DNA of 64,000 bases from Salegentibacter sp. R32 (GTDB lineage: Bacteria > Bacteroidota > Bacteroidia > Flavobacteriales > Flavobacteriaceae). Positions 1 to 64,000 of the stretch are shown here, in pieces. Made by a program: the position numbers and the translations under genes. The stretch covers positions 1 to 64,000 of the forward strand of contig NZ_RXOM01000060.1 in assembly GCF_008692195.1 (NCBI RefSeq), in the 5' to 3' direction. The first letter of the stretch is position 1. Each line of letters begins with the position of its first letter. Under the pieces are notes generated by a model, which saw only the letters and a list, made by a program, of their open reading frames with translations, was not told the DNA's origin and did no database searches.

Positions 1-96
1 ACACTCAACATCATTAGAAACAAAATTGTTAGCAGAATTTTTGCTGTGGCCAAAAGGCAAACACCCTATGTGGAAACCTTTAAATTTGCAGCATAA
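1..96 (+). pseudogene. IS110-family transposase, C-terminal 31 codons (cut by window edge)
   Basis: Frame 1 is open from the first base to TAA at 94-96 and reads ...NIIRNKIVSRIFAVAKRQ then TPYVETFKFAA. This resembles the C-terminus of IS110/IS116/IS902 transposases of Bacteroidota, where an R-N-K...AV-K-R-x-T-P-Y-V ending is common. Only the end lies in the window, so it cannot be told whether the element is intact. The family assignment is from memory of the motif; a search with the upstream sequence would settle it. Confidence 0.5.
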
Positions 97-428
97 AAAT
101 TTGGACAAACCTTAGAATACGGGCAGGCAGCTTTTTATCTATTTTTCTTCGCTGCCACCTTGATTTTCAATATTTTCCTCGATAGGCCGGGATACTTCTA
201 TTCGTGCATAAGTTATCAAAACGTTCTCTCAATCAAACACTCAACAACTAATCCCAAGAACTATTAACCATTGACCAATAACAGCTTTTCGCTTTTACTC
301 CCAGCTTTATTCCTCCTGCTCACTAAGCGCTTCCGCATAACCCATGCTAAACTAGAACCTACCATCTAGACTTTGGTTTCGAGTTCAACTTCAAGTTCAG
401 GTTCAACTGCGGCTCACCCATTCATTCA
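97..428. other. Gene-free stretch after the transposase tail
   Basis: There is no convincing coding frame. It may hold the right-end flank of the IS110-type element and then enters the low-complexity spacer style typical of this locus, for example GAGTTCAACTTCAAGTTCAGG at about 379-399, related to the TTCAAC hexamer repeats elsewhere. No promoter or terminator could be supported. Confidence 0.5.
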
Positions 429-1196
429 CTACACTCTAATCTTAAAATGTTCTTTGGTTTGCTCTTTTCTAAAAAAGACCAATCCCCAATGAAACGTATC
501 AATGGTCACCCTAACGTCTGGATGTTGTTGTATTTCTTTCCAAGCTTTTTGCATTTCAGGAGACCAATAGATATCGTCAAAAATGAATACAGAATTATTG
601 TGTTTTCGGGGCAAAAGCAGTTCAAAATTTTTTAAGGTAGCTTCGTAACTGTGGTTGCCATCAATATAAGCCAAGTCATATTTTTGTTGAAGTTGAGGGA
701 TAATTTCTTCAAACTTGTGCACCTCGATTTTTACATTTTTAAATCCGTGGTCTTGCAAATAATTTTTAGCTACCGTAGCAGTGTTAGGGCAAGCTTCTAT
801 AGTAAGGATTTTATTTTTTGGATAACTCGCTAGACTGGCAGTGGCTAAACCTACGGAGGTTCCCAGTTCTATACTATTCTCAATATTTAGATAAGCGGTA
901 ATTCGGTAAAGTAATTTACTGCGTTTCCAAGAAATACCTGCATTCTTGGCAATAGCTGCAATTTTACGTTCATTAGATTTAAAGACTCGGGAGCCATTTC
1001 CAAAATCTTTTACTTGAATGGTGTTTTTATTCCGAAAAAGCTCTTTTCTGTAATCAGCTATTTTTTGGTAAGCTTTTTTATTTTCTTTATCATAGAAACA
1101 CTGGGTTACCAATTTGTATACAAATGGGGAATGTACCCCATGCTGATTTCGGGAAGAAAATAAAAATTTGATATAAGATATAAGTTGAAACCACAT
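429..1196 (-). CDS. Class I SAM-dependent methyltransferase
   Basis: A 255-residue protein with a Rossmann-type methyltransferase core. Motif I (SAM binding) is IELGTSVGLATA at residues 109-120, the acidic end of strand 2 is LTIEACP at 131-137, YDLAYIDGNHSYEAT is at 173-187, and FIFDDIYWSPEM at 204-215 resembles the metal/substrate-proximal segment of the O-methyltransferase fold. The N-terminal 90 residues form a helical extension (RNQHGVHSPFVYKLV) seen in flavobacterial family members. The substrate is unknown. It is transcribed away from the polysaccharide locus and is flanked by an insertion-sequence remnant and a hairpin-repeat spacer. ATG start at 1196. The fold is certain; the reaction is not. 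Confidence 0.85.
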   Translation of the reverse strand: MWFQLISYIKFLFSSRNQHGVHSPFVYKLVTQCFYDKENKKAYQKIADYRKELFRNKNTIQVKDFGNGSRVFKSNERKIAAIAKNAGISWKRSKLLYRITAYLNIENSIELGTSVGLATASLASYPKNKILTIEACPNTATVAKNYLQDHGFKNVKIEVHKFEEIIPQLQQKYDLAYIDGNHSYEATLKNFELLLPRKHNNSVFIFDDIYWSPEMQKAWKEIQQHPDVRVTIDTFHWGLVFFRKEQTKEHFKIRV

Positions 1197-1672
1197 AGTT
1201 TAGGGTTTAGGGGATAGGAAATAGGAATGAGGTAGGAGGAAAGGAGGATCTTGAAATTTCATAGTTTGTTAGTACTAATTGACTGTTCAAAAATATAAGT
1301 TTCTTTCTAATTTGTTAGTTTTTTTAAATAGATCCCATAATCCAAGCATCAAAAACAATTAACCTGAGTTCCATATAAAAGTTTTTTACAGGCATTTTGG
1401 ATCATTGAGTAAATTTTCAAGGAAAATTTGTATCGAAATGCTACCAAAATGGAAACTTCGATACAAAATCTTTTCCAAAGATTTCACTCAGTCTCCCAAA
1501 TTTTCTTAATCGAATTCAGGTCATTAAACAATAATCGCTTTCCGCTCCCAACTATAGAACACTGCCCACGAACTCAGAACACTTTTTAGGCAAGCGCTAA
1601 TTTTAAAAAAGAAAACTAAAAACTTTCAATTAAATTTTTAGATTTGAAGTTTAAAGATATTCTAAGACTTCC
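1197..1672. other. Repeat-bearing spacer between divergent methyltransferase and MBOAT genes
   Basis: The 476-bp spacer has no supported gene. It is purine-rich at first (1200-1250) and carries hairpin-repeat copy A (1363-1508). The last 80 bp are AT-rich and presumably hold the MBOAT promoter, but no clear TAnnTTTG box could be fixed. Confidence 0.6.
1363..1508 (+). repeat. Dispersed long-hairpin repeat, copy A
   Basis: First of nine related copies. The arms pair in three blocks: GAGTAAA...TTTCACTC (one mismatch), GGAAAA...TTTTCC, and TTTGTATCGAA...TTCGATACAAA. The apical loop contains CTACCAAAATGG, where CCA/TGG can also pair. The preceding segment (CCTGAGTTC, then ATATAAAAGTTTTTTACAGG) is shared with copies B, E and I. 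No protein-coding sense. Confidence 0.8.
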
Positions 1673-3106
1673 ATGCTGTTTAATTCCATCGATTTTGCCA
1701 TCTTCCTGCCCATCGTGTTTACCCTGTATTGGCTGCTAAAGGTGCAACTAAAACTACAAAACTTGTTAATAGCGGTGGCCAGCTACGTGTTTTATGGGAT
1801 GTGGGACTGGCGATTTTTGTTTTTAATCCTTTTTAGCACGGTGGTCGATTATACCATGGGAATCCTTATTGAACGAAATGACTCCCACCAGAAAAGAAAA
1901 CTTTTCCTGTGGATCAGTATATTGGTGAATTTAGGGTTTTTGGGTTATTTTAAATATTCCAACTTCTTTTTAGAGAATTTTGTGAATGCCTTTTCCTTCT
2001 TTGGTCAGGAGTTAAAATTTCGGGGCTTGGAAATAGTCCTTCCGGTAGGGATTAGTTTTTATACCTTTCAAACCCTCAGTTATACCATTGATGTATATCG
2101 GGAAAAGTTAACCCCTACGAAAGATTTTATAGCATTTACGGCTTTTGTGAGTTTCTTTCCGCAATTGGTCGCCGGGCCTATTGAACGGGCTACCCATTTG
2201 TTACCACAGTTTTACAGGAAGCGGAAGTTTGATTATGGTTTGGCAGTCAATGGAATGCGACAGATTTTATGGGGGCTATTTAAAAAAGTGGTCATCGCCG
2301 ATAATTGTGCGCAGTTTGCCAATCAAATATTTAACAATTATGAAGATTACAGTGGGAGTACCTTAATCTTGGGGGCGGTATTTTTTACCTTTCAGATTTA
2401 TGGAGATTTTTCGGGTTATTCAGATATTGCCATTGGAACTTCCCGTCTGTTTGGTTTTGATTTGATGCGGAACTTCGCTTACCCTTATTTCTCTAGGGAT
2501 ATTGCCGAATTTTGGCGTCGCTGGCACATTTCCCTTTCCACTTGGTTCCGGGACTATCTGTATATCCCGTTAGGAGGAAGCCGTGGGGGCACTTGGATGA
2601 AGGTTAGGAACACTTTTATTATCTTTTTGGTCAGTGGGTTTTGGCATGGGGCCAATTGGACTTTTATAGTCTGGGGGGCTTTAAATGCGTTGTACTTTTT
2701 ACCCTTGTTATTGAGAGGAAATAATCGAAATCATTTAGAGGTCGTCGCTTATGATCGAAGATTGCCCTCCTTTAAAGAGCTTTTACAGATAGGAGCAACA
2801 TTTGTACTGACTGTTTTTGCCTGGATCTTTTTTAGGGCGGAGAATTTGCAGCATGCGTTTAATTATATTTATCATATCTTTAGTAAGGATTTATTTTCTA
2901 TTCCTGACATTCGACCTAGTTATCTTATGAGCTTACTATTATTAGTAGTAGTTATTGAGTGGTTAGGGAGAAGGAATCAATTTGCAATTGAAAATCTATT
3001 GATATATTCAAAGTATAGATTTCACTATTTATTTTACTTCGTGTTATGTTACCTGATATTTATTTTTGGAGGTCAAGAACAGGAGTTTATTTATTTTCAA
3101 TTTTAA
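1673..3106 (+). CDS. MBOAT-family membrane-bound O-acyltransferase (AlgI/DltB-like)
   Basis: A 477-residue polytopic membrane protein with the MBOAT signature: WRRWHISLSTWFRDYLYIPL (His285) followed by SGFWHGANWTF with the presumed catalytic His325. The PVGISFYTFQTLSY (124-137) and FVSFFPQLVAGPIER segments are also typical. AlgI-like enzymes pass acetyl groups across the inner membrane to a periplasmic SGNH partner that O-acetylates polysaccharide. The next gene, one base after the stop codon, fits that partner role. The length equals the family norm. Base composition drops near 2.9 kb and the downstream gene is very AT-rich, so the 3' part may have been joined to foreign sequence. Target polymer inferred from context only. 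Confidence 0.9.
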   Translation: MLFNSIDFAIFLPIVFTLYWLLKVQLKLQNLLIAVASYVFYGMWDWRFLFLILFSTVVDYTMGILIERNDSHQKRKLFLWISILVNLGFLGYFKYSNFFLENFVNAFSFFGQELKFRGLEIVLPVGISFYTFQTLSYTIDVYREKLTPTKDFIAFTAFVSFFPQLVAGPIERATHLLPQFYRKRKFDYGLAVNGMRQILWGLFKKVVIADNCAQFANQIFNNYEDYSGSTLILGAVFFTFQIYGDFSGYSDIAIGTSRLFGFDLMRNFAYPYFSRDIAEFWRRWHISLSTWFRDYLYIPLGGSRGGTWMKVRNTFIIFLVSGFWHGANWTFIVWGALNALYFLPLLLRGNNRNHLEVVAYDRRLPSFKELLQIGATFVLTVFAWIFFRAENLQHAFNYIYHIFSKDLFSIPDIRPSYLMSLLLLVVVIEWLGRRNQFAIENLLIYSKYRFHYLFYFVLCYLIFIFGGQEQEFIYFQF

Positions 3107-3112
3107 GTGATA

Positions 3113-4054
3113 ATGAAAAAATTCATATTAAAAATAGTTGTCTTTTTAGTAACATCTCTACTGGTAACCGTAGTAATTAATTTTGCTTTAAATAGTTATA
3201 CGAGATCAAGATCGAAATTTAAAATGGAAAAACAACCTAAATCCATAGTGGTTGGACACTCACATCCAGAATGTGCTTTTAATGATTCTTTGATTCAGGA
3301 TTTCAATAATTTTTCAAATTCCGGAGAAACTTATTTTTATACTTATGTTAAAACAAAAAAAATAATTTTAAATAATGAGTCAATAGAAAATGTTTTTGTA
3401 GAATTTACTAATAACAATATTTATAAAAGTAGAGATTCATTAATTTTTAATGACAAAAATATTAATTATCGCTATCCTAAGTTAGATGCATTTTTAGAAA
3501 AAAAGCAACAAGAAATTTTATTAAAAAATAATATTACAGCTTACTTAAATGCATTATCTCAATCAAAAAAAAAGCAAATATTGCGAATCTTTGAGAGTGA
3601 CTTTAATTTTATTGATGAATTTGGAGGTTATCTTTACCTGAAAAGGTTTAAGACAGATTCATTACTCAATAATATTGGAGAAAGAAAAAATTTAAAGGAA
3701 AAAGCAATTAACTCCTTTCCTTTTTCAAAATTGGATTTATCCTATTTGAGAAAGATCATTGAGTTTTGTGAAAAGAATCATAGAAAAGTTTACTTAATTC
3801 GTTCTCCTCAACACCCTAGAAATAGAACAATGAAGAATGAAATTGCTTTTCAATATATTTTACATGAAGAATTCAATGACGTAGAGTTTTTAGATTTTGT
3901 AAATTTTCCTTTGAAAAATTCCGAATATGGAGATCTAGGACATTTAAATTATTTGGGTGCTGAGAAGTTTTCGAGTTGGGTAGATCTATTGCTGAAAAAT
4001 GGTTTGTTAAGAGAGAGAGATAAACAAAGTTTTATCAATTATCAAATGGAATAA
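3113..4054 (+). CDS. SGNH/DltD-like partner of the O-acyltransferase (putative)
   Basis: About 313 residues with an N-terminal membrane anchor (MKKFILKIVVFLVTSLLV) and an extracytoplasmic domain. IVVGHSHPE near residue 46 sits where SGNH/DltD-type proteins carry the GDS-like nucleophile block, and DLGHLNYLGAEKFS near the C-terminus resembles the Asp-x-x-His block. Position right after an MBOAT gene supports a role in O-acetylation. A GTG at 3107 directly follows the upstream stop; the ATG at 3113 is preferred because it begins at the lysine-rich signal. Very AT-rich (9 of 60 bases G+C at 3361-3420), unlike the start of its neighbour (27 of 60 at 2581-2640), suggesting transfer. Similarity is motif-level only. 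Confidence 0.6.
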   Translation: MKKFILKIVVFLVTSLLVTVVINFALNSYTRSRSKFKMEKQPKSIVVGHSHPECAFNDSLIQDFNNFSNSGETYFYTYVKTKKIILNNESIENVFVEFTNNNIYKSRDSLIFNDKNINYRYPKLDAFLEKKQQEILLKNNITAYLNALSQSKKKQILRIFESDFNFIDEFGGYLYLKRFKTDSLLNNIGERKNLKEKAINSFPFSKLDLSYLRKIIEFCEKNHRKVYLIRSPQHPRNRTMKNEIAFQYILHEEFNDVEFLDFVNFPLKNSEYGDLGHLNYLGAEKFSSWVDLLLKNGLLRERDKQSFINYQME

Positions 4055-4262
4055 TTAAACACTCTATTTTTCTGATAGTTTATGCTTTAAATAGCCCTGA
4101 TCTAATTTTTATCTAGGGATGACTTAAAGACTACTCTTTAATGGAAAATTGAAACACCAAATTCCGAAACCCATGAGCTAGTCACTACTTCGAGCTTCCA
4201 GCTTTCCACTTATGGTAGACTGACAAATCCAAGCAACAAAATCTAACCTCCAATCACCAGTA

Positions 4263-4404
4263 AACTGAGTTCTATATAAAAGTTTTTTACAGGCATTTTG
4301 GATCATGGAGTGAATTTTTAAGTAAAATTTGTATCGAAATACTACCAAAATAGAAACTTAGATACAAAATCTTTTGCAAAGATTTCACTCAGTCTCCGAA
4401 ATTT
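4263..4404 (+). repeat. Dispersed long-hairpin repeat, copy B
   Basis: A full-length copy. The middle stem block reads GTAAAA...TTTTGC where copies A, E and I have GGAAAA...TTTTCC, so the pairing is kept as a wobble pair. The inner block is worn (GTATCGAAA against TTAGATAC). It ends ...CGAAATTTGAACTT; AGTTC at the left end and GAACT at the right end form a short terminal inverted repeat. Confidence 0.75.
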
Positions 4405-4606
4405 GAACTTCTTGCTTCCCACTTCGTACTGTATACTGTAACTTGTACACTGTATACTACCCTCTCACCACTACTTCCTGCTCCCAACTAACCATTCGCT
4501 TACTTGTCATTCCAAGGTATCGAGAAATCTGTGGAAGTTGAAATTGAAATCAAACTTCCAACAGGAAGATCCTTCGCTTCCCTGTATGGTACGCTGGATG
4601 ATAGTT

Positions 4607-4710
4607 AAATGAATACTTACAAGTTAAATTTGTATCGCAATGCTACCCCCATGGAAACTTCGATACAAAATCTTTTGCAAAGATTTCACTCAGTCCCCGA
4701 AATTTGAACT
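4607..4710 (+). repeat. Dispersed long-hairpin repeat, copy C (core only)
   Basis: Core of the hairpin element inside the tandem array. The left end begins AAATGAATACTTAC instead of the usual ACAGGCATTTTGG segment. The inner arms GTATCG...CGATAC are intact. Confidence 0.7.
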
Positions 4711-4924
4711 TCCTGCTTCTCACTTCGTACTGTATACTGTAACTTGTAAACTGTATACTACCCTCTCTCCACTAACCTCTCACCACTACTTCCTGCTCCC
4801 AACTAACCACTCGCTTACTTGTCATTCCAAGGTATCGAGAAATCTGTGGAAGTTGAAATTGAAATCGAACTTCCAACAGGAAGATCCTTCGCTTCCCTGT
4901 GTGGTACGCTGGATAATAGTTAAA

Positions 4925-5026
4925 TGAATACTTACAAGTTAAATTTGTATCACAATGCTACCCACATGGAAACTTCGGTACAAAATTTTTTCCAAAGATT
5001 TTACTCCGTCTCCGAAATTTAAACTT
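4925..5026 (+). repeat. Dispersed long-hairpin repeat, copy D (core only)
   Basis: Third array copy. The inner arms have drifted (GTATCACAA against TTCGGTAC), leaving wobble pairs and mismatches, so this copy looks older or unselected. Confidence 0.65.
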
Positions 5027-5109
5027 CCTGCTCCCCGCTCCCAACTTCCTCCCCACTGCCTACTGACCACTGTATATAATCCCAACTTTCCGACACCGCT
5101 CGACGTCTT

Positions 5110-6975
5110 TTACTCCATCTTCGCTGAAAGTTCAAACCAGCGTTCGGTTTTTAGGTCGATCTCATCCATGATGCCTTGGAGGTATTGTGATTTTTTATTG
5201 ATTTCTTCCTCCGAAAGTTCTGCGAGAAATTCTTGTTGCACGTTTTCTTTCTTTTTTTCCAGTTGCGCAATCTCTTTTTCCAGTCGCTTATATTCTTTCT
5301 GTTCGTTATAAGATAATTTATGGTCGCCGTTCGAAGACTTCCAATCCTTTTTGGCTTTGCTTTCTTTTTTTTCAGTAGGGCCGGCTTCCGCCGGTTTGCT
5401 TTTATCATAAGCCCTAAAATCGGAATAATTGCCGGGAAAATCTTCTATCACTCCATTCCCGCGGAAGACAAAAAGGTGGTCTACAATTTTATCCATAAAA
5501 TACCGGTCGTGGGAAACCACGATCAGGCATCCCGGAAAATCCAATAAGAAATTTTCTAACACATTAAGGGTAACAATGTCTAAATCGTTAGTCGGTTCAT
5601 CCAGGATAAGAAAATTAGGGTTTTGAATAAGCACCGTGCATAAATACAGTCTTTTGCGTTCGCCCCCACTTAATTTCTCCACATAATCGTATTGCTTCTT
5701 ACGGTCAAATAAGAAGCGCTCCAAGAGTTGTTGTGCCGAAATTTGCCTTCCTTTTTTTAGCGGAATATAGTCCCCAAATTCACGGATGACGTCAATTACC
5801 TTTTGCACCTCCTTGACGGGAATTCCTTGTTGGGTGTAATAGCCAAATTTTACCGTTTCCCCCATCACCAGTTTCCCGTGATCCGGAGGTAGATGGCCGG
5901 TAAGGATATTTAAAAAAGTAGATTTCCCCGTCCCATTTTTTCCAATGATTCCTAAGCGCTCCCCGGGTTGAAAATTATAGTTCAACTTATCCAACAAAAC
6001 TTTATCTTCAAAGCTTTTGGAAATATGGTGGAGTTCCACGATTTTATTGCCCAGGCGTTCCATATTAATTTCCAGCTGTACTTCGTGTTCTTTCCTACGT
6101 TGGGAAGCTTTCGCTTTTATTTCCGTAAAATCGTCAATTCGCGATTTCGATTTGGAGGTACGGGCTTTGGGTTGGCGCCGCATCCAATCCAATTCTTTTT
6201 TATAAAGCTGTTGCGCCTTTTCGGTATTGGTTTTTTCAATTTCCACCCGGGCCTCTTTTTTATCTAAATAATAACTATAGTTTCCTTTATAACTATAAAG
6301 CACGCCGTCTTCCAGTTCTAAAATTTCGTTGCACACCCGTTCTAAAAAATAGCGGTCGTGCGTGACCATCAATAAGGTAAGGTCTTCCTTGGTAAAAAAT
6401 TCTTCCAACCACTCAATCATTTCCAGGTCCAGGTGGTTGGTAGGTTCATCTAAGATCAGCAGGTCTGGATGATCCAGTAAGCGGGTGGCCAAGGCCAAAC
6501 GCTTTTGCTGTCCACCGGACAATAACTTGACTTTTTGGTCCAGTTTTTCTAACTTTAATTTGGAAAGGATTTGTTTATAGGTAGTTTCAAAATCCCAGGC
6601 CTGTTTGGCTTCCATCAAGTCAAAAGCCTTTTGCATGCGTTCCGTATCTTCAGGATGCTGTAAGGCTTTTTCGTATTGCTTGATGATGTTTAATACCTCA
6701 TTGTCCGAAGCGAAGATGGTTTCTTCTACCGTTAAATTTTCGTTAAGGTCGGGTGCTTGCGAGAGAAAGGAAATTTTGATATGATTTCGATAATTTATTT
6801 CACCCTCGTCAGGACGGTCTTGACCGGATAAAAGTTGGAGCAGGGAGGTTTTGCCCGTGCCGTTCTTGGCGATAAGTCCTATCTTTTGCCCGGCATTAAT
6901 GCCAAAGGAAAGGTCTTGGAAGATGATCCGTTCGCCATAGGCTTTGGAAATATGTTCAATGGATGCGTAATTCAA
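5110..6975 (-). CDS. ABC-F family ATPase (Uup/ribosome-associated type)
   Basis: 621 residues with two ATP-binding cassettes and no membrane segments. Walker A: AKNGTGKT (36-43) and GKNGTGKS (345-352). Signatures: LSGGQQKRL (152-160) and LSGGERKRL (435-443). Walker B: LLILDEPTNHLDL (172-184) and FLILDEPTNDLDI (455-467). A linker at about 240-305 joins them, and the lysine/glutamate-rich C-terminus (about 545-615) should be a coiled coil, as in Uup. ABC-F proteins act on the ribosome, not in transport. The only sensible start is TTG at 6975 (rev. comp. TTGAATTACGCATCC), since no ATG precedes the first beta strand. It faces against the neighbouring polysaccharide genes and is probably unrelated to them. 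Confidence 0.93.
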   Translation of the reverse strand: MNYASIEHISKAYGERIIFQDLSFGINAGQKIGLIAKNGTGKTSLLQLLSGQDRPDEGEINYRNHIKISFLSQAPDLNENLTVEETIFASDNEVLNIIKQYEKALQHPEDTERMQKAFDLMEAKQAWDFETTYKQILSKLKLEKLDQKVKLLSGGQQKRLALATRLLDHPDLLILDEPTNHLDLEMIEWLEEFFTKEDLTLLMVTHDRYFLERVCNEILELEDGVLYSYKGNYSYYLDKKEARVEIEKTNTEKAQQLYKKELDWMRRQPKARTSKSKSRIDDFTEIKAKASQRRKEHEVQLEINMERLGNKIVELHHISKSFEDKVLLDKLNYNFQPGERLGIIGKNGTGKSTFLNILTGHLPPDHGKLVMGETVKFGYYTQQGIPVKEVQKVIDVIREFGDYIPLKKGRQISAQQLLERFLFDRKKQYDYVEKLSGGERKRLYLCTVLIQNPNFLILDEPTNDLDIVTLNVLENFLLDFPGCLIVVSHDRYFMDKIVDHLFVFRGNGVIEDFPGNYSDFRAYDKSKPAEAGPTEKKESKAKKDWKSSNGDHKLSYNEQKEYKRLEKEIAQLEKKKENVQQEFLAELSEEEINKKSQYLQGIMDEIDLKTERWFELSAKME

Positions 6976-7052
6976 TTTCTTAATTTTTTTACAAAATAAA
7001 GATAAATAGTTGACTTATGGAGAGGGAAGTTTTTTTATTAGTATTGAAAAAC

Positions 7053-7060
7053 TATATTTG
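7053..7060 (+). promoter_or_regulatory. Bacteroidota -7 box upstream of the wza-wzc operon
   Basis: TATATTTG matches TAnnTTTG exactly, 27 bp before the ATG at 7087. A TTTT at 7030-7033 lies 19 bp upstream, near the TTTG -33 consensus. It is the only good box in the short intergenic region and probably drives the export operon. Confidence 0.5.
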
Positions 7061-7086
7061 TTGCTCATTTTTAGAGAAATTAATCG

Positions 7087-7884
7087 ATGAAAAATAATTG
7101 TCTGTTCGTATTGCTGTTGTTGATCATAGCTTGTAGTTCCTGTATTAGTACTGAGAAGCTTACCTACCTGCAACAACACGAACAACAATTAGATAGCTTG
7201 ATCGCCGTACAGCGGGTACAAAAACCTTATCGGGTACAGGTGAACGATTTGTTAAGTATCCGGATCAAAGCCTTGGACCAGGAATTGGTGGGCATGTTTA
7301 ACCCCATTGACGAAGGTAACCCCAATGCGACCGGTGAAGAACGCTTGTATTACGATGGTTTTCGGGTAGATCCCCACGGAAATGTACGTATTCCTACCCT
7401 AGGGGAAATGAATGTTTTGGGCTTTACCACGGAAGAAATCCGGAAAAAAATTGAAGCCAAGTTATTAAAAGATTATTTTCGGGAAGAAGCCAATATTTTT
7501 GTGACGGTCAAATTGGCGGGGATCCGCTATACCACCATTGGGGAAATTGGGGCCGGCAGCCAGATTATTTATAAAGACGAAGTGAGCATTATGGAAGCCA
7601 TCGCGAATGCGGGCGATATCGAAATGACCGGCGATCGCACCGATGTGATGATCTTACGCCAATACCCCGGGGGCCATAAAGTGCATCATATCGATTTGAC
7701 CGACATCGATGCGGTGCAATCCCCGTATTACTACATCCAACCCAACGATTTAATTATGGTCAAACCCTTACCCCAAAAATCTTTAGGGACCGGCGAAACC
7801 GGCTTAGGAACCTTTACAACTATAGCCGCAGTTATAAGTATGATTTCTACCTTAGTCTTATTATCAATTAGAATTAATCAATAA
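7087..7884 (+). CDS. wza: Polysaccharide export outer-membrane lipoprotein (Wza/OPX family)
   Basis: 265 residues. A lipoprotein signal peptide ends at a Cys in the IIACSSC region (residues 15-19). The Poly_export domain follows (YRVQVNDLLSIRIKALDQELVGMF around 38-62, then VRIPTLGEMNVLGFTTEEIRKKIEAKL) and an SLBB-type segment (ITYK-like YTTIGEIGAGSQIIYKDEVS). The C-terminus has a hydrophobic segment (FTTIAAVISMISTLVLLSIRI) that could span the outer membrane, as the Wza helical barrel does. It forms the exit channel with the Wzc-like protein encoded next, whose ATG overlaps this gene's stop (TAATG). First gene of the export operon and GC-richer than the cassettes around it. Confidence 0.92.
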   Translation: MKNNCLFVLLLLIIACSSCISTEKLTYLQQHEQQLDSLIAVQRVQKPYRVQVNDLLSIRIKALDQELVGMFNPIDEGNPNATGEERLYYDGFRVDPHGNVRIPTLGEMNVLGFTTEEIRKKIEAKLLKDYFREEANIFVTVKLAGIRYTTIGEIGAGSQIIYKDEVSIMEAIANAGDIEMTGDRTDVMILRQYPGGHKVHHIDLTDIDAVQSPYYYIQPNDLIMVKPLPQKSLGTGETGLGTFTTIAAVISMISTLVLLSIRINQ

Positions 7885-10331
7885 TGGAAGAAGAATTTGA
7901 TAAACAAGACCCGGGCCTGAGCTTTGATTTTAAAGGCTTTTTATTACGCATCCTCAGTTATTGGTACCTGTTGGTGATGAGTGTACTGATGGGTTTGGGT
8001 ATTGCCTATTACATCAATGTCCGTAAATTGCCCGTCTATAAGTTAAGTTCTTTGATCAGTATTAAAGATGATCAAAATCCTTTTTTTACCTCCAATACCA
8101 GTTTAACCTTTAATTGGGGGGGCATTTCCGATAAGGTGAATACGGCGGTCACTACCCTACAAACCCGTTCGCATAACGAAAAGGTGGTGGAAGACCTTCA
8201 ATTTTATATCCAATACTTACAAGAGGGAGAATACCAAAAAGTAGATGTCTATGGGCAAACTCCATTTAAAGTAGCGATCGATAGCTTAAAGGGACAGGTC
8301 TTACAGACCCCTATCGGGATTCGTTTTTTGGATGAGCAGCATTTTGAACTTTTTTTAGACTTTGAGGAAGCCCCGGGTGCCCGACAGGCCATGGTCTATG
8401 CCGATCAATCCACCTATCAGGTACCTCTTCCCAAGCAATTAAAGAAAAACTATCAATTGGGCGAGGCCATTGACTTGCCCTTCTTTTCAGGTCAAGTGAT
8501 GCCGGCCATGCGTCCCCCACAAATCGGAGAGGTATTTTATATTCAATTTCTGAATTTTCATTCAGTGGTCAATAAGTATCAGGACATTTCCGTGAATACT
8601 CAAGGAAAAAATTCGTCGGTCTTGGAACTTTCTTTCGCGGACAATAACAAGCAAAAGATTGTGGATTATTTAAATGCAACTGCCCGGGTGTTGAGTCGGG
8701 ATATGCTGAACCGGAAAAACCTCTTCGCGACCAAGACCATCCGTTTTATCGATAGCAGTTTGGCGGAAAAAGCCCGGGAGCTGGAAGGGGTGGAAGAGGA
8801 GATGAACAAATTTATGCGGGAAAATCAAATTTTAGATCTGACAGCAGAAAGTTCTAGTTTAAAAAATAAACTAAATAACTTCGATGCAGAAGAAAGGAAG
8901 TTGCAACGACAATTGGATTATTACCAGATGTTGGAAGAATATTTACGTTCACGATCCGATTATACCAATGTTCCGGCCCCTTCTGTGTCAGGTATTGGAG
9001 AATCGAATATTACTAATGGGGTATCGAAGATCATCGCCCTTTCTGAACAACGCAGTTCGTATCAATATTCGGTCAAGGAAGATTTTCCGGCTTATGCCGA
9101 TATCGACCGGCAGATCGATGCCACTAAAACGGTACTCTTGGAAAATATTGAGAGTTCCAAAAAAATACTGCAACGCCAATTGGGGCAAATCCGACAAGAA
9201 ATCGCGCAATTGGAAGGGGAAGCCGGGAGTTTGCCCAAAGAGCAACAGGATTTATTAAATATTCAACGCCGCTACGATATTAGTGAACAAACCTACCAGT
9301 TGTTTTTGAGCAAACGGAACGAAGCCGGCTTGGTCAAGGCCGCTAATGTCAGTGATGTGCAGGTGATCGATCGGGCCAAAGATACCGGCGGTGGGAAAAT
9401 AGGCCCGAATACAGGTTTAAACTATGTCTTGGCCATTATCTTTGGACTGAGTATCCCTTTGGTCTTTGTCTTTCTCTTGGTCTTTCTCGATAATAAAATC
9501 AATACGCCCAAAGATTTGGAACGTTTGTCTTCCATTCCTGTCTTAGGGATCATCGGTAAAAGCCGTCAAAAAAGCAATTTGGTGATTTATAACCGGCCTA
9601 AATCTTCCATCGCGGAAAGTTTTCGGGGTTTACGTACGAGTTTACAGTTTATTTACCGGAAAAAGGGAATCGAAGGCAGCAAAACGGTTTTAATTACCTC
9701 TTCGGTAAGTGGGGAAGGGAAAACCTTTTGTTCCATGAACCTGGCTTCGGTTTTTGCCATTAGCGGGAAGAAAACCATCTTATTGGGCTTGGATCTTCGG
9801 AAACCTAAAATCTTTAAAGATTTTGAAATCAGTAATTCAGAAGGAGTGGTGGATTATTTGGTAGAACGTAAAGCATTAGCGGAGGTGATTCAGCCGACGA
9901 ATTACCAAAATTTAGACGTCATTACCGCCGGGGCGGTGCCACCCAATCCTTCCGAACTCTTGATGAGCGAACGCATGGAAGTCTTGATGCGGGAATTGAA
10001 ACAGGTCTATGATTGCATCATTATGGATACCCCACCAGTAGGCTTGGTAGCCGATGCCTTGAACCTCACCCGCTATGCCGATGCTACCTTGTATATGGTC
10101 CGGCAAAACTATACCAAGGAGGGCATGCTGAAGGTGATCAATGAAAAATACGGGCAGGGCGAAGTAAAAAATATCAGTTTGGTCCTTAATTATTTCCAAC
10201 AAAAAGCCAAGTATGGCTATGGCTACGATTATGGCTATGGCTACGGAGCCTATGGGAATGGTTATCATGAAGAGGAACCAAAACGTACGTGGATAGCACG
10301 TTTATTAAAAAAAAGAAATAACAAGAAATGA
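7884..10331 (+). CDS. wzc: Polysaccharide co-polymerase / tyrosine autokinase (Wzc-like)
   Basis: 815 residues. An N-terminal Wzz domain has its first membrane helix at about 25-47, a long coiled-coil periplasmic region at about 290-480, and a second helix at about 510-535. The cytoplasmic BY-kinase domain carries Walker A SGEGKTF at about 608-614, Walker A' LLGLDLRKPK and Walker B IIMDTPPVGLVAD at about 711. The tail is a Tyr/Gly repeat (YGYGYDYGYGYGAYGNGY, about 775-793), the expected cluster of autophosphorylation sites. Wzc controls polymer length and opens the Wza channel. No cognate low-molecular-weight phosphatase (Wzb) is visible in the window. Overlaps wza by 1 base and tviB by 4. 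Confidence 0.93.
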   Translation: MEEEFDKQDPGLSFDFKGFLLRILSYWYLLVMSVLMGLGIAYYINVRKLPVYKLSSLISIKDDQNPFFTSNTSLTFNWGGISDKVNTAVTTLQTRSHNEKVVEDLQFYIQYLQEGEYQKVDVYGQTPFKVAIDSLKGQVLQTPIGIRFLDEQHFELFLDFEEAPGARQAMVYADQSTYQVPLPKQLKKNYQLGEAIDLPFFSGQVMPAMRPPQIGEVFYIQFLNFHSVVNKYQDISVNTQGKNSSVLELSFADNNKQKIVDYLNATARVLSRDMLNRKNLFATKTIRFIDSSLAEKARELEGVEEEMNKFMRENQILDLTAESSSLKNKLNNFDAEERKLQRQLDYYQMLEEYLRSRSDYTNVPAPSVSGIGESNITNGVSKIIALSEQRSSYQYSVKEDFPAYADIDRQIDATKTVLLENIESSKKILQRQLGQIRQEIAQLEGEAGSLPKEQQDLLNIQRRYDISEQTYQLFLSKRNEAGLVKAANVSDVQVIDRAKDTGGGKIGPNTGLNYVLAIIFGLSIPLVFVFLLVFLDNKINTPKDLERLSSIPVLGIIGKSRQKSNLVIYNRPKSSIAESFRGLRTSLQFIYRKKGIEGSKTVLITSSVSGEGKTFCSMNLASVFAISGKKTILLGLDLRKPKIFKDFEISNSEGVVDYLVERKALAEVIQPTNYQNLDVITAGAVPPNPSELLMSERMEVLMRELKQVYDCIIMDTPPVGLVADALNLTRYADATLYMVRQNYTKEGMLKVINEKYGQGEVKNISLVLNYFQQKAKYGYGYDYGYGYGAYGNGYHEEEPKRTWIARLLKKRNNKK

Positions 10332-11614
10332 AAACACTTCAAGAGGTAAAAATAGGGGTGATTGGTTTGGGCTATGTAGGCTTGCCCTTAGCGGTGGCCT
10401 TTGCGGAGCAATACCCCACCCTGGGCTTTGATATCAATCAAAAACGGGTAGCCGAATTGAATACGGGCAAAGATGCCACCTTAGAAGTGGCGGATGAGGA
10501 GTTACAGGAGGTTCTTCAAAAAGAGGAAGGCTTACGCATCAGTGCGCAGCCGGAAGCTTTACGGGAAGTCAATTTTTATGTGGTGACCGTTCCTACGCCC
10601 ACCGATGAAAACCATAACCCGGTGCTTACCCCCTTGGAAAAGGCCAGTGAAAGCCTAGGCAAGTATTTAAAAAAAGGAGATGTAGTGGTCTATGAATCGA
10701 CGGTCTATCCCGGGGTGACCGAAGAAGTCTGTGTACCCATTTTGGAAGCCGTTTCCGGATTGAGCTTTAATCAAGATTTTTATGTGGGCTATTCGCCCGA
10801 ACGTATCAATCCCGGGGATAAACAACATACGGTCAAGCAAATTTTAAAGGTCACTTCGGGTTCCACGCCGGAACAAGCGCAGTTTATCGACCAAGTCTAT
10901 CGCTCGGTCATTACCGCAGGTACCCATTTGGCCCCCTCCATTAAAGTGGCGGAAGCGGCGAAGGTGATTGAAAACTCCCAACGGGACATCAATATCGCTT
11001 TTGTGAATGAACTTTCTAAGATTTTTCGATTGTTAAATATCGATACCCATGCGGTCTTGGAAGCCGCGGCGACCAAATGGAACTTTATCAAGTTTACACC
11101 CGGCTTGGTAGGCGGGCATTGCATTGGGGTCGATCCCTATTACCTAGCGCAAAAGGCTTTACGGGTGGGCTATAACCCGGAGATTATTTTGGCGGGACGA
11201 CGGATGAATGATGGGATGGGGCAGTATGTAGCCCAGGAAGTCATAAAACTGATGGTGCAAAAAGAAGCCAAGATCAAGCATGGAAAAGCCCTGGTCTTGG
11301 GCATTACCTTTAAGGAAAATTGTCCCGATATCCGGAATACCAAAGCCATTGATGTGATCAATAGTTTAAAAGAATATAATCTGGAGGTGGATGTCTGTGA
11401 TCCTTGGGCCAATCCGGAGGAAGTCAAAGAGCTTTTTGGTTTTTCTTTACTAGAAGACTGTTCTGACCTCAAGCATCAATATGATGCGATTGTTTTAAGC
11501 GTGGCCCATCAAGAGTTTTTAAATTTAGAGTTGAATTCCTTAAAAAATAAGAATTCGGTCGTCTTTGATGTCAAGTCGTATTTGCCGATCGAAAAAATAG
11601 ATGCACGTTTATGA
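10328..11614 (+). CDS. tviB: UDP-N-acetyl-hexosamine 6-dehydrogenase (TviB/WbpO type)
   Basis: 428 residues of the UDP-glucose/GDP-mannose dehydrogenase family: NAD-binding [16 protein letters not shown] (10-25), [14 protein letters not shown], and the catalytic cysteine in [13 protein letters not shown] (Cys265), with the UDP-binding domain at the C-terminus ([15 protein letters not shown]). The sequence closely follows Salmonella Vi protein TviB, which oxidises UDP-GlcNAc to UDP-GlcNAcA using two NAD+. The next gene is the matching 4-epimerase, overlapping by ATGA, so the pair should supply UDP-GalNAcA, a uronic acid that makes the polymer acidic. Cytoplasmic. TviB versus WbpO/WecC is judged from remembered sequence, not a search. 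Confidence 0.9.
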
Positions 11615-12597
11615 TGTTTGAAAATAAATACCATTCCAGCAATTTAGCGGATTATTCCTTTTTAGTAACCGGCGGGGCCGGTTTTATCGGTTCCAACTTG
11701 GTCGCTTATTTATTAAAGTACGAAGCGAAGAAAGTATGGGTATTGGATAACCTTTCGACCGGTTTTTATAGCAATCTCCAAGAATTTGAGGCGTATGAAA
11801 ATTTTGAATTTATCGAGGGAGATATTCGGGATTTAACCACTTGTCAAGCGGCTTTGAAAGGAATTGATTATGTAAGCCATCAAGCGGCTTTAGGTTCAGT
11901 ACCCCGATCCATCAACGACCCCATTACCTCCAACGAAGTCAATATCAGTGGCTTTTTAAATATGTTGGTCGCTCTGAAGGAAAATCCTTCTGTAAAAAGA
12001 ATGGTTTATGCGGCTTCCAGTTCTACCTATGGGGATAGTAAAAGCTTACCCAAAGTGGAAGAAAAAATCGGCAAGCCGCTTTCGCCTTATGCGGTCACTA
12101 AATATGTAAATGAATTGTATGCTGACGTGTTTGGGAAGACTTATGGGGTAGAAGTGATTGGCTTACGTTATTTTAATGTCTTTGGTCCCAAGCAAAGTCC
12201 TCAAGGCGCTTATGCCGCGGTGATTCCCTTGTTTATGAAGGCTTTACAGGATGGAGAAGCGCCTACCATCAATGGAGATGGAGAGCAGACCCGGGATTTT
12301 ACCTATGTGGAAAACGCGGTACAGGCCAATGTCAAGGCCTTATTTGCGCCACAGGAAGCCGCAGGCGAGGTGTTTAATGTGGCCTATGGGGAACGCATCA
12401 GTCTCAATCAATTATGGACAAGTTTACAAGAAGCTTCCGGAAAAGAGATAGCCCCAAATTATGGCCCTCCCCGCCAAGGCGATGTTCGGGATTCCTTGGC
12501 GAATATCGAAAAAGCCAAACGTTTGTTAAATTACGATCCTTTATTTGACGTAAGTAAAGGCCTTGCGTTAACTTGGCAAACTTTTCAAAACTCATGA
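11611..12597 (+). CDS. tviC: UDP-GlcNAc(A) C4-epimerase (TviC/WbpP type, SDR)
   Basis: 328 residues, extended SDR. The NAD motif GGAGFIGS is at 21-28, [14 protein letters not shown] matches TviC/WbpP specifically, and the catalytic pair is Tyr160/Lys164 in [13 protein letters not shown]. Family members interconvert UDP-GlcNAcA/UDP-GalNAcA or the non-oxidised sugars. Immediate coupling to the TviB-like gene indicates the product UDP-GalNAcA. Start ATG at 11611 overlaps the tviB stop (ATGA); a second ATG is at 11614. It overlaps the downstream permease start in the same way, so the genes are translationally coupled. Confidence 0.9.
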
Positions 12598-13451
12598 GTA
12601 CACAAGAAAAATGGCTGTATGAAATCACGCCACATAAAAAACTGATTGACCTGAACCTCCAAGAGCTTTGGCGCTACCGCGACTTGTTGTTTTTATTTGT
12701 CAAGCGGGATATTGTGACCGTTTATAAACAAACCATCTTGGGGCCGCTTTGGTTTTTTATCCAGCCCTTATTTACCTCGGTCATTTTTACCTTGGTCTTT
12801 AACAATGTGGGAGGGATTGCCACCGGGGGCATCCCCAGTTTTCTCTTTAACCTGGCAGGAATTACGGCTTGGAATTATTTTAAAGAGTGTTTGACTAAAA
12901 CTTCCAATATTTTTACCGGAAACGCCAAAATTTTCGGAAAGGTGTATTTTCCCCGGGCGGTTATGCCCTTGTCGATTACGGTTTCCAATTTATTAAAGTT
13001 TGGGATCCAACTCTTGATTTTTATAGGGTTTTATGTCTACTACCTAGCTATTGGAAAAGAGGTACAGCCCAATGGAAACTTGCTGCTGTTTCCGGTTTAT
13101 GTAGTGATGATGGCGCTAATGGGCTTGGGCTTAGGGATGACGATTTCTGCCTTTACCACCAAGTATAGGGATTTAACGGTCTTGGTCTCCTTTGCGGTAC
13201 AGTTGCTCATGTATATCTCCGCGGTACCCTTCCCGCTTAGTAAGGCCAAAGAAAAATTACCTGATTTTGCTTGGGCTTTTGAATATAATCCCATTACTCA
13301 AATCATCGAAGGCTTTCGGTACATGACCTTGGACTTCGGAAGCTTTACTTGGGGAGGCTTTGGTTATGCCCTTGGCTTTTCTATCGTGATTTTCCTGATC
13401 GGTCTTATCATTTTTAACCGGACAGAGAAGAATTTTATTGATACGGTGTAA
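12594..13451 (+). CDS. wzm: ABC-2 type polysaccharide export permease (Wzm-like)
   Basis: About 285 residues with six predicted membrane helices and a cytoplasmic N-terminal amphipathic stretch ([23 protein letters not shown]) typical of Wzm/KpsM/TagG permeases, followed by [11 protein letters not shown]. The start is ATG at 12594, overlapping the tviC stop (ATGA); an upstream in-frame ATG at 12573 would need a 25-bp overlap and is less likely. Partner of the ATPase beginning at 13857. ABC exporters move lipid-linked complete glycans, a different route from Wzx/Wzy with Wza/Wzc. The 400-bp repeat-filled gap before the ATPase is unusual, since wzm and wzt normally abut. Confidence 0.9.
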
Positions 13452-13856
13452 GGGAGTAACAGGTGAGTGGCTGAGTGATGAGTGGTAAGTTTATTGAGAT
13501 TGAAATTTAATTTTAGTCTCTTCGAGTGGTTGAAAGGAATAAAGTGGAGTTCAATTGTATCGAGAAGCTGAGAGGTAAATAGTAAGTTATTTGAAAAAGA
13601 TAATTAAAAAATAACTGTCATCCAAAACATAACACAGTGAAGCGAAGGATCTTTTTGTTGAATTTCGATTTCAACTTCAACAGATTCCTCCCTGTCTAGC
13701 AACAGGCAAGCTTGAAACGAAAGAAGTGTCACTTCGCAGTGATTAGTGATTTTAGCGAAGCGATAGCAGAGCTAAAATTGTATCGAGAAGCACTAATTTT
13801 TTTTCTTTAATAAGAAAATATAAAACAGAAAATAAAACGAATAATCAGCAGGATTG
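13452..13856. other. Repeat-filled spacer splitting the Wzm and Wzt genes
   Basis: 405 bp without a gene. It holds a GTATCGAGAAGC motif at about 13558-13569, an inverted copy of the GTCATCC/AAGCGAAGGATC module (about 13617-13690), and the ATTTTAGC...GCTAAAAT element at 13749-13791. The final 60 bp are A/T-rich and may carry a promoter for the wzt cassette. Confidence 0.6.
13749..13791 (+). repeat. Second dispersed repeat family (ATTTTAGC hairpin + GTATCGAGAAGC), copy 1
   Basis: ATTTTAGC (13749-13756) and GCTAAAAT (13771-13778) form a perfect 8-bp stem around GAAGCGATAGCAGA, followed directly by TGTATCGAGAAGC. A degenerate second copy with the same tail is at 21802-21847. Similar intergenic repeats are common in flavobacterial genomes. 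Confidence 0.65.
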
Positions 13857-15134
13857 ATGAGTGATGTAATTTTAAAAGCAGAAGGAATATCGAAACAATA
13901 TCGGTTGGGAGTCGTGGGCACGGGAACGCTCTCCCATGACCTGAACCGGTTTTGGCATCAAATTCGGGGCAAAGAAGATCCTTATACCAAAATAGGAGCG
14001 GTCAACGATCGCAGCAGTAAGGCCTCTGAAGAATATGTCTGGGCGCTAAGGGATATTAATTTTGAAGTGAAGCAAGGAGAGGTCCTCGGGATCATTGGTA
14101 AAAATGGTGCAGGGAAATCGACTTTATTGAAAATTTTATCCCGCGTAACGGGGCCCACGACAGGGAGTATCAAAACTAAAGGACGGATCGCTTCTTTGTT
14201 AGAGGTGGGGACGGGCTTTCATCCGGAACTAACCGGGCGTGAAAATATTTATTTGAATGGGGCTATTCTAGGAATGACCAAAGCCGAGGTGAATGATAAG
14301 ATCGACGAGATCATTGAGTTTTCCGGTTGTGCCATGTATGTCGATACTCCTACCAAACGCTATAGTAGTGGGATGCGGGTACGCTTGGCCTTTGCCGTAG
14401 CGGCCCATTTAGAACCGGAGATTTTGGTGATTGACGAAGTCTTGGCCGTTGGGGATGCCGAATTCCAAAAAAAAGCGATTGGGAAAATGCAGGATATTTC
14501 CCAAGGGGAAGGCAGAACGGTCTTATTTGTAAGTCATAATATGGAATCTGTACAGCAATTGTGTACTAGGTGTCTAGTGTTAGAGAATGGGACCTCTGTA
14601 TTCGAGGGCAATGTAGAACAGGCAATAAGTTATTATTTATCGAATAAAATTGAAAATAATATTAATTTACCAATAAATGTTAATGGCATATCGATAATTG
14701 ATTATTATATAAGGGATTTTACTGGTAATAAATCAAAAGGTTTTTTATTAGGTGAAAAAGGAAGTCTTCATCTGTTTGTTAAAAATACTTCTAATTTTAA
14801 AATTAATGTGAATGCTAGATTGCAAATATTCAATTCTAAAGAAGTGTTAATAACTACTTTAAATACTTATCACGTTAATAAAAATATAAACATATCCCAA
14901 AATGTAACTATGGAATTTCAATGTGAAATTTATAAAAATCAAATCACTTCCGGTTCGTATATTATTGGAGTTCAGTTAATGGATTTAACTAATAAGAAAA
15001 TTCTATATCAAAATGATAATTTTGATAAGCTAGAAATTACAAATGGTGATTATTACAATACTGGAAAATTACCAAACTCAAAGAATACGGGATTTTTTAT
15101 TTCTAATCATGATTGGATAATTAATAAAGTATGA
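13857..15134 (+). CDS. wzt: Polysaccharide ABC exporter ATPase with C-terminal carbohydrate-binding domain (Wzt-like), mosaic
   Basis: 425 residues. The N-terminal ATPase has Walker A GKNGAGKS (81-88), signature YSSGMRVRLAFAVA (about 169-182) and Walker B EILVIDEVLAVGD (about 188-200). From about residue 250 a beta-rich domain replaces it, as in Wzt proteins that bind the non-reducing end of their own glycan. The ATPase half is GC-rich (33/60 at 14341-14400) and the C-terminal half very AT-rich (12/60 at 14641-14700). The change falls near 14,570-14,640, so the glycan-recognition half seems to have been swapped with the downstream cassette. Start ATG at 13857; an adjacent TTG at 13854 is less likely. 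Overlaps the next gene by 4 bp. Confidence 0.9.
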   Translation: MSDVILKAEGISKQYRLGVVGTGTLSHDLNRFWHQIRGKEDPYTKIGAVNDRSSKASEEYVWALRDINFEVKQGEVLGIIGKNGAGKSTLLKILSRVTGPTTGSIKTKGRIASLLEVGTGFHPELTGRENIYLNGAILGMTKAEVNDKIDEIIEFSGCAMYVDTPTKRYSSGMRVRLAFAVAAHLEPEILVIDEVLAVGDAEFQKKAIGKMQDISQGEGRTVLFVSHNMESVQQLCTRCLVLENGTSVFEGNVEQAISYYLSNKIENNINLPINVNGISIIDYYIRDFTGNKSKGFLLGEKGSLHLFVKNTSNFKINVNARLQIFNSKEVLITTLNTYHVNKNINISQNVTMEFQCEIYKNQITSGSYIIGVQLMDLTNKKILYQNDNFDKLEITNGDYYNTGKLPNSKNTGFFISNHDWIINKV

Positions 15135-15814
15135 TTTCACATAAGCATAAAATAATTTTTATTCATATCCCAAAATGTGCTGGTTCAAGTATTAAAGATT
15201 ATTATTTTGATAATCCTTCAGTCGATTGGAGAAAGCCTAATTATGAGTTATTGTATGGATGGTGCCCTAAACGCAATCTTCATTTACAACACGCTACCAC
15301 CAAAGAACTTCTAGAAACAGAATTAATTTCTGAAGAAAACTGGAAGGATTACTTTAAATTTACTTTCGTTAGGAATCCTTATGATCGGGCTTATTCTGAT
15401 TACTTATGGATAAAGAAGGATCGTAAAATTGAGGATACTTTTAAGAATTATATAAAAAAAACAGGAAAGTTTGAAAAAGTGTTACGTGATAATACTAATA
15501 AAGATTATAGAGGAGATCATTTGTTAAAACAAACCGATTTTTTTGATATGGAAGGAGATTTTAAAATCGATTTTGTTGGTCGTTTTGAAACTCTACAGCA
15601 AGATATTCATAAGCTAAATGAAATCCTTTCTTATTCTGCGCCTTTTACTCAACATTCAAAAAAAAATAAAAAACGTTATAATCATTATTCATTATTTTAT
15701 ACGGCTTCTAGAAAAAAATTGGTACAGCAAATTTACGCAAATGATCTTAACAAATTAAATTACAATTTTGAAGAAAATAAATCTGGTTTAATTAAACTAA
15801 AAAATTTAATTTGA
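15131..15814 (+). CDS. Sulfotransferase family 2-type protein
   Basis: 227 residues. The 5'-phosphosulfate loop IIFIHIPKCAGSSIKDYY (8-25) and the 3'-phosphate motif FTFVRNPYDRAYSDY (about 76-90) are both present, as in membrane-type carbohydrate sulfotransferases that use PAPS. No signal peptide or membrane helix, so it would act in the cytoplasm on lipid-linked sugars. It lies between the glycan-recognising exporter ATPase and three GT2 genes with 4-bp overlaps, suggesting that the exported polymer is sulfated. AT-rich like the rest of the cassette. The acceptor is unknown. Confidence 0.85.
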   Translation: MISHKHKIIFIHIPKCAGSSIKDYYFDNPSVDWRKPNYELLYGWCPKRNLHLQHATTKELLETELISEENWKDYFKFTFVRNPYDRAYSDYLWIKKDRKIEDTFKNYIKKTGKFEKVLRDNTNKDYRGDHLLKQTDFFDMEGDFKIDFVGRFETLQQDIHKLNEILSYSAPFTQHSKKNKKRYNHYSLFYTASRKKLVQQIYANDLNKLNYNFEENKSGLIKLKNLI

Positions 15815-16737
15815 AGAGCGTATTTATAATCATAGTAACCTATAATGGAATGGATTGGTTACCCAAATGTTTGACTTCAATTCCCGATCAATATTCTGTG
15901 ATTGTGGTAGATAATAATTCTACCGATAATACGGTTGAATATATCGAAGAGCATTTTCCTCAAATAAATCTATTTAAAGAGAATAGGAATTTAGGTTTTG
16001 GTCAAGCAAATAATAAAGGGATAAGCTATGCTATAAAGCAAGGAGCTGATTATGTTTATCTATTGAATCAAGATGCTTATTTAAATTCTGATACAATTCC
16101 AAGACTTTTAAAAGTACATTCAAATAATAAAAAATTCGGTATTCTTAGTCCATTTCATTATAAAAATAGTTTTACAGGATTAGACGATAAATTTGTAATG
16201 TATATGGTGAAATATGGTGTTCATAAGAGTTATATTTTTGACTCCAATGAAAACCAAATTAAATCTGTTTATGAAATACCTTTCGTCAATGCAGCGGGTT
16301 GGTTGATATCTAAAAGGACTTTATCGGTTATTGGTGGCTTTGATCCTATCTTTTTCCATTACGGCGAAGATAGAAATTATTGTCAACGAGCTATATATCA
16401 TGGTGTGAAAATAGGTATAGTACCTTCTGCAAAAATGATTCACGATCGTGAAAATAGAGAAGAAAAAAAAATAATTAAGTATACTGAAGAATATTATGAA
16501 GAGTATATAAGAAAGATTAAAATTGACTTTGGAGATTTGAATCTAACTAATTTTGAAAAAGAATTTTCAAAAATAATTTCTGAGTTGAGAACCTCTCAAT
16601 TTAAAGCAATCTTGAAATTAAATATTAATAAATATAAAGACTCAAGATATAAATTATACTTATTGAATAAATATAAAGAAATTTTAAGTAATAGTAGAAG
16701 TGAAAATTCAAATGTTGAGAAACAACATTATTTATAA
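15811..16737 (+). CDS. GT2 family glycosyltransferase (rhamnosyl/galactofuranosyl-type)
   Basis: 308 residues, GT-A fold. It begins SVFIIIVTYNGMDWLPKCL and has the nucleotide-binding VVDNNSTDNTVEYIEEHF and a DQDAYL-like segment (LLNQDAYLN) in place of DXD. FVNAAGWLISKRTL and FFHYGEDRNYCQRA are typical of WbbL/GlfT-like enzymes that add rhamnose or galactofuranose. The start is TTG at 15811, overlapping the sulfotransferase stop (TTGA); the first ATG (15850 region) would delete the first beta strand. Cytoplasmic, AT-rich cassette. Donor and acceptor unknown. Confidence 0.85.
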   Translation: MKSVFIIIVTYNGMDWLPKCLTSIPDQYSVIVVDNNSTDNTVEYIEEHFPQINLFKENRNLGFGQANNKGISYAIKQGADYVYLLNQDAYLNSDTIPRLLKVHSNNKKFGILSPFHYKNSFTGLDDKFVMYMVKYGVHKSYIFDSNENQIKSVYEIPFVNAAGWLISKRTLSVIGGFDPIFFHYGEDRNYCQRAIYHGVKIGIVPSAKMIHDRENREEKKIIKYTEEYYEEYIRKIKIDFGDLNLTNFEKEFSKIISELRTSQFKAILKLNINKYKDSRYKLYLLNKYKEILSNSRSENSNVEKQHYL

Positions 16738-16739
16738 TT

Positions 16740-17681
16740 ATGGAAAGTCCTTCTTTAATCTCGATAATTATCCCTACCTATAACCGAGCTCACTTAATTG
16801 GTGATACTTTGGATTCTATTTTAAACCAAACTTATTTAAAATGGGAGTGTCTGATTATTGACGATGGTAGTAGTGATAAAACTGATGAGGTAATTAGAAT
16901 GTACTGCAAAAAGGATAGTCGTTTTAAGTATTATAATCGACCTGATAAACATTTACCGGGAGGTAATGGTGCCCGGAATTATGGTTTGCAATTAGCAAAA
17001 GGTGAATATATTATTTTTTTTGACAGTGATGATATAATGACAGAAAATCATGTTGAAGTTAAAATAAATGGTATTTTAAATTTTAAAGTAGATTACATTA
17101 TTACGAAAACAAAATTTTTAAATTCTACCGACGATTCTCTAGAAAAGTATTATAGATTTGATCAATTTGATATCACAGCGCATAATTATATAGTGCAAAA
17201 TATTAATTGGCTTACATATGATACCTTAATTAAGACGAAACTGGCAAAGAAAATTGAATTTAATGAGCTGCTGAAATCGGGACAGGAATATAATTTTTTC
17301 TCAAAGTTGGTAATACACTCTACTAAATGTAAGTTCATAGACGAATACTTAACTCTCAGAAGGAAACACGAAGAATCTAAACGAGCGGAATTAAGAAAAA
17401 ATACTATAAAACAACAGCAAAGCTATTTATTAGCAAGCTGGTTAACTTATATTGATATAAAGGATGGATTATCAAAGAAAACTACAAAATCTTTGCTGTT
17501 TAGGATTATAAAAATTTGTTTTGCATTAAAATCATTTCCTATTCCTCAAAAAAAAATGTTTTTTTCTGAATTAAGTTCTAACTTTAAATGTGGAAAACTT
17601 TATTTCGTTTTAATGCTCATTTTTGAAATAAATTTTAATAGAGGTTATTTTTTTCGAAATAAGTTAAAAAAACAATTATAG
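16740..17681 (+). CDS. GT2 family glycosyltransferase, tandem paralogue 1
   Basis: 313 residues. LISIIIPTYNRAHLIGDTL (6-24), CLIIDDGSSDKTDEVI and the DXD motif FFDSDDIM (about 95-102) define a GT2 inverting transferase. A distinctive stretch, HLPGGNGARNYG (about 77-88), is shared word for word with the next gene. The C-terminal third is lysine/aromatic-rich and may touch the membrane. It lies 2 bp after the preceding GT and 2 bp before its paralogue, in the AT-rich cassette. Sugar specificity cannot be read from sequence. Confidence 0.87.
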   Translation: MESPSLISIIIPTYNRAHLIGDTLDSILNQTYLKWECLIIDDGSSDKTDEVIRMYCKKDSRFKYYNRPDKHLPGGNGARNYGLQLAKGEYIIFFDSDDIMTENHVEVKINGILNFKVDYIITKTKFLNSTDDSLEKYYRFDQFDITAHNYIVQNINWLTYDTLIKTKLAKKIEFNELLKSGQEYNFFSKLVIHSTKCKFIDEYLTLRRKHEESKRAELRKNTIKQQQSYLLASWLTYIDIKDGLSKKTTKSLLFRIIKICFALKSFPIPQKKMFFSELSSNFKCGKLYFVLMLIFEINFNRGYFFRNKLKKQL

Positions 17682-17683
17682 AT

Positions 17684-18640
17684 ATGATAGAATCACCCTT
17701 GGTCTCTGTCATCATCCCAACCTATAATAGAGCGGATTTAATAGGGGAAACTTTAGACTCTCTATTAGCCCAAACTTATGAAAATTGGGAATGTATTGTC
17801 GTTGATGATGGAAGTAGTGATCATACAGATGAGGTAATGCAAGCCTATGTAGAAAAAGATAGCCGTATTCAATATTATCACCGGCCTGAGGAACATTTAC
17901 CGGGAGGCAATGGTGCTCGAAACTATGGTTTTAAAAGGAGTAACGGGCAGTTTATACAGTGGTTTGATTCTGATGATCTAATGGTAGAAAAAAAAATTGA
18001 AAAAAAAGTAAATGCCTTATTGACGAAAAAGGTTGATTTTGTAATTAGCAAAACAAAATATTTCAACCATAAAAATAATAGTTTCTTCAATTATCAGTTT
18101 GAGGAATCCCAAGTGAGTTTTGAGAGTTACGCAATAGATTATATTAGGTGGCACACTCCAGATTTAATGTTAAAAAGAAATATAGCTGAAAAAATATCAT
18201 TTAATGAAATATTAAAAGCAGGACAAGAACATAATTTTAATTGTAAATTGTTATTACAGACCTCAAAATTAGCCTACATAAAAGAATTTTTAACTCTTCG
18301 AAGATTTACACCATCTTCTATTCAAGGGAAGAGAGATATTAATTATGAGAAACATTTAGAAGCATTATTTAATTCTAACTGGTATAATTACTTAGATTTA
18401 AAAAATATAGCCAATAATGCCAAATTTAATAGATTCTCGCTTTTACAGTGTGCAAATAGTTATTTGAATAGCAATAAGATTTCTTTACCAAAAGAATTCA
18501 GTGTAGAAATTAGAAGAATATTTCCTAATAGATTTTATTTTTTTTATTTAGCAGTAGCATCAAAAAAAATTTCTGGAAAATGGTTTTATTTTTATAAAAG
18601 ACTAAAGGGTAAAGAGGTATTTAATACTTACTCCTTTTAA
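17684..18640 (+). CDS. GT2 family glycosyltransferase, tandem paralogue 2
   Basis: 318 residues, very similar to the preceding GT over the first 120 residues: SVIIPTYNRADLIGETLDSL, CIVVDDGSSDHTDEVM, HLPGGNGARNYG and the DXD motif WFDSDDLM. The central part (LKAGQEHNFNCKLLLQTSKL) parallels LKSGQEYNFFSKLVIHSTKC in the paralogue, so the two arose by tandem duplication and then diverged, most at the C-terminus. Last gene of this AT-rich cassette, followed by a gene-free AT-rich gap. Probably adds consecutive, related sugars. Confidence 0.87.
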   Translation: MIESPLVSVIIPTYNRADLIGETLDSLLAQTYENWECIVVDDGSSDHTDEVMQAYVEKDSRIQYYHRPEEHLPGGNGARNYGFKRSNGQFIQWFDSDDLMVEKKIEKKVNALLTKKVDFVISKTKYFNHKNNSFFNYQFEESQVSFESYAIDYIRWHTPDLMLKRNIAEKISFNEILKAGQEHNFNCKLLLQTSKLAYIKEFLTLRRFTPSSIQGKRDINYEKHLEALFNSNWYNYLDLKNIANNAKFNRFSLLQCANSYLNSNKISLPKEFSVEIRRIFPNRFYFFYLAVASKKISGKWFYFYKRLKGKEVFNTYSF

Positions 18641-18965
18641 ATCTAATTTCATTACTCAAAAAAATGTACTATTGAAAAGGGACTAGGTGTTTATAAAATA
18701 ATATGATTGAAATTTAGATATATAAATATATAAAATTATTGGGAAGTAAATATCGAATCAAAAAATATTACTGAATTATTGATGAAAAAAGAAACTAGCA
18801 TCAGTTTACTTAAAATATGACTATAAAATAAGTCTAGAACAATTTATATCAACTTAAGAAAGATAAATATTTATGGCTTTAGTTTACAAGTAATAAATGT
18901 TTTAGAACTTGGTTATATTTACTAGGGGGTAAAAAATAAATAATTAATTAAAGGTTAGAGGGGCT
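18641..18965. other. AT-rich gene-free gap
   Basis: 325 bp, strongly AT-rich, with no coding frame and none of the repeat families seen in other spacers. AGGTTAGAGGGGCT just before the ATG at 18966 could be a ribosome binding site, which is unusual for this genome. It marks the end of the AT-rich cassette. Confidence 0.5.
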
Positions 18966-20135
18966 ATGAGTAAACAAAAGTTAAAAATAATCATTTTTGA
19001 TGGTACTTTTCAAACCACTACTTTTATTCGACGCTTAATCAAAGGTTTAGACCTGAATGGTCATCAAGTGTATGTCTTAGGTTTTAATCTCTACAATCCT
19101 CGTCCAGTAGAGGGCGTCCATTATGTGTCTTTAGGAAGTAATCAAGATAAATTAGAATTGCTCACCACAAGTTTAGTTTTACACGGATGGCAGGCATTTA
19201 GAGATCTTTTAAAATTTAATAAACAGGAACTTCAACGCAAAAATTTAGCAAAAGTATTACAAAAAATTCAGCCGGATGTCATTCACGCCCAGTGGAACTC
19301 GGTCTTGCCGTGGCTGGAACCTTACCTCAAAAATAAAGCATATCCTATTATTTTAAGTCAGCGGGGTTATCATACCAATGTCCGTCCTTTTGTAAATAAA
19401 AAAAATTTCGCCTATCTTCAACACATCTATCCCCAATTAAGTGGGCTCCATTCGGTTTCCGAAGCGATTTCCGAACAAGGGAAAAAAATAGGAGTCCCTT
19501 TTACCGGAATCGATCAAGTAGTATATACCGGCTTAGATTTAAAACTATTTCCTGACTTAGCTGCTTATACCAGACAACCTCGCTTAGAGCTTATTTCAGT
19601 AGGAAGAGGTCACTGGATTAAAGATTATTCATTGGCTATTCAGACTTGTGCTATTCTAAAAAAAGAAAATATTAATTTTCACTATACCCTTATTGGAGCT
19701 GCCGGAGACGAAGAATTACTTTATTTAATAAATTCTTTAGGCTTAGAATCGTTTATAAGCCTTACCGAAAAACTACCTTTTGAGGAAGTACAACATAAAG
19801 TAAGGAATGCCTCTATTTCATTAATAACCAGTATTGAAGAAGGTATCCCTAATGTGGCAGTTGAAGCCATGGCATTAGGAACGCCTGTGATTAGTACTAA
19901 TTGTGGCGGAATAGAAGAACTCATTACCCATAACAAAGAGGGGTGGATCGTTCCCCGACGGGATTCGAAAGCTTTGGCCGCTCAAATACAAGCCTTTATA
20001 AGTTTACCCCATTCAGAAATTGAGGAAATTCGGCAAGCAGCCCGTAAAAAAGTGGAACTTCAATTTAATGAAGAACAAATGATCAAGGGAATGGAACAAC
20101 TTTATACAATGGTGTTAAATACTACCAAAAATTAA
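18966..20135 (+). CDS. GT4 family glycosyltransferase
   Basis: 389 residues, GT-B fold. The C-terminal Glycos_transf_1 domain includes LISVGRGHWIKDYSLAIQTC (about 209-228), FHYTLIGAAGDEELL and the E-x7-E motif in SIEEGIPNVAVEAMALGTPV with ISTNCGGIEELI. The N-terminal half has RPFVNKKNFAYLQHIYPQL, a long linker typical of colanic-acid-type retaining transferases. Cytoplasmic or membrane-peripheral. Isolated from its neighbours by large spacers on both sides. Donor sugar unknown. Confidence 0.88.
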   Translation: MSKQKLKIIIFDGTFQTTTFIRRLIKGLDLNGHQVYVLGFNLYNPRPVEGVHYVSLGSNQDKLELLTTSLVLHGWQAFRDLLKFNKQELQRKNLAKVLQKIQPDVIHAQWNSVLPWLEPYLKNKAYPIILSQRGYHTNVRPFVNKKNFAYLQHIYPQLSGLHSVSEAISEQGKKIGVPFTGIDQVVYTGLDLKLFPDLAAYTRQPRLELISVGRGHWIKDYSLAIQTCAILKKENINFHYTLIGAAGDEELLYLINSLGLESFISLTEKLPFEEVQHKVRNASISLITSIEEGIPNVAVEAMALGTPVISTNCGGIEELITHNKEGWIVPRRDSKALAAQIQAFISLPHSEIEEIRQAARKKVELQFNEEQMIKGMEQLYTMVLNTTKN

Positions 20136-20496
20136 GCTTAGAAAAGTTCATCGCTGCCATAAGTTCTCTACAAATTCAGCATTGCTCTTTTCGAAAACTT
20201 ACAAGTACGTTGAGAGGTGGGGATATGGTTCCATGTGGTTTTCACACCTAAGGATCGGTTCTTCCGGTGAGAGATAAAAAGATAAAATGTCCGGTTTACG
20301 TAGCTAGTTCCGTAATCGATGTTCCCCTTCCTTATCGTTCTGTAAAGCCACCATTCTTAGTTTGCTTATTTCAGGAGGGAGGGCCAGTATTCAGTAGGAA
20401 GTTAGTTAGCTGCGTCCATTTTCTAATTGTTCTTTGGTACTAGGATATATACAACTCCTTTTAATTCCTTATAAAGTAGTTAGTAATCCCTAACGA
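20136..20496. other. Unexplained gene-free stretch, possibly a decayed mobile element
   Basis: 361 bp with no open frame. Short G/C-rich paired segments (GGTTCC...GGATCGGTTC; GTGGTTTTCACACC at about 20238-20251) stand out from the low-complexity spacers elsewhere. It resembles worn structured-RNA or transposon sequence more than a promoter region, but I could not name it. Confidence 0.35.
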
Positions 20497-20805
20497 TTAT
20501 TCTGCGATAGTTTGGGAAGATCTCATCTTGCTGGTACTGATCTGAAAATACAGTTTTTTTAGTAACTCTTCGCGAAAAAATGTAGCCACTAACGCTGCTT
20601 CATAACTGTTGATTGTTTCTTGGCAAACTAATATGTTATTTTCTATGAAAAGCTTTTTCTCCAAAAAACTTTTATAACGCTCATCTTCTTTAAATTTATT
20701 AATATCAGTATAATAAGGTAAACCTAAGGCTTTGGTAACTCGAATAGAATCCTTGCTTGCTCTACGTTGTGCAACTTTTAAATCTTCGATATTAATATCT
20801 TTCAT
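20497..20805 (-). CDS. Small hypothetical protein, antitoxin-like N-terminus
   Basis: 102 residues, soluble and charged. The first 33 residues (MKDINIEDLKVAQRRASKDS, then IRVTKALGLPYYT) look like small Bacteroidota antitoxin-type proteins that end 'GLPYYTVxNG'. The remainder (KFKEDERYKSFLEKKLFIEN...YEAALVATFFREELLKKL) is helical and matches nothing I recognise. No toxin gene lies beside it. A TATCTTTA box about 12 bp upstream of the ATG is a plausible -7 element. It stands alone in a 2.5-kb gene-poor region and may be a relict or a fusion. Confidence 0.5.
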   Translation of the reverse strand: MKDINIEDLKVAQRRASKDSIRVTKALGLPYYTDINKFKEDERYKSFLEKKLFIENNILVCQETINSYEAALVATFFREELLKKLYFQISTSKMRSSQTIAE

Positions 20806-21227
20806 TCTTTTGAGATTATGGAAATAAAGATAAAGAAATTTTTCATCTTACTTTATTAAAATTTTTCCGCTTGGCTAAGCTATTCAGATGATTTACCATT
20901 CTTGAATAAGTTTCTATCTAAAAGTACACTTTTAAAAGCTACGACTTTAAACTATTTAATAAAAAAAGCGATACAGACACAATTTTAAACAAGGTGCTTT
21001 TATATATTCTCATTTAGAGTTATACAGGAACTTTGCGGGACATAAAATAAATGAGTTTCTAAAACCTAGCCAACCACAACTGGAGTTGAGTTTTTGAGAG
21101 GGGAGTATTCAGTATACAGTAATACAGTATGCATGAAGTGGGGAGCAGTTAATAGTTAATGAATTTGGTTTTTTAGAATTTGGAATTTAGCTTTTCAATA
21201 TTCCAGATTTAGTTGAGCTATCAATCT

Positions 21228-21740
21228 TTCCCTATGGGGAGCCTGCCTGCCAATAGCAGTTTTCCCCTAGGCAACGCCATAGTGTGAGTAAGGTGAGTCC
21301 ATATCGCTAGCACTGCATCTCTACTAAAGTCCATACATGAATGGAGGCATGGCAAATCCCACCCGTGGGAATGATGAATATATATAATGAATTAATAGAA
21401 GTAAATAGGGAACATTTAAATAAAGATTATCAAATGGTAGCAAAAAAAGAATCTAATCTTTAGGGGTGTGAACGGTCAAGAGGTAGTCCGGTACCAACTC
21501 GATTACTATAGTCAACAGGGACCAAAAAAAGCCACCTGAGATTTTAGGCAGGGACGCAGTAACGACCAAGAAATTAAACCTAGGATGGCAATGGTACAAG
21601 GCTATCACAGCTCTGATATGTTTACATGTCTACGTTCAAAGTATAACGGGCTTCACGAACGCAAAACGAACAGCCTCTGGGGCAAAAAGACTTATGGCAC
21701 GGCAGTCTGGAGCTCTTGGAAAGCTTTGAGTTTAATCGGG
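21228..21740 (+). other. Possible group II intron 5'-half remnant (structured-RNA-like)
   Basis: This sequence is neither coding nor like the other spacers. Segments such as GTGTGAGTAAGGTGAGTCCA, GAACGGTCAAGAGGTAGTCC and AACGGGCTTCACGAACGCAA resemble domain I stretches of bacterial group II introns. No reverse transcriptase frame and no clear domain V hairpin follow, so if the reading is right it is a dead fragment. The resemblance is from memory and unverified; a covariance-model scan would decide. Confidence 0.3.
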
Positions 21741-21801
21741 AAAACCCAGGAAGTTGGAAGTAGTTTTTTAGTGGTGAGGGGAGAAGTACAAAGCGTCATT
21801 T

Positions 21802-21847
21802 CGATTTTTTAGCAGAGCGACAGCCTAGAAAAATTGTATCGAGAAGC
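21802..21847 (+). repeat. Second dispersed repeat family, copy 2 (degenerate)
   Basis: CGATTTTTTAGCAGAGCGAC followed by AGCCTAGAAAAATTGTATCG and AGAAGC. It shares the TTTTAGC...GCxxAxAAATTGTATCGAGAAGC layout with 13749-13791, but its stem is imperfect. Confidence 0.55.
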
Positions 21848-21922
21848 AGTGGTGTGAGTTGATGATTTGTTAGGGGGAAAGGGGAGTGTTCAGTTGGTAG
21901 GTAGTTGGGAGTGGGAAGCAGG

Positions 21923-22088
21923 AAGTTCAAATTTCGGAGACTGAGTGAAATCTTTGGAAAAGATTTTATATCGAAGTTTCCATTTTGGTAGCATTTCGAT
22001 ACAAATTTTCCTTGAAAATTCACTCAATGACCCAAAATGCCTGCCTGCCGGCAGGCAGGCCTGTAAAAAACTTTTATATGGAACTGAG
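21923..22088 (-). repeat. Dispersed long-hairpin repeat, copy E, with nested palindrome
   Basis: The only copy in reverse orientation. All three stem blocks are kept (GGAAAA/TTTTCC; the inner block has one change, TTCGATATAAA). A 22-bp GCCTGCC... palindrome (22039-22060) sits in the ACAGGC|ATTTTGG joint, the same place as in copy I. Confidence 0.8.
22039..22060. repeat. REP-like 22-bp palindrome, copy 1
   Basis: The perfect palindrome core CCTGCCTGCCGGCAGGCAGG extends by one G and C. It is nested in hairpin copy E. Identical palindromes lie at 38113-38132 (20 bp) and 38211-38232 (22 bp), and a half-copy GCCTGCCTGCC is at 21241. Confidence 0.85.
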
Positions 22089-22105
22089 CTTACTAGTTAT
22101 TAGGT

Positions 22106-22141
22106 TTCAACTTCAACTTCAACTTCAACTTCAACTTCAAC
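22106..22141. repeat. (TTCAAC)6 hexanucleotide tract
   Basis: Six perfect TTCAAC units, intergenic. They grow out of the third spacer module, whose usual form carries GTTGAAGTTGAAATTGAAAT (about 4850 and 33408); the flank CAAATTTCTCAATACTCCGG here is its reverse complement. A slippage product; no function visible. Confidence 0.8.
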
Positions 22142-22240
22142 AAATTTCTCAATACTCCGGAATAAACAGTTCGTGTAGTGAGTTCTTGAGCCGGTGAGTT
22201 CAGTAGGCAATAAATAGTAAAAAATTAGAATAGAAACACT

Positions 22241-22275
22241 CTTCGACTGAAGTTTATCCTGAGTAAAGTCGAAGG
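22241..22275. repeat. CTTCGACT inverted repeat
   Basis: CTTCGACT...AAGTCGAAG arms around a GAAGTTTATCCTGAGTA loop, followed by GGGCTCAGG. This 'CTTCGAC...CTCAGG' intergenic repeat type is widespread in bacteria; a related single arm is at 30468-30488. Confidence 0.55.
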
Positions 22276-22653
22276 GCTCAGGAGGACAGTAGAAAGTGGC
22301 AAAACAGTAGAGAGTTAATAGTTAATGGGATTTAGAGTTTGACTTTTGGAGTTTGGGTTCTTGGAATTTTGGTGTTCAGTAGGAAGTAGGCAGTAGGTAG
22401 TAGGCAGTAGGTAGTAGGAAGCGTGAAGAAGTTATTGATGATTAGTTAATAGGATTGGGAGTTTGGAATTTCAGTATACAGTATACAGTATTCAGTAAGC
22501 CAAAGGCTTCAGCGGTTTGGAATTTGTTTTTTCTTTTTTCCATTTTTTGGTCTTTAATTTTCTCTCAGATTATGAAAGTTAAATAAAACAAAAATTCATA
22601 CCTTGCTCCCTTAATTTTATGATTTTAGCGGAAAATCCGGCAAAAAAGTTTTA

Positions 22654-24045
22654 GTGAAAAATATAACCACCCCCATCATTCCGGTGCAAGCGCAATTTGC
22701 CCATACCAATCAACAGAAATCCCTCGATTACCGGGCGATTTGCTTATTCGCGGCGACCGGGTTCTTTTGGGATACCGATACCTATTGGATTGACAAAAAA
22801 GTATTAAAACCGGCCACCAGCAATGAAGTGGACGACCAACAAAAGTTGGTTTCCAGCTATCCCTATTTTGATTGGCACTATTCGCCCAAAAAAAACTATT
22901 CTTTTGAAGATGCCCTGAATGATTTTACCGAGCTTTTCGAAAGGATTATCGATGAACAGATCGGAGAGCAGCAAGCTATTCTCCCCATTTCGGGGGGGCT
23001 GGACAGTCGTACACAGGCGGTCGCGCTAAAGCACTTGGGAAAAAAAGTGACTTCCTACAGTTATTCGTTTACCGGGGGCTATTCTGAAAGCGGTATTGCC
23101 CGAAAAATCGCGAAAGCTTGTGATTTTCCATTTGAAGAATTTTTGATTCCGAAAGGCTATTTATGGGGAGTGGTAGAAGACCTGGCGGAGATTAATCAAT
23201 GCTATTCTGAATTTACCCATCCCCGGCAGATGGCCGTCCTCCCTCAATTCCAACAAATGGAAGGGGTGTTTTCCTTGGGGCATTGGGGCGACGTGTTGTT
23301 TGATAAGGGGGCTCCGGAAGCCTATACCGAAAAAGAGTTGGTGGCCTTGGTCAAGAAGAAAGTTATTAAAAAAGGGGGCTTGGAATTGGGAACCTCCCTT
23401 TGGCGGGATTGGCAGTTGGAAGGCGATTTTGAAGCCTATATGGAAGAGAGGATTGAAAACCTCTTGGCCAAGATCGATATTTCCCATGTAGGGGCGAAAA
23501 TGCGGGCCTTTAAATCGTTGTATTGGGCACCGCGTTGGACTTCGACCAATCTTTCGGTCTTTGCCCATGCGCACCCCATCACGCTACCCTATTACGATAA
23601 CCGGATGTGTGAATTTATCTGTAGTGTGCCCGAGGAATACTTAGCCGACCGCAAATTACAGATTGCCTATATTCAACAAAGGAACCCGGAAGTGGCCAAG
23701 ATTACTTGGGAAGACCACCGACCTTTTAATTTAAACAATTACCGGTACAATACCATGCCCTATAACTTTCCTTTTAAAGTGGGGCGGAAATTACAAGCGG
23801 GCTTGCATCAACTTCAACATAAAAAATGGATTCAACGCAATTGGGAACTTCAGTTTGTGGGTGAAGAAAACGAACCACCCCTTGAAAGTTATCTCTTTGA
23901 TAAAAAGTTCAAGGACTTTCTTCCCCGGGAAACCGTGGAAAAGTTCTATGCGCAATTTCAACACGAAGATGCGGTCTATTACTCCCATCCGGTAAGTATG
24001 TTATTAACTTTATCCCTAGCAAATAAAAAAAACTTTTTATGCTAA
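22654..24045 (+). CDS. Asparagine-synthase-like amidotransferase without glutaminase domain
   Basis: 463 residues. The ATP-pyrophosphatase P-loop ILPISGGLDSRTQAVALKHL is at about 110-129, with GHWGDVLFD and YYDNRMCEFICSVPEEYL as in the AsnB synthetase domain. The N-terminal about 95 residues are too short for a class II glutaminase and there is no Cys2. Similar genes in surface-polysaccharide loci amidate uronic acids. Because the TviB/TviC pair makes UDP-GalNAcA, amidation to GalNAcA-amide is a reasonable guess. GTG start at 22654; no ATG near. GC-rich (34/60 at 23521-23580), in contrast with the following gene. Confidence 0.82.
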   Translation: MKNITTPIIPVQAQFAHTNQQKSLDYRAICLFAATGFFWDTDTYWIDKKVLKPATSNEVDDQQKLVSSYPYFDWHYSPKKNYSFEDALNDFTELFERIIDEQIGEQQAILPISGGLDSRTQAVALKHLGKKVTSYSYSFTGGYSESGIARKIAKACDFPFEEFLIPKGYLWGVVEDLAEINQCYSEFTHPRQMAVLPQFQQMEGVFSLGHWGDVLFDKGAPEAYTEKELVALVKKKVIKKGGLELGTSLWRDWQLEGDFEAYMEERIENLLAKIDISHVGAKMRAFKSLYWAPRWTSTNLSVFAHAHPITLPYYDNRMCEFICSVPEEYLADRKLQIAYIQQRNPEVAKITWEDHRPFNLNNYRYNTMPYNFPFKVGRKLQAGLHQLQHKKWIQRNWELQFVGEENEPPLESYLFDKKFKDFLPRETVEKFYAQFQHEDAVYYSHPVSMLLTLSLANKKNFLC

Positions 24046-25022
24046 GTATTATTATTCCGATATATAATGGTTCAAAATTTATACAAAGATCTTATGAAAA
24101 TATTTTGAATCAAAACCTTACTGATTTTGAGATTATATATGTAGATAATAATTCAACCGATAATTCATTAGAGCTTTTAAATAATTTAGCTGCTAATGAA
24201 CAGAGGATTAGGATTTTTAAAGAAGAAAAACAAGGAGCAGCTTCGGCCAGAAATAAAGGCATAGTAAATAGCAGGGGAGATTTAATACAGTTTTTTGATG
24301 TGGATGATTATATTGTGCCAGGCTCCCTCGTGAAAATGATATCTATCTTGCGGGATTACCCTGATTGCTATAGTATATTTGGAGAAACACGCAGGGTTAG
24401 GGAGTTAGATTTATCGGAAAGTAATAGAAATATTCCTAATTTTGAGATTATTGAGCCCCCAGGCTTGGGAATGAAATGGGCAAAGAATTTAAATAGTATA
24501 CCTGGGCCTTCTGCTTTTATCCATAGAAAAATTCTCTTTCAGCAGGAAGAGAGCTTTAATGAAAATTTAATGTTGGGTGAAGATGCAGAATTTCATATTC
24601 GTTTAGGTTTAAATTATAACTTAATTAAGTTGGATGATATTGTACATCAATATTTTCGCCATTCAGATTCAACTGTATCTAAACAAAATAAGGTGGAAGA
24701 GAAAGTTTTTACCTATTGGGATAGAATAGTGAATGCTCATCTTCCTTATGTAATAAAAAATACAGTCCCAGTAAACTTCGAAAAATTAGTAGCTAAAAAA
24801 GTTTATGGTTCAATAATTAAAATGTTGTACTTGACCAAAGGATTAACAAAGAGATCTAAGTTGAAAAAAAGATTATTTAAACAAATAGATCAGATTCCTC
24901 AACCAATTCTCTTTCACATATTTTCAAATATAATTATATTGTTCCCTTTAAAGGTAGTTTATAAAATCTATGTTTATTATATTATTAAATACCATAAATT
25001 AAATTTGAAAGATGCCCACTAA
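24039..25022 (+). CDS. GT2 family glycosyltransferase
   Basis: 327 residues. LSIIIPIYNGSKFIQRSYEN (2-21), IIYVDNNSTDNSLELL, AASARNKGIVNSRG and a variant DXD in FFDVDDYI define a GT2 enzyme. It ends in a hydrophobic, basic segment (IFSNIIILFPLKVVYKIYVYYIIKY) that may anchor it to the membrane. It overlaps the preceding gene by 7 bp and the following GT4 by 11 bp. Strikingly AT-rich (14/60 at 24121-24180) between two GC-richer neighbours, so probably inserted as a single-gene cassette. Confidence 0.88.
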   Translation: MLSIIIPIYNGSKFIQRSYENILNQNLTDFEIIYVDNNSTDNSLELLNNLAANEQRIRIFKEEKQGAASARNKGIVNSRGDLIQFFDVDDYIVPGSLVKMISILRDYPDCYSIFGETRRVRELDLSESNRNIPNFEIIEPPGLGMKWAKNLNSIPGPSAFIHRKILFQQEESFNENLMLGEDAEFHIRLGLNYNLIKLDDIVHQYFRHSDSTVSKQNKVEEKVFTYWDRIVNAHLPYVIKNTVPVNFEKLVAKKVYGSIIKMLYLTKGLTKRSKLKKRLFKQIDQIPQPILFHIFSNIIILFPLKVVYKIYVYYIIKYHKLNLKDAH

Positions 25023-26103
25023 TAAAATTAAAATTTTATATACTATTCCTAATTTTGATACGGCCGGGAGCGGGAAGGTAGTATATGATCTGGTAAAGGG
25101 TTTGGATACTTCCAGGTTTGAACCTGCCATTGCGGTGGAACATACCCAAGGGGCATTTTTTAAAGAAGTGGAGAAATTGGGGATTCCCATTTATATTCAG
25201 CCGATGACCACCCATTACCGACCCTATTTCAGTTTGTATGGTAGGATTAAAAAAATAGCTTCCTTTATAAAAAAACATCAATTTGAGGTGGTGCATTCGT
25301 GGCATTGGAGCAGTAATTGGACGGAGGTATTGGCGGCAAAATTGGGCGGGGCCAAGTATGTCTATACCAAAAAAGCGATGAGCTGGGGGAACAAACATTG
25401 GAAAATAAAAAGTTATTTAAGTGATTTTATCGTTACGATTAATCATGAGATGGTAAATTATTTTCCCCGAAAAAAAGCCCAACAATTAATCCCGATAGGA
25501 ATTGATACGGACTATTATAGCCCAAAGGATTTTGAGAAAAAGCCTAAGGATAAATTTCAAATTATAAGTGTGGCCAATTTAGTGGAAGTAAAAGGCATTG
25601 AAGTACTGATAGAAGCGGTGGAACTTTTAAACGATAATGAAATTGAAGTGAAAATTGTTGGAGATACGCGGAGCGATTATGCACAAAACTTGATGAAGTC
25701 CATCGAAGCAAAGGGCAAACAAAATCAAATTAAGTTTTTGGGCAAAAAAAATGATGTGCGACCTTATTTGGTGGATAGCGATCTATATATAATTCCTACT
25801 TTAAATAAAGGCCGAAAAGAAGGCATGCCGATGGCGTTGGTAGAAGCCATGTGTATGGCGACTCCGGTGTTAGGTTCTGATATTTCCGGAATTAATTATG
25901 TGTTAAAAGACTTTCCGGAATTGTTATTTGAGGCTTCGAATGCGAACATGCTAGCCGGCAAAATAAAAGCATTAAAGGAAAAAACAAAAAAAGAGCGCAA
26001 TGCCTTAGGAGAAGAACTTCGGGTCTATTGTGTCAAGAATTTTACCATGAAAAAGTTTCTAGAGGAACATGAAAATTTATACCAAAAATTAGTTAGTTCA
26101 TGA
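25012..26103 (+). CDS. GT4 family glycosyltransferase
   Basis: 363 residues, GT-B fold. The N-terminal domain opens IKILYTIPNFDTAGSGKVVY, where the Gly loop binds the acceptor side. The C-terminal donor-binding domain has FQIISVANLVEVKGIEVLIEA (about 179-199), KFLGKKNDVRPYL and the E-x7-E motif in KEGMPMALVEAMCMATPV. Retaining transferase on the cytoplasmic face. It overlaps both neighbours (11 bp and 4 bp), so the four genes from 22654 to 27266 are likely one operon. Confidence 0.9.
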   Translation: MPTNKIKILYTIPNFDTAGSGKVVYDLVKGLDTSRFEPAIAVEHTQGAFFKEVEKLGIPIYIQPMTTHYRPYFSLYGRIKKIASFIKKHQFEVVHSWHWSSNWTEVLAAKLGGAKYVYTKKAMSWGNKHWKIKSYLSDFIVTINHEMVNYFPRKKAQQLIPIGIDTDYYSPKDFEKKPKDKFQIISVANLVEVKGIEVLIEAVELLNDNEIEVKIVGDTRSDYAQNLMKSIEAKGKQNQIKFLGKKNDVRPYLVDSDLYIIPTLNKGRKEGMPMALVEAMCMATPVLGSDISGINYVLKDFPELLFEASNANMLAGKIKALKEKTKKERNALGEELRVYCVKNFTMKKFLEEHENLYQKLVSS

Positions 26104-27266
26104 AAATAGGATTGGTACTTGCGCAACCTCCCGGCTATTCGGAAACTTTTTTTAATGCTAAGATTCAAGGCTTACAGGCTCATGGATTTGAGGTGACTTT
26201 ATTTTGCCAAACCAGTCCTAATCATTTTTCATTATGTGAAATAAAAACCTTTCCCGGGAAACCTAAAAATCCCTTGCTGTTAATGCTTTCTTTTTTTAAA
26301 GTAGGTATAAGCCTTCTTCCGTATGGGAAAAGAATATTCAAATGGTACCGTTTAGAAAACAATATCGGACGAATAGAATTTATAACGAAGCTATACCTGA
26401 ACGCCCCTTTGCTAAAGGCAGATTTGGACTGGCTACATTTTGGCTTTGGCACCATGGCCTTGGGCAGGGAATCCTTAGCTCAAGTGATCGGTGCTAAAAT
26501 GGCGGTTAGTTTTAGAGGTTTTGATATTGGGATTTATCCGATCAAACATCCGAATTGTTATCAAAAACTTTGGGAGTACTTGGATCAATTGCATGTGATT
26601 TCTAATGATTTACATCAGTTAGCGATTAAAGAAGGTTTACCCTCAACAATTCCTGTGGTTAAGATTACCCCGGCCATTGATATCAACTTTTTTAAACCGG
26701 AACAGAAAATTCCTCAAGAACCTTCTTCACCGCTGAAACTGATTTCGGTAGGTCGACTGCATTGGAAAAAAGGTTTTGAAGAAACCATGCGAGCTTTAAA
26801 AATTGTAAAAGAACAGGGGTATGAATTTACCTATACCATCATCGGAGAGGGAGATCAATACGAACGTATTGCCTATGCCGCCTATGAGTTTGGTTTTTTA
26901 GAACAAGTTCGTTTTTTAGGAAAACTTTCTCGGGAAGAAGTAAAAAAAGAAGTAGAAGCTGCTGAAATTTATATTCAATATAGTATTCAGGAAGGTTTTT
27001 GCAATGCGGTGCTTGAAGCACAAGCCTTAGGGAAACTTTGTATTGTTTCGGATGCCGAAGGTTTACCGGAGAATGTTCTTGACGAACAAACCGGTTGGGT
27101 CGTGCCTAAACTACAGCCGGAATTACTCGCCAAAAAAATTATAGCCTTAAGCCGGCTTTCAGAAGAAAGAAAGCAACCCGTAAGGACGGATGCTATAGAT
27201 AGGGTTCGACAAACATTTACACTAGAAAAACAACAACAAGAATTTGTAGATTTTTATAAAAATTAG
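26100..27266 (+). CDS. GT4 family glycosyltransferase (colanic-acid WcaL-like layout)
   Basis: 388 residues. MKIGLVLAQPPGYSETFFNA at the N-terminus and RGFDIGIYPIKHP in the middle are typical of the WcaL/AmsK-type group. The donor domain has LISVGRLHWKKGFEETMRAL (about 213-232), YTIIGEGDQYERI and EGFCNAVLEAQALGKLCIVS. Cytoplasmic. ATG start overlaps the preceding stop by 4 bp. Sugar unknown; WcaL itself transfers galactose, but that cannot be carried over safely. Confidence 0.9.
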   Translation: MKIGLVLAQPPGYSETFFNAKIQGLQAHGFEVTLFCQTSPNHFSLCEIKTFPGKPKNPLLLMLSFFKVGISLLPYGKRIFKWYRLENNIGRIEFITKLYLNAPLLKADLDWLHFGFGTMALGRESLAQVIGAKMAVSFRGFDIGIYPIKHPNCYQKLWEYLDQLHVISNDLHQLAIKEGLPSTIPVVKITPAIDINFFKPEQKIPQEPSSPLKLISVGRLHWKKGFEETMRALKIVKEQGYEFTYTIIGEGDQYERIAYAAYEFGFLEQVRFLGKLSREEVKKEVEAAEIYIQYSIQEGFCNAVLEAQALGKLCIVSDAEGLPENVLDEQTGWVVPKLQPELLAKKIIALSRLSEERKQPVRTDAIDRVRQTFTLEKQQQEFVDFYKN

Positions 27267-27304
27267 AATTATAATCATTCATCGATTCAAAAAACAAAAG
27301 CCAT

Positions 27305-28012
27305 ATGCTTTTTCCTGAACTTAATAGAAATGAGATTAATAGTATGAAAGCTTCTGAAGCTTTTCTTTTAGGATTGCCTAGAAGGCTTTTGTATAAAAGA
27401 AGTCAAAAAGTTTTTGTGATTGGGTTTCATAAAACCGGAACTAGTTCTTTAGGGAAAGCTCTACAAATTTTGGGGTATTCAGTCTGTGGTAGTCTACGAG
27501 AGGCTAATACACTGCCTTCCAATGCTGAGCCTGAAGTTAAAAATTTTTTAATAGAAAAAGCAAAACCCTTATTGGAGAAATATGATGCTGTTCAAGACAC
27601 CCCATGGTTTATAATTTACAAAGAGCTTTATCAATTATACCCCAATGCCTATTTTATCTTAACGGTAAGGGAACAAAATAGCTGGATAAAAAGTTTGCAA
27701 AAGCATTTTGGGACCTCTTCGATCCCTTTTCATCAATTTATTTATGGCACTCTTGATCCATTTTCAAATAAACAAACTTATATAAATAAATATTTGGCCC
27801 ATAACCAAAATGTAAGATCATACTTTAAAAACAATAATAAATTTTTAGAGTTGAACCTAAATGAATTTAATTGGGATAAACTATGTGTTTTTTTAGGAAC
27901 GGATATTCCAAGAACCTCATTTCCGCATGCTAATAAAGCATCAAATTCAAAGAAAATGTTTTTCGTAAAAAAAGTAAAATCTATTATGAAATCCTTCTAT
28001 TATAAAAAATGA
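27305..28012 (+). CDS. Sulfotransferase-like protein
   Basis: 235 residues. VFVIGFHKTGTSSLGKALQI (about 37-56) is a clear 5'-phosphosulfate-binding loop (K-T-G-T-S-S), and ILTVREQNSWIKSLQKHF (about 118-135) is the 3'-phosphate-binding R...S pair, as in the Sulfotransfer_4-like group. It is a different subfamily from the sulfotransferase at 15131, so the polymer may carry two kinds of sulfate. AT-rich (15/60 at 27841-27900). It overlaps the exostosin gene by 4 bp. An in-frame ATG at 27344 is an alternative start. Confidence 0.8.
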   Translation: MLFPELNRNEINSMKASEAFLLGLPRRLLYKRSQKVFVIGFHKTGTSSLGKALQILGYSVCGSLREANTLPSNAEPEVKNFLIEKAKPLLEKYDAVQDTPWFIIYKELYQLYPNAYFILTVREQNSWIKSLQKHFGTSSIPFHQFIYGTLDPFSNKQTYINKYLAHNQNVRSYFKNNNKFLELNLNEFNWDKLCVFLGTDIPRTSFPHANKASNSKKMFFVKKVKSIMKSFYYKK

Positions 28013-29049
28013 AAATTTATTATCCTAAACACTATAACAAAGACTATCGCGTTCAAGTCTTTCCGCTTCTAAAGCCATTTATCAAAGAAGAAAATTTCAC
28101 CGATGAAAATCGTCGAGAAATGTACGGTGTAAGTGCACAGGATTATCAGTTTGTAAATGATTTATCAGATGCCGAGCTGGTGATCCTACCTATGGCTTGG
28201 AATTATTATGTACAAACTAATCAATTGCATTTGGCCTATAAATTGGTAAAAGAAGCGGAAAAAGCAGGCAAGAGGGTATGGAGTTGGAATGCCGGGGATT
28301 ACGGTGTGAAAATACCGGAATTTAAAAATTTAAAGGTATTTCGGATGAATGGCTATGGGTCTAGGAATCAAAGGGGACACGAGGGGATGCCGGTGTTTAT
28401 TAAAGATCGTTTTCAGGGATATTCAAAAGAAGACTTTTCCGATTTTCCGGATAATAGAAGACCTATCGTAGGCTTTTGTGGGCAGGCCGATGCTGCTTGG
28501 AGCAAAGCGCTCCAAGAGCAAAGTAAAATTATCTATCGAAATATAAAGTCCTTGGTGGGATTAAATCCCCATGAACCGCAAGCGGTAGTAGCTACCACAA
28601 AACTTAGGGCGAACTTATTAACTCAACTGGAAAGGCATCCGAAGCTTAGGACTAATTTTATCCTTCGTAAAAAATACCGGGCAGGGGTCAGTACGCCGGA
28701 AGAAAGGGATAAAACTACCCAAGAATTTTATCAAAATATCAACAGTTCGCAATATGTGTTATGTGTCCGCGGGGCGGGTAATTTTTCGGTTCGTTTTTAT
28801 GAAACCTTAATGATGGGAAGAATCCCTTTGTATGTTCATACCGATGGCTATTTGCCCTTACCAAATAAAATAGATTGGAAACACCATGTGGTATGGGTGG
28901 ATCAAAAAGAGATCGATCAACTAGGAGAAAAATTAGTGAAGTTTCACCAAGAGCGGACGCAAAAAGGCTTATTGGAGTTAGCTAAAAAAAATCGGCAATT
29001 ATGGAAAGACCACTTAACCTTGGATGGATTTTTTAAATCTTCTTATTAA
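28009..29049 (+). CDS. Exostosin-family (GT47-like) glycosyltransferase
   Basis: 346 residues. The C-terminal half carries the exostosin signature: YVLCVRGAGNFSVRFYETLM then GRIPLYVHTDGYLPLP (about 246-281) and an acidic DELVKFHQ-like end. The N-terminal half has ELVILPMAWNYYV and RRPIVGFCGQADAAW. In animals such enzymes extend heparan sulfate; bacterial members occur in polysaccharide loci. Next to a sulfotransferase, it gives a heparan-like combination of uronic-acid precursor, exostosin-type GT and sulfotransferase. No signal peptide, so cytoplasmic. Specificity unknown. Confidence 0.82.
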   Translation: MKIYYPKHYNKDYRVQVFPLLKPFIKEENFTDENRREMYGVSAQDYQFVNDLSDAELVILPMAWNYYVQTNQLHLAYKLVKEAEKAGKRVWSWNAGDYGVKIPEFKNLKVFRMNGYGSRNQRGHEGMPVFIKDRFQGYSKEDFSDFPDNRRPIVGFCGQADAAWSKALQEQSKIIYRNIKSLVGLNPHEPQAVVATTKLRANLLTQLERHPKLRTNFILRKKYRAGVSTPEERDKTTQEFYQNINSSQYVLCVRGAGNFSVRFYETLMMGRIPLYVHTDGYLPLPNKIDWKHHVVWVDQKEIDQLGEKLVKFHQERTQKGLLELAKKNRQLWKDHLTLDGFFKSSY

Positions 29050-30378
29050 ATGATTTTTACATTTTTAAAATACCTGCAACCTACGCATTATTTTAGCCTT
29101 CAACGGAAGCAGAGGGGGTCTGTGTTTCCTAAAGTAACAGAACTTCCCCCATCTATTCTTAGGCAATTAAAGGAAGATATGGCGTTTAGTTCCCCGAAAG
29201 CTCGGGAATACGATTTGTCTTGGCAGGCCCTTCAGTTAGGCTATATCGGGCAGGCAACCACCTATCAAAGTTTTGAAAGGGTTCCCCTCGAAGATGAATA
29301 TCGTTTTATCCATAAGTACTTTCATCCCGTTTGGTGTATTTATGTATTATTGCTGAGGTTAGCTAGCTTTAAAAATCCCTTACAAGAATTCTCGGCCTAT
29401 AGAAAAGGAAGAAGTGCTAAACGAAGTAATTATCTCCAAAATCCAATAAATTACTCAGGCTACAGTTCTTTTCAATCTTCACTGCTAGAAGAAAAGCCTT
29501 TCATAAGTGTTATTATCCCTACCCTAAATCGCTATGAATATTTAAAGGATGTACTTTTAGATCTCGAGCAGCAAGACTATCAGAATTTTGAGGTGATTGT
29601 GATAGATCAGTCCGAGCCCTTTCAAAAAGATTTTTATAAAGGCTGGAAGTTAGAGGTAAAAGCCATTCCTCAAAAAGAAAAAGCCCTCTGGTTAGCTCGA
29701 AACCGGGCTATCAAAATGGCCAAGGGGGAATATGTGTTATTATATGATGATGATAGTCGGGTAGATCCTGATTGGATAAGCCAACATTTAAAAACTTTGG
29801 ATTATTTTCAAGCCGAGGTTTCCTCTGGGGTGTCTATCTCCACCTCGGGAGCAGAAGTGCCCCAAAATTATTCGTTTTTTCGGGTTTCTGATCAATTGGA
29901 TACCGGTAATGTACTCATTAAAAAAGAAGTTTTTAAAACCACCGGATTGTTCGATCGGCAATTTGAAAAACAACGCATGGGCGATGGAGAATTTGGTCTC
30001 CGGGTCTATTTACATGGCTTTTTAAATATTTCAAATCCCTATGCCAAACGATTGCATCTTAAAGTAGGTTCCGGTGGACTCCGGGAAATGGGCAGTTGGG
30101 ATGCGTTTCGAACTCAAAAGTGGTTTGCCCCACGGCCAATCCCTAGTGTGCTCTATTTATTTCGGAAATACTATGGTAATCATCAGGCTAAATTAGCCTT
30201 GTTAAAAACCCTTCCCCCTTCCATCATGCCCTATAAGTTTAAGAAAAATAAGCCTATGCTATTGCTGGGGGCAATCTTATCGGTTTTCTTGCTGCCGGTC
30301 ATTTTGATACAAGTATGGAAGTCGTGGGAATTATCAAGTCAGAAACTGAAAGAAGGGGATCGGATTGGGAGGCTTTAA
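29050..30378 (+). CDS. GT2 family glycosyltransferase with N-terminal extension and C-terminal membrane helix
   Basis: 442 residues. An unassigned N-terminal region of about 145 residues precedes the GT-A core: FISVIIPTLNRYEYLKDVLL (about 149-168), VIVIDQSEPFQKDF, LARNRAIKMAKGEYVLLYDD and the DXD-like DDDSRVDPDW (about 233-242). The C-terminus has a hydrophobic helix (PMLLLGAILSVFLLPVILI, about 402-420). The gene directly follows the exostosin gene. The extra N-terminal part (HPVWCIYVLLLRLASF) may tune acceptor choice. The last gene of a run that began at 22654. Confidence 0.87.
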   Translation: MIFTFLKYLQPTHYFSLQRKQRGSVFPKVTELPPSILRQLKEDMAFSSPKAREYDLSWQALQLGYIGQATTYQSFERVPLEDEYRFIHKYFHPVWCIYVLLLRLASFKNPLQEFSAYRKGRSAKRSNYLQNPINYSGYSSFQSSLLEEKPFISVIIPTLNRYEYLKDVLLDLEQQDYQNFEVIVIDQSEPFQKDFYKGWKLEVKAIPQKEKALWLARNRAIKMAKGEYVLLYDDDSRVDPDWISQHLKTLDYFQAEVSSGVSISTSGAEVPQNYSFFRVSDQLDTGNVLIKKEVFKTTGLFDRQFEKQRMGDGEFGLRVYLHGFLNISNPYAKRLHLKVGSGGLREMGSWDAFRTQKWFAPRPIPSVLYLFRKYYGNHQAKLALLKTLPPSIMPYKFKKNKPMLLLGAILSVFLLPVILIQVWKSWELSSQKLKEGDRIGRL

Positions 30379-30467
30379 TGAGTAATTAGTATTAAGTAAT
30401 GAGTAGTTAGTGCTGAGCGGATGATTTTGAAATTTGTTGGCAGATAGCAGTTGCGGGTGAGTGGGGT

Positions 30468-30488
30468 GCCCTTCGACAAGCTCAGGAC
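30468..30488 (+). repeat. CTTCGACAAGCTCAGG-type intergenic repeat
   Basis: GCCCTTCGACAAGCTCAGGA within the 170-bp spacer between two GT genes. It is a single arm of the widespread repeat also seen, in inverted form, at 22241-22275. Confidence 0.5.
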
Positions 30489-30548
30489 GATAAGAGAATT
30501 CCTTGCGAGCTCGAAATAAAAATTTATTTTTAAAGTAAAATTAATATA

Positions 30549-31655
30549 TTGGAATCTAATCAGAAATTTTTATTGATTACTTCAGAGTTTCCTCCGCAAC
30601 CGGGGGGGATTGGGAACCATGCTTGGCATTTGGCACGCTCGTTTCAAGCCAATGGAATCGATGTGCAGGTCGTTTCTGATCGACGTTCCGGGGAAGGAAA
30701 GGAAGAGCAAGGATTTGATATGTCTCAGGATTTTGAAGTCGTTCGTATTCCGCGAAAGAAGCTTATTTTCTTAAGTTATCTTGATCGGATCTTCAAATCC
30801 TTTCAGCTGGCAAAAAAAAATGATATCGTTTTGCTTTCCGGGAAATTTTCTATTTGGGTAGGAGGGCTACTAAGTTTATTGCTAAATAAAAAATACGTGG
30901 CGGTTTTGCACGGGAGTGAGGTATTGTTACCTTCTAAAATTCAACGAAGATTTACCAACTTTTGTCTGCAACGCTTTGATCAATTAGTTGCAGTGTCAAA
31001 TTATACCAAAAGTTTGATCAATCATTTAAAGTTGAAAATTACAGTCATTCCCAACGGCTTTGAAATATCTGAATTTGCTAGTCAACCTCGAACTTTATCA
31101 CCAGACTTTAAATTGAATTTAGTGACGGTGGGGAATGTGACTCTGCGAAAAGGTCAACATAACATCATTGAGGCCTTGCCGGAAATCAAAAAGAAATATC
31201 CGCAGGTAAAGTATCATATGGTTGGAATACCAACAATGAAAGATAGCTTAATAGGTTTAGCTGAAAATTTAAATGTAGCGGAGCATGTAGTGTTTCACGG
31301 AAAAGTTTCCGAAGAAGGGAAACTTAAGCTATTAAAGCAAGCAACTATTTTTATGATGCTGAGTGAACATACGGCGGAAGGCGATGTGGAAGGGTTTGGA
31401 ATCGCTATTCTCGAAGCAAATGCACTGGGGGTTCCGGGAATTGGAGCTAGGGGATGTGGGATTGAAGACGCCATTGCTCATCAACAATCGGGGATATTAG
31501 TCAATCATAAAAATAAAGAAGAAATTGTTGATGCTATTGATACTATTGTAGGGAATTATCCTCAATTTAGTAAAAATGCTATTGAGTGGACACAACATTT
31601 TACGTGGGATAAGATTATTCAACAGTATTTGGAAGTGTTGGAGAAGCTGAAGTGA
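30549..31655 (+). CDS. GT4 family glycosyltransferase
   Basis: 368 residues. FLLITSEFPPQPGGIGNHAW (7-26) is the GT4 acceptor-side loop. The donor domain has LNLVTVGNVTLRKGQHNIIE (about 189-208), YHMVGIPTMKDSL and the E-x7-E motif in DVEGFGIAILEANALGVPGI with ARGCGIEDAI. The start is TTG at 30549 (TTGGAATCTAATCAG); no in-frame ATG precedes the conserved first strand. It is followed by a spacer with two hairpin repeats. Donor sugar unknown; the family is PimB/mannosyltransferase-like. Confidence 0.88.
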   Translation: MESNQKFLLITSEFPPQPGGIGNHAWHLARSFQANGIDVQVVSDRRSGEGKEEQGFDMSQDFEVVRIPRKKLIFLSYLDRIFKSFQLAKKNDIVLLSGKFSIWVGGLLSLLLNKKYVAVLHGSEVLLPSKIQRRFTNFCLQRFDQLVAVSNYTKSLINHLKLKITVIPNGFEISEFASQPRTLSPDFKLNLVTVGNVTLRKGQHNIIEALPEIKKKYPQVKYHMVGIPTMKDSLIGLAENLNVAEHVVFHGKVSEEGKLKLLKQATIFMMLSEHTAEGDVEGFGIAILEANALGVPGIGARGCGIEDAIAHQQSGILVNHKNKEEIVDAIDTIVGNYPQFSKNAIEWTQHFTWDKIIQQYLEVLEKLK

Positions 31656-31750
31656 TGAGTAGGGGTTAGCAGTCGCGGAGGAGAAGCTGAAATTGAAATT
31701 GAAACCGAAATTGAAGTTGGTTCACGGTCAACATACCTAAATGGAAGCAA

Positions 31751-31888
31751 TATATGATTATTTTTTACAAGCATTTTGGGCATTGAGTGGATTTTTAAGA
31801 AAAATTTGTATCGAAATGCCACCAAAATGGAAACTTCGATACAAAATCTTTTGCAAAGATTTCACTCAGTCTCCGGAATTTTCTTATA
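31751..31888 (+). repeat. Dispersed long-hairpin repeat, copy F
   Basis: Inner arms TTTGTATCGAA...TTCGATACAAA are perfect. The left part (TTTTTTACAAGCATTTTGGG) carries A instead of G in the ACAGGC joint. The middle block has partly decayed. Confidence 0.75.
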
Positions 31889-31908
31889 GCGAAAGATTCT
31901 GATTTAGA

Positions 31909-32054
31909 CCTGAGTTTGATATAAAAGTTTTTTCCCGGCAAATTAGTTCATGGAATGAATTTTCCAAGAAAGTCGGTATCTAAATGCTACCAAAAAAGAA
32001 GCTTCGGTACAAAATCTTTCTCTAAGATTTCACTCAGTTTTCGAAATTTTCTTA
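31909..32054 (+). repeat. Dispersed long-hairpin repeat, copy G (diverged)
   Basis: Lies 20 bp after copy F and in the same direction. Recognisable by CCTGAGTTTGATATAAAAGT, ATGCTACCAAAAAAGAAGCT and GATTTCACTCAG, but the inner arms are altered (GGTATCTAA against TTCGGTAC). Confidence 0.7.
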
Positions 32055-32241
32055 CATCGAAAGATTTTAATTTAAAATTATTTGAAGTTAAAAAAATTAA
32101 TCTACGTACAATCTTCTAGTCTCCCAATCACAAATCCTCGGATACCATTATAATAATTAGTATACTTGCATCCATGAAGGGATTTGGATAAGGGTTGATC
32201 GATCGTCTATTGAAATTGCCTTGTCCAGAAAAGATTTAGTT

Positions 32242-33357
32242 ATGAAGCTAGCCATTATTTCACATACGGAACATTACCGCACGGAAGACGGGGGAATCGT
32301 TGGTTGGGGCCCTACCATCACTGAAATCAATCATCTTATTGATCGGTTTGATAAGATTTATCATGTGGCTTTTTTTTATGAAGAAGAGCCGCCTCCCAGT
32401 TCTATCCCTTATACTTCAAATAATATTGAATTTGTACCTTTACCACCTTCCGGGGGAAAAACCTTGGGCAGTAAGTTAAGCGTGTTGACGAACCTACCGA
32501 AGACCTTGGCAATTGTAAAAAATGTGCTTCGTAAAGTGGATGCGTTTCAGTTCCGGGCGCCGGTAGGCATAGGGGTCTATTTGATTCCTTATTTAAACCG
32601 AACGAAAAAAAAGGGTTGGTTTAAATATGCCGGCAATTGGGCGCAGGAGAACCCCCCACTGGGATATGCCTTACAGCGTAAAATGCTGATGAACCAAGAC
32701 CGTACCGTTACCATTAACGGAAAATGGCCTAACCAACCCAAACAGTGCCTAACTTTTGAAAATCCTTGTTTAACTTTGCAGGAAAGGGAAGAGGGAAAGA
32801 ATCTTATGGAAAGCAAAGCTTACCGGCCTAGATTTACCTTTTGCTTTGTAGGGCGACTGGAAGATGAAAAAGGCGTACAACGAATTTTGGATGCTTTTGC
32901 TGCTATAAAAAACTTACCGGATGGGATAGGGGAAGTGCATTTAATTGGGAATGGTACTAAACGAAAGCAATATGAGAAACAGGTAAGCCGCCAACAATTA
33001 CCCATCCGTTTTCATGGGTTTTTAAGCCGAACGGAAGTGTTTGATATTTATAAACAGTCTCATTTCCTACTTTTACCGAGTACCGCTTCGGAGGGCTTCC
33101 CGAAGGTGATCGCCGAGGCCATGAACTATGGCTGTATTCCTATAGTATCCGATGTTTCCAGTATTGGACAGTACATTCATTCTGCGAACGGATTTATCGT
33201 GAATCCTACCACCGCCGAAAAGCTAGTTGATATTCTAAGGGAGCTGCAAGAGTTGGACAAGAACTTGTTGAAAGCGAAGGCTGCCCAAGCCTATCAAGTA
33301 GCTGCAAATTTCACCTTTGAACATTATAATGAACGCATCATAACAGAGATTTTATAA
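32242..33357 (+). CDS. GT4 family glycosyltransferase
   Basis: About 371 residues starting MKLAIISHTEHYRTEDGGIV; a TTG seven codons upstream (32221) is possible but adds nothing conserved. The donor domain has FTFCFVGRLEDEKGVQRILD (about 198-217), EVHLIGNGTKRKQYEK, IRFHGFLSRTEVFDIYKQSH and the E-x7-E motif in TASEGFPKVIAEAMNYGCIP. Bounded on both sides by hairpin-repeat spacers, so it stands as a single-gene module. Sugar specificity unknown. Confidence 0.88.
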   Translation: MKLAIISHTEHYRTEDGGIVGWGPTITEINHLIDRFDKIYHVAFFYEEEPPPSSIPYTSNNIEFVPLPPSGGKTLGSKLSVLTNLPKTLAIVKNVLRKVDAFQFRAPVGIGVYLIPYLNRTKKKGWFKYAGNWAQENPPLGYALQRKMLMNQDRTVTINGKWPNQPKQCLTFENPCLTLQEREEGKNLMESKAYRPRFTFCFVGRLEDEKGVQRILDAFAAIKNLPDGIGEVHLIGNGTKRKQYEKQVSRQQLPIRFHGFLSRTEVFDIYKQSHFLLLPSTASEGFPKVIAEAMNYGCIPIVSDVSSIGQYIHSANGFIVNPTTAEKLVDILRELQELDKNLLKAKAAQAYQVAANFTFEHYNERIITEIL

Positions 33358-34340
33358 ATACCCACCTGGCCTCACTAAGGGGAGGTGTCATCCGAGGTAT
33401 CAAGGAATCTGTTGAACTTGAAACCGAAATTGAACTTTAAATCGAACTTTCGATTTAAAAGATGCTTATTACCTCTGGGTTCAATATAGAAATTTTTGGG
33501 AATGGAGTGAATTTTCCAAAAAAAAACAAAATGCTACCAACATGGAAACTTCGGTTCAAAATCTTTTGCAAAGATTTCACTCCGTCTTCCGAATTTTCTT
33601 GCTTCTAATTCAGATTATTTAAAATTCTCGAATTTGAAAAACATCCATCCCACCCTTAGGTCATCCCTCCTTGGAAAGGAGGAGGACAGTTGATGAATTA
33701 GGATCCTTCGACAGACTTACCCAAGAGGGGGTGGCAGGTCAAATATTAAATGCTGAAAGGAATAATTCCAAAGCTATTAGGCTAGCTATGATCTGAGGTA
33801 TTGAGGAACCTGTTGAACTTGAAGCTGAAATTGAAATCATATTCACATTCAAAATATGCTTGACTAGGTTCTGCATGGCCGTTTAATTTGTATCCTAAAA
33901 TCCCAAGAACCAAATCCCAAATTCCAAAAGTTAAATTCCAAATCCCATTAATATTAATCAATAACTGCTTCCCGCTTCGTACTTCTCGTCCACTGAACAC
34001 TGCATACTGTAACTTGTAGACTGAAATTCCAAGAACAAAGCTCAAATTCCAACTTTAGAAGCTCTTAGCTTTTACCTACTGTACCCTGTAACTTGTAAAC
34101 TGTATACTGCCTACTAAACACTGAATCCTGAAATCTCTACAAACAAACGTACAACGTACAACTCCTCACTACCCACTATTCACTTGAATCCTATAATCTC
34201 AACTTCACAGGTGTTCTGCTAAAATTAAACAAAAGCTTTTTCTTATCTCTAAAAAATATAGTATGTTGCCGGTTAGAAGCAAAACCTAATTCATCATTAA
34301 AAAAAATAGTATAAAGGCAGGGCATTCACATCGTAAGCAG
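33358..34340. other. 0.98-kb gene-free spacer with repeats
   Basis: Holds GTCATCCGAGGTATCAAGGA (about 33388) and ATGATCTGAGGTATTGAGGA (about 33788) copies of the third spacer module, hairpin copy H, CTTCGACAGACTTACC, and long low-complexity runs of the AACTTGTAAACTGTATACTG type (about 33950-34200). Several short open frames are by-products. The last 50 bp (from 34290) may belong to the ligase gene; see that entry. Confidence 0.65.
33472..33600 (+). repeat. Dispersed long-hairpin repeat, copy H (diverged)
   Basis: The left inner arm is lost (AAAAAACAAAATGCTACC) but the loop and right half are clear: ATGCTACCAACATGGAAACT and AAAGATTTCACTCCGTCTTC. It can no longer form the full hairpin. Confidence 0.65.
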
Positions 34341-35699
34341 TTGTGGGCTATTCTCTTTCACGTGGGGCTGGGGGTGCTGGCCAGTAAATTCCGGCCCTTG
34401 ATGCTGGCCTATGTGCCTTTGGTCTTGCTGTATTTTGGCTGGCAAATTGTACAGACCAAAAACAAAACAGTGGCGGTGCTGGCCGCGGCGGCTTATATCG
34501 CGGGAGCGGAGGTGTTTTTTAGAATGACCAAGGGCTATCTGTTTTATGAAACCGGCAAGTATGCGGTGATCCTGTTGATGCTCGTGGGAATGTTTTACCG
34601 CGGCTTCCAAAAAAAGTCCTATCCCTATTTGCTTTATTTTGTATTGCTCATTCCGGGAATATTGGTGACCATTAACGTGATTGGCCTGGAAGAAAAATTC
34701 AGGCAAACCATTCTTTTTAATTTAAGCGGGCCAATGGCCTTGATAGCTGGAGCGCTGTTTTGCTACGGACGGAAGATCCGTTTTAAAGACTTATTGAAAA
34801 TTTTAGATTATATGGTCTATCCTATCATAGCGATGACCATTTATGTGTTTTTATATACTCCGGGCGGGGATATTGCCGATATTGCGACTTCAGCGGCTTC
34901 CAATCCTGCCCTTTCCGGAGGCTATGGCCCAAATCAGGTCTCCACGGTTCTGGGCTTGGGGGTGTTTATCTTATATACGCGTTTTTTGATTCCTTATAAA
35001 AATAAATGGATCCATCTGCTCATGATGTTCTTTTTGGTGGCCATGGCCTATCGCGCTTTGTTAACCTTTTCCCGGGGAGGCGTCTTGGTGGCGATCTTGA
35101 TGGCGGCCGCCTTTACCTTTTTTGTCTATACCCGTACCGGGATAAAAACCAAAACCAAGGTCACCCTGAAGTTATTGGGCACCTTGGGCATCACCATCGG
35201 GATCTGGTTTTTTACCTTGCTGCAAACCGGGGGCATGTTGGGGTATCGCTATGAAAATAAGGACTCTATTGGCCGGGAAAAAGAAAGCATCACCACGGGG
35301 AGGCTGGAATTGTTATTGGCTGAATACCAAGCTTTTTTAGATCATCCCATGGTTGGAGTGGGAGTGGGGAAGGTAGATGATTACCACCGGGAAATCCTGG
35401 GGGTCGATTTGCCTACGCATAATGAAATTAGCCGGATGTTTTCAGAACACGGCATATTTGGGATTGTGGCTTTATTAATTTTAATAGGCTCCCCCTTATT
35501 AACTAAACTGCAAGGAAGAAAAAACATTTACTTTTTCCCCTTATTTATATTTTGGTTTTTAACGGTCTCCCATTCTTCCATGCGAATTGCCTTACCGGGC
35601 TATATGTATGGGCTTTCCCTCTTAAGTTTACACTATGGAAAAAAAACAAAAAAGAAACCACCTCATGAAAATTCTTTATCTGGGCAACCGGTTGGCTAA
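34341..35699 (+). CDS. O-antigen ligase/polymerase family membrane protein (WaaL/Wzy-like)
   Basis: At least 452 residues, about 11-12 predicted membrane helices. The long extracytoplasmic loop and the ligase-type motif lie in SIGREKESITTGRLELLLAE and FLDHPMVGVGVGKVDDYHRE, then DLPTHNEISRMFSEHGIFGI, matching the Wzy_C pattern (R in loop, H-N-E). It either polymerises repeat units or links glycan to lipid. The first usable standard start is TTG at 34341. The frame is open upstream to 34290, and ATT at 34296 would give a lysine-rich N-terminus that fits a membrane protein better. Stop overlaps the start of the next GT by 35 bp. Confidence 0.87.
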   Translation: MWAILFHVGLGVLASKFRPLMLAYVPLVLLYFGWQIVQTKNKTVAVLAAAAYIAGAEVFFRMTKGYLFYETGKYAVILLMLVGMFYRGFQKKSYPYLLYFVLLIPGILVTINVIGLEEKFRQTILFNLSGPMALIAGALFCYGRKIRFKDLLKILDYMVYPIIAMTIYVFLYTPGGDIADIATSAASNPALSGGYGPNQVSTVLGLGVFILYTRFLIPYKNKWIHLLMMFFLVAMAYRALLTFSRGGVLVAILMAAAFTFFVYTRTGIKTKTKVTLKLLGTLGITIGIWFFTLLQTGGMLGYRYENKDSIGREKESITTGRLELLLAEYQAFLDHPMVGVGVGKVDDYHREILGVDLPTHNEISRMFSEHGIFGIVALLILIGSPLLTKLQGRKNIYFFPLFIFWFLTVSHSSMRIALPGYMYGLSLLSLHYGKKTKKKPPHENSLSGQPVG

Positions 35700-36672
35700 A
35701 CACGGAAAAACCCCAACCGGCATCGATTTTATGGTTCCCCGTCTACGCGGTTTGTCGTATGAAGTGAAGGCGGTGTCCAGTAAAAAAAATAAGGTGTTAC
35801 GTTTACTGGAGATGTGGACAACTATTGTTAAAGAGTGGAACACGATAGATTATATACTTATTGATACCTATAGCACGCTTAATTTTTGGTATGCGGTGAC
35901 TTGCGCAAAACTAGCCCGAAGGTTTTCTATTCCCTACGTCTGTATTCTTCGAGGAGGGGATTTACCTCATCGAATAACGAAGAGTAGAAGGAGAAGTGAT
36001 GAGCTTTTTAAAAATGCGCACACCAACATAGGTTTGTCTAAGTACTTGGTCAATACTTTTCAGGACTTAGGCTATGAGAATATTACCTACATTGAAAATA
36101 CCATTGAGTTAAAAAACTATTCTTTTCAGCTAAAAAGTTTGGAATACCCTAAACTCTTATGGGTACGCTCGTTTAGTGAGATTTATAACCCCCAATTGGC
36201 GATTCTGATTTTAGAAGAAATTAAAAAAGATTTTCCTCAAGCTGAATTATGCATGGTAGGCCCGGATAAAGATGGCAGTTTGGAAAAATGTAAACAACTC
36301 GCAAAGCGTAAACAGCTTTCGGTAAAATTTACGGGAAAGCTTTCCAAAGAAGAGTGGATAAAACTTTCTAAAGATTATAACCTATTTATCAATACCACCA
36401 ATTTTGATAATACCCCTATTAGCGTGATAGAAGCCATGGCCTTGGGCTTACCGGTGATCTCTACCAATGTGGGAGGATTACCTTTTTTAATTGCCCATGA
36501 AAAGGATGGGATTTTAGTAGAGAAAGAGCAAGTAGCTCCTTTTATCCGGGAAATTAAGATCTTAGTAACCCACCCGGAGCGTGCCTATCAATTAGCTGCC
36601 AAGGCCCGAAAAAAGGTGGAGCAATTTGATTGGGAGGTGGTCAAAGAAAAATGGAAGAGGGTGTTGCAATAA
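35665..36672 (+). CDS. GT4 family glycosyltransferase
   Basis: About 335 residues from ATG 35665 (MKILYLGNRLAKHGKTPTGI); an ATG at 35635 would add a lysine-rich ten residues overlapping the ligase. The donor domain has KLLWVRSFSEIYNPQLAILI, AELCMVGPDKDGSLEKCK, VKFTGKLSKEEWIKLSKDYN and the E-x7-E motif variant in FDNTPISVIEAMALGLPVIS with TNVGGLPFLI. Usually found next to the ligase in flavobacterial exopolysaccharide loci. 39 bp before the initiating transferase gene, so co-transcribed. Confidence 0.88.
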   Translation: MKILYLGNRLAKHGKTPTGIDFMVPRLRGLSYEVKAVSSKKNKVLRLLEMWTTIVKEWNTIDYILIDTYSTLNFWYAVTCAKLARRFSIPYVCILRGGDLPHRITKSRRRSDELFKNAHTNIGLSKYLVNTFQDLGYENITYIENTIELKNYSFQLKSLEYPKLLWVRSFSEIYNPQLAILILEEIKKDFPQAELCMVGPDKDGSLEKCKQLAKRKQLSVKFTGKLSKEEWIKLSKDYNLFINTTNFDNTPISVIEAMALGLPVISTNVGGLPFLIAHEKDGILVEKEQVAPFIREIKILVTHPERAYQLAAKARKKVEQFDWEVVKEKWKRVLQ

Positions 36673-36711
36673 AAGAAAAAAACTATCTTAGCGAATTGAA
36701 AATTAAAGGGG

Positions 36712-38097
36712 ATGGCTAAAAAATCTAGAATACATTTTGAAATATCTGAGCGGAAGGTACTGCTCAGGATCTTAGATGTAGTTTTAGTCTTGGGAGGCTT
36801 ACAGCTGGTGAGTCATTTTTTGGATTTTGATTATTTTAAAGTGACCGATGCCCATTGGGCCTGGATTATTGTGTTGGCGGTTTACCTCACCATTTTCTGT
36901 ACCATTTTTGAATTGTACAACCTCCAAAAAACGAATAACTATACGAAGGTTTTTAAAAATCTTACCTTAGCGTGTTCGATGACGGTGTTATTCTACCTGC
37001 TCACTCCTTTTTATACCCCTAATCTTCCTGCCAATCGGTTTCAAATTGTCGTTTTTTATTTTACCTTATTGGGAAGCTTAACGCTGTGGCGTTTTGCTTA
37101 TATTCGGTTTATTTCTTCGCCCCGCTTTCATAAAAAGGTGATTGTCGTAGGAGACTCTTTAAATATTACTCAATTAGCCCAAGAATTACAAGCGGCCGAT
37201 CCCCATTATTTGGTCAGCGCTTATATAGATACGAACCCCAACACGCCCCCGGCCAAGGATATTCCTCAGTTAGCCTTGGAAGAGCTAAAAGATTTTATAG
37301 AAAGGGAGATGGTAGGGGAAATTGTGGTCTCTACGGCGTACAGTTCTAAATTAGACAAGCAACTCTATGAACTATTAATAGACTTATTGGAAGTAGGTTT
37401 TCCTATCCGGGAATACACGCAAGTTTATGAAGAATTAAACAGTAAAATCCCTGTGGATCATTTACGGGAAGATTTCTATAAATATTTTCCTTTTAGTAGA
37501 AGTAATCACAATAAACTGTATTTATTTTTTCATCGCTTGATGGATATTGCTTGTGCCGTCATCGGTATTCTTAGTGGTTCCTTATTTGTTCCTTTTGTAT
37601 TGGTAGGAAATATGCTGGGCAACAAAGGGCCGTTGTTTTATTCCCAAGTGAGGGTAGGAAGGCATGGAAAAGAGTTTAAGATTTTAAAGTTGAGAACCAT
37701 GGTGACCGATGCGGAGTCGAAAGGAGCCCAGTGGGCGCAGGCAAACGATACTAGAATTACCAAATTCGGAAAGTTTTTGCGAAAGACCCGCTTGGATGAA
37801 GTTCCTCAATTCTATAATGTATTGAAAGGAGAGATGAGTATGATTGGGCCACGTCCTGAACGCCCGGTATTTGTGAAAGAACTGGCTGAGGAAATTCCGT
37901 TTTATGAAATTAGGCACGTGATTAAACCGGGGCTCACCGGTTGGGCACAAGTAAGTATTAGCTACGGCTCTTCCGTAGAAGATAGTTTACATAAACTTCA
38001 GTACGATTTATATTACATTAAAAGAAGAAATCCTTTTCTAGATCTTCGTATTGTTTTAAAAACCCTGAGCACGGTTATTTTCTTTAGAGGGCAGTAG
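36712..38097 (+). CDS. wcaJ: Polyprenyl-phosphate sugar-1-phosphate transferase (WcaJ-like, initiating)
   Basis: 461 residues. Four or five N-terminal membrane helices, then a CoA-binding-like Rossmann domain (KKVIVVGDSLNITQLAQEL, about 140-158), a further membrane hairpin at about 275-300, and the catalytic bacterial sugar-transferase domain: FKILKLRTMVTDAESKGA (about 322-339), FLRKTRLDEVPQFYNVLKGE, MSMIGPRPERPVF and KPGLTGWAQV. It starts each repeat unit by loading a sugar-1-phosphate onto undecaprenyl phosphate at the inner membrane. Its position at the distal end, opposite wza/wzc, brackets the whole locus. Specificity (Glc, Gal or HexNAc) not readable. Confidence 0.92.
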   Translation: MAKKSRIHFEISERKVLLRILDVVLVLGGLQLVSHFLDFDYFKVTDAHWAWIIVLAVYLTIFCTIFELYNLQKTNNYTKVFKNLTLACSMTVLFYLLTPFYTPNLPANRFQIVVFYFTLLGSLTLWRFAYIRFISSPRFHKKVIVVGDSLNITQLAQELQAADPHYLVSAYIDTNPNTPPAKDIPQLALEELKDFIEREMVGEIVVSTAYSSKLDKQLYELLIDLLEVGFPIREYTQVYEELNSKIPVDHLREDFYKYFPFSRSNHNKLYLFFHRLMDIACAVIGILSGSLFVPFVLVGNMLGNKGPLFYSQVRVGRHGKEFKILKLRTMVTDAESKGAQWAQANDTRITKFGKFLRKTRLDEVPQFYNVLKGEMSMIGPRPERPVFVKELAEEIPFYEIRHVIKPGLTGWAQVSISYGSSVEDSLHKLQYDLYYIKRRNPFLDLRIVLKTLSTVIFFRGQ

Positions 38098-38112
38098 AAA
38101 ACCCCTCCCGAC

Positions 38113-38132
38113 CCTGCCTGCCGGCAGGCAGG
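38113..38132. repeat. REP-like palindrome, copy 2
   Basis: CCTGCCTGCCGGCAGGCAGG, a perfect 20-bp palindrome 16 bp after the wcaJ-like stop, free-standing (not inside a hairpin repeat). Confidence 0.85.
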
Positions 38133-38183
38133 CTCCCCCAAGGGGAGGAGGTGTCATCTAAAATGAAAGCCGGAATACTGAAA

Positions 38184-38345
38184 CCTGAGTTTTCTATAAA
38201 TGTTTTACAGGCCTGCCTGCCGGCAGGCAGGCATTTGGGACATGGAATGAATTTTCAAGGAAAATTTGTATCGAAATGCTACCAACATGGAAACTTCGAT
38301 ACAAAATCTTTTCCAAAGATTTCACTCAGTCTCCGAAATTTGAAC
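38184..38345 (+). repeat. Dispersed long-hairpin repeat, copy I, with nested palindrome
   Basis: All three stem blocks are intact (GAATGAA/TTCACTC with one mismatch; GGAAAA/TTTTCC; TTTGTATCGAA/TTCGATACAAA). The nested palindrome at 38211-38232 lies in the ACAG|GC|ATTTGGG joint exactly as in copy E. Confidence 0.8.
38211..38232. repeat. REP-like palindrome, copy 3
   Basis: 22-bp perfect palindrome (G + 20-bp core + C) nested in hairpin copy I. Confidence 0.85.
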
Positions 38346-38627
38346 TTTCTGTTTCCCACTTCGTACTGTATACTGTAACTTGTAAACTTGAACTTCCCTC
38401 TACCCACTAACCTCTCACCACTACTTCCCGCTTCCTACTGTATACTGAATACTGAATACTGAAATTCCAAATCCCAAAAGTCAAACTCCAATTTCAATTA
38501 AATATTAACTAATAACTTCTTCCCGCTTCATACTTCCAACTTCCCGCTGACTACAGTACATTACGAACCGTATACCTTATCTAGCTTTCTTTTCATCTGT
38601 GATAAATTCAGTGGTTAAAAAATAAAA

Positions 38628-40205
38628 CTAAACTTGCCTTTTCCTTCTAGTAAGTGCAATAAGGAAATACACAACAGCTAGAAATTGAGCAATTCGGGCC
38701 AAGTAATCTCCGTAGTTCACATAGAAGGTTTTTGTAGAATTTAAACTGACTTCCCCTAAAAGGCTTCCTCTCTTTTCATAGCCTAATTGTTGAATAAGCT
38801 TTCCTTTAGTATTGATAATGGCAGAAATTCCTGTATTGGCGCTTCGTACTACATTTTTTCGGGTTTCAATGGCTCTGAGGCGAGCATAACTTAAATGCTG
38901 TTGATGTCCCTGCGTATTGCCCCACCAAGCATCATTGGTGATGATAGCTAATAACTGTGCTCCATTCTTTACATATTCACTTACATAAGCTCCGTAAACC
39001 GATTCATAACAAATAATAGGAGCTACTTTCTCACCCGAATTTAAGGTAAAAACCTCCCGGTCAGGCTGCGTGGTCTTCATAGCTACAGTTCCACCAAGGT
39101 CAATCATGGCATCGCCTAAGATGGGTTTTAAAGTAGATTGATAAGGAAAATTTTCAACCCCGACTACTAGTTTGGACTTGTGATAGAGTTGTTCGGTTTT
39201 GGAGTTGTTGATTAAATAAGCTGAATTATAATCGTTAAACCAAACGTCTTCTTTGTAATAATTAGATTGTGGAGTGGTTTCAGCTTCATCATTGATCACC
39301 TCAAAAAAAGAAATTCCCCCTAAAAAATTAGCCGTGGGGTGTTTTACAATGATTTCTTTACTGTAATAATTAGCATCGGAATATTTGAATTGGGAGAGCT
39401 TTGTTCCATCCGCAAAAACGGTTTCAGGGGCGAGCACCAGTTGGGTGGAATCGGTTATTTTTTCTTCAGAAAGTTGTACCAGTAATTTTCCGATGCTTTT
39501 ATCGTTGGTGTTGTATTTTTCAGTATAAGGATTAATATTGGGTTGAAGGATAAGCACTTCCATTTTTTTCGAGTCGGGTTCTTCTTCCGCATAAAAAAGA
39601 AAAAGTGAAATTGCGATAGGAATACCCACCAAGAACACATTTCTTAACATACTTCGGTAAATGATCGTCTTGTCTTTATATTTTAGAAATAACAATAGGC
39701 TTTTATAAATGCTGAAGTTGACCAACAATACCCATAACGTTCCTCCAAAAGTTCCGGTGTATTCGTACCATTGAATCCACGAATAATATTCAGAAAATCC
39801 ATTTCCCAGATTCAACCAAGGCCAAGAGAACTCCCAGTTTAAATGCATTTTTTCAAAACTCATCCAAAGGGAAATAAAGAAAATGGCTGCTCCGGTAAAA
39901 TTAATCTTTCGGGCAATTTTGTGGTAAATAAGAAAGACCAATGTCATTAATAGGCTATTGACCAGGACGGCAAACCACATCCCGAAAGCGGTGGAATAAT
40001 AAAGCCAAGAAGTAGTGATGATGTTGAAAAGAAAAAAGCTGAGGTAAGCCAGGCCGAAAATTTTCCAAGAGTTTTCATTTCGCAGTTGGGATTCAGCAAA
40101 TAATAGCGGAACAAACCCAAAAAATAAAAGTAAGGGGAAACCATAAGTAGGCCAAGCAAAAGCCAATAACAATCCACTTAATAAGGCGAGTAAGAAATTT
40201 TTCAT
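38628..40205 (-). CDS. lnt: Apolipoprotein N-acyltransferase
   Basis: About 525 residues. Six or more N-terminal membrane helices, then a nitrilase domain with the catalytic triad: Glu near 261 in LVLAPETVFADG, Lys near 342 in LYHKSKLVVGVENFP and Cys near 399 in APIICYESVYG. It adds the third acyl chain to lipoproteins in the inner membrane. A TTG nine codons earlier (40232) extends the frame, but ATG at 40205 (MKNFLLALLSGLLLAFAWPT) gives a normal first helix. Preceded at 41-bp distance by the barrel gene in the same direction. First conserved housekeeping gene after the polysaccharide locus. Confidence 0.93.
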   Translation of the reverse strand: MKNFLLALLSGLLLAFAWPTYGFPLLLFFGFVPLLFAESQLRNENSWKIFGLAYLSFFLFNIITTSWLYYSTAFGMWFAVLVNSLLMTLVFLIYHKIARKINFTGAAIFFISLWMSFEKMHLNWEFSWPWLNLGNGFSEYYSWIQWYEYTGTFGGTLWVLLVNFSIYKSLLLFLKYKDKTIIYRSMLRNVFLVGIPIAISLFLFYAEEEPDSKKMEVLILQPNINPYTEKYNTNDKSIGKLLVQLSEEKITDSTQLVLAPETVFADGTKLSQFKYSDANYYSKEIIVKHPTANFLGGISFFEVINDEAETTPQSNYYKEDVWFNDYNSAYLINNSKTEQLYHKSKLVVGVENFPYQSTLKPILGDAMIDLGGTVAMKTTQPDREVFTLNSGEKVAPIICYESVYGAYVSEYVKNGAQLLAIITNDAWWGNTQGHQQHLSYARLRAIETRKNVVRSANTGISAIINTKGKLIQQLGYEKRGSLLGEVSLNSTKTFYVNYGDYLARIAQFLAVVYFLIALTRRKRQV

Positions 40206-40273
40206 ACCGGAAAAGAAATCAATAGGCTTCAAAGTTAGAAAAGTAATTGCAGTTGTGTGCCATTCAATTTGTT

Positions 40274-41347
40274 TTATCTAAACAAGGACCAATCGATTTT
40301 TAAGGAAAATACATTGGAATATAAAGCTACACTTTGGTCGCCAATATCGGTAAACGCATAGTCTAGGTGAATGCCTTTGTATTGAAAACCAACTCCAAAC
40401 CCCGGTTGAAATCCTACTTGGGTGGAGTTGTCAAACTGCTCTACATTCTGAAAATTCCCAACACCTCCTCGCAAATAGACCAAATCGATATACCCCACTT
40501 CAAAACCAAAAGACGGGGTGGCACTGACCGATGAGGTTGAAATGATATCGTTGGTTTGCGCAAAACGCATATGCATATCCAGTTCGGTTTTAATATCAAA
40601 ATCGTAATGAATAGTAAAAGTTTTAGCGACTCCTAATTGGAGTTTAGGAATGGTAATTTCAGTGGTTTCCGGCAGTTCTTGATTTTGACCTTCTACTGCT
40701 CCTTGAACAGTGCTGTATTCATCTTCGTCAATACTCCAAGTGTTGTAAGTGGTGGTGATGTCACGTGCCATCGCTCCAAATCTCCAGCCGTTATCACCTT
40801 CAAATTGAATGGAAGCATCAAAGCCAAATCCCCAGGAATTGGCAAACTCACCAATAATCCTTCTAATCACTTTGGCATTGACTCCATAGCGAAAACCCTC
40901 CAAGGGTAAATTACGGGCGTAGGATAAAGTGAACGCATAATCGGCGGCAGAAAAGTAACTAATGTTATCGTAATTAATTTGCCCGTCTTCTTCAATAAGT
41001 TGGGTGGTATTCATAATATTATCCACTCCAAAACGAATGACGCTAAAAGCGACGGCACTTTCTTGGTCTAAAGGCATCGCGCCGGCGATATAATCGTAAT
41101 TAGCGATGTTGGCAAAATAACTGGCGTGCATTAAAGAGATTTGATGGTCTTCCAACTCCAATAAACCGGCAGGATTCCAATAAGCAGCATTGACATCGTT
41201 GGTGGTGGCCACGACCGAATTAGCCATCCCAAATGCAGCCGCATCAACACCAATATTCATAAACTCATTGGAATATTTTCTAACGCTCTGTGCGAATAGG
41301 ATAGGACCCAGTAAACTAAAAATAAAGAGTAATCTACTTTTCACCAA
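40274..41347 (-). CDS. PorV/PorQ-like outer-membrane beta-barrel (type IX secretion-associated)
   Basis: 357 residues. A signal peptide (LLFIFSLLGPILFAQS) is followed by RKYSNEFMNIGVDAAAFGMA and AAYWNPAGL, the N-terminal hallmark of the PorV/PorQ/UPF0164 barrel family. Alternating beta strands continue to the C-terminus, ending in an aromatic residue plus Arg (KIDWSLFR). In Bacteroidota one member (PorV) shuttles type IX cargo; paralogues such as this one are of unclear role and are sometimes labelled PorV2. The type IX cargo at 51539 shows that the pathway operates in this genome. Localisation is certain; function is only family-level. Confidence 0.8.
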   Translation of the reverse strand: MVKSRLLFIFSLLGPILFAQSVRKYSNEFMNIGVDAAAFGMANSVVATTNDVNAAYWNPAGLLELEDHQISLMHASYFANIANYDYIAGAMPLDQESAVAFSVIRFGVDNIMNTTQLIEEDGQINYDNISYFSAADYAFTLSYARNLPLEGFRYGVNAKVIRRIIGEFANSWGFGFDASIQFEGDNGWRFGAMARDITTTYNTWSIDEDEYSTVQGAVEGQNQELPETTEITIPKLQLGVAKTFTIHYDFDIKTELDMHMRFAQTNDIISTSSVSATPSFGFEVGYIDLVYLRGGVGNFQNVEQFDNSTQVGFQPGFGVGFQYKGIHLDYAFTDIGDQSVALYSNVFSLKIDWSLFR

Positions 41348-41469
41348 TTAAAATTTTGCGCAAATATCTTAATTAATTTATAATATAAACTCTACTTCTG
41401 TTTATATATTGTTATACGTAGAAGGTGTTTGAATAGTTTTTTCTACATTAGCTTACAAAAAACTAATCC

Positions 41470-42225
41470 ATGCTTAAGAAACAAGTTCCCAATATCATTA
41501 CCTTATTAAATTTATTGTCCGGCTGTGTCGGCGTAATTATGGCGATGCAAAACCATTTAGTGGCAGCCGCTATTTTTGTAGGATTGGGAATATTTTTTGA
41601 TTTTTTTGATGGTTTGGCTGCTCGGAGTTTAAAAGTACAAAGTGAATTGGGCTTGCAGTTAGATTCTCTGGCAGATATGGTCACGAGTGGTTTGGTGCCG
41701 GGAATAGTCATGTTTCAATTATTGAAAAGAGCGGTAAGTTTCGAAACCACCCTCCCCAAAGACTGGAACAGTCCCGGGATTTTTGATTTCAATTTTCCTG
41801 TCTTTGCCCTTGTCGGTTTATTGATTACCTTAGGCTCAGCTTACCGATTGGCGAAATTTAATATAGACGATAGACAAACTTCTTCCTTTATAGGCTTACC
41901 TACACCCGCCAATGCTATTTTTATCTTGAGCTTGCCTTTAATTCTCATCTTTCAACCGGAAGTGTGGATGGTAAGTATCATTCTTAATAAATGGTTTTTG
42001 GTAGTTATCACGTTGTTAAGCTGCTTTATGTTGAATGCTGAAATTCCGCTTTTTGCTCTGAAATTTAAAAACTTCAGCTTCAAAGAGAATTGGTTCAGGT
42101 TTTTCTTTCTGCTGTTCGCTTTGGTGATGATTATATTTTTACAATTCATCGCCCTGCCGGTAGTTATTATTAGCTATGTACTTTTATCCTTAATTCTTAA
42201 TTCTACCTTGAAGAAAGAAGCATAG
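41470..42225 (+). CDS. pssA: CDP-diacylglycerol-serine O-phosphatidyltransferase
   Basis: 251 residues, eight or so membrane helices. The CDP-alcohol phosphatidyltransferase motif is complete: FFDFFDGLAAR (42-52) then GLQLDSLAD (61-69), i.e. D-G-x2-A-R-x8-G-x3-D-x3-D with all three aspartates. It makes phosphatidylserine, the precursor of phosphatidylethanolamine, in the inner membrane. Divergent from the barrel gene. ATG start preceded by an AT-rich leader. Confidence 0.9.
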   Translation: MLKKQVPNIITLLNLLSGCVGVIMAMQNHLVAAAIFVGLGIFFDFFDGLAARSLKVQSELGLQLDSLADMVTSGLVPGIVMFQLLKRAVSFETTLPKDWNSPGIFDFNFPVFALVGLLITLGSAYRLAKFNIDDRQTSSFIGLPTPANAIFILSLPLILIFQPEVWMVSIILNKWFLVVITLLSCFMLNAEIPLFALKFKNFSFKENWFRFFFLLFALVMIIFLQFIALPVVIISYVLLSLILNSTLKKEA

Positions 42226-42288
42226 TACCTTATTTATAATTATTCTAAAAAATAAGTCATCATCGTTTTATATTCAGATGAATAATTT

Positions 42289-42296
42289 TATTTTTG
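42289..42296 (+). promoter_or_regulatory. -7 box of the DUF4198-PepSY operon
   Basis: TATTTTTG matches TAnnTTTG, with TTTT at 42266-42269 exactly 19 bp upstream as a near -33 element. ATG follows 33 bp later. Confidence 0.5.
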
Positions 42297-42328
42297 TCTG
42301 CGTATTAAATTAGATTAATTATAAATAA

Positions 42329-43060
42329 ATGAAAAATATAATTCTTGTTCTGTTGCTGTTGATCAGCGCTAATTCTTTTGCTCATTACATTTGGTTAGAA
42401 ACTTCCCCCCACGGGAAACTAGGAGAGAAGCACGAAGTGAAAGTCCGCTTTGGTGAGTATACTTATGGAGCGATAGAAGAAGTAGAAGGAGAGGCTTTTC
42501 AAAGTGTAAAAGATTTTGAATTGTGGATGGTATCGCCAAGTGGCAAAAAACAAAAGCTAAGGATTACTGCTGACGAAAATTACTATTTGGCCTCTTTTGT
42601 TCCTTCAGAAAAAGGGAGTTATACCTTGGCTTTAGATAATAAAGAAATGACCGTGCTGGATTATACCCAATACGATTTCGGCATTTTTAAACCGCAATAC
42701 CACGCCAAAGCGAGAGTGGCTGTAGAAGAAAAAGCAGAAGAAATCAAGAAAACCAATCCTGATGGAATTGAAATTGTAGAGCTTTCCAAAGAAAACAATG
42801 GTAAACATGCTGAAGTAAGTTTACAGGTATTTTTTAAAGGGAAACCCCTAGCTGAAAATGAAGTAAGTATTTATGTTGCTGACCTTTGGAGCAAAAAATT
42901 AACTACCGATAAAAACGGAAAGATCAATTTTCAACTTCCTTGGGATACCCTTTATACAGTTGAAACGACTTTTAATGAAAAAGTTCCCGGAACCTTTAAA
43001 GGAAAAGATTACGAGTTTATTTGGCATTGTGCTACCTATGCTATTCAACTGAAAAAATAA
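42329..43060 (+). CDS. Periplasmic DUF4198-family protein (metal-uptake associated)
   Basis: 243 residues with a Sec signal peptide (MKNIILVLLLLISANSFA) and then HYIWLETSPHGKLGEKHEV, the DUF4198 start with its conserved early His. The second half is a beta-sandwich domain (EVSLQVFFKGKPLAENEVSI...) ending in IWHCATYAIQLKK. Family members sit in nickel, cobalt and iron uptake loci. It leads an operon with two small membrane proteins and a PepSY protein that begins 1-3 bp after its stop. Periplasmic metal or metallophore handling is inferred. Confidence 0.75.
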   Translation: MKNIILVLLLLISANSFAHYIWLETSPHGKLGEKHEVKVRFGEYTYGAIEEVEGEAFQSVKDFELWMVSPSGKKQKLRITADENYYLASFVPSEKGSYTLALDNKEMTVLDYTQYDFGIFKPQYHAKARVAVEEKAEEIKKTNPDGIEIVELSKENNGKHAEVSLQVFFKGKPLAENEVSIYVADLWSKKLTTDKNGKINFQLPWDTLYTVETTFNEKVPGTFKGKDYEFIWHCATYAIQLKK

Positions 43061-43063
43061 GTG

Positions 43064-43393
43064 ATGATTAGTCTTGCCATTCTCCTTATAAGTATAGGTT
43101 TTTATGCTTGTTATTTAACTTCAAAAAAAACGAAGTATCAGCCTGTGTTTGATTGGGAATGGTGGTTGAAAAAAAATGAAAAGCCGGCTAATTTTATAGG
43201 TATATTTTTGATGCTGTTGGGGAGTTTCCTGTTTGTTGATCTTTTTAATCTAGGAGTGGGGATTTTTTCAGCTATTATAGCCATTACTATTGCCGGAAGC
43301 TTTATTATCCTTTTTGCTCCCTTGAAAACCTTTAAATTCTACGAGTTGCTAAGCATTATCGTAGTTTGTTTCCTTTTAGAAATAGTTTTATAA
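43064..43393 (+). CDS. Small four-helix membrane protein (DUF3325-like position)
   Basis: 109 residues with three or four membrane helices (LAILLISIGFYACYL; FIGIFLMLLGSFLFVDLF; IFSAIIAITIAGSFIILFA; LLSIIVVCFLLEIVL). No signature I can name. In proteobacterial siderophore loci a DUF3325 protein of the same size lies between DUF3649 and PepSY genes, and it may be the counterpart here. ATG at 43064 is preferred over the GTG at 43061 that abuts the upstream stop. Confidence 0.65.
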   Translation: MISLAILLISIGFYACYLTSKKTKYQPVFDWEWWLKKNEKPANFIGIFLMLLGSFLFVDLFNLGVGIFSAIIAITIAGSFIILFAPLKTFKFYELLSIIVVCFLLEIVL

Positions 43394-43400
43394 TAGCCTT

Positions 43401-43688
43401 ATGCCTGCCAATAAAAAGCATTTAACCCATTCTAATCTGCATAAAACCTTAAAAGTGACCGCTGCGATTTTGGGTGGTTATCTATTAACGGTTGCTACAC
43501 ACTTATGTTTATCATTAGTAATTCCGCGCGATGAGTTGATAATGACCATGGCCTTTAGTGGTTTTATTTTATGGCCCGGGTTGATGGTAGTAGCTTTTCT
43601 GGCAAAAAACGGATGGAAAGTCTGGGGGCTTTACCTTGTGTTAAGTTTCCTTTTTATGATTCCGGTTTACCTAACCTATTACCGTTAA
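43401..43688 (+). CDS. Small three-helix membrane protein (DUF3649-like)
   Basis: 95 residues: a basic N-terminus, then three helices (VTAAILGGYLLTVATHLCLSL; MAFSGFILWPGLMVVAFLA; VWGLYLVLSFLFMIPVYL). The GGY in the first helix and the helix spacing match DUF3649-type iron-uptake proteins. 3 bp before the PepSY gene. Operon order DUF4198, small, small, PepSY supports a joint role in metal uptake. Confidence 0.65.
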   Translation: MPANKKHLTHSNLHKTLKVTAAILGGYLLTVATHLCLSLVIPRDELIMTMAFSGFILWPGLMVVAFLAKNGWKVWGLYLVLSFLFMIPVYLTYYR

Positions 43689-43691
43689 ACT

Positions 43692-45233
43692 ATGAAAAAC
43701 CGCGATTACAATATTTTCTTTAATCTGCACACCATTAGCGGAATCATCATTAGCGCATTACTATATGTGATTTTTTTCGCGGGTTCTTTTTCTTTTTTTA
43801 GGGATGAAATTATTAATTGGGAAAACAATACTTCTGCTTATCAACAAAAGCCTGAAGAGGTAAACTTTAACCGGGCAATCGATAGTTTAGATAAAAATTA
43901 TCAATTGTATAGTCGGGACATTAATTTCAATAACAGTCGTGATGAATATCAAATGGGTGTGAATGTAGGTCCTGTAAAAGATACGACACTTATTAATGCA
44001 AAGCCGGGTGGTTATATTTATTTAAACAATTTTGATTTTCAGGAGAACAGCTATGTAGAAAGTTATGGGTTAGGTGAATTTCTGTATCGTTTGCATTTCT
44101 TTGCCCAAATTCCCTATCCGTATGGTTATTACCTATCGGGTTTTGTATCGCTATTTTTTGTGTTTGTGATTATTACGGGAATCTTGGTACATTGGAAAAA
44201 GATAGTTTCTAACTTCTATATCTTCCGTCCCTGGACCAAATTAAAAACACTATGGACTGACGCGCACACCGCTTTAGGCACGATTGGTTTACCTTTTCAG
44301 TTGATGTTTGCAGTGACCGGTGCTTTCTTTATGATTAAAACCATACTCTTAGGGCCACTTTTAAGTGTTTTGTATGATGGCAATCAAACTCAGTTATATC
44401 AAAATTTAGGTTATTCTTTTCCTGCTGAAGAATTCAATTATCAAAAAGAAGAAGGACGTGTTGATATTAATGCTTTGGTAAAGGAAACCGCAGCCAAATG
44501 GGAAGATTTTGTAGTGGAAAAAGTCCATATCAATAATTTTGGCGATGAATCGATGAAAGTTACCGTTGCCGGAAGATTGGATTATATCTCCAAGTTTACC
44601 GGTCTAGGAGAAGTAAAATATGACGCGTACACCGGAAATATTCTTGCTGAAAAAAATCCATATCAAACCGCCAGTTATGTCGATGTGGTAAAAACCGTTT
44701 TATACCGTTTGCATTTGGGAGATTATGGAAATTATGCTATCAGAATACTCTATTTTATTTTAGGAATTATTGGGTGTTTTATTATTATTTCCGGGATTAT
44801 TATTTGGCAAGTAGCCCGTGATAAAAAGAATGTTCCTGAAAGAAAAAGAAAATTCAATTTTCAACTGGTGAATATTTATATGGCGGTTTGTATGAGTATG
44901 TATCCGCTTATTGCTCTTTTGTTTATTTTGGTAAAATTGAAAATTCTTTCTTCCCAAAGTGAGATTTACTCGTTCTTTTTTATTGCTTGGTTGGTTGTCA
45001 GTATAGGTTTTGTATTGCTGAAAAACTATAAGTTAACCACTAAATATTCATTACTTTTCGGAGCCATTATCGGATTGGGAATTCCAGTAGCTTCCAAACT
45101 TTCTACCGGAATAGGTTTTTGGCAACATTACCAAGAAGGTAAATTCGATTTATTTTTTATAGATTTCTTTTGGTTGGTACTTTCCTTGGTAGCTTTCTTT
45201 GCTTATTGGAAAGCTTATGGGAAGAAAAAATAA
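43692..45233 (+). CDS. PepSY-associated transmembrane protein (putative ferric-siderophore reductase)
   Basis: 513 residues. N-terminal helix with HTISGIIISALLYVIFFAGS (13-32), a periplasmic PepSY segment, then FLYRLHFFAQIPYPYGYYLS and later VLYRLHLGDYGNYAIRILYF, the paired R-L-H motifs that bind heme or metal in this family. Five to seven helices overall, the last four at about 390-505. Family members (FoxB/PiuB type) reduce iron carried by siderophores in the inner membrane. Last gene of the operon, followed by a strong terminator at 45283. Confidence 0.82.
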   Translation: MKNRDYNIFFNLHTISGIIISALLYVIFFAGSFSFFRDEIINWENNTSAYQQKPEEVNFNRAIDSLDKNYQLYSRDINFNNSRDEYQMGVNVGPVKDTTLINAKPGGYIYLNNFDFQENSYVESYGLGEFLYRLHFFAQIPYPYGYYLSGFVSLFFVFVIITGILVHWKKIVSNFYIFRPWTKLKTLWTDAHTALGTIGLPFQLMFAVTGAFFMIKTILLGPLLSVLYDGNQTQLYQNLGYSFPAEEFNYQKEEGRVDINALVKETAAKWEDFVVEKVHINNFGDESMKVTVAGRLDYISKFTGLGEVKYDAYTGNILAEKNPYQTASYVDVVKTVLYRLHLGDYGNYAIRILYFILGIIGCFIIISGIIIWQVARDKKNVPERKRKFNFQLVNIYMAVCMSMYPLIALLFILVKLKILSSQSEIYSFFFIAWLVVSIGFVLLKNYKLTTKYSLLFGAIIGLGIPVASKLSTGIGFWQHYQEGKFDLFFIDFFWLVLSLVAFFAYWKAYGKKK

Positions 45234-45282
45234 GTTTTTAATTTAACCCTTCCGATTTTTTCAACTATCGATGAAAAACCCA

Positions 45283-45316
45283 CCTTCCCTTAGCAAGGGA
45301 AGGAACTATTTTTTTA
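45283..45316 (+). terminator. Rho-independent terminator after the PepSY operon
   Basis: Nine-bp stem CCTTCCCTT/AAGGGAAGG with a 3-nt loop, followed by AACTATTTTTTTT. Confidence 0.8.
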
Positions 45317-45389
45317 AATATATGTAAGTTTTTTTATTAGTTATAGCTGCCGACTGAAGACTGCTACTTATTAGTCGATATAATAATGA

Positions 45390-46130
45390 CTACTGAAAAA
45401 GTTTCTTTTTTCTTAATTCGAAGTTTTGGCCTAAGTACACTTTTCTTACCATTTGGTCTTCGGCAAGTTCTTCAGGAATACCGTGTTTTAAGATACTTCC
45501 TTCAAACATCAAGTAAGTCCTGTCGGTAATGGCTAGGGTTTCCTGTACGTTGTGGTCGGTAATTAAAATACCGATGTTTTTATTTTTTAATTGCGCTACA
45601 ATTCGCTGAATATCTTCTACCGCTACAGGATCTACTCCGGCAAAAGGTTCATCTAACAGAATAAATTTTGGATCGGTAGCCAGAGCACGGGCAATTTCTG
45701 TTCTTCTTCGTTCTCCACCGGAAAGTAAATCACCACGGTTGGTACGAATATGCCCTAAGCTGAATTCTTCAATGAGGCTTTCCATTTTTTCTTCCCGTTC
45801 ATTTTTAGAAAGATTGGTTAATTGAAGAACGCTCATAATATTATCTTCAATACTCAACTTCCTAAAAACCGAAGCCTCTTGCGCAAGGTATCCAATCCCA
45901 TTTTGGGCGCGTTTGTACATTGGGAATTTAGTAATGTCAGTTTTATCCAGATAAATATGCCCTTTGTTAGGTTTTATAAGGCCAACAATCATGTAAAAAG
46001 AAGTGGTTTTTCCGGCACCGTTGGGGCCAAGCAATCCTACGATTTCCCCTTGGTTTACTTCTACAGAGATGCCTTTTACAACTTCTCTTCCTTTGTATGA
46101 TTTTACAAGATTTTCTGCACTTAATTTCAT
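45390..46130 (-). CDS. lptB: LPS-export ABC transporter ATPase
   Basis: 246 residues, single ATP cassette: Walker [13 protein letters not shown] (33-44), signature [16 protein letters not shown], Walker [14 protein letters not shown] and the H-loop LITDHNV. The GERRR and FAGVDPVAV forms are specific for LptB. It powers LPS extraction from the inner membrane with LptFG, which are not in the window. First of its strand after the convergent terminator; downstream of the AhpD-like, tatC and kdsD genes in a conserved envelope gene group. Confidence 0.94.
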
Positions 46131-46173
46131 ATAACTAGACTATAAAAAGGCGGCAGGAACTACCGCCGGTCAT

Positions 46174-46521
46174 TTATTTTTTACTTTCTAAAGTTTCCCA
46201 GTATTCGTAAGCTCTACGCAAGTGTGGGATGACGATAGTTCCTCCAATTAATGTGCCAATACTTAAGGTTTCCATCACCTGGTCTTTGCTAACACCGGAT
46301 TTATGGCTGGACTCCAAATGGTATTTCACACAATCGTCGCATCTAAGCACCAAGGAAGCTACTAAGCCCAATAATTCTTTTGTTTTTTTATCTAAGGCTC
46401 CTTCGGTGAAGGAATTGGTATCTAGGTTAAAAATACGTTTTAAAACTTTGTTGTTTTCACCTAGCAATTTGTCATTCATTTTTTGGCGATAAGCATTAAA
46501 CTCATCAACTTGATCTATCAT
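46174..46521 (-). CDS. Carboxymuconolactone decarboxylase / AhpD-like protein
   Basis: 115 residues, all-helical. The redox motif LRCDDCVKYHLE carries Cys61-x-x-Cys64 and His68, as in AhpD-type peroxidase partners, followed by G-V-S-x-x-Q-V-M-E-T. It probably reduces peroxides or disulfides in the cytoplasm. It is 4 bp after tatC, hence co-transcribed with kdsD-tatC. Confidence 0.88.
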   Translation of the reverse strand: MIDQVDEFNAYRQKMNDKLLGENNKVLKRIFNLDTNSFTEGALDKKTKELLGLVASLVLRCDDCVKYHLESSHKSGVSKDQVMETLSIGTLIGGTIVIPHLRRAYEYWETLESKK

Positions 46522-46525
46522 TTAA

Positions 46526-47377
46526 TTAAGGGTTTTTAGTGATATTTTTCTCTTCAATTTCTTTTTTTCGTTGTTTTCTCAATACAATTTTTGAGATGAA
46601 AATACTTATTTCATATAAAATTAAAACAGGAATAGCCACCACTATTTGACTAGCAATATCGGGTGGGGTAATAACTGCTGAAATAATTAATATACCTACC
46701 AAGGCAAATTTTCGGTATTGCCTTAAAATTTCAGGAGTTACCAATCCTATTTTAGTAAGTAGAAAGATGATAATGGGAAGTTCAAAAACAACTCCGCTGG
46801 CTAAAGCCGAAGCTCTTACCAATCCCATATAACTACTTAAATCTATGTCGTTAAAAACTTCTTTACTTACTTGATAGCTTCCTAAAAAATTAATGGAAAG
46901 CGGAGAAATTACATAATAACCGAATAATACTCCAATAAAGAATAGTAAAGAAGAAATAAATATAAATCCTTTGGAAGCTTTTCGTTCGTTTTCGTGAAGG
47001 GCAGGAACAATAAATTTCCAGAATTCATATAAAATATAAGGAAAGGCGATAATAAAACCTGCGGTAATGGCTGTCCACATATGAGCGCTAAACTGGCCAG
47101 ACATGGTTCTACTTTGTATTCTAAAAGGAATTTCTGTAAAGCAAAAACTCTCATCCATCCCAATCGATTGTGCTACGTTACAAAGGATCCGATAGGTAAT
47201 AAAATCAGGTTGTTTGGGTCCAAAAAGAATTACATCAAAAATAAAGTCTTTCGCAATAAAAGCTACAATTCCTGCAATAACCACAGCAATAGCCATTCTT
47301 ATTAAATGCCACCTTAATTCTTCCAGATGGTCCAGAAAAGACATTTCATCTGAGTGCTTCTTTTGTTTTTTAGCCAT
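46526..47377 (-). CDS. tatC: Sec-independent protein translocase subunit TatC
   Basis: 283 residues with six membrane helices. The N-terminal MSFLDHLEELRWHLIRMAIA (13-32) holds the E-E-L-R signal-peptide-binding motif, and FWKFIVPALHENERKASKGF matches the conserved F-x-P-x-L-x-x-x-E segment. It receives twin-arginine precursors in the inner membrane; TatA/TatB genes are elsewhere. 1 bp after kdsD and 4 bp before the AhpD-like gene. Confidence 0.95.
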   Translation of the reverse strand: MAKKQKKHSDEMSFLDHLEELRWHLIRMAIAVVIAGIVAFIAKDFIFDVILFGPKQPDFITYRILCNVAQSIGMDESFCFTEIPFRIQSRTMSGQFSAHMWTAITAGFIIAFPYILYEFWKFIVPALHENERKASKGFIFISSLLFFIGVLFGYYVISPLSINFLGSYQVSKEVFNDIDLSSYMGLVRASALASGVVFELPIIIFLLTKIGLVTPEILRQYRKFALVGILIISAVITPPDIASQIVVAIPVLILYEISIFISKIVLRKQRKKEIEEKNITKNP

Positions 47378-47378
47378 A

Positions 47379-48341
47379 TTAAATAATTCCTTCCTTAATT
47401 AAATTATGTAAATGTACGACGCCCGCATACTTTCCGTGCTCTTCTGCCAATAATTGCGAAATTCCGTTTTCTTCCATCATTTCCATCGCATCTACGGCCA
47501 TGGCTTTATTTTTAATCACTTTTGGGTTTTTACTCATAATATCTTTTGCCGCTAAATGAGTAAATTCTTTATTTGCTGTAATCATTCTACGTAAATCACC
47601 ATCTGTGATAATTCCTATAATTTTTTCATCTTCAATTACTGCAGTTACCCCCAGCATTTTTTCAGAAATTTCTACAATTACCTCCGTAATTTTTGTTTCC
47701 GGGCTAACCCTAGGTTTTGCATTTTCCTTGGTGATGTCACTCACGCGCAAATATAGTTTTTTGCCCAACGCACCACCGGGATGGTATTTTGCAAAATCTT
47801 TACTGCTGAAGCCTCTTAAATGCAAGAGCGAAACCGCTAAGGCATCACCAATTACCAATTGAGCGGTCGTACTCGTGGTAGGCGCTAAATTGTTGGGACA
47901 GGCTTCCTTTTCGATATACGCATTTAAAACGTAATCAGATTGCTTTCCTAAAAAAGAATCTTTATTGGCAGTGATAGCAATTAAAGTATTGTTGAAATTT
48001 TTAATTAATGGGACCAATACTTTTATCTCGGGCGTATTTCCGCTTTTAGAAATACAAATCACGGTATCGTCTTCTTGAATAGTCCCTAAATCCCCATGAA
48101 TAGCATCTGCCGCGTGCATAAAAATGGCAGGTGTTCCGGTAGAATTTAAAGTCGCTACAATTTTAGTGGCAATAATGGCGCTTTTACCAATTCCTGTAAT
48201 AATTACCCTTCCTGTAGAATTGTATATATGTTCTACAGCTTGGGCAAATTCTTCATCAATTAAGGGGATTAATTCTTCAATCGCGCGAGCCTCATTAGAA
48301 ATTGTTTCTTTTGCGACCGATAGTATATTCTTTTGAAGCAT
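47379..48341 (-). CDS. kdsD: D-arabinose-5-phosphate isomerase (KpsF/GutQ family)
   Basis: 320 residues. N-terminal SIS domain (GRVIITGIGKSAIIATKIVA; TVICISKSGNTPEIKVLVPL; HAADAIHGDLG; KYHPGGALGKKLYLRV) and two CBS domains in the C-terminal 120 residues. It converts ribulose-5-P to arabinose-5-P, the first step to Kdo for lipid A-core. In an operon with tatC; divergent from recQ over a 91-bp gap. Confidence 0.94.
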   Translation of the reverse strand: MLQKNILSVAKETISNEARAIEELIPLIDEEFAQAVEHIYNSTGRVIITGIGKSAIIATKIVATLNSTGTPAIFMHAADAIHGDLGTIQEDDTVICISKSGNTPEIKVLVPLIKNFNNTLIAITANKDSFLGKQSDYVLNAYIEKEACPNNLAPTTSTTAQLVIGDALAVSLLHLRGFSSKDFAKYHPGGALGKKLYLRVSDITKENAKPRVSPETKITEVIVEISEKMLGVTAVIEDEKIIGIITDGDLRRMITANKEFTHLAAKDIMSKNPKVIKNKAMAVDAMEMMEENGISQLLAEEHGKYAGVVHLHNLIKEGII

Positions 48342-48432
48342 TAATTTTTATTATTTGGATTTGTGAGAACTAAAGAAATATGTATCTTTAGAATAGACAA
48401 AGGTAGTAAAATTGTAATACTAAAATATCAGT

Positions 48433-50625
48433 TTGACAGAAATCAATTTACATCAAGAATTAAAGAAATATTTTGGGTTTAGTCAGTTTAAAGGGCTTCA
48501 AGAAGAGGTGATAAAAAACATCGTTTCAGACAAAGATACTTTTGTAATTATGCCCACCGGAGGAGGAAAATCACTATGTTATCAACTTCCGGCACTCATT
48601 AAAGATGGTACCGCAATTGTTGTTTCCCCACTTATTGCCTTAATGAAAAATCAGGTAGATTCACTTCGGAGTATTTCTTCTGAAAAAGGCATCGCTCACG
48701 TACTTAATTCCTCCTTAAATAAAACGGAAACGAAGCAAGTAAAAAGCGATATTGCTAACGGAATTACAAAGTTATTGTACGTTGCTCCGGAATCGTTAAC
48801 CAAAGATGAGCATATCGATTTTCTTAAAAATCAAAATATCTCTTTTTTGGCCATTGACGAAGCACATTGTATAAGTGAATGGGGGCACGATTTTAGACCG
48901 GAATACCGTAACCTTCGTAGAATTATTAAGCGTATTGGGGACGATATCCCGATGATTGCTTTAACCGCGACGGCAACCCCAAAAGTACAGGAAGATATCC
49001 TTAAAAATTTAGGAATTAGTGATGCTGAAGTTTTTAAAGCATCCTTTAACCGTCCTAATCTATATTATGAAATACGGCCAAAAACTGCCAGCGTAGATGC
49101 CGATATCATTCGGTTTGTGAAGCAAAATGCCGGAAAAAGCGGAATCATTTATTGTTTAAGCCGAAAAAAGGTAGAAGAACTCGCACAAACCCTTCAAGTA
49201 AATGGAATAAATGCCGTTCCTTATCACGCTGGCTTGGATGGTAAAACCCGAGCCAAACATCAGGATATGTTCTTAATGGAAGATATCGATGTGGTGGTTG
49301 CCACCATCGCCTTCGGGATGGGAATCGATAAACCTGATGTTCGTTTTGTAATTCATCACGACATTCCTAAAAGTATCGAAAGTTACTATCAAGAAACCGG
49401 TCGCGCCGGTCGGGATGGAGGTGAAGGACACTGTTTGGCTTTTTATTCTTATAAAGATATTGAAAAGCTAGAGAAGTTTATGAGCGGTAAACCTGTGGCC
49501 GAACAAGAAATAGGTCATGCCTTGCTGCAAGATGTAGTGGCTTTTGCTGAAACTTCCATTTCCAGAAGAAAATTTATTCTTCATTATTTCGGGGAAGATT
49601 TTGATACTGAAAAAGGAGACGGTGCCGATATGGACGACAATGTCCGTAACCCTAAAAAGCAGCACGAAGCGCAGGAAGAAGTAGAATTATTGCTGAAGGT
49701 AGTTGAAAAAACCAATGCCATCTACAAAGCAAAAGAAATCGTTAATACACTTATCGGTAAATCTAATGCTTTAATCAAATCACATAAAACCGATGAGACG
49801 GAACTGTTCGGGAAAGGGAAATCAAAAGATGCCAATTACTGGATGGCGCTTCTTCGTCAAGTATTAGTAGCCGGATTACTTCGAAAAGATATTGAAACCT
49901 ATGGTCTTATTAAATTAACAGATAAAGGAAAGGAATTTTTGAAGAATCCTACTTCTTTTAAAATGACCGAGGACCATATTTATGAGAGCGATACTCAAGA
50001 TAAAATAAACACTGCCCAAAAAGGAGGTGGCGCTACCGATGAACAGCTGATGAAAATGTTGAAAGACCTTCGTAAAAAAGTAGCTAAGCGAAAAGAAGTT
50101 CCGCCATTTGTGGTTTTTCAAGATCCTTCTTTAGAAGATATGGCTACCAAATATCCTATCAATATTGAAGAACTTTCTAATATTCATGGAGTAGGTGAAG
50201 GGAAAGCCAAAAAGTTTGGAAAGGAGTTCGTGAAACTTATCGCACAATATGTAGAGGATAATGATATTATGCGTCCCGATGATTTGGTAGTGAAATCTAC
50301 CGGAGCCAATAGCGGACTCAAATTATATATTATTCAAAACGTAGATCGTAAACTACCACTTCCGGATATCGCTGATTCGAAAGGATTGGAAATGCCGGAA
50401 TTCATCAAAGAAATGGAAGCTATTGTATATAGCGGAACCAAATTGAATATTAATTATTGGTTAGATGAAATTCTAGACGAAGAGCAACAAGAAGAATTAC
50501 ATGAATATTTTTTAGAAGCAGAAACCGATAAGATAGATGAAGCCATGGAAGAATTTGATGGGGATTATGAAGATGAAGAACTTCGTCTCTATCGAATTAA
50601 ATTTATTAGTGACGTGGCTAATTAG
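48433..50625 (+). CDS. recQ: ATP-dependent DNA helicase RecQ, zinc-site cysteines absent
   Basis: 730 residues. Walker A in [18 protein letters not shown] (about 39-56), DEAH box [20 protein letters not shown], motif [16 protein letters not shown], then RQC and HRDC domains ([20 protein letters not shown] about 554-573) and a 110-residue acidic extension. The usual four-Cys zinc knuckle after [12 protein letters not shown] is replaced by [20 protein letters not shown] with no Cys; flavobacterial RecQs seem to share this. TTG start at 48433 (TTGACAGAAATCAAT); the first ATG would cut into motif 0. Followed by a strong terminator. Confidence 0.94.
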
Positions 50626-50653
50626 AGTTTTAATACTATAATAAGTAGTACAT

Positions 50654-50690
50654 AGGATACTGTTTTTTTCAGTATCCTAATTTTTTTTAA
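50654..50690 (+). terminator. Rho-independent terminator of recQ
   Basis: AGGATACTG (50654-50662) pairs with CAGTATCCT (50670-50678), followed by AATTTTTTTT. Confidence 0.85.
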
Positions 50691-50721
50691 ACAGTATTCA
50701 GTTATACTTACTAATAGAACC

Positions 50722-50856
50722 GGAGAAATGAGTATTACCAAACTGGATTTTGAAAACCATATTGTTTCAGGTACGTTTTGGTTCGATGCGATTAATGAAG
50801 ATGGAAAACTGGTAGAAATACGAGAAGGCCGCTTTGATATGAATTTTACAGAATAA
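50722..50856 (+). pseudogene. Duplicated 3' fragment of the DUF6252-like lipoprotein gene
   Basis: 135 bp identical to 51383-51517 except for one change (A at 50823, T at 51484). It ends at the same stop codon and codes for the last 44 residues (GEMSITKLDFENHIVSGTFW...). No start or signal peptide precedes it; the frame upstream runs back into the recQ terminator. It is a recent partial duplication or the leftover of a deleted paralogue. Confidence 0.85.
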
Positions 50857-50950
50857 AGCTTCCCTTAAACTAATAAAACTAATTTTTAATCTTAAGATAA
50901 TATATTTTACCGTTATTTATTTTATATTCGTAATTCAAAATTTACTACTT

Positions 50951-51517
50951 ATGAAAAACATATTCTTTTTGTTGGTGATGATTGCGGGGCTGATGGCCTG
51001 CGATAAAGATGACGACCAAAGCTCTAACGATCCAATAGACCAATTGCCTAAAGCTACCCAGACCGGATCGAATACCGTGGGCTGTTTGGTAAATGGTGAG
51101 GCTTTTTTGCCCAAAGGTGGTGGACTTGCTGGGAACAAAAACTGTTTTTACCAATATGTAGAAGGGGGGTATTATTTTGGACTTAAATTTACTAATAGTG
51201 ATGGCAATATATTAAGAGCTGTCAACCTCTTTACTAAAAATTCTCAAATAGCAGAAAATCAAACTTATTTATTGGATACCCCTAGGTTTCCTGATGATGA
51301 ACTTGGTAAAGGGGGGGGGTATAATTATTATACTTCAGAACCTTATACAGAGACCCAATATTTAACAACTCCAGAGGTGACAGGAGAAATGAGTATTACC
51401 AAACTGGATTTTGAAAACCATATTGTTTCAGGTACGTTTTGGTTCGATGCGATTAATGAAGATGGAAAACTGGTAGAAATACGTGAAGGCCGCTTTGATA
51501 TGAATTTTACAGAATAA
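50951..51517 (+). CDS. DUF6252-like lipoprotein
   Basis: 188 residues. Lipoprotein signal with lipobox LMAC (MKNIFFLLVMIAGLMACDKD, Cys17). The acidic spacer DKDDDQSSNDP after the Cys may act as an export signal for surface lipoproteins of Bacteroidota. The mature beta-rich domain ends VSGTFWFDAINEDGKLVEIR then EGRFDMNF, typical of the DUF6252 group. Function unknown. 21 bp before the type IX lipase gene, probably co-transcribed. Its 3' end is copied 661 bp upstream. Confidence 0.8.
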   Translation: MKNIFFLLVMIAGLMACDKDDDQSSNDPIDQLPKATQTGSNTVGCLVNGEAFLPKGGGLAGNKNCFYQYVEGGYYFGLKFTNSDGNILRAVNLFTKNSQIAENQTYLLDTPRFPDDELGKGGGYNYYTSEPYTETQYLTTPEVTGEMSITKLDFENHIVSGTFWFDAINEDGKLVEIREGRFDMNFTE

Positions 51518-51538
51518 ATAATAACTATAAACCATACG

Positions 51539-54500
51539 ATGATGAAAAAATTAATACCTCTAAGCTTGCTGCTATTTTGCTGCATACTGTATGCTCAAAA
51601 AGATGATGGTCGGGAAATCAATACCGAATTTGCCGAGAAAATCAACCATATTTTTGAGCCTTTGGAGAAAGAACGCGTCCCTCACGGTTTATTGCTGGAC
51701 TATGCTTTTGAGTTTACCGACTTGGCGGCCTATAATGGTAAGGTCACCGATACCAATGCCGTACATTTAGGGATCTATAAAGAAATATACAATACTTTGT
51801 TGATGGCTCAGGTAAAACGTGATAAAGAATATATGTATAATCCTGAAGAATTTAAAAGCCGGTGGAACAATTTACGTCAACTAAATAATCAGGCGGTTAC
51901 TTTTACCCCTCATATCGTGTTAAGCGGTTTGTATTATAAATATGCGAAAATAGCCGCTACGGCACTTGAAGAAGAAAAAATAAGGGTAGAAGATGACCAG
52001 ATACACGATGTATATCATAACGGGATTTGGCAAAACCCTTACGATGTTAAACCGACTTTTGCCATGAGTGCCCCGGTGATGAAAGTACAAGGCTTAACCG
52101 CCAATATTAGCTTGCCGGAAAGTTTATTTTATACCAACCAAAAAATTACGGTACAAAGCATTAGTGCTAATTTTGATGATGGCAAGGGTTACCAAAATAT
52201 AAGTTATGATACTCCCATTCAGGTAAAATACGATCAAGAAGGGATGTACACCTGGCTGTTTAGGTTACGCCTCACCAATGGTGAAGTGTTGGAAGCCCAT
52301 ACCAAAATGATTTTTAAAGCCAATCACATGATGGAAGAGCAGCAAGATTTATATGATACCGAACAGATTACCGCTACTAAAGGTTATTTAGGCGTGACCG
52401 GCACAGCCAGTTTGCAAATTATAGACAGGCATGGGGACGGACTCCAAAATCCTTTGATCATAGCGGAAGGTTTTGACCCTGCCCTTATGGAACCAGAAAG
52501 TGTATATGGTATTAATAATTTGATAACTTTTACAGAATCAACTTATTTAGGAGGAACCTTACCAAGCACTTTAAATCTTTACGATATTATTTATGTCAAC
52601 TGGGACGATAGTTTTGCGCCCATACAGCGCAATGCTTATGTATTAGAAGAAGTGATTAATTGGGTAAACCAAGAAAAAACCGGCAATAACCAAAATGTAG
52701 TGTTGGGCCAAAGTATGGGTGGGCTGGCAGCGCGTTACGCACTTAAAGATATGGAGAACGACCCCAACCAAGATCATGATACTTGGTTATATGCCAGTCA
52801 TGATGCCCCGCACCAAGGGGCAAATATCCCCTTGGGTTTTCAATATTTAGATAGGCATGTCTATAAACAATTTGTACAATCCCCATTACTGGAAAATCTT
52901 ATAGTAGGTATCGCAGATGGTGCGGCCGTGCTTTACGATGTACAGACCATGTTCGATGCTTATTCTGCCAGACAAATGCTTAAAAACTACGTAAATAATA
53001 ATTACCAAGTTAATAACCAAGTACATGAAGCTTGGCAAAATGAATTGAATCAAATGGGCTACCCCCAACAAACCAGAAATATAGCGCTGAGTAATGGTAA
53101 TAATTGTGCTTCTCCCCAGCCTTTTAATCCCGGTGACCAATTGTTCAAGGTAAAAGGAAGTGTGCGTAGTGGTTGGCTTTCAGATTTGTTATTAACGGTA
53201 TATCCACTAGCTAACACCATTATATGGGCAAGTACGGCAACCATTACTTATGAGCCTGGTTTTTTATTGGGCGTTTTACCGGGAAGCAATAAAATTAAAA
53301 CAGATTTTTGGGCCAAAGCACTACCACAGAGTGGAAGCGAACAGATTTATAGGGGGTTTATGTCCTATACAAAAAAGATACTTTGGGCTATCCCTATTAC
53401 TGTACATATTACTAACAAAAATTTTAATTCCCCCTCTAACACACTGCCTTTTGACTATTATACCGGAGGTAAATATGAAACCCCGGTAAGTATTGATAAT
53501 GATAGTTATCAAAATGCCCTTGTTCAATATAGTATAGAAGGGAATATGCAGGAATCTTTCTCTTTTGTACCCACTCCAAGTGCTTTAGATGTGGGAGAAG
53601 GTGATGTTACTTTAAATGATAATGATTATCAAACTATTTATGCGGCAACGGCACCTCCTGCAGCCCCAAAAAATATCCCTTTCAATAATTTTGCAACCTC
53701 CTACAATGATTCTTCCATTAACGAAGTACATATTTCGTTTAACACCCGTAACGGAAATTGGTTGGCAGATGAGTTGGAAAATGATCCTGAAGTTTCAGAT
53801 TGTTCCCTCTTTTGTGATATTGATCCTAGTATTGCAGGAAATTCTACCATATGTGATACAAATACATATCAGCTTTCCGATAGTGCCAATGGTTTAATAA
53901 GAGCTAATTGGAGTATTATAGAGGGAGGGGATTTAATAAGTTTTCAAACTCATAATCAAGGTGAAAGTATAAGTCTTACTGCTCTTAGTGAAGAGACAGG
54001 ATATGTCACTCTCCAAGCAAGAATAGGTAGTGAATTTTGTAGAAATGTTATAGTTAAAACTAAAAAACTTTTTGTAGGTGATCCAGAAGTTGGTGTACAA
54101 CGTTTAACTACACAAGAGTACTGTGACATTAAATATCATTATCTTTTTTTTAAAGCAAATTCAACCTCAACTTTGGTAAGTTATCAATGGCTTTACCCTA
54201 TTAACCTTCCAAGTATACAGGTATATGAAGAGGGGAATATTTTAAGGTTAGGGGTGCCCAAAAACGATTATAATGATTTTGCAGTAAGTGTGCAGGTTGA
54301 AAATGATTGTAACACTGGTTACGGATATTGGGAAGGAGACATAATTCAATGTAATTCTTCGCAAAGCAGCCGAATGGCAACTGAAGATGTCTTGGTTACT
54401 CCTAATCCAAACAATACAGGAGAGAGTGTATCTGTAAGTTTACAGAATAACATGAATAATATTATAATTGAAAAGATAGAAGTTTATGATTTAGTTGGAC

Positions 54501-54634
54501 AAACAAGATTTTCCCAAACTTATAATGGGAGTTCTGTTAACATAAATAGTCTTAATTTGTCTCAAGGAAATTATATCCTAAATGTTTTTACATCTGATAA
54601 TGAAGTTTATCAAAAATTAATAATTATAGAGTAA
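51539..54634 (+). CDS. Secreted lipase/alpha-beta hydrolase with type IX sorting domain
   Basis: 1031 residues. Signal peptide MMKKLIPLSLLLFCCILYAQ. Residues about 280-560 form an alpha/beta hydrolase: IIAEGFDPA, then IIYVNWDDSF, and the nucleophile elbow VVLGQSMGGLAARYAL with Ser392. The C-terminal about 80 residues (VLVTPNPNNTGESVSVS...IEVYDLVGQTRFSQ...GNYILNVFT) are a type A sorting domain (PNP...G.Y.L.V), directing export by the type IX system and anchoring at the cell surface. A PKD-like beta domain probably fills 790-940. Substrate unknown: lipid or ester. Second ATG at 51542 is equally possible. AT content rises after about 53.8 kb. Confidence 0.85.
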   Translation: MMKKLIPLSLLLFCCILYAQKDDGREINTEFAEKINHIFEPLEKERVPHGLLLDYAFEFTDLAAYNGKVTDTNAVHLGIYKEIYNTLLMAQVKRDKEYMYNPEEFKSRWNNLRQLNNQAVTFTPHIVLSGLYYKYAKIAATALEEEKIRVEDDQIHDVYHNGIWQNPYDVKPTFAMSAPVMKVQGLTANISLPESLFYTNQKITVQSISANFDDGKGYQNISYDTPIQVKYDQEGMYTWLFRLRLTNGEVLEAHTKMIFKANHMMEEQQDLYDTEQITATKGYLGVTGTASLQIIDRHGDGLQNPLIIAEGFDPALMEPESVYGINNLITFTESTYLGGTLPSTLNLYDIIYVNWDDSFAPIQRNAYVLEEVINWVNQEKTGNNQNVVLGQSMGGLAARYALKDMENDPNQDHDTWLYASHDAPHQGANIPLGFQYLDRHVYKQFVQSPLLENLIVGIADGAAVLYDVQTMFDAYSARQMLKNYVNNNYQVNNQVHEAWQNELNQMGYPQQTRNIALSNGNNCASPQPFNPGDQLFKVKGSVRSGWLSDLLLTVYPLANTIIWASTATITYEPGFLLGVLPGSNKIKTDFWAKALPQSGSEQIYRGFMSYTKKILWAIPITVHITNKNFNSPSNTLPFDYYTGGKYETPVSIDNDSYQNALVQYSIEGNMQESFSFVPTPSALDVGEGDVTLNDNDYQTIYAATAPPAAPKNIPFNNFATSYNDSSINEVHISFNTRNGNWLADELENDPEVSDCSLFCDIDPSIAGNSTICDTNTYQLSDSANGLIRANWSIIEGGDLISFQTHNQGESISLTALSEETGYVTLQARIGSEFCRNVIVKTKKLFVGDPEVGVQRLTTQEYCDIKYHYLFFKANSTSTLVSYQWLYPINLPSIQVYEEGNILRLGVPKNDYNDFAVSVQVENDCNTGYGYWEGDIIQCNSSQSSRMATEDVLVTPNPNNTGESVSVSLQNNMNNIIIEKIEVYDLVGQTRFSQTYNGSSVNINSLNLSQGNYILNVFTSDNEVYQKLIIIE

Positions 54635-54658
54635 TTATTAATATGATTAGCTCTAAAC

Positions 54659-54692
54659 AAACCGAATGTCAACACATTCGGTTTTTTGTTTT
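54659..54692 (+). terminator. Rho-independent terminator of the lipase gene
   Basis: AAACCGAATGT/ACATTCGGTTT, an 11-bp perfect stem with a CAAC loop, then TTTGTTTTT. Confidence 0.9.
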
Positions 54693-54725
54693 TACATCCC
54701 ATTAGGAAGATGGCTAATGAAGTTT

Positions 54726-54733
54726 TATCTTTG
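54726..54733 (+). promoter_or_regulatory. -7 box of the cyclophilin-FKBP gene
   Basis: TATCTTTG, an exact TAnnTTTG match 20 bp before the ATG at 54754, implying a very short leader. No -33 match at 19 bp. Confidence 0.45.
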
Positions 54734-54753
54734 TCTTTTCAAAAAATAGACAA

Positions 54754-55686
54754 ATGGAAAACGGATTATACGCAAAATTCAATACTTCAAAAGGAGAAAT
54801 TTTAGTCAAATTGCATCATGATAAAACGCCGGGAACGGTTGGGAACTTCGTTGCTTTAGCTGAAGGAAACCAACCCAATGAAGCTAAAAAAGAAGGAGAA
54901 GCTTATTACGATGGATTATCGTTTCATCGAGTCATCCCTAATTTTATGATTCAAGGAGGTGACCCTGATGGAAGTGGTGCCGGCGGACCAGGTTATCAAT
55001 TTGATGATGAAATTCACCCGGATTTAAAACATGATAAACCGGGAATTCTGTCGATGGCCAATGCAGGACCGGGAACCAATGGGAGTCAGTTTTTTATTAC
55101 CCACGTAGAAACTCCTTGGTTAGACGGGAAACATACGGTTTTTGGTGAAGTGGTAGAAGGACAAGAAATTGTAAATGAAGTAGCGCAAGGCGACAAAATG
55201 GAAAGCGTAACGATTGAAAGAGTAGGCGAAGAGGCTGAAAACTTTGATGCCACTAAAGCTTTTGAAACCTTTCATGCTGAAAAAGCTAAACGTGAAGCGG
55301 AAGCTAAGAAAAGAGAAGAAAAAGCCTTAGCAAAAATCACTCAAGGTTTTACTAAAACAGATAGTGGTTTGTTTTATAAAATCACTAAAAAAGGAGAAGG
55401 AAAACAAGCTGAGAAAGGAAAACCAGTAAAAGTTCATTACCGTGGAAAATTAACCGATGGAACTGTGTTTGATTCTTCTTTCAAAAGAAACCAACCTATT
55501 GAATTTCCAGTAGGTGTAGGTCATGTGATTGCCGGTTGGGATGAAGGGATTTTATTATTAGCTGAAGGTGACCAAGCAAGTTTTGTGATCCCATCGCATT
55601 TAGGTTATGGAGAGAGAGGGGCCGGTGGAGTAATTCCACCCAACGCTACTTTGATTTTTGATGTAGAATTAGTAGAAGCTAAATAA
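54754..55686 (+). CDS. Dual-domain peptidyl-prolyl isomerase (cyclophilin-FKBP fusion)
   Basis: 310 residues with two unrelated prolyl-isomerase folds. Cyclophilin at about 5-165: [20 protein letters not shown] (with the catalytic Arg), [10 protein letters not shown] and [14 protein letters not shown] charged helical linker at about 170-200 ([20 protein letters not shown]) leads to FKBP at about 215-310: [59 protein letters not shown]. No signal peptide, so cytoplasmic. Cyclophilin-FKBP fusions are known from a few bacteria and protists. Own promoter and terminator. Confidence 0.93.
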
Positions 55687-55710
55687 AATTATATAAAAAA
55701 CTTAAAAAAG

Positions 55711-55750
55711 AAAAACCTCAAAGTGAATGCTTTGAGGTTTTTCTTTTTTA
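55711..55750. terminator. Bidirectional terminator between the PPIase and peroxiredoxin genes
   Basis: AAAAACCTCAAAG/CTTTGAGGTTTTT, a 13-bp stem with a TGAATG loop; A-run before and TTCTTTTTT after serve both directions. Confidence 0.88.
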
Positions 55751-55781
55751 ACAGAATGACACTGCTTCCATTTGTTATAAA

Positions 55782-56420
55782 TTAATCTTCCGGTTGAGAA
55801 GTCATTCTTAAATAAGGTTTCACTTCTTTAAATCCTTTAGGGAATAATTTTTCAGCTTCTTCATTAGAAACCGATGGGCTTATCACTACATCTTCTCCAT
55901 GTTTCCAGTTAGCGGGAGTAGCTACCTTCTTATAAGCGGTTAATTGTAAAGAATCTATCACCCGAAGTAATTCTTCAAAATTTCTTCCGGTACTTGGTGG
56001 GTAAGTAAGTGTTAACTTCACTTTCTTATCCGGACTAATGATGAAAACAGACCTCACGGTTGCTTTGTTGTCTTCATTAGGATGAATCATTCCGTAAAGA
56101 CTGGAAACATTTTTGTCTTCATCGGCAATGATTGGGTAGTTGAGCTTTACGTTTTGGGTTTCTTCAATATCTTTCACCCAACCTTTATGCGATTCTAAAT
56201 CGTCTACACTCAGCGCAATTACTTTGGTGTTTCGCTTATCAAATTCTGGTTTGTAGTTGGCAACCGTTCCTAATTCTGTCGTACAAACCGGTGTGTAATC
56301 TGAAGGGTGAGAAAAAAGCACTCCCCAGCTATCTCCTAAATAATCGTAAAAATTTAATTTCCCTTCGGTTGTTTCCGCATCAAAATTCGGGGCGGTATCG
56401 CCTAATCTTAAATCACTCAT
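55782..56420 (-). CDS. 1-Cys peroxiredoxin (Prx6-like)
   Basis: 212 residues. The peroxidatic motif SHPSDYTPVCTTELG carries Cys46, and the C-terminal Prx6-type extension includes TPANWKHGEDVVISPSVSNE. R-V-I-D-S-L-Q and YPPSTGRNFEELLR are typical. No resolving Cys is apparent. Reduces peroxides in the cytoplasm. Single-gene unit, convergent with the PPIase gene. Confidence 0.93.
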   Translation of the reverse strand: MSDLRLGDTAPNFDAETTEGKLNFYDYLGDSWGVLFSHPSDYTPVCTTELGTVANYKPEFDKRNTKVIALSVDDLESHKGWVKDIEETQNVKLNYPIIADEDKNVSSLYGMIHPNEDNKATVRSVFIISPDKKVKLTLTYPPSTGRNFEELLRVIDSLQLTAYKKVATPANWKHGEDVVISPSVSNEEAEKLFPKGFKEVKPYLRMTSQPED

Positions 56421-56523
56421 AATATTTCAATTTTTTATTAGTAATATAAATTTAAAAATTATAACGCTACTATTTCTAATTGAAGCATTGTTTTGAGCTA
56501 CTTTAGCATAAGATTAACTGATG

Positions 56524-57087
56524 CTAATTTTCAGGCTTCCATTTAATGCCACAGCCTAAACTCGGTTTTTGTATTTCAGCCACTTTTCGGTTGTTTAGAA
56601 TAGCATCCAAGGCTTCCCGAATGCTTCTACCGGTAACAGGAATTCCATTTTGAGGTCTGGAATCGTCTAATTGTCCGTGGTAAACCAATTTTAAATCGCC
56701 ATCAAACACATAAAAATCCGGTGTACAAGCTGCTTGGTAAGCTTTAGCTATTTCTTGGGTTTCATCATATAAATAAGGGAAAGTAAAGTTATGCTTTCTG
56801 GCATTTTCGTGCATGAGCTTGGGATGATCTTCAGGATAATTTTCAACATCGTTGCTAGAAATAGCCACAAAACCAAAACCTAATACGCGGTAATCGTTGG
56901 CTAATCTTACAATTTCTTCATTCACATGTTTTACAAACGGACAGTGATTGCAAATAAACATGACAATGGTTCCTTTTTCACCTTTTACATCATATAGGTT
57001 TACTAAATTATTGGTGACGCTGTCCCGAAGTTCAAACTCAGGTGCTTTTGTGCCTAAATCTATATCTATAGAATATGTTCTTGCCAT
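56524..57087 (-). CDS. Thioredoxin-like/AhpC-TSA family protein
   Basis: 187 residues from ATG 57087 (MARTYSIDIDLGTKAPEFEL); the frame opens eight codons upstream but the ATG fits the family. Motif MFICNHCPFVKHVNEEI gives Cys46-x-x-Cys49, followed by VAISSNDVENYPEDHPKLM and YQAACTPDFYVFDGDLKLVY, the form found in a widespread 'redoxin' group that carries CNHCPFV. Cytoplasmic redox protein of unknown partner. Divergent from the CsaA-like gene. Confidence 0.88.
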   Translation of the reverse strand: MARTYSIDIDLGTKAPEFELRDSVTNNLVNLYDVKGEKGTIVMFICNHCPFVKHVNEEIVRLANDYRVLGFGFVAISSNDVENYPEDHPKLMHENARKHNFTFPYLYDETQEIAKAYQAACTPDFYVFDGDLKLVYHGQLDDSRPQNGIPVTGRSIREALDAILNNRKVAEIQKPSLGCGIKWKPEN

Positions 57088-57174
57088 TATTATTTTAAAT
57101 TTGAACAACAAATTACTAAAAATTGAAGAATTACTGAAGTCGTTTCAGCTGAAAATTCAACTAAAAAAGAAAGT

Positions 57175-57513
57175 ATGGAAAATGAATTGAGTTGGCAGGA
57201 TTTTGCTAAAGTAGATATGCGCGTAGGGACTATTATTGAAGTGAATGATTTTCCGGAAGTAAGAAAACCGGCTTATCAATTAAAGATTGATTTTGGTAAG
57301 GAAATAGGAATCAGAAAAACTTCAGCACAAATTACGAAGCGCTATACAAAAGAAGATTTACAAGGGAAGCAAACCATTGCCGTGATTAACTTTCCCAAAA
57401 AACAAATCGCCAATTTTATGAGCGAATGTTTATTGTTAGGTGCTGTAAATAATGATGAAGTCACTATAATTCAGCCGGAAGCGAAGATTCCGAACGGGTT
57501 GAAAATTAGCTAA
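57175..57513 (+). CDS. csaA: tRNA-binding domain protein (CsaA-like)
   Basis: 112 residues: a single OB-fold EMAP-II/CsaA domain. FAKVDMRVGTIIEVNDFPEV, then PAYQLKIDFGKEIGIRKTSA, KQIANFMSECLLLGA and PNGLKIS match CsaA closely. In Bacillus CsaA has export-chaperone activity; the domain binds tRNA-like structures. Soluble, likely a dimer. Ends at a bidirectional terminator shared with the DUF3276 gene. Confidence 0.9.
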   Translation: MENELSWQDFAKVDMRVGTIIEVNDFPEVRKPAYQLKIDFGKEIGIRKTSAQITKRYTKEDLQGKQTIAVINFPKKQIANFMSECLLLGAVNNDEVTIIQPEAKIPNGLKIS

Positions 57514-57519
57514 AAAATA

Positions 57520-57550
57520 AAAAAGCCGCTAAATTTTAGCGGCTTTTTGA
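57520..57550. terminator. Bidirectional terminator between csaA and the DUF3276 gene
   Basis: AAAAAGCCGCTAAA/TTTAGCGGCTTTTT, near-perfect stem with flanking A- and T-runs. Confidence 0.88.
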
Positions 57551-57558
57551 GTATTATT

Positions 57559-57927
57559 TTAGATATCGTCAAAACTTACATCGGTAAATTTTTCAGCTGG
57601 TTTTTCTTCCCCGTTGCTGTCATAATCTTTTTTAAAGTCTTTTTGGTGGCGCTCGCTAATAACTTCTTCTCCTTTTTCATTAACAATAAAAGAAGTTACT
57701 TCATCTAACATTTCAGCAAAACCTTCAAAATCTTCTTTGTAAAGATAAATCTTGTGTTTTTTGTAGTAAAAAGATCCATCTTCATTGGTGAATTTTTTAC
57801 TTTCTGTAATCGTTAGGTAATAATCATTAGCTTTGGTTGCTCTAACATCAAAGAAATACGTGCGTCTTCCCGCTCTTAATACTTTAGAATATATTTCTTC
57901 TTTCTGCATCGTTCCGTTATCGCTCAT
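57559..57927 (-). CDS. DUF3276 (PUR-alpha-like) nucleic-acid-binding protein
   Basis: 122 residues. IYSKVLRAGRRTYFFDVRAT (12-31), YYLTITESKKFTNEDGSFYY and KHKIYLYKEDFEGFAEMLDE match the Bacteroidota and Borrelia PUR-repeat family, small proteins that bind single-stranded DNA or RNA. Acidic C-terminal tail (GEEKPAEKFTDVSFDDI). Its position beside an MsbA-like gene is common in flavobacteria. Role presumably regulatory, not shown. Confidence 0.88.
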   Translation of the reverse strand: MSDNGTMQKEEIYSKVLRAGRRTYFFDVRATKANDYYLTITESKKFTNEDGSFYYKKHKIYLYKEDFEGFAEMLDEVTSFIVNEKGEEVISERHQKDFKKDYDSNGEEKPAEKFTDVSFDDI

Positions 57928-58003
57928 AATCGAAAATTAAATTGGTTTAATTTTTATAGGTGTTGTCAAAAATCTTAAAAAAATTAACATCTACCAAGAA
58001 AAA

Positions 58004-59767
58004 TTAATTTTCTTTTTCACTTAGTTGTTTTAAATACAACTCTTTGTAGTAACCATCTTCTTTTACTAATTGATTGTGAGCTCCTTGCTGAACTATTTTT
58101 CCTTCTTCCAATACAATGATTTTATCTGCATTTTTAGCTGAAGAAATACGGTGACTTACAATAATGGTGGTTTTCTGTGAAGAGATTTTGTGCAGGTTGC
58201 TTAAGATTTCTTCTTCAGTTTCAGTATCCACAGCTGAAAGGCAATCGTCAAATAATAATATTTGTGGATCCTGAATAACAGCCCTCGCAATGGAAACCCG
58301 TTGTTTTTGCCCGCCGGAAAGCGTGATTCCGCGTTCTCCCAATACGGTATCGTAACCTTTACTGAAACCAACAATGTTTTTGTGTACGGCGGCATTTTTA
58401 GCGGCTTCGATTACTTCTTTATCGGAGGCATCATTTTTACCAAACCGAATATTGTTTTTAATAGAATCGCTAAACAAAAATGCATCTTGGGGAACATAAC
58501 CAATTGCATTTCTTAGATTCTTCAAGTTGTATTGGTCAATGGGTTTTCCATCAACTAAAAGTTCACCTCCATTTTGTATATCGTATAACCTTCCAATCAA
58601 TTCTAAAATAGTCGATTTTCCCGCCCCTGTTTTTCCTATGATGGCTAGGGTTTCTCCAGAATTTATTTCAAAAGAAACATTTTTTAGAGCCGTAATATTG
58701 GTGTCGTCGTAAGTGAAAGAAACATTTTTAAATTCTACTTTTCCTTTGACCGGAGTAGTTTTAGCAGGGTGATAGTTTTTAATTTCCGGTTTCTCTTTTA
58801 AAAATTCATTGATTCGTTTTTGGGAAGCTTCGGCACGTTGTACCATATCTGCAATCCAACCAACGCTGGCTACCGGCCATGTGAGCATATTAACGTAGAG
58901 TAAAAATTCAACAATTACCCCAAAATTTTCAATCTCTCCATTAATAACGCGTTGACCACCAATGTACACGACGAGAATGTTACTCCCGCCAATTAATAAT
59001 GCCATTAACGGGAAGAAAAAAGCTTGTACTTTAACAAGGTCTATATTTTTTTCCCTACTGGTGTTGGCTAAATCTACAAATCCGCTATTAGTCTGGCTTT
59101 CCAAAACATAAGATTTGATCACTGAAATTCCACTAAAACTTTCTTGGGTGAAGGTGCTTAATTTCGACAAATATTCTTGTACAATTGTGCTTCGCTCATT
59201 TATGGCTCGGCTCAATTTGTAAATAGCAAAAGAGAGTACAGGGAATGGCGCAATGGTGTAAAGGGTAAGTAATGGGGCTTTACTTATCATATAAGCGAGC
59301 ACCACAAAAAACATGGTAACTGTGGCTACACTGTTCATTAAAGCGGGGCCAAAATACATGCGCACGCGAGAAACGTCTTCACTAATACGGTTCATTAAAT
59401 CGCCCGTTCTGTTTTTCTTATAAAAATTAAGTGAAAGATTTTGGTATTGTTGGTAGACTTCATTTTTAAGGTCGTATTCAATATGCCGGGAAACTACAAT
59501 AAAAGTCTGTCGCATTAAAAAAGTAAACAATCCGGAGAGTAAGGCAGCTCCTAAAATGTAAAGGATGTTAATAGATAATTCAGATTTCACCTGAGAAATT
59601 TCTGTAATTTCCCCATTTACATAACGTTCAATAACATTGGTAGAATCTCCTATAAATTGTGGAACGTAAACTGCAAATATTCTAGCTGCGACCGTAATGA
59701 CCAAGCCCAAAAGCATTTGCCATTTATATTTTTTGAAAAATTTATTAAGATATTGTAATTCTTTCAT
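58004..59767 (-). CDS. MsbA-like ABC transporter, membrane-ATPase fusion
   Basis: About 587 residues: six membrane helices in the first 320 residues, then the ATPase domain with Walker A AIIGKTGAGKSTI, signature TLSGGQKQRVSIARAV, Walker B ILLFDDCLSAVDTETEE and H-loop IIVSHRI. Half-size exporter, active as a homodimer; lipid A or a lipophilic compound is the likely cargo. Upstream in-frame ATG (59782) and TTG (59785) exist, but MKELQYLNKFFKKYKWQML from 59767 looks right. The D-loop carries DDC in place of the more usual DEA, as in many multidrug-type exporters. Confidence 0.93.
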   Translation of the reverse strand: MKELQYLNKFFKKYKWQMLLGLVITVAARIFAVYVPQFIGDSTNVIERYVNGEITEISQVKSELSINILYILGAALLSGLFTFLMRQTFIVVSRHIEYDLKNEVYQQYQNLSLNFYKKNRTGDLMNRISEDVSRVRMYFGPALMNSVATVTMFFVVLAYMISKAPLLTLYTIAPFPVLSFAIYKLSRAINERSTIVQEYLSKLSTFTQESFSGISVIKSYVLESQTNSGFVDLANTSREKNIDLVKVQAFFFPLMALLIGGSNILVVYIGGQRVINGEIENFGVIVEFLLYVNMLTWPVASVGWIADMVQRAEASQKRINEFLKEKPEIKNYHPAKTTPVKGKVEFKNVSFTYDDTNITALKNVSFEINSGETLAIIGKTGAGKSTILELIGRLYDIQNGGELLVDGKPIDQYNLKNLRNAIGYVPQDAFLFSDSIKNNIRFGKNDASDKEVIEAAKNAAVHKNIVGFSKGYDTVLGERGITLSGGQKQRVSIARAVIQDPQILLFDDCLSAVDTETEEEILSNLHKISSQKTTIIVSHRISSAKNADKIIVLEEGKIVQQGAHNQLVKEDGYYKELYLKQLSEKEN

Positions 59768-59841
59768 AAAACTGAAAAACATCAAAATTATTAAGTCTTC
59801 ATTTTTTGATCTTAAAAATACTTTTAAATTGAAAAATTAAT

Positions 59842-59849
59842 TATTTTTG
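59842..59849 (+). promoter_or_regulatory. -7 box of the amino-acid dehydrogenase gene
   Basis: TATTTTTG, exact TAnnTTTG match, 47 bp before the ATG at 59896. Confidence 0.45.
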
Positions 59850-59895
59850 CGCTTAATTTTATTAATTTAATAATTCAACTTAATTAATACAGCTT

Positions 59896-60987
59896 ATGAA
59901 TGCTGAAATTTTAAAAGCAAATGAATTAAAAAAAGTCGCTCCGGTTTTCGGGCAACTTTCTTTTGATAACCACGAACAAGTGGTTTTTTGTAACGACAAA
60001 GATACGGGTTTAAAAGCAATAATTGGAATTCATAATACAAATTTAGGACCTGCATTGGGAGGTACACGTATGTGGAATTATGCAAGTGAATATGATGCTT
60101 TAAATGATGTACTTCGACTTTCTCGCGGAATGAGTTTTAAAAGTGCAATTACCGGTTTAAATCTTGGTGGGGGAAAAGCTGTAATTATTGGCGATGCAAA
60201 AACACAAAAATCTCCTGCATTAATGCGAAGGTTTGGTGAGTTTGTGCATTCATTAAGCGGAAAATACATTACTGCGGAAGACGTAGGGATGGAAACAGAA
60301 GATATGGATACCGTAAGAGAAGTAACTCCTTTTGTAGCAGGTATTTCTGAAGAGAAAGGAGGTTCTGGAAATCCTTCCCCTATTACAGCTTACGGAGTTT
60401 TTATGGGAATGAAAGCTGCTGCTAAATACAAATTTGGTAACGATAATCTAGCCGGTAAAAAAGTATTGGTGCAAGGTATTGGCCACGTTGGTGAAACCTT
60501 GGTGAAATATATAACTGAAGAAGGAGGGGAAGTAATTATAGCCGATATCAACCAAGAGCGATTAGCAGAAGTAAGCGCAAAGTACGGAGCTACTATTTTG
60601 GAAGGTGATAATTTGTACGGTCTAGAGGTAGATATTTATGCGCCTTGTGCTTTAGGAGCTACTTTAAACGATCAAACCATTTCACAATTAAAAGCAAAAG
60701 TAGTTGCCGGCGCTGCCAACAACCAATTAGCAGACGAGTTAATTCATGGTGAATTACTTCAGCAAAAAGGAATTGTATACGCTCCGGATTTCTTGATTAA
60801 TGCCGGGGGGATTATTAATGTTTATGCAGAATTGGTGAAGTATGATAAATCGGAAATTATGAGAAAAACTGAAAATATTTATAATACTACTTTAGAAATT
60901 TTAGCCAAAGCAGAGCTTGAAAATATGACCACTCATCAAGCAGCATTACAGATTGCTAAGAACAGAATTTTAGCAGCTAAAAAATAA
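59896..60987 (+). CDS. Leucine/valine dehydrogenase (Glu/Leu/Phe/Val family)
   Basis: 363 residues. GLNLGGGKAVIIGDAK carries the catalytic Lys94. GPALGGTRMWNYASEYDALN binds substrate, VLVQGIGHVGETLVKYITEE is the NAD-binding loop, and the C-terminus is APDFLINAGGIINVYAEL. Length and the DVGM/ALGGTR pattern fit leucine dehydrogenase, not glutamate dehydrogenase. Oxidative deamination of branched-chain amino acids; provides precursors for branched fatty acids common in flavobacteria. Monocistronic, with a terminator before nusB. Confidence 0.92.
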   Translation: MNAEILKANELKKVAPVFGQLSFDNHEQVVFCNDKDTGLKAIIGIHNTNLGPALGGTRMWNYASEYDALNDVLRLSRGMSFKSAITGLNLGGGKAVIIGDAKTQKSPALMRRFGEFVHSLSGKYITAEDVGMETEDMDTVREVTPFVAGISEEKGGSGNPSPITAYGVFMGMKAAAKYKFGNDNLAGKKVLVQGIGHVGETLVKYITEEGGEVIIADINQERLAEVSAKYGATILEGDNLYGLEVDIYAPCALGATLNDQTISQLKAKVVAGAANNQLADELIHGELLQQKGIVYAPDFLINAGGIINVYAELVKYDKSEIMRKTENIYNTTLEILAKAELENMTTHQAALQIAKNRILAAKK

Positions 60988-61022
60988 ATTTATAATAAGA
61001 TTTAAAACCATAAATAAAATTC

Positions 61023-61030
61023 TATTTTTG
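61023..61030 (+). promoter_or_regulatory. Probable -7 box of nusB, abutting a hairpin
   Basis: TATTTTTG matches TAnnTTTG; transcription would begin at about 61037, inside the hairpin at 61033-61057. The ATG follows at 61083. Confidence 0.4.
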
Positions 61031-61032
61031 CA

Positions 61033-61057
61033 GGGCGAAACTTTTTCGCCCTTTTTT
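61033..61057 (+). terminator. Rho-independent terminator before nusB
   Basis: GGGCGAAA/TTTCGCCC stem with a 3-nt loop, then TTTTTT. It ends the amino-acid dehydrogenase transcript. Confidence 0.85.
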
Positions 61058-61082
61058 AATTTTAAAATGTTCTTTAAAAGCT

Positions 61083-62024
61083 ATGTTAACAAGAAGACAT
61101 ATTCGGGTAAAGGTAATGCAATCAGTATACGCATTCAATCAGTCTAATAATGACAGCCTTCAAGTAGAGCAAAAATTTCTTCAGAAAAGTATGGAAGAAA
61201 TGTACGATTTATTTTTGCTGAACTTGTCTTTAATTGTTGAAATTAAAAATAGAGCGGCTACTTTTATTGAAAAATCACAGCAAAAATACCTTGCTACAGC
61301 TGAAGATAAAAATCCTAACCTTAAGTTTGTTCAAAATGAATTAATTCAGAAAATAGAACAAACCGAGCAGTTTAATACTTTATTAGAAGATAGAAAACTC
61401 AATCATTGGAAAAGGGATGATGAATATGTAGGAATTCTTTGGAATGAATTGAAAAACAGTGATTTGTTTGCGGAATATTTAAAAACCCGTAATTCCACTT
61501 TTAAAGAAGATAAAGATTTTGTGATTGCTATGTTTAAAGAAATCGTAGCGCCAAATGATAAACTTTACGAATATTTAGAAGATAAAAAGCTTACATGGCT
61601 AGATGATCTTCCTATTGTCAACACTGCTTTGGTGAAATTACTGAAGAAAGTAAAAGAAACCGATGAGCAACTCAAAATCCCTAAGCTTTTTAAAAACTTA
61701 GACGATAAAGAATTTGCTAAAGACCTTTTTAATAAAACAGTTCTTCATCAAGAAAAATATGAAGAAGATATTGAAGGGAAAACCCCTAACTGGGATAAAG
61801 ACCGAATTGCCGAAATAGATGCCGTGTTGCTGAAAATGGCGATTTGTGAGTTTTTAAAGTTTTCTTCCATTCCGGTAAAAGTAACTATTAATGAATATTT
61901 AGAAATTGCTAAAGAATATAGTACCCCAAAAAGCAGTATATTTATTAATGGAATCTTAGATAAGCTATCTAAAGAGTACCAAGACAATAAAAAATTAAAT
62001 AAAATGGGGCGTGGTTTGATGTAA
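61083..62024 (+). CDS. nusB: Transcription antitermination factor NusB, long Bacteroidota form
   Basis: 313 residues, more than twice the E. coli protein. The N-terminus MLTRRHIRVKVMQSVYAFNQ (1-20) is the NusB R-x-x-R-x-x-A-x-Q-x-L-Y motif. The middle region (60-215) is a helical insertion, and the classical C-terminal half resumes with NWDKDRIAEIDAVLLKMAIC, EFLKFSSIPVKVTINEYLEI and SSIFINGILDKLSKEY. Binds boxA RNA with S10. Long forms are usual in Bacteroidota. Followed by a DUF1573 lipoprotein gene. Confidence 0.93.
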   Translation: MLTRRHIRVKVMQSVYAFNQSNNDSLQVEQKFLQKSMEEMYDLFLLNLSLIVEIKNRAATFIEKSQQKYLATAEDKNPNLKFVQNELIQKIEQTEQFNTLLEDRKLNHWKRDDEYVGILWNELKNSDLFAEYLKTRNSTFKEDKDFVIAMFKEIVAPNDKLYEYLEDKKLTWLDDLPIVNTALVKLLKKVKETDEQLKIPKLFKNLDDKEFAKDLFNKTVLHQEKYEEDIEGKTPNWDKDRIAEIDAVLLKMAICEFLKFSSIPVKVTINEYLEIAKEYSTPKSSIFINGILDKLSKEYQDNKKLNKMGRGLM

Positions 62025-62085
62025 TAAATCATTTTTATTACTTTTAGCGCTCAAAAATCAATTTTTAAACTTAAAAAATAGAACA

Positions 62086-62586
62086 ATGAAAAAAGTAGTT
62101 TTGATGTTAGCTGCAGTAGCCACTGTAGGGTTTACCTCTTGTAAAGAAGAAAAAGCTTCTGATAAGGTAAACGAAGAAAAGGTTGAAGAAGTAGCAGAAA
62201 GAGATGCAAACTCAGAAGGAACTCCACAAATGAAGTTTGAAGAAGAAATGCACGATTTTGGTACTATCAATGAAGGTGATGTTGTTGAACATACTTTTAA
62301 GTTCACTAACACAGGAGATGCTCCTTTAGTAATCTCTAATGCAAAAGGAAGCTGTGGTTGTACTGTACCATCTTGGCCAAAAGAGCCAATCGCAGCAGGT
62401 GAAACAGGAGAAATGTTAGTGAAGTTTAATTCTCGTAACAAGCCTAACAACCAAATGAAAACTGTTAGAATTACTACTAACACAGAGTCTGGACAAGAAA
62501 TGATTAAGATTAAAGCTTTTGTGACACCTAAGTCTGGAGGTGATCAAGCTCAAGCTGAATCTCACGAAGGTCATTCCCATAGCTAA
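62086..62586 (+). CDS. DUF1573 lipoprotein
   Basis: 166 residues. Lipobox GFTSC (Cys19), an acidic EEKASDKVNEEKVEE spacer, then a DUF1573 Ig-like domain: MHDFGTINEGDVVEHTFKFT (63-82), NAKGSCGCTVPSWPKEPIAA, with the conserved CGC, and VRITTNTESGQEMIKIKAFV. Ends in a His-rich tail (SHEGHSHS). Function unknown; cell-surface or periplasmic. Between nusB and yajC in a conserved flavobacterial order, 61 bp after nusB and 23 bp before yajC. Confidence 0.9.
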   Translation: MKKVVLMLAAVATVGFTSCKEEKASDKVNEEKVEEVAERDANSEGTPQMKFEEEMHDFGTINEGDVVEHTFKFTNTGDAPLVISNAKGSCGCTVPSWPKEPIAAGETGEMLVKFNSRNKPNNQMKTVRITTNTESGQEMIKIKAFVTPKSGGDQAQAESHEGHSHS

Positions 62587-62609
62587 AAAGAATACAGAAA
62601 ATTTATTTT

Positions 62610-62909
62610 ATGGAAATTATCCAAAGTCTTTGGCCCTTTTTAGCAATTTTTGCAGTGATGTACTTCTTTATGATTCGTCCGCAAATGAAGCGACAAAAAC
62701 AAGAGAAGAATTTTGCTGAAGAATTAAAAAAAGGGGATAAAGTAGTTACTAAAAGTGGAATGCACGGAAAAATAGTTGACTTTAGTGAAAAGCTCAACGC
62801 GGTAATTATTGAAACCGGAGCCGGTAAAATCACTTTCGATAAGTCTTCCATCTCTATGGAACTTAGCGCTGCTTTAAACAAACCAAAGGACGAAAAAGAA
62901 AAGAAATAA
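62610..62909 (+). CDS. yajC: Preprotein translocase subunit YajC
   Basis: 99 residues: one membrane helix (LWPFLAIFAVMYFFMIRPQM, about 6-25) with the P-F-L-A-I-F-x-x-M-Y-F-F-M-I-R-P-Q signature, then a small basic beta domain (GDKVVTKSGMHGKIVDFSEK). Inner-membrane accessory of SecDF. Ends at a terminator. Confidence 0.94.
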   Translation: MEIIQSLWPFLAIFAVMYFFMIRPQMKRQKQEKNFAEELKKGDKVVTKSGMHGKIVDFSEKLNAVIIETGAGKITFDKSSISMELSAALNKPKDEKEKK

Positions 62910-62929
62910 ATTTAATTATTTCTCATTTA

Positions 62930-62962
62930 AAAAAAAGCTTCCCAAATCGGGAAGCTTTTTTA
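62930..62962. terminator. Bidirectional terminator between yajC and the YdeI-like gene
   Basis: GCTTCCC/GGGAAGC with an AAATC loop, extended by A-run and TTTTTTAT on either side. Confidence 0.88.
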
Positions 62963-63550
62963 TTTTCTATACTTATCATTTAAACCAACTCCGTTTTTAA
63001 TCATTGGGATGCATTTTTGTAAACGAGAAATTCTTGTAGCTTCTCGCTTCGCACTAGCAATATGTTCTGTAAACTCTCGTTGTTTGCCTTTGGTAAATTT
63101 TTCAAAAGCAGATTTTAAGGATGCATCATTTTTAAAAGCTTTTTCTAATTCAGTTGGGATTTCTATGGGTTTACTTTTTCTAGGCTTAATTTCTTTGCCG
63201 TCTTTTTGTAATTGAATGGCTTCTTCTACATATTTTTTTAAAACGGAAAGTTGTAGTTGATCGTTTTCTTTAAATCTTATTTGTCGCAAAGCTTTCGTTT
63301 TTTCTTCCTGCGCATTGACGAGTAACTTTGTATTTTGCTGAAGTAAAGCTCCGTTGAAAAACCATAAAGCGCAATGATTTTTAAATGATCCTAAACCCAC
63401 GACATTTTTATTATTTAATACATAAGTTGGAGCTCCCCATTTAATAGTTTCTTCTAATTCTGTTGAAAGAAGTAATTCTCTTAGCTGTTGCAACTGTTCT
63501 TTCCATTTCTGGTGTTTTTCTGCGTATTCTTCAAATGATTTTACAGGCAT
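62960..63550 (-). CDS. YdeI/OmpD-associated family protein with DUF1801 domain
   Basis: 196 residues. The N-terminal DUF1801-type domain (LRELLLSTELEETIKWGAPT, YVLNNKNVVGLGSFKNHCAL) is followed by the OmdA/YdeI C-terminal region (IPTELEKAFKNDASLKSAFE, SAKREATRISRLQKCIPMI). Small cytoplasmic proteins of unknown biochemical role; linked in some bacteria to bacteriocin or peptide tolerance. Convergent with yajC. Confidence 0.85.
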   Translation of the reverse strand: MPVKSFEEYAEKHQKWKEQLQQLRELLLSTELEETIKWGAPTYVLNNKNVVGLGSFKNHCALWFFNGALLQQNTKLLVNAQEEKTKALRQIRFKENDQLQLSVLKKYVEEAIQLQKDGKEIKPRKSKPIEIPTELEKAFKNDASLKSAFEKFTKGKQREFTEHIASAKREATRISRLQKCIPMIKNGVGLNDKYRK

Positions 63551-63635
63551 AATTTTATTTTTATGTAATTAAAAAAAAATAAAGATATTTTTTGCGGCCG
63601 TGATGGTAGCGATAGCTTATGGCTGAAAAAAGTTT

Positions 63636-63690
63636 TAAAAAATGAAGGCTGGCAGAGCGACTAAAAGAAGCTCCTGCCAGCCTTTAATTT
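63636..63690 (-). terminator. Terminator downstream of pepT
   Basis: AAGGCTGGCAG/CTGCCAGCCTT, 11-bp perfect stem with an 18-nt loop. On the minus strand it is followed by CATTTTTTAAAAC, suiting the pepT transcript. Confidence 0.7.
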
Positions 63691-63739
63691 TTTAGCTTTT
63701 GTAGCTATAACTATAAGCGTACAGCGCGAAAAGCCGCCC

Positions 63740-64000
63740 TTATGATTTATTCTTTTCTGCCGTAAGTTCTGCAATTTTTACAATCACTTCGGTAGCTTTG
63801 ATCATACTTTCTACAGGAACATATTCGTAACGCCCGTGAAAGTTGTGACCGCCGGCAAAAATATTAGGACAAGGTAAGCCCATAAATGAAAGTTGAGAAC
63901 CATCGGTACCGCCACGAATAGGTTTGATAATTGGCTCAACATCTACGGCTTTCATCGCATCTTCTGCAATATCTACAATGTGCATCACCGGTTCTACTTT
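63740..64000 (-). CDS. pepT: Peptidase T, C-terminal fragment (cut by window edge)
   Basis: The last 86 residues of an M20-family tripeptidase. The frame runs unbroken off the window end (KVEPV before [12 protein letters not shown]). [20 protein letters not shown] with [20 protein letters not shown] carries the conserved dimerisation/zinc His near the end (GHNFHGRYE), matching PepT. Removes N-terminal residues from tripeptides in the cytoplasm. The catalytic N-terminal part is outside the window. Confidence 0.88.

Follow-up and report, generated by a model that had tools for sequence, protein, structure and literature searches.

A probable IS982-type MITE carrying an inverted pair of hairpin modules from a wider Bacteroidota repeat family

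The closest described counterparts of the element reported here are MITECca01 and MITECca02, two MITEs that derive from IS982 and are found in the Cardinium endosymbiont of Oedothorax gibbosus (PMC9769881). In the sections of that report devoted to them, they resemble it in being short, non-coding, mostly intergenic and present in many copies, with IS982-type ends and a Bacteroidota host. The IS982 family itself (NF033520, PF13612) shares the terminal inverted repeats (TIRs) and the target direct repeats. The GTAG- and CGTC-tagged REPs are likewise short palindromic intergenic repeats occurring as many stem-distinct families and as dimers, and the CGTC REPs, which are without a dedicated transposase, are also found in Bacteroidetes, according to the portions of PMC3733652 that treat them. 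Non-canonical hairpins with genomic copies, again in Bacteroidetes, are attributed to RAYT subclass 2.6 in the corresponding part of PMC6006769.

The window analysed here is a stretch of 64,000 nt, and its repeated element is read, with a probability of roughly 0.8, as an IS982-type MITE that carries two hairpin modules in inverted orientation, both belonging to a wider repeat family of Bacteroidota. The R1 profile, of 27 copies, matches nine strong places in the window (E 7.8e-42 to 2.6e-21), starting at 1362, 4263, 4604, 4917, 21929 (reverse), 31750, 31908, 33478 and 38183, and these are the same nine related sequences that an earlier note had listed. The remaining 10 window matches listed correspond to the same palindromes read on the opposite strand (8) or are weak (2, with E 0.47 and 0.56). 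All nine copies lie between reading frames, as that note had claimed. The three blocks that pair, the loop CTACCA..ATGG and, in the second copy, the variant GTAAAA/TTTTGC can likewise be read in the sequence; the note's account of the extent of the element, of its confinement to one locus and of pairing kept by wobble is corrected below. Allowing at most one mismatch, TTTGTATCGAA occurs 15 times in the window versus 2.61 times in shuffles (sd 1.83, largest 8, n=100). The features are as follows.

1361..1522, + strand: copy A, full length (R1 137.3 bits, E 7.8e-42), left TIR 1361-1374, right TIR 1509-1522, module boxes 1406-1437 (+) and 1457-1490 (-); an exact target repeat was not found
4262..4404, + strand: copy B (R1 122.7 bits), left TIR 4262-4275; the shared non-element junction GAACTTC.TGCTTC stands in place of the right TIR
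4430-4729 and 4745-5044: 300-nt tandem duplication (family D3), start-to-start 315, 90% identity, which doubled copies C and D
4604..4711, + strand: copy C, with both ends lost (R1 77.6 bits), in the first unit of the 300-nt tandem duplication
4917..5020, + strand: copy D, with both ends lost (R1 71.3 bits), in the second unit of the same duplication (4430..5044)
13523..13564, + strand: lone module of the C-G type (CGAGTG..TGTATCGAG), not within the MITE copies
21929..22091, - strand: copy E (R1 123.8 bits), left TIR 22078-22091, bearing the 20-bp palindrome CCTGCCTGCCGGCAGGCAGG; shared junction in place of the right TIR
31750..31893, + strand: copy F (R1 119.9 bits), tandem neighbour of copy G; boxes of module 1 at 31784-31815 (+) and of module 2 at 31835-31868 (-)
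31907..32061, + strand: copy G (R1 115.1 bits), left TIR 31907-31920, tail in common with copy F
33478..33615, + strand: copy H, diverged (R1 95.5 bits), with box B of module 1 damaged
38182..38341, + strand: copy I (R1 114.7 bits), left TIR 38182-38195, diverged; palindrome insert as in copy E and shared junction in place of the right TIR

The full element measures about 163 bp and is bounded by the TIRs AACCTGAGTTCGAT / ATCGAACTCAGGTT, the ends reading AACCTGAGTTCGAT(ATAA). The short end repeats AGTTC/GAACT seen previously are real but form part of these longer TIRs. No transposase frame is found inside the element. The right end is missing in five of the nine window copies (4263, 4604, 4917, 21929 and 38183), which is a point against the MITE reading. 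Exact direct repeats of 5-7 bp flank 8 of the 15 full copies tested and are absent from the other 7; should the outermost T and A be part of the ends, the direct repeats would measure 3-5 bp. As for empty sites, which had been proposed as a means to fix the borders, one clear paralogous case was found. At L033, a copy interrupts a repeat of which L120 and L191 contain uninterrupted relatives, and some five bases are doubled there, with one mismatch. This is the only clear empty site with TIR borders; two further candidates (L009 and L054) are unclear. An orthologous empty site was not found at L126, the one locus compared, where the coding flank matches congeners while the intergenic DNA does not align. 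The former description of the element as 'MITE-like' is upheld by the target repeats at 8/15 copies, the paralogous empty site, the lack of an internal transposase frame and the IS982-type ends.

These ends recur in a broken IS982 of 1,056 bp carried by the genome to which the window belongs (G000:C1:303861-304916). Its 18-nt ends show 0 and 2 mismatches to AACGTGAGTTCGATATAA, it is flanked by TAGTTTA on both sides, and the ends of the MITE differ from those of the IS by a single base (C for G). Its gene is broken, and the last piece matches PF13612 (2e-36) and NF033520 (5.2e-35), the latter with 121.2 bits, below the cut-off of 130; another scoring of the two pieces of the broken gene gave 148.0 bits, above the cut-off, for one and 67.7 bits for the other. 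In other genera, open IS982 relatives share ends of this kind, namely L105 (313-aa frame; 0 and 2 mismatches), L109 and L110 (at most 3 mismatches each) and L106 (4 and 4), and genome G005 harbours other short elements with the same ends and different interiors. An intact IS982 with MITE-type ends was not found in the draft genome G000 (68 contigs), the matching copies being all broken, and, with up to 4 mismatches allowed, the intact IS982 of this genome (C6) lacks ends of this type. Since no unbroken IS982 copy with matching ends was found in this genome, the MITE family is probably immobile here and no longer moving. Judging from the likeness of the ends, IS982 is the putative mover of the MITE. 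Supplied in trans, an IS982-type transposase would recognise the ends of about 18 bp (AAC[C/G]TGAGTTCGATATAA) and insert the 163-bp unit in A+T-rich intergenic DNA with the duplication of a few bases; the copies would then decay, those of the polysaccharide locus being multiplied further through local duplication.

In the whole genome, window included, the R1 search gave 43 matches, corresponding to 34 places after removal of 8 opposite-strand matches and of the doubling of one copy listed as two halves. Twenty-five of these places lie outside the window, and the weakest, such as C61:8055 (25.5 bits), may be chance matches. The same search gave 31 places in genome G002. The supposed confinement to the polysaccharide locus is thus refuted by the 34 genome-wide places, some of which adjoin housekeeping genes: copies are next to the genes for dnaK, serine dehydratase, dihydroxyacetone kinase and arginase, with ftsK and phoH within about 2 kb. 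The whole-genome density nevertheless shows a real local excess, with 9 of the 34 places in 37 kb (binomial p 1.8e-11), or about 4/29 after merging of local duplicates (p 1.3e-4). This excess is partly due to local duplication, since one non-element 3' junction is common to five of the nine window copies and the copies at 31750 and 31908 form a tandem pair; the copies thereby record past duplication in a surface-polysaccharide locus. Among 40 genomes, blastn matches were obtained in 3, including the window's own genome. A match in Lacinutrix was rejected as a true copy, as it shows 55% over the element with little alignment outside the short pattern. Viral contigs gave no exact match to a 25-base pattern, and one 171-base copy matched no plasmid or phage by blastn.

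The core of the element had been drawn as one long hairpin, which was rejected as a conserved structure since it shows no covariation in 27 copies. Its long-range pairs display 4 compensated double changes versus a permuted mean of 3.05 (p 0.35), and pairing maintained by wobble is confirmed at a single site in one copy, whereas across the 27 copies the pairing does not exceed chance level. RNAalifold, applied to the same copies, gave -4.49 kcal/mol with 21 pairs and chose local folds, its best case of seven double changes at one pair possibly reflecting a single inherited change. What stands of the structured module is a pair of local hairpins. Indeed, the core consists of two inverted modules, 20 nt apart in the window element, each made of an outer stem, TGAGTG, a variable hairpin, TGTATCGAA and the outer stem again, with GA opposite GA beside a T-A or C-G pair. 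Among 100 distinct hairpins, the pair flanking GA/GA is T-A in 72, C-G in 20 and mismatched in 8. In 51 dissimilar (collapsed) modules, the inner pairs, those being the five outermost of the variable hairpin, are Watson-Crick in 85% versus 33% in permuted data (maximum 45%, n=2000), and the outer six pairs in 62% versus 34%. Covariation, absent for the long hairpin, is plain for the modules, but only once other genera are compared. Of the 69 collapsed box pairs in a larger set, 22 do not form hairpins, which counts against the module reading.

The module is wider than the MITE. Among 199 genomes of the family, 38 contain its box pattern, with 130 matches in all versus 10 for the reversed control, and the pattern is also present in some genomes outside Flavobacteriaceae; single modules and other arrangements are found in many Flavobacteriaceae. 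The module seems to behave like a REP-type palindromic repeat, recognised by its shape and two short boxes, and a protein or nuclease may be responsible for this recognition. A bolder proposal, held tentatively and at somewhat less than even odds, is that the modules constitute an undescribed superfamily of structured repeats extending beyond Flavobacteriaceae, in which the boxes would form a GA/GA core with a covarying closing pair and the arms would be replaced wholesale yet still pair. An unlinked enzyme would recognise the shape and copy or edit the module, and the IS982 MITE would have captured one inverted pair. No description of the module was found in the open-licence literature, a search that does not establish its absence from print.

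In 18 full copies, the core diverges by 7.2% versus 16.2% and 17.6% for the ends and is the less diverged part in 16 of them (p 7.6e-5). Such a difference is not expected of a plain decaying MITE, even though the search is biased towards copies whose core is well preserved. The core could instead act as a structured RNA, whether cis-regulator, terminator or small RNA, retained by selection after insertion, mobility being incidental, and the strong covariation of the modules points in the same direction, as does the location of 32 of 37 module midpoints, at 13 other loci, outside frames of at least 80 aa. The hairpin arms, read in the TGAGTG orientation, also contain 11 G.T versus 2 A.C mismatches (6 versus 2 when collapsed), but the Mesonia-type copies show no strand bias in their single changes (31 G.T versus 36 A.C), and no single strand can favour both modules because they are oppositely oriented. 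Rfam 15 gave no window match at the gathering threshold and none at E<=1 in 1300-5100, L137, L140 and L143, and no shared neighbour gene or orientation was seen, so that an RNA function is considered unlikely. Less probable still is that the unit is a REPIN, an inverted REP pair mobilised by a RAYT (Y1) transposase. The short palindromic intergenic units, their inverted arrangement in the window and the neighbours found in inverted orientation at up to 200 nt in L226, L227 and L231 fit such a unit. In addition, 78 of 199 genomes carry RAYT-like genes, as do 8 of the 11 with at least 3 box matches. Against this, stemmed modules number 0 in 30 RAYT loci, a loose scan reveals no enrichment (40 matches in 102 kb of RAYT loci versus 22 in 45 kb of IS982 loci), no R1 match was obtained in the genus at six Y1/RAYT loci, and the unit is bounded by IS982-type ends. 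Outside the window, same-orientation neighbours within 200 nt (6) are about as common as inverted ones (5). The module lists contain no visible GTAG or CGTC tag, the fixed letters being internal; 25 of 69 collapsed sequences have GGT at the start of the outer stem.

The attC sites are built of fixed boxes flanking a variable hairpin. The module has a comparable anatomy, which could suggest that gene cassettes recombine at the modules, these being attC-like or used by another site-specific recombinase. The nine copies in 37 kb of the polysaccharide locus, the module cluster of G157 in a glycosyltransferase locus and the nine single modules of G002:C16, all in one orientation among mixed accessory genes, would agree with it. 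Single copies nevertheless adjoin housekeeping genes, the clusters of G219 and G203 carry other functions, orientation is mixed elsewhere and several copies are marked by MITE-type direct repeats. This role, put forward in the earlier note as a possibility, is without direct support and appears very improbable; the window copies were involved in local duplication, as can happen to any homologous repeats. The interpretation given in that note is thus retained in part, for the MITE and for structure in the form of local hairpins, and abandoned for the confinement to one locus.

The carrier, read as an IS982-type MITE, would be one more IS982-derived miniature element in Bacteroidota, and its cargo matters more, with fixed boxes and hairpin letters that vary freely while pairing is retained, which points to structure-based recognition. 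A single short pattern suffices to search for the module, and the question it raises is which protein or process maintains the pairing as letters change. Known REPs, in the pages of PMC3733652 that define them, have one end marked by a GTAG or CGTC tag that stays unpaired, whereas here two internal boxes lie between the outer stem and the hairpin. The structures of RAYT subclass 2.6 flank RAYT genes in the part of PMC6006769 concerned, whereas the stemmed module is present in 0 of 30 RAYT loci; the two may nevertheless coincide. Compared with the IS982 family, the present element has no transposase gene and an interior unrelated to the IS. MITECca01 and MITECca02 are about 240 bp long and coexist with an intact parent, ISCca4, whereas the element described here is about 163 bp and the parent copies found are broken; the sections of PMC9769881 describing them make no mention of hairpin modules, whereas an inverted module pair occupies the inside of this one.

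The element, an intergenic unit of ~163 bp with terminal inverted repeats and a core of two inverted hairpin modules, is best read as a MITE (miniature non-coding mobile element) that an IS982-type transposase formerly mobilised in trans, its cargo being a REP-like hairpin pair. Its ends, AACCTGAGTTCGATATAA and TTAGATCGAACTCAGGTT, were delimited by aligning copies with their flanks. A 14-base end search led to a 1,056-bp sequence of the window's own genome (G000:C1:303861-304916) that ends in AACGTGAGTTCGATATAA and GTCGAACTCACGTT, is flanked by TAGTTTA on both sides and carries a broken gene. The last piece of this gene matches PF13612 (2e-36) and the IS982 model NF033520 (5.2e-35, 121.2 bits vs a cut-off of 130), the first piece has no match at 1e-3, and a DNA-level scan scores the two pieces at 148.0 and 67.7 bits. 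In the same genome, contig C34 bears a remnant whose ends match less well (3 and 4 mismatches), and the sole intact IS982 (contig C6) is without these ends; a single end of this type occurs on contig C9 of the Mesonia oceanica genome G002. A search with the last piece, at an E-value limit of 1e-30, found relatives in 11/199 Flavobacteriaceae genomes including G000. Among 15 listed loci, L105, L106, L109 and L110 combine frames of at least 300 aa with both ends at no more than 4 mismatches, and L112 has a 309-aa frame with different ends. Other short elements, in genome G005, bear IS982-type ends (AACGTGAATTCGATATAA) around interiors unlike that of the window element, so that this IS982 type serves at least two MITE families:
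L091 1046-1424, short element
L092 5361-5657, short element
L095 925-1127, short element
L096 998-1235, short element
L098 852-1090, short element

Exact direct repeats border eight of the 15 full copies (TATTTA, TAATTA, TTCTA, TAATA, TAGTTTA, TATATTA, TTTTA and TACTA), and none exact is present at the other seven. The outermost T and A of these repeats may belong to the element ends, so that the true repeat length may be 3-5. An empty-site check was also run: M. oceanica copy L033 interrupts another repeat, doubling about five bases with one mismatch; L120 and L191 carry uninterrupted versions of that repeat. The cases at L009 and L054 are less clear. At L054 2798-3473 (Zunongwangia pacifica), similar ~160-nt units flank an element copy on both sides, possibly as a tandem array.

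The nine related copies seen in the window by an earlier note were recovered by R1, a sequence-only profile built from 27 copies, which finds nine strong places there; of its other ten window matches, eight are the same places read on the opposite strand and two have E ~0.5. All nine copies (9/9) are located between frames. The left part of the window is a polysaccharide locus, as judged from the Pfam content of ten frames, namely a chain-length type ATPase, a UDP-sugar dehydrogenase, an ABC transporter and asparagine synthase, together with four glycosyltransferases, a Wzy/O-antigen ligase and a sugar transferase. Other repeats of the window are:
4412-4795, 22313-22497, 33983-34130 and 38349-38461, intergenic repeats of low complexity, TACTGTATACTGTAACTTGTAAACTG-like and CCAAATCCCAAAAGTCAAACTCC-like, occupying long gaps of the polysaccharide locus
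50719-50857 and 51380-51518, a 139-nt direct repeat in two copies of 99% identity, flanking a 188-aa frame

The same note had confined the family to the polysaccharide locus, which proved wrong, because copies outside the window adjoin dnaK, serine dehydratase, dihydroxyacetone kinase and arginase genes, and some are no more than about 2 kb from ftsK and phoH. Across the 4.08-Mb draft genome, in which the window is contig C55:1-64000, 43 R1 matches correspond to 34 places, and G002 has 33 matches in 31 places. Nine of the 34 places lie within 37 kb (binomial p 1.8e-11). Five copies (4263, 4604, 4917, 21929 on the reverse strand, and 38183) share a non-element 3' junction, GAAATTTGAACTTC.TGCTTC, absent from all aligned non-window copies; those at 4604 and 4917 stand inside a 300-nt tandem duplication, and 31750 and 31908, whose tails are related, are arranged in tandem. 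With local duplicates collapsed to about 4 insertions of 29 (p 1.3e-4), the local excess still persists, smaller than it first appeared. R1 is positive in 4/16 genomes of the genus sample (G000, G002, G015 with 5 and G005 with 1). Matches by blastn are found in 3/40 genomes, the window's own, G002 and G022, the last being limited to a GC-rich palindrome. An exact 25-base pattern returned 13 stretches from a collection of 84,980 genomes. M. oceanica accounts for 7 and Z. pacifica for 5; the remaining one, from a Lacinutrix bin, has little similarity beyond the pattern.

The single long hairpin first proposed gains no support from covariation, core pairs of the 27 copies displaying 4 compensated double changes vs 3.05 permuted (p 0.35). 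Strand bias is absent from these copies (31 G.T, 36 A.C), and RNAalifold preferred local folds. On M. oceanica contig C16, nine places comprise chiefly the left half, which folds alone; they share one orientation within larger shared repeats (L131, L132), among mixed accessory genes (Fic, GNAT, epimerase, penicillin-binding, DUF4917). Each module consists of an outer stem, the box TGAGTG, a variable hairpin, a second box TGTATCGAA and the outer stem again. Both boxes, or near forms of them, persist in remote relatives from G005 and G015, whose hairpins have different letters. Folded as single-stranded DNA, 2/5 modules have z below -4, copy F's two modules reaching only -1.9 and -1.2. Five copies from two species carry a GC-rich palindrome at the same position of their left arm, apparently the result of an insertion or exchange at this single point; the palindrome recurs in G022 and, outside these copies, in the 38115 region of the window:
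22039-22060 and 38211-38232, palindrome CCTGCCTGCCGGCAGGCAGG in window copies; also in L003, L031 and L033

Pairing was assessed on 51 modules, collapsed from 101 distinct ones. Watson-Crick pairs make up 85% of the five outermost hairpin pairs vs 33% with arms redealt (maximum 45% in 2000), with all four pair types at each position, and 62% vs 34% of the six outer-stem pairs, which score best adjoining the boxes (0.92 dropping to 0.24). Once class loci are added, 96/119 distinct and 47/69 collapsed sequences are hairpins. In 100 distinct hairpins, the bases preceding GAGTG and following TGTATCGA are T-A in 72, C-G in 20 and mismatched in 8. With these letters freed, 72/78 retain GA opposite GA and 72/75 the next G-C, most loci having been found by these same boxes. 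From these sequences, we read the module as a probable stem whose GA/GA core has a covarying closing pair and may contain sheared G.A pairs.

The box pattern TGAGTG-N(8-32)-TGTATCGAA gives 130 hits (22 in G000) in 38/199 family genomes vs 10 for the control, the pattern read backwards. In genomes with several hits, the intervening stretch mostly forms a hairpin with letters peculiar to it, such as TCCGCCggttGGCGGA, TTGCTGCgtgaGCAGCAA, CCAAATCtgtgATTTGG or GTTGCaaaGCAAC; many single hits have no hairpin. A class-wide sample yields 110 hits, 28 of them within the family, in 44/395 genomes vs 33 for the control, with hairpins outside the family in G263 (11), G280 (11), G493 (12), G580 (4) and a few others, and most single hits look like chance. 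At G137:C1:200513-201779 (L228), five exact modules within 1.3 kb are interleaved with opposite modules bearing TGTACCGAA. The hairpin TGAGCGNAGTCGAA, which is shorter but shares the TGAG/TCGAA letters, may belong to the same superfamily; it occurs 23 times in G000, 19 in G002, and in 7/9 tested genomes, G203 and others included (reversed control 0).

Module midpoints fall outside frames of at least 80 aa in 32/37 modules from 13 loci, and clusters are located in a glycosyltransferase locus (G157), beside other genes (G219 and G203) and in the mixed accessory genes of C16. Neighbouring modules within 200 nt outside the window are inverted in 5 cases and same-way in 6. In 18 full copies, core divergence is 7.2% vs 16.2% and 17.6% for the ends (lower in 16/18, p 7.6e-5), which is not taken as proof of function because the search favours good cores. 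For RAYTs, the Y1 transposases associated with REP repeats and the obvious candidate partner, no linkage was found: 30 RAYT loci hold 0 stemmed modules, a loose scan of RAYT loci gave no module enrichment, and R1 matches none of six RAYT loci from the genus. RAYT-like genes are present in 78/199 genomes and in 8/11 of those with three or more box hits.

MITEs derived from IS982 are already known (PMC9769881), as are GTAG and CGTC REPs (PMC3733652). Atypical structures beside Bacteroidetes RAYTs are mentioned in passages that give no sequences (PMC6006769), and no description of the TGAGTG/TGTATCGAA module was found in searches of open-licence literature. The element is filed as a new member of the IS982-type MITEs, with an unusual cargo.
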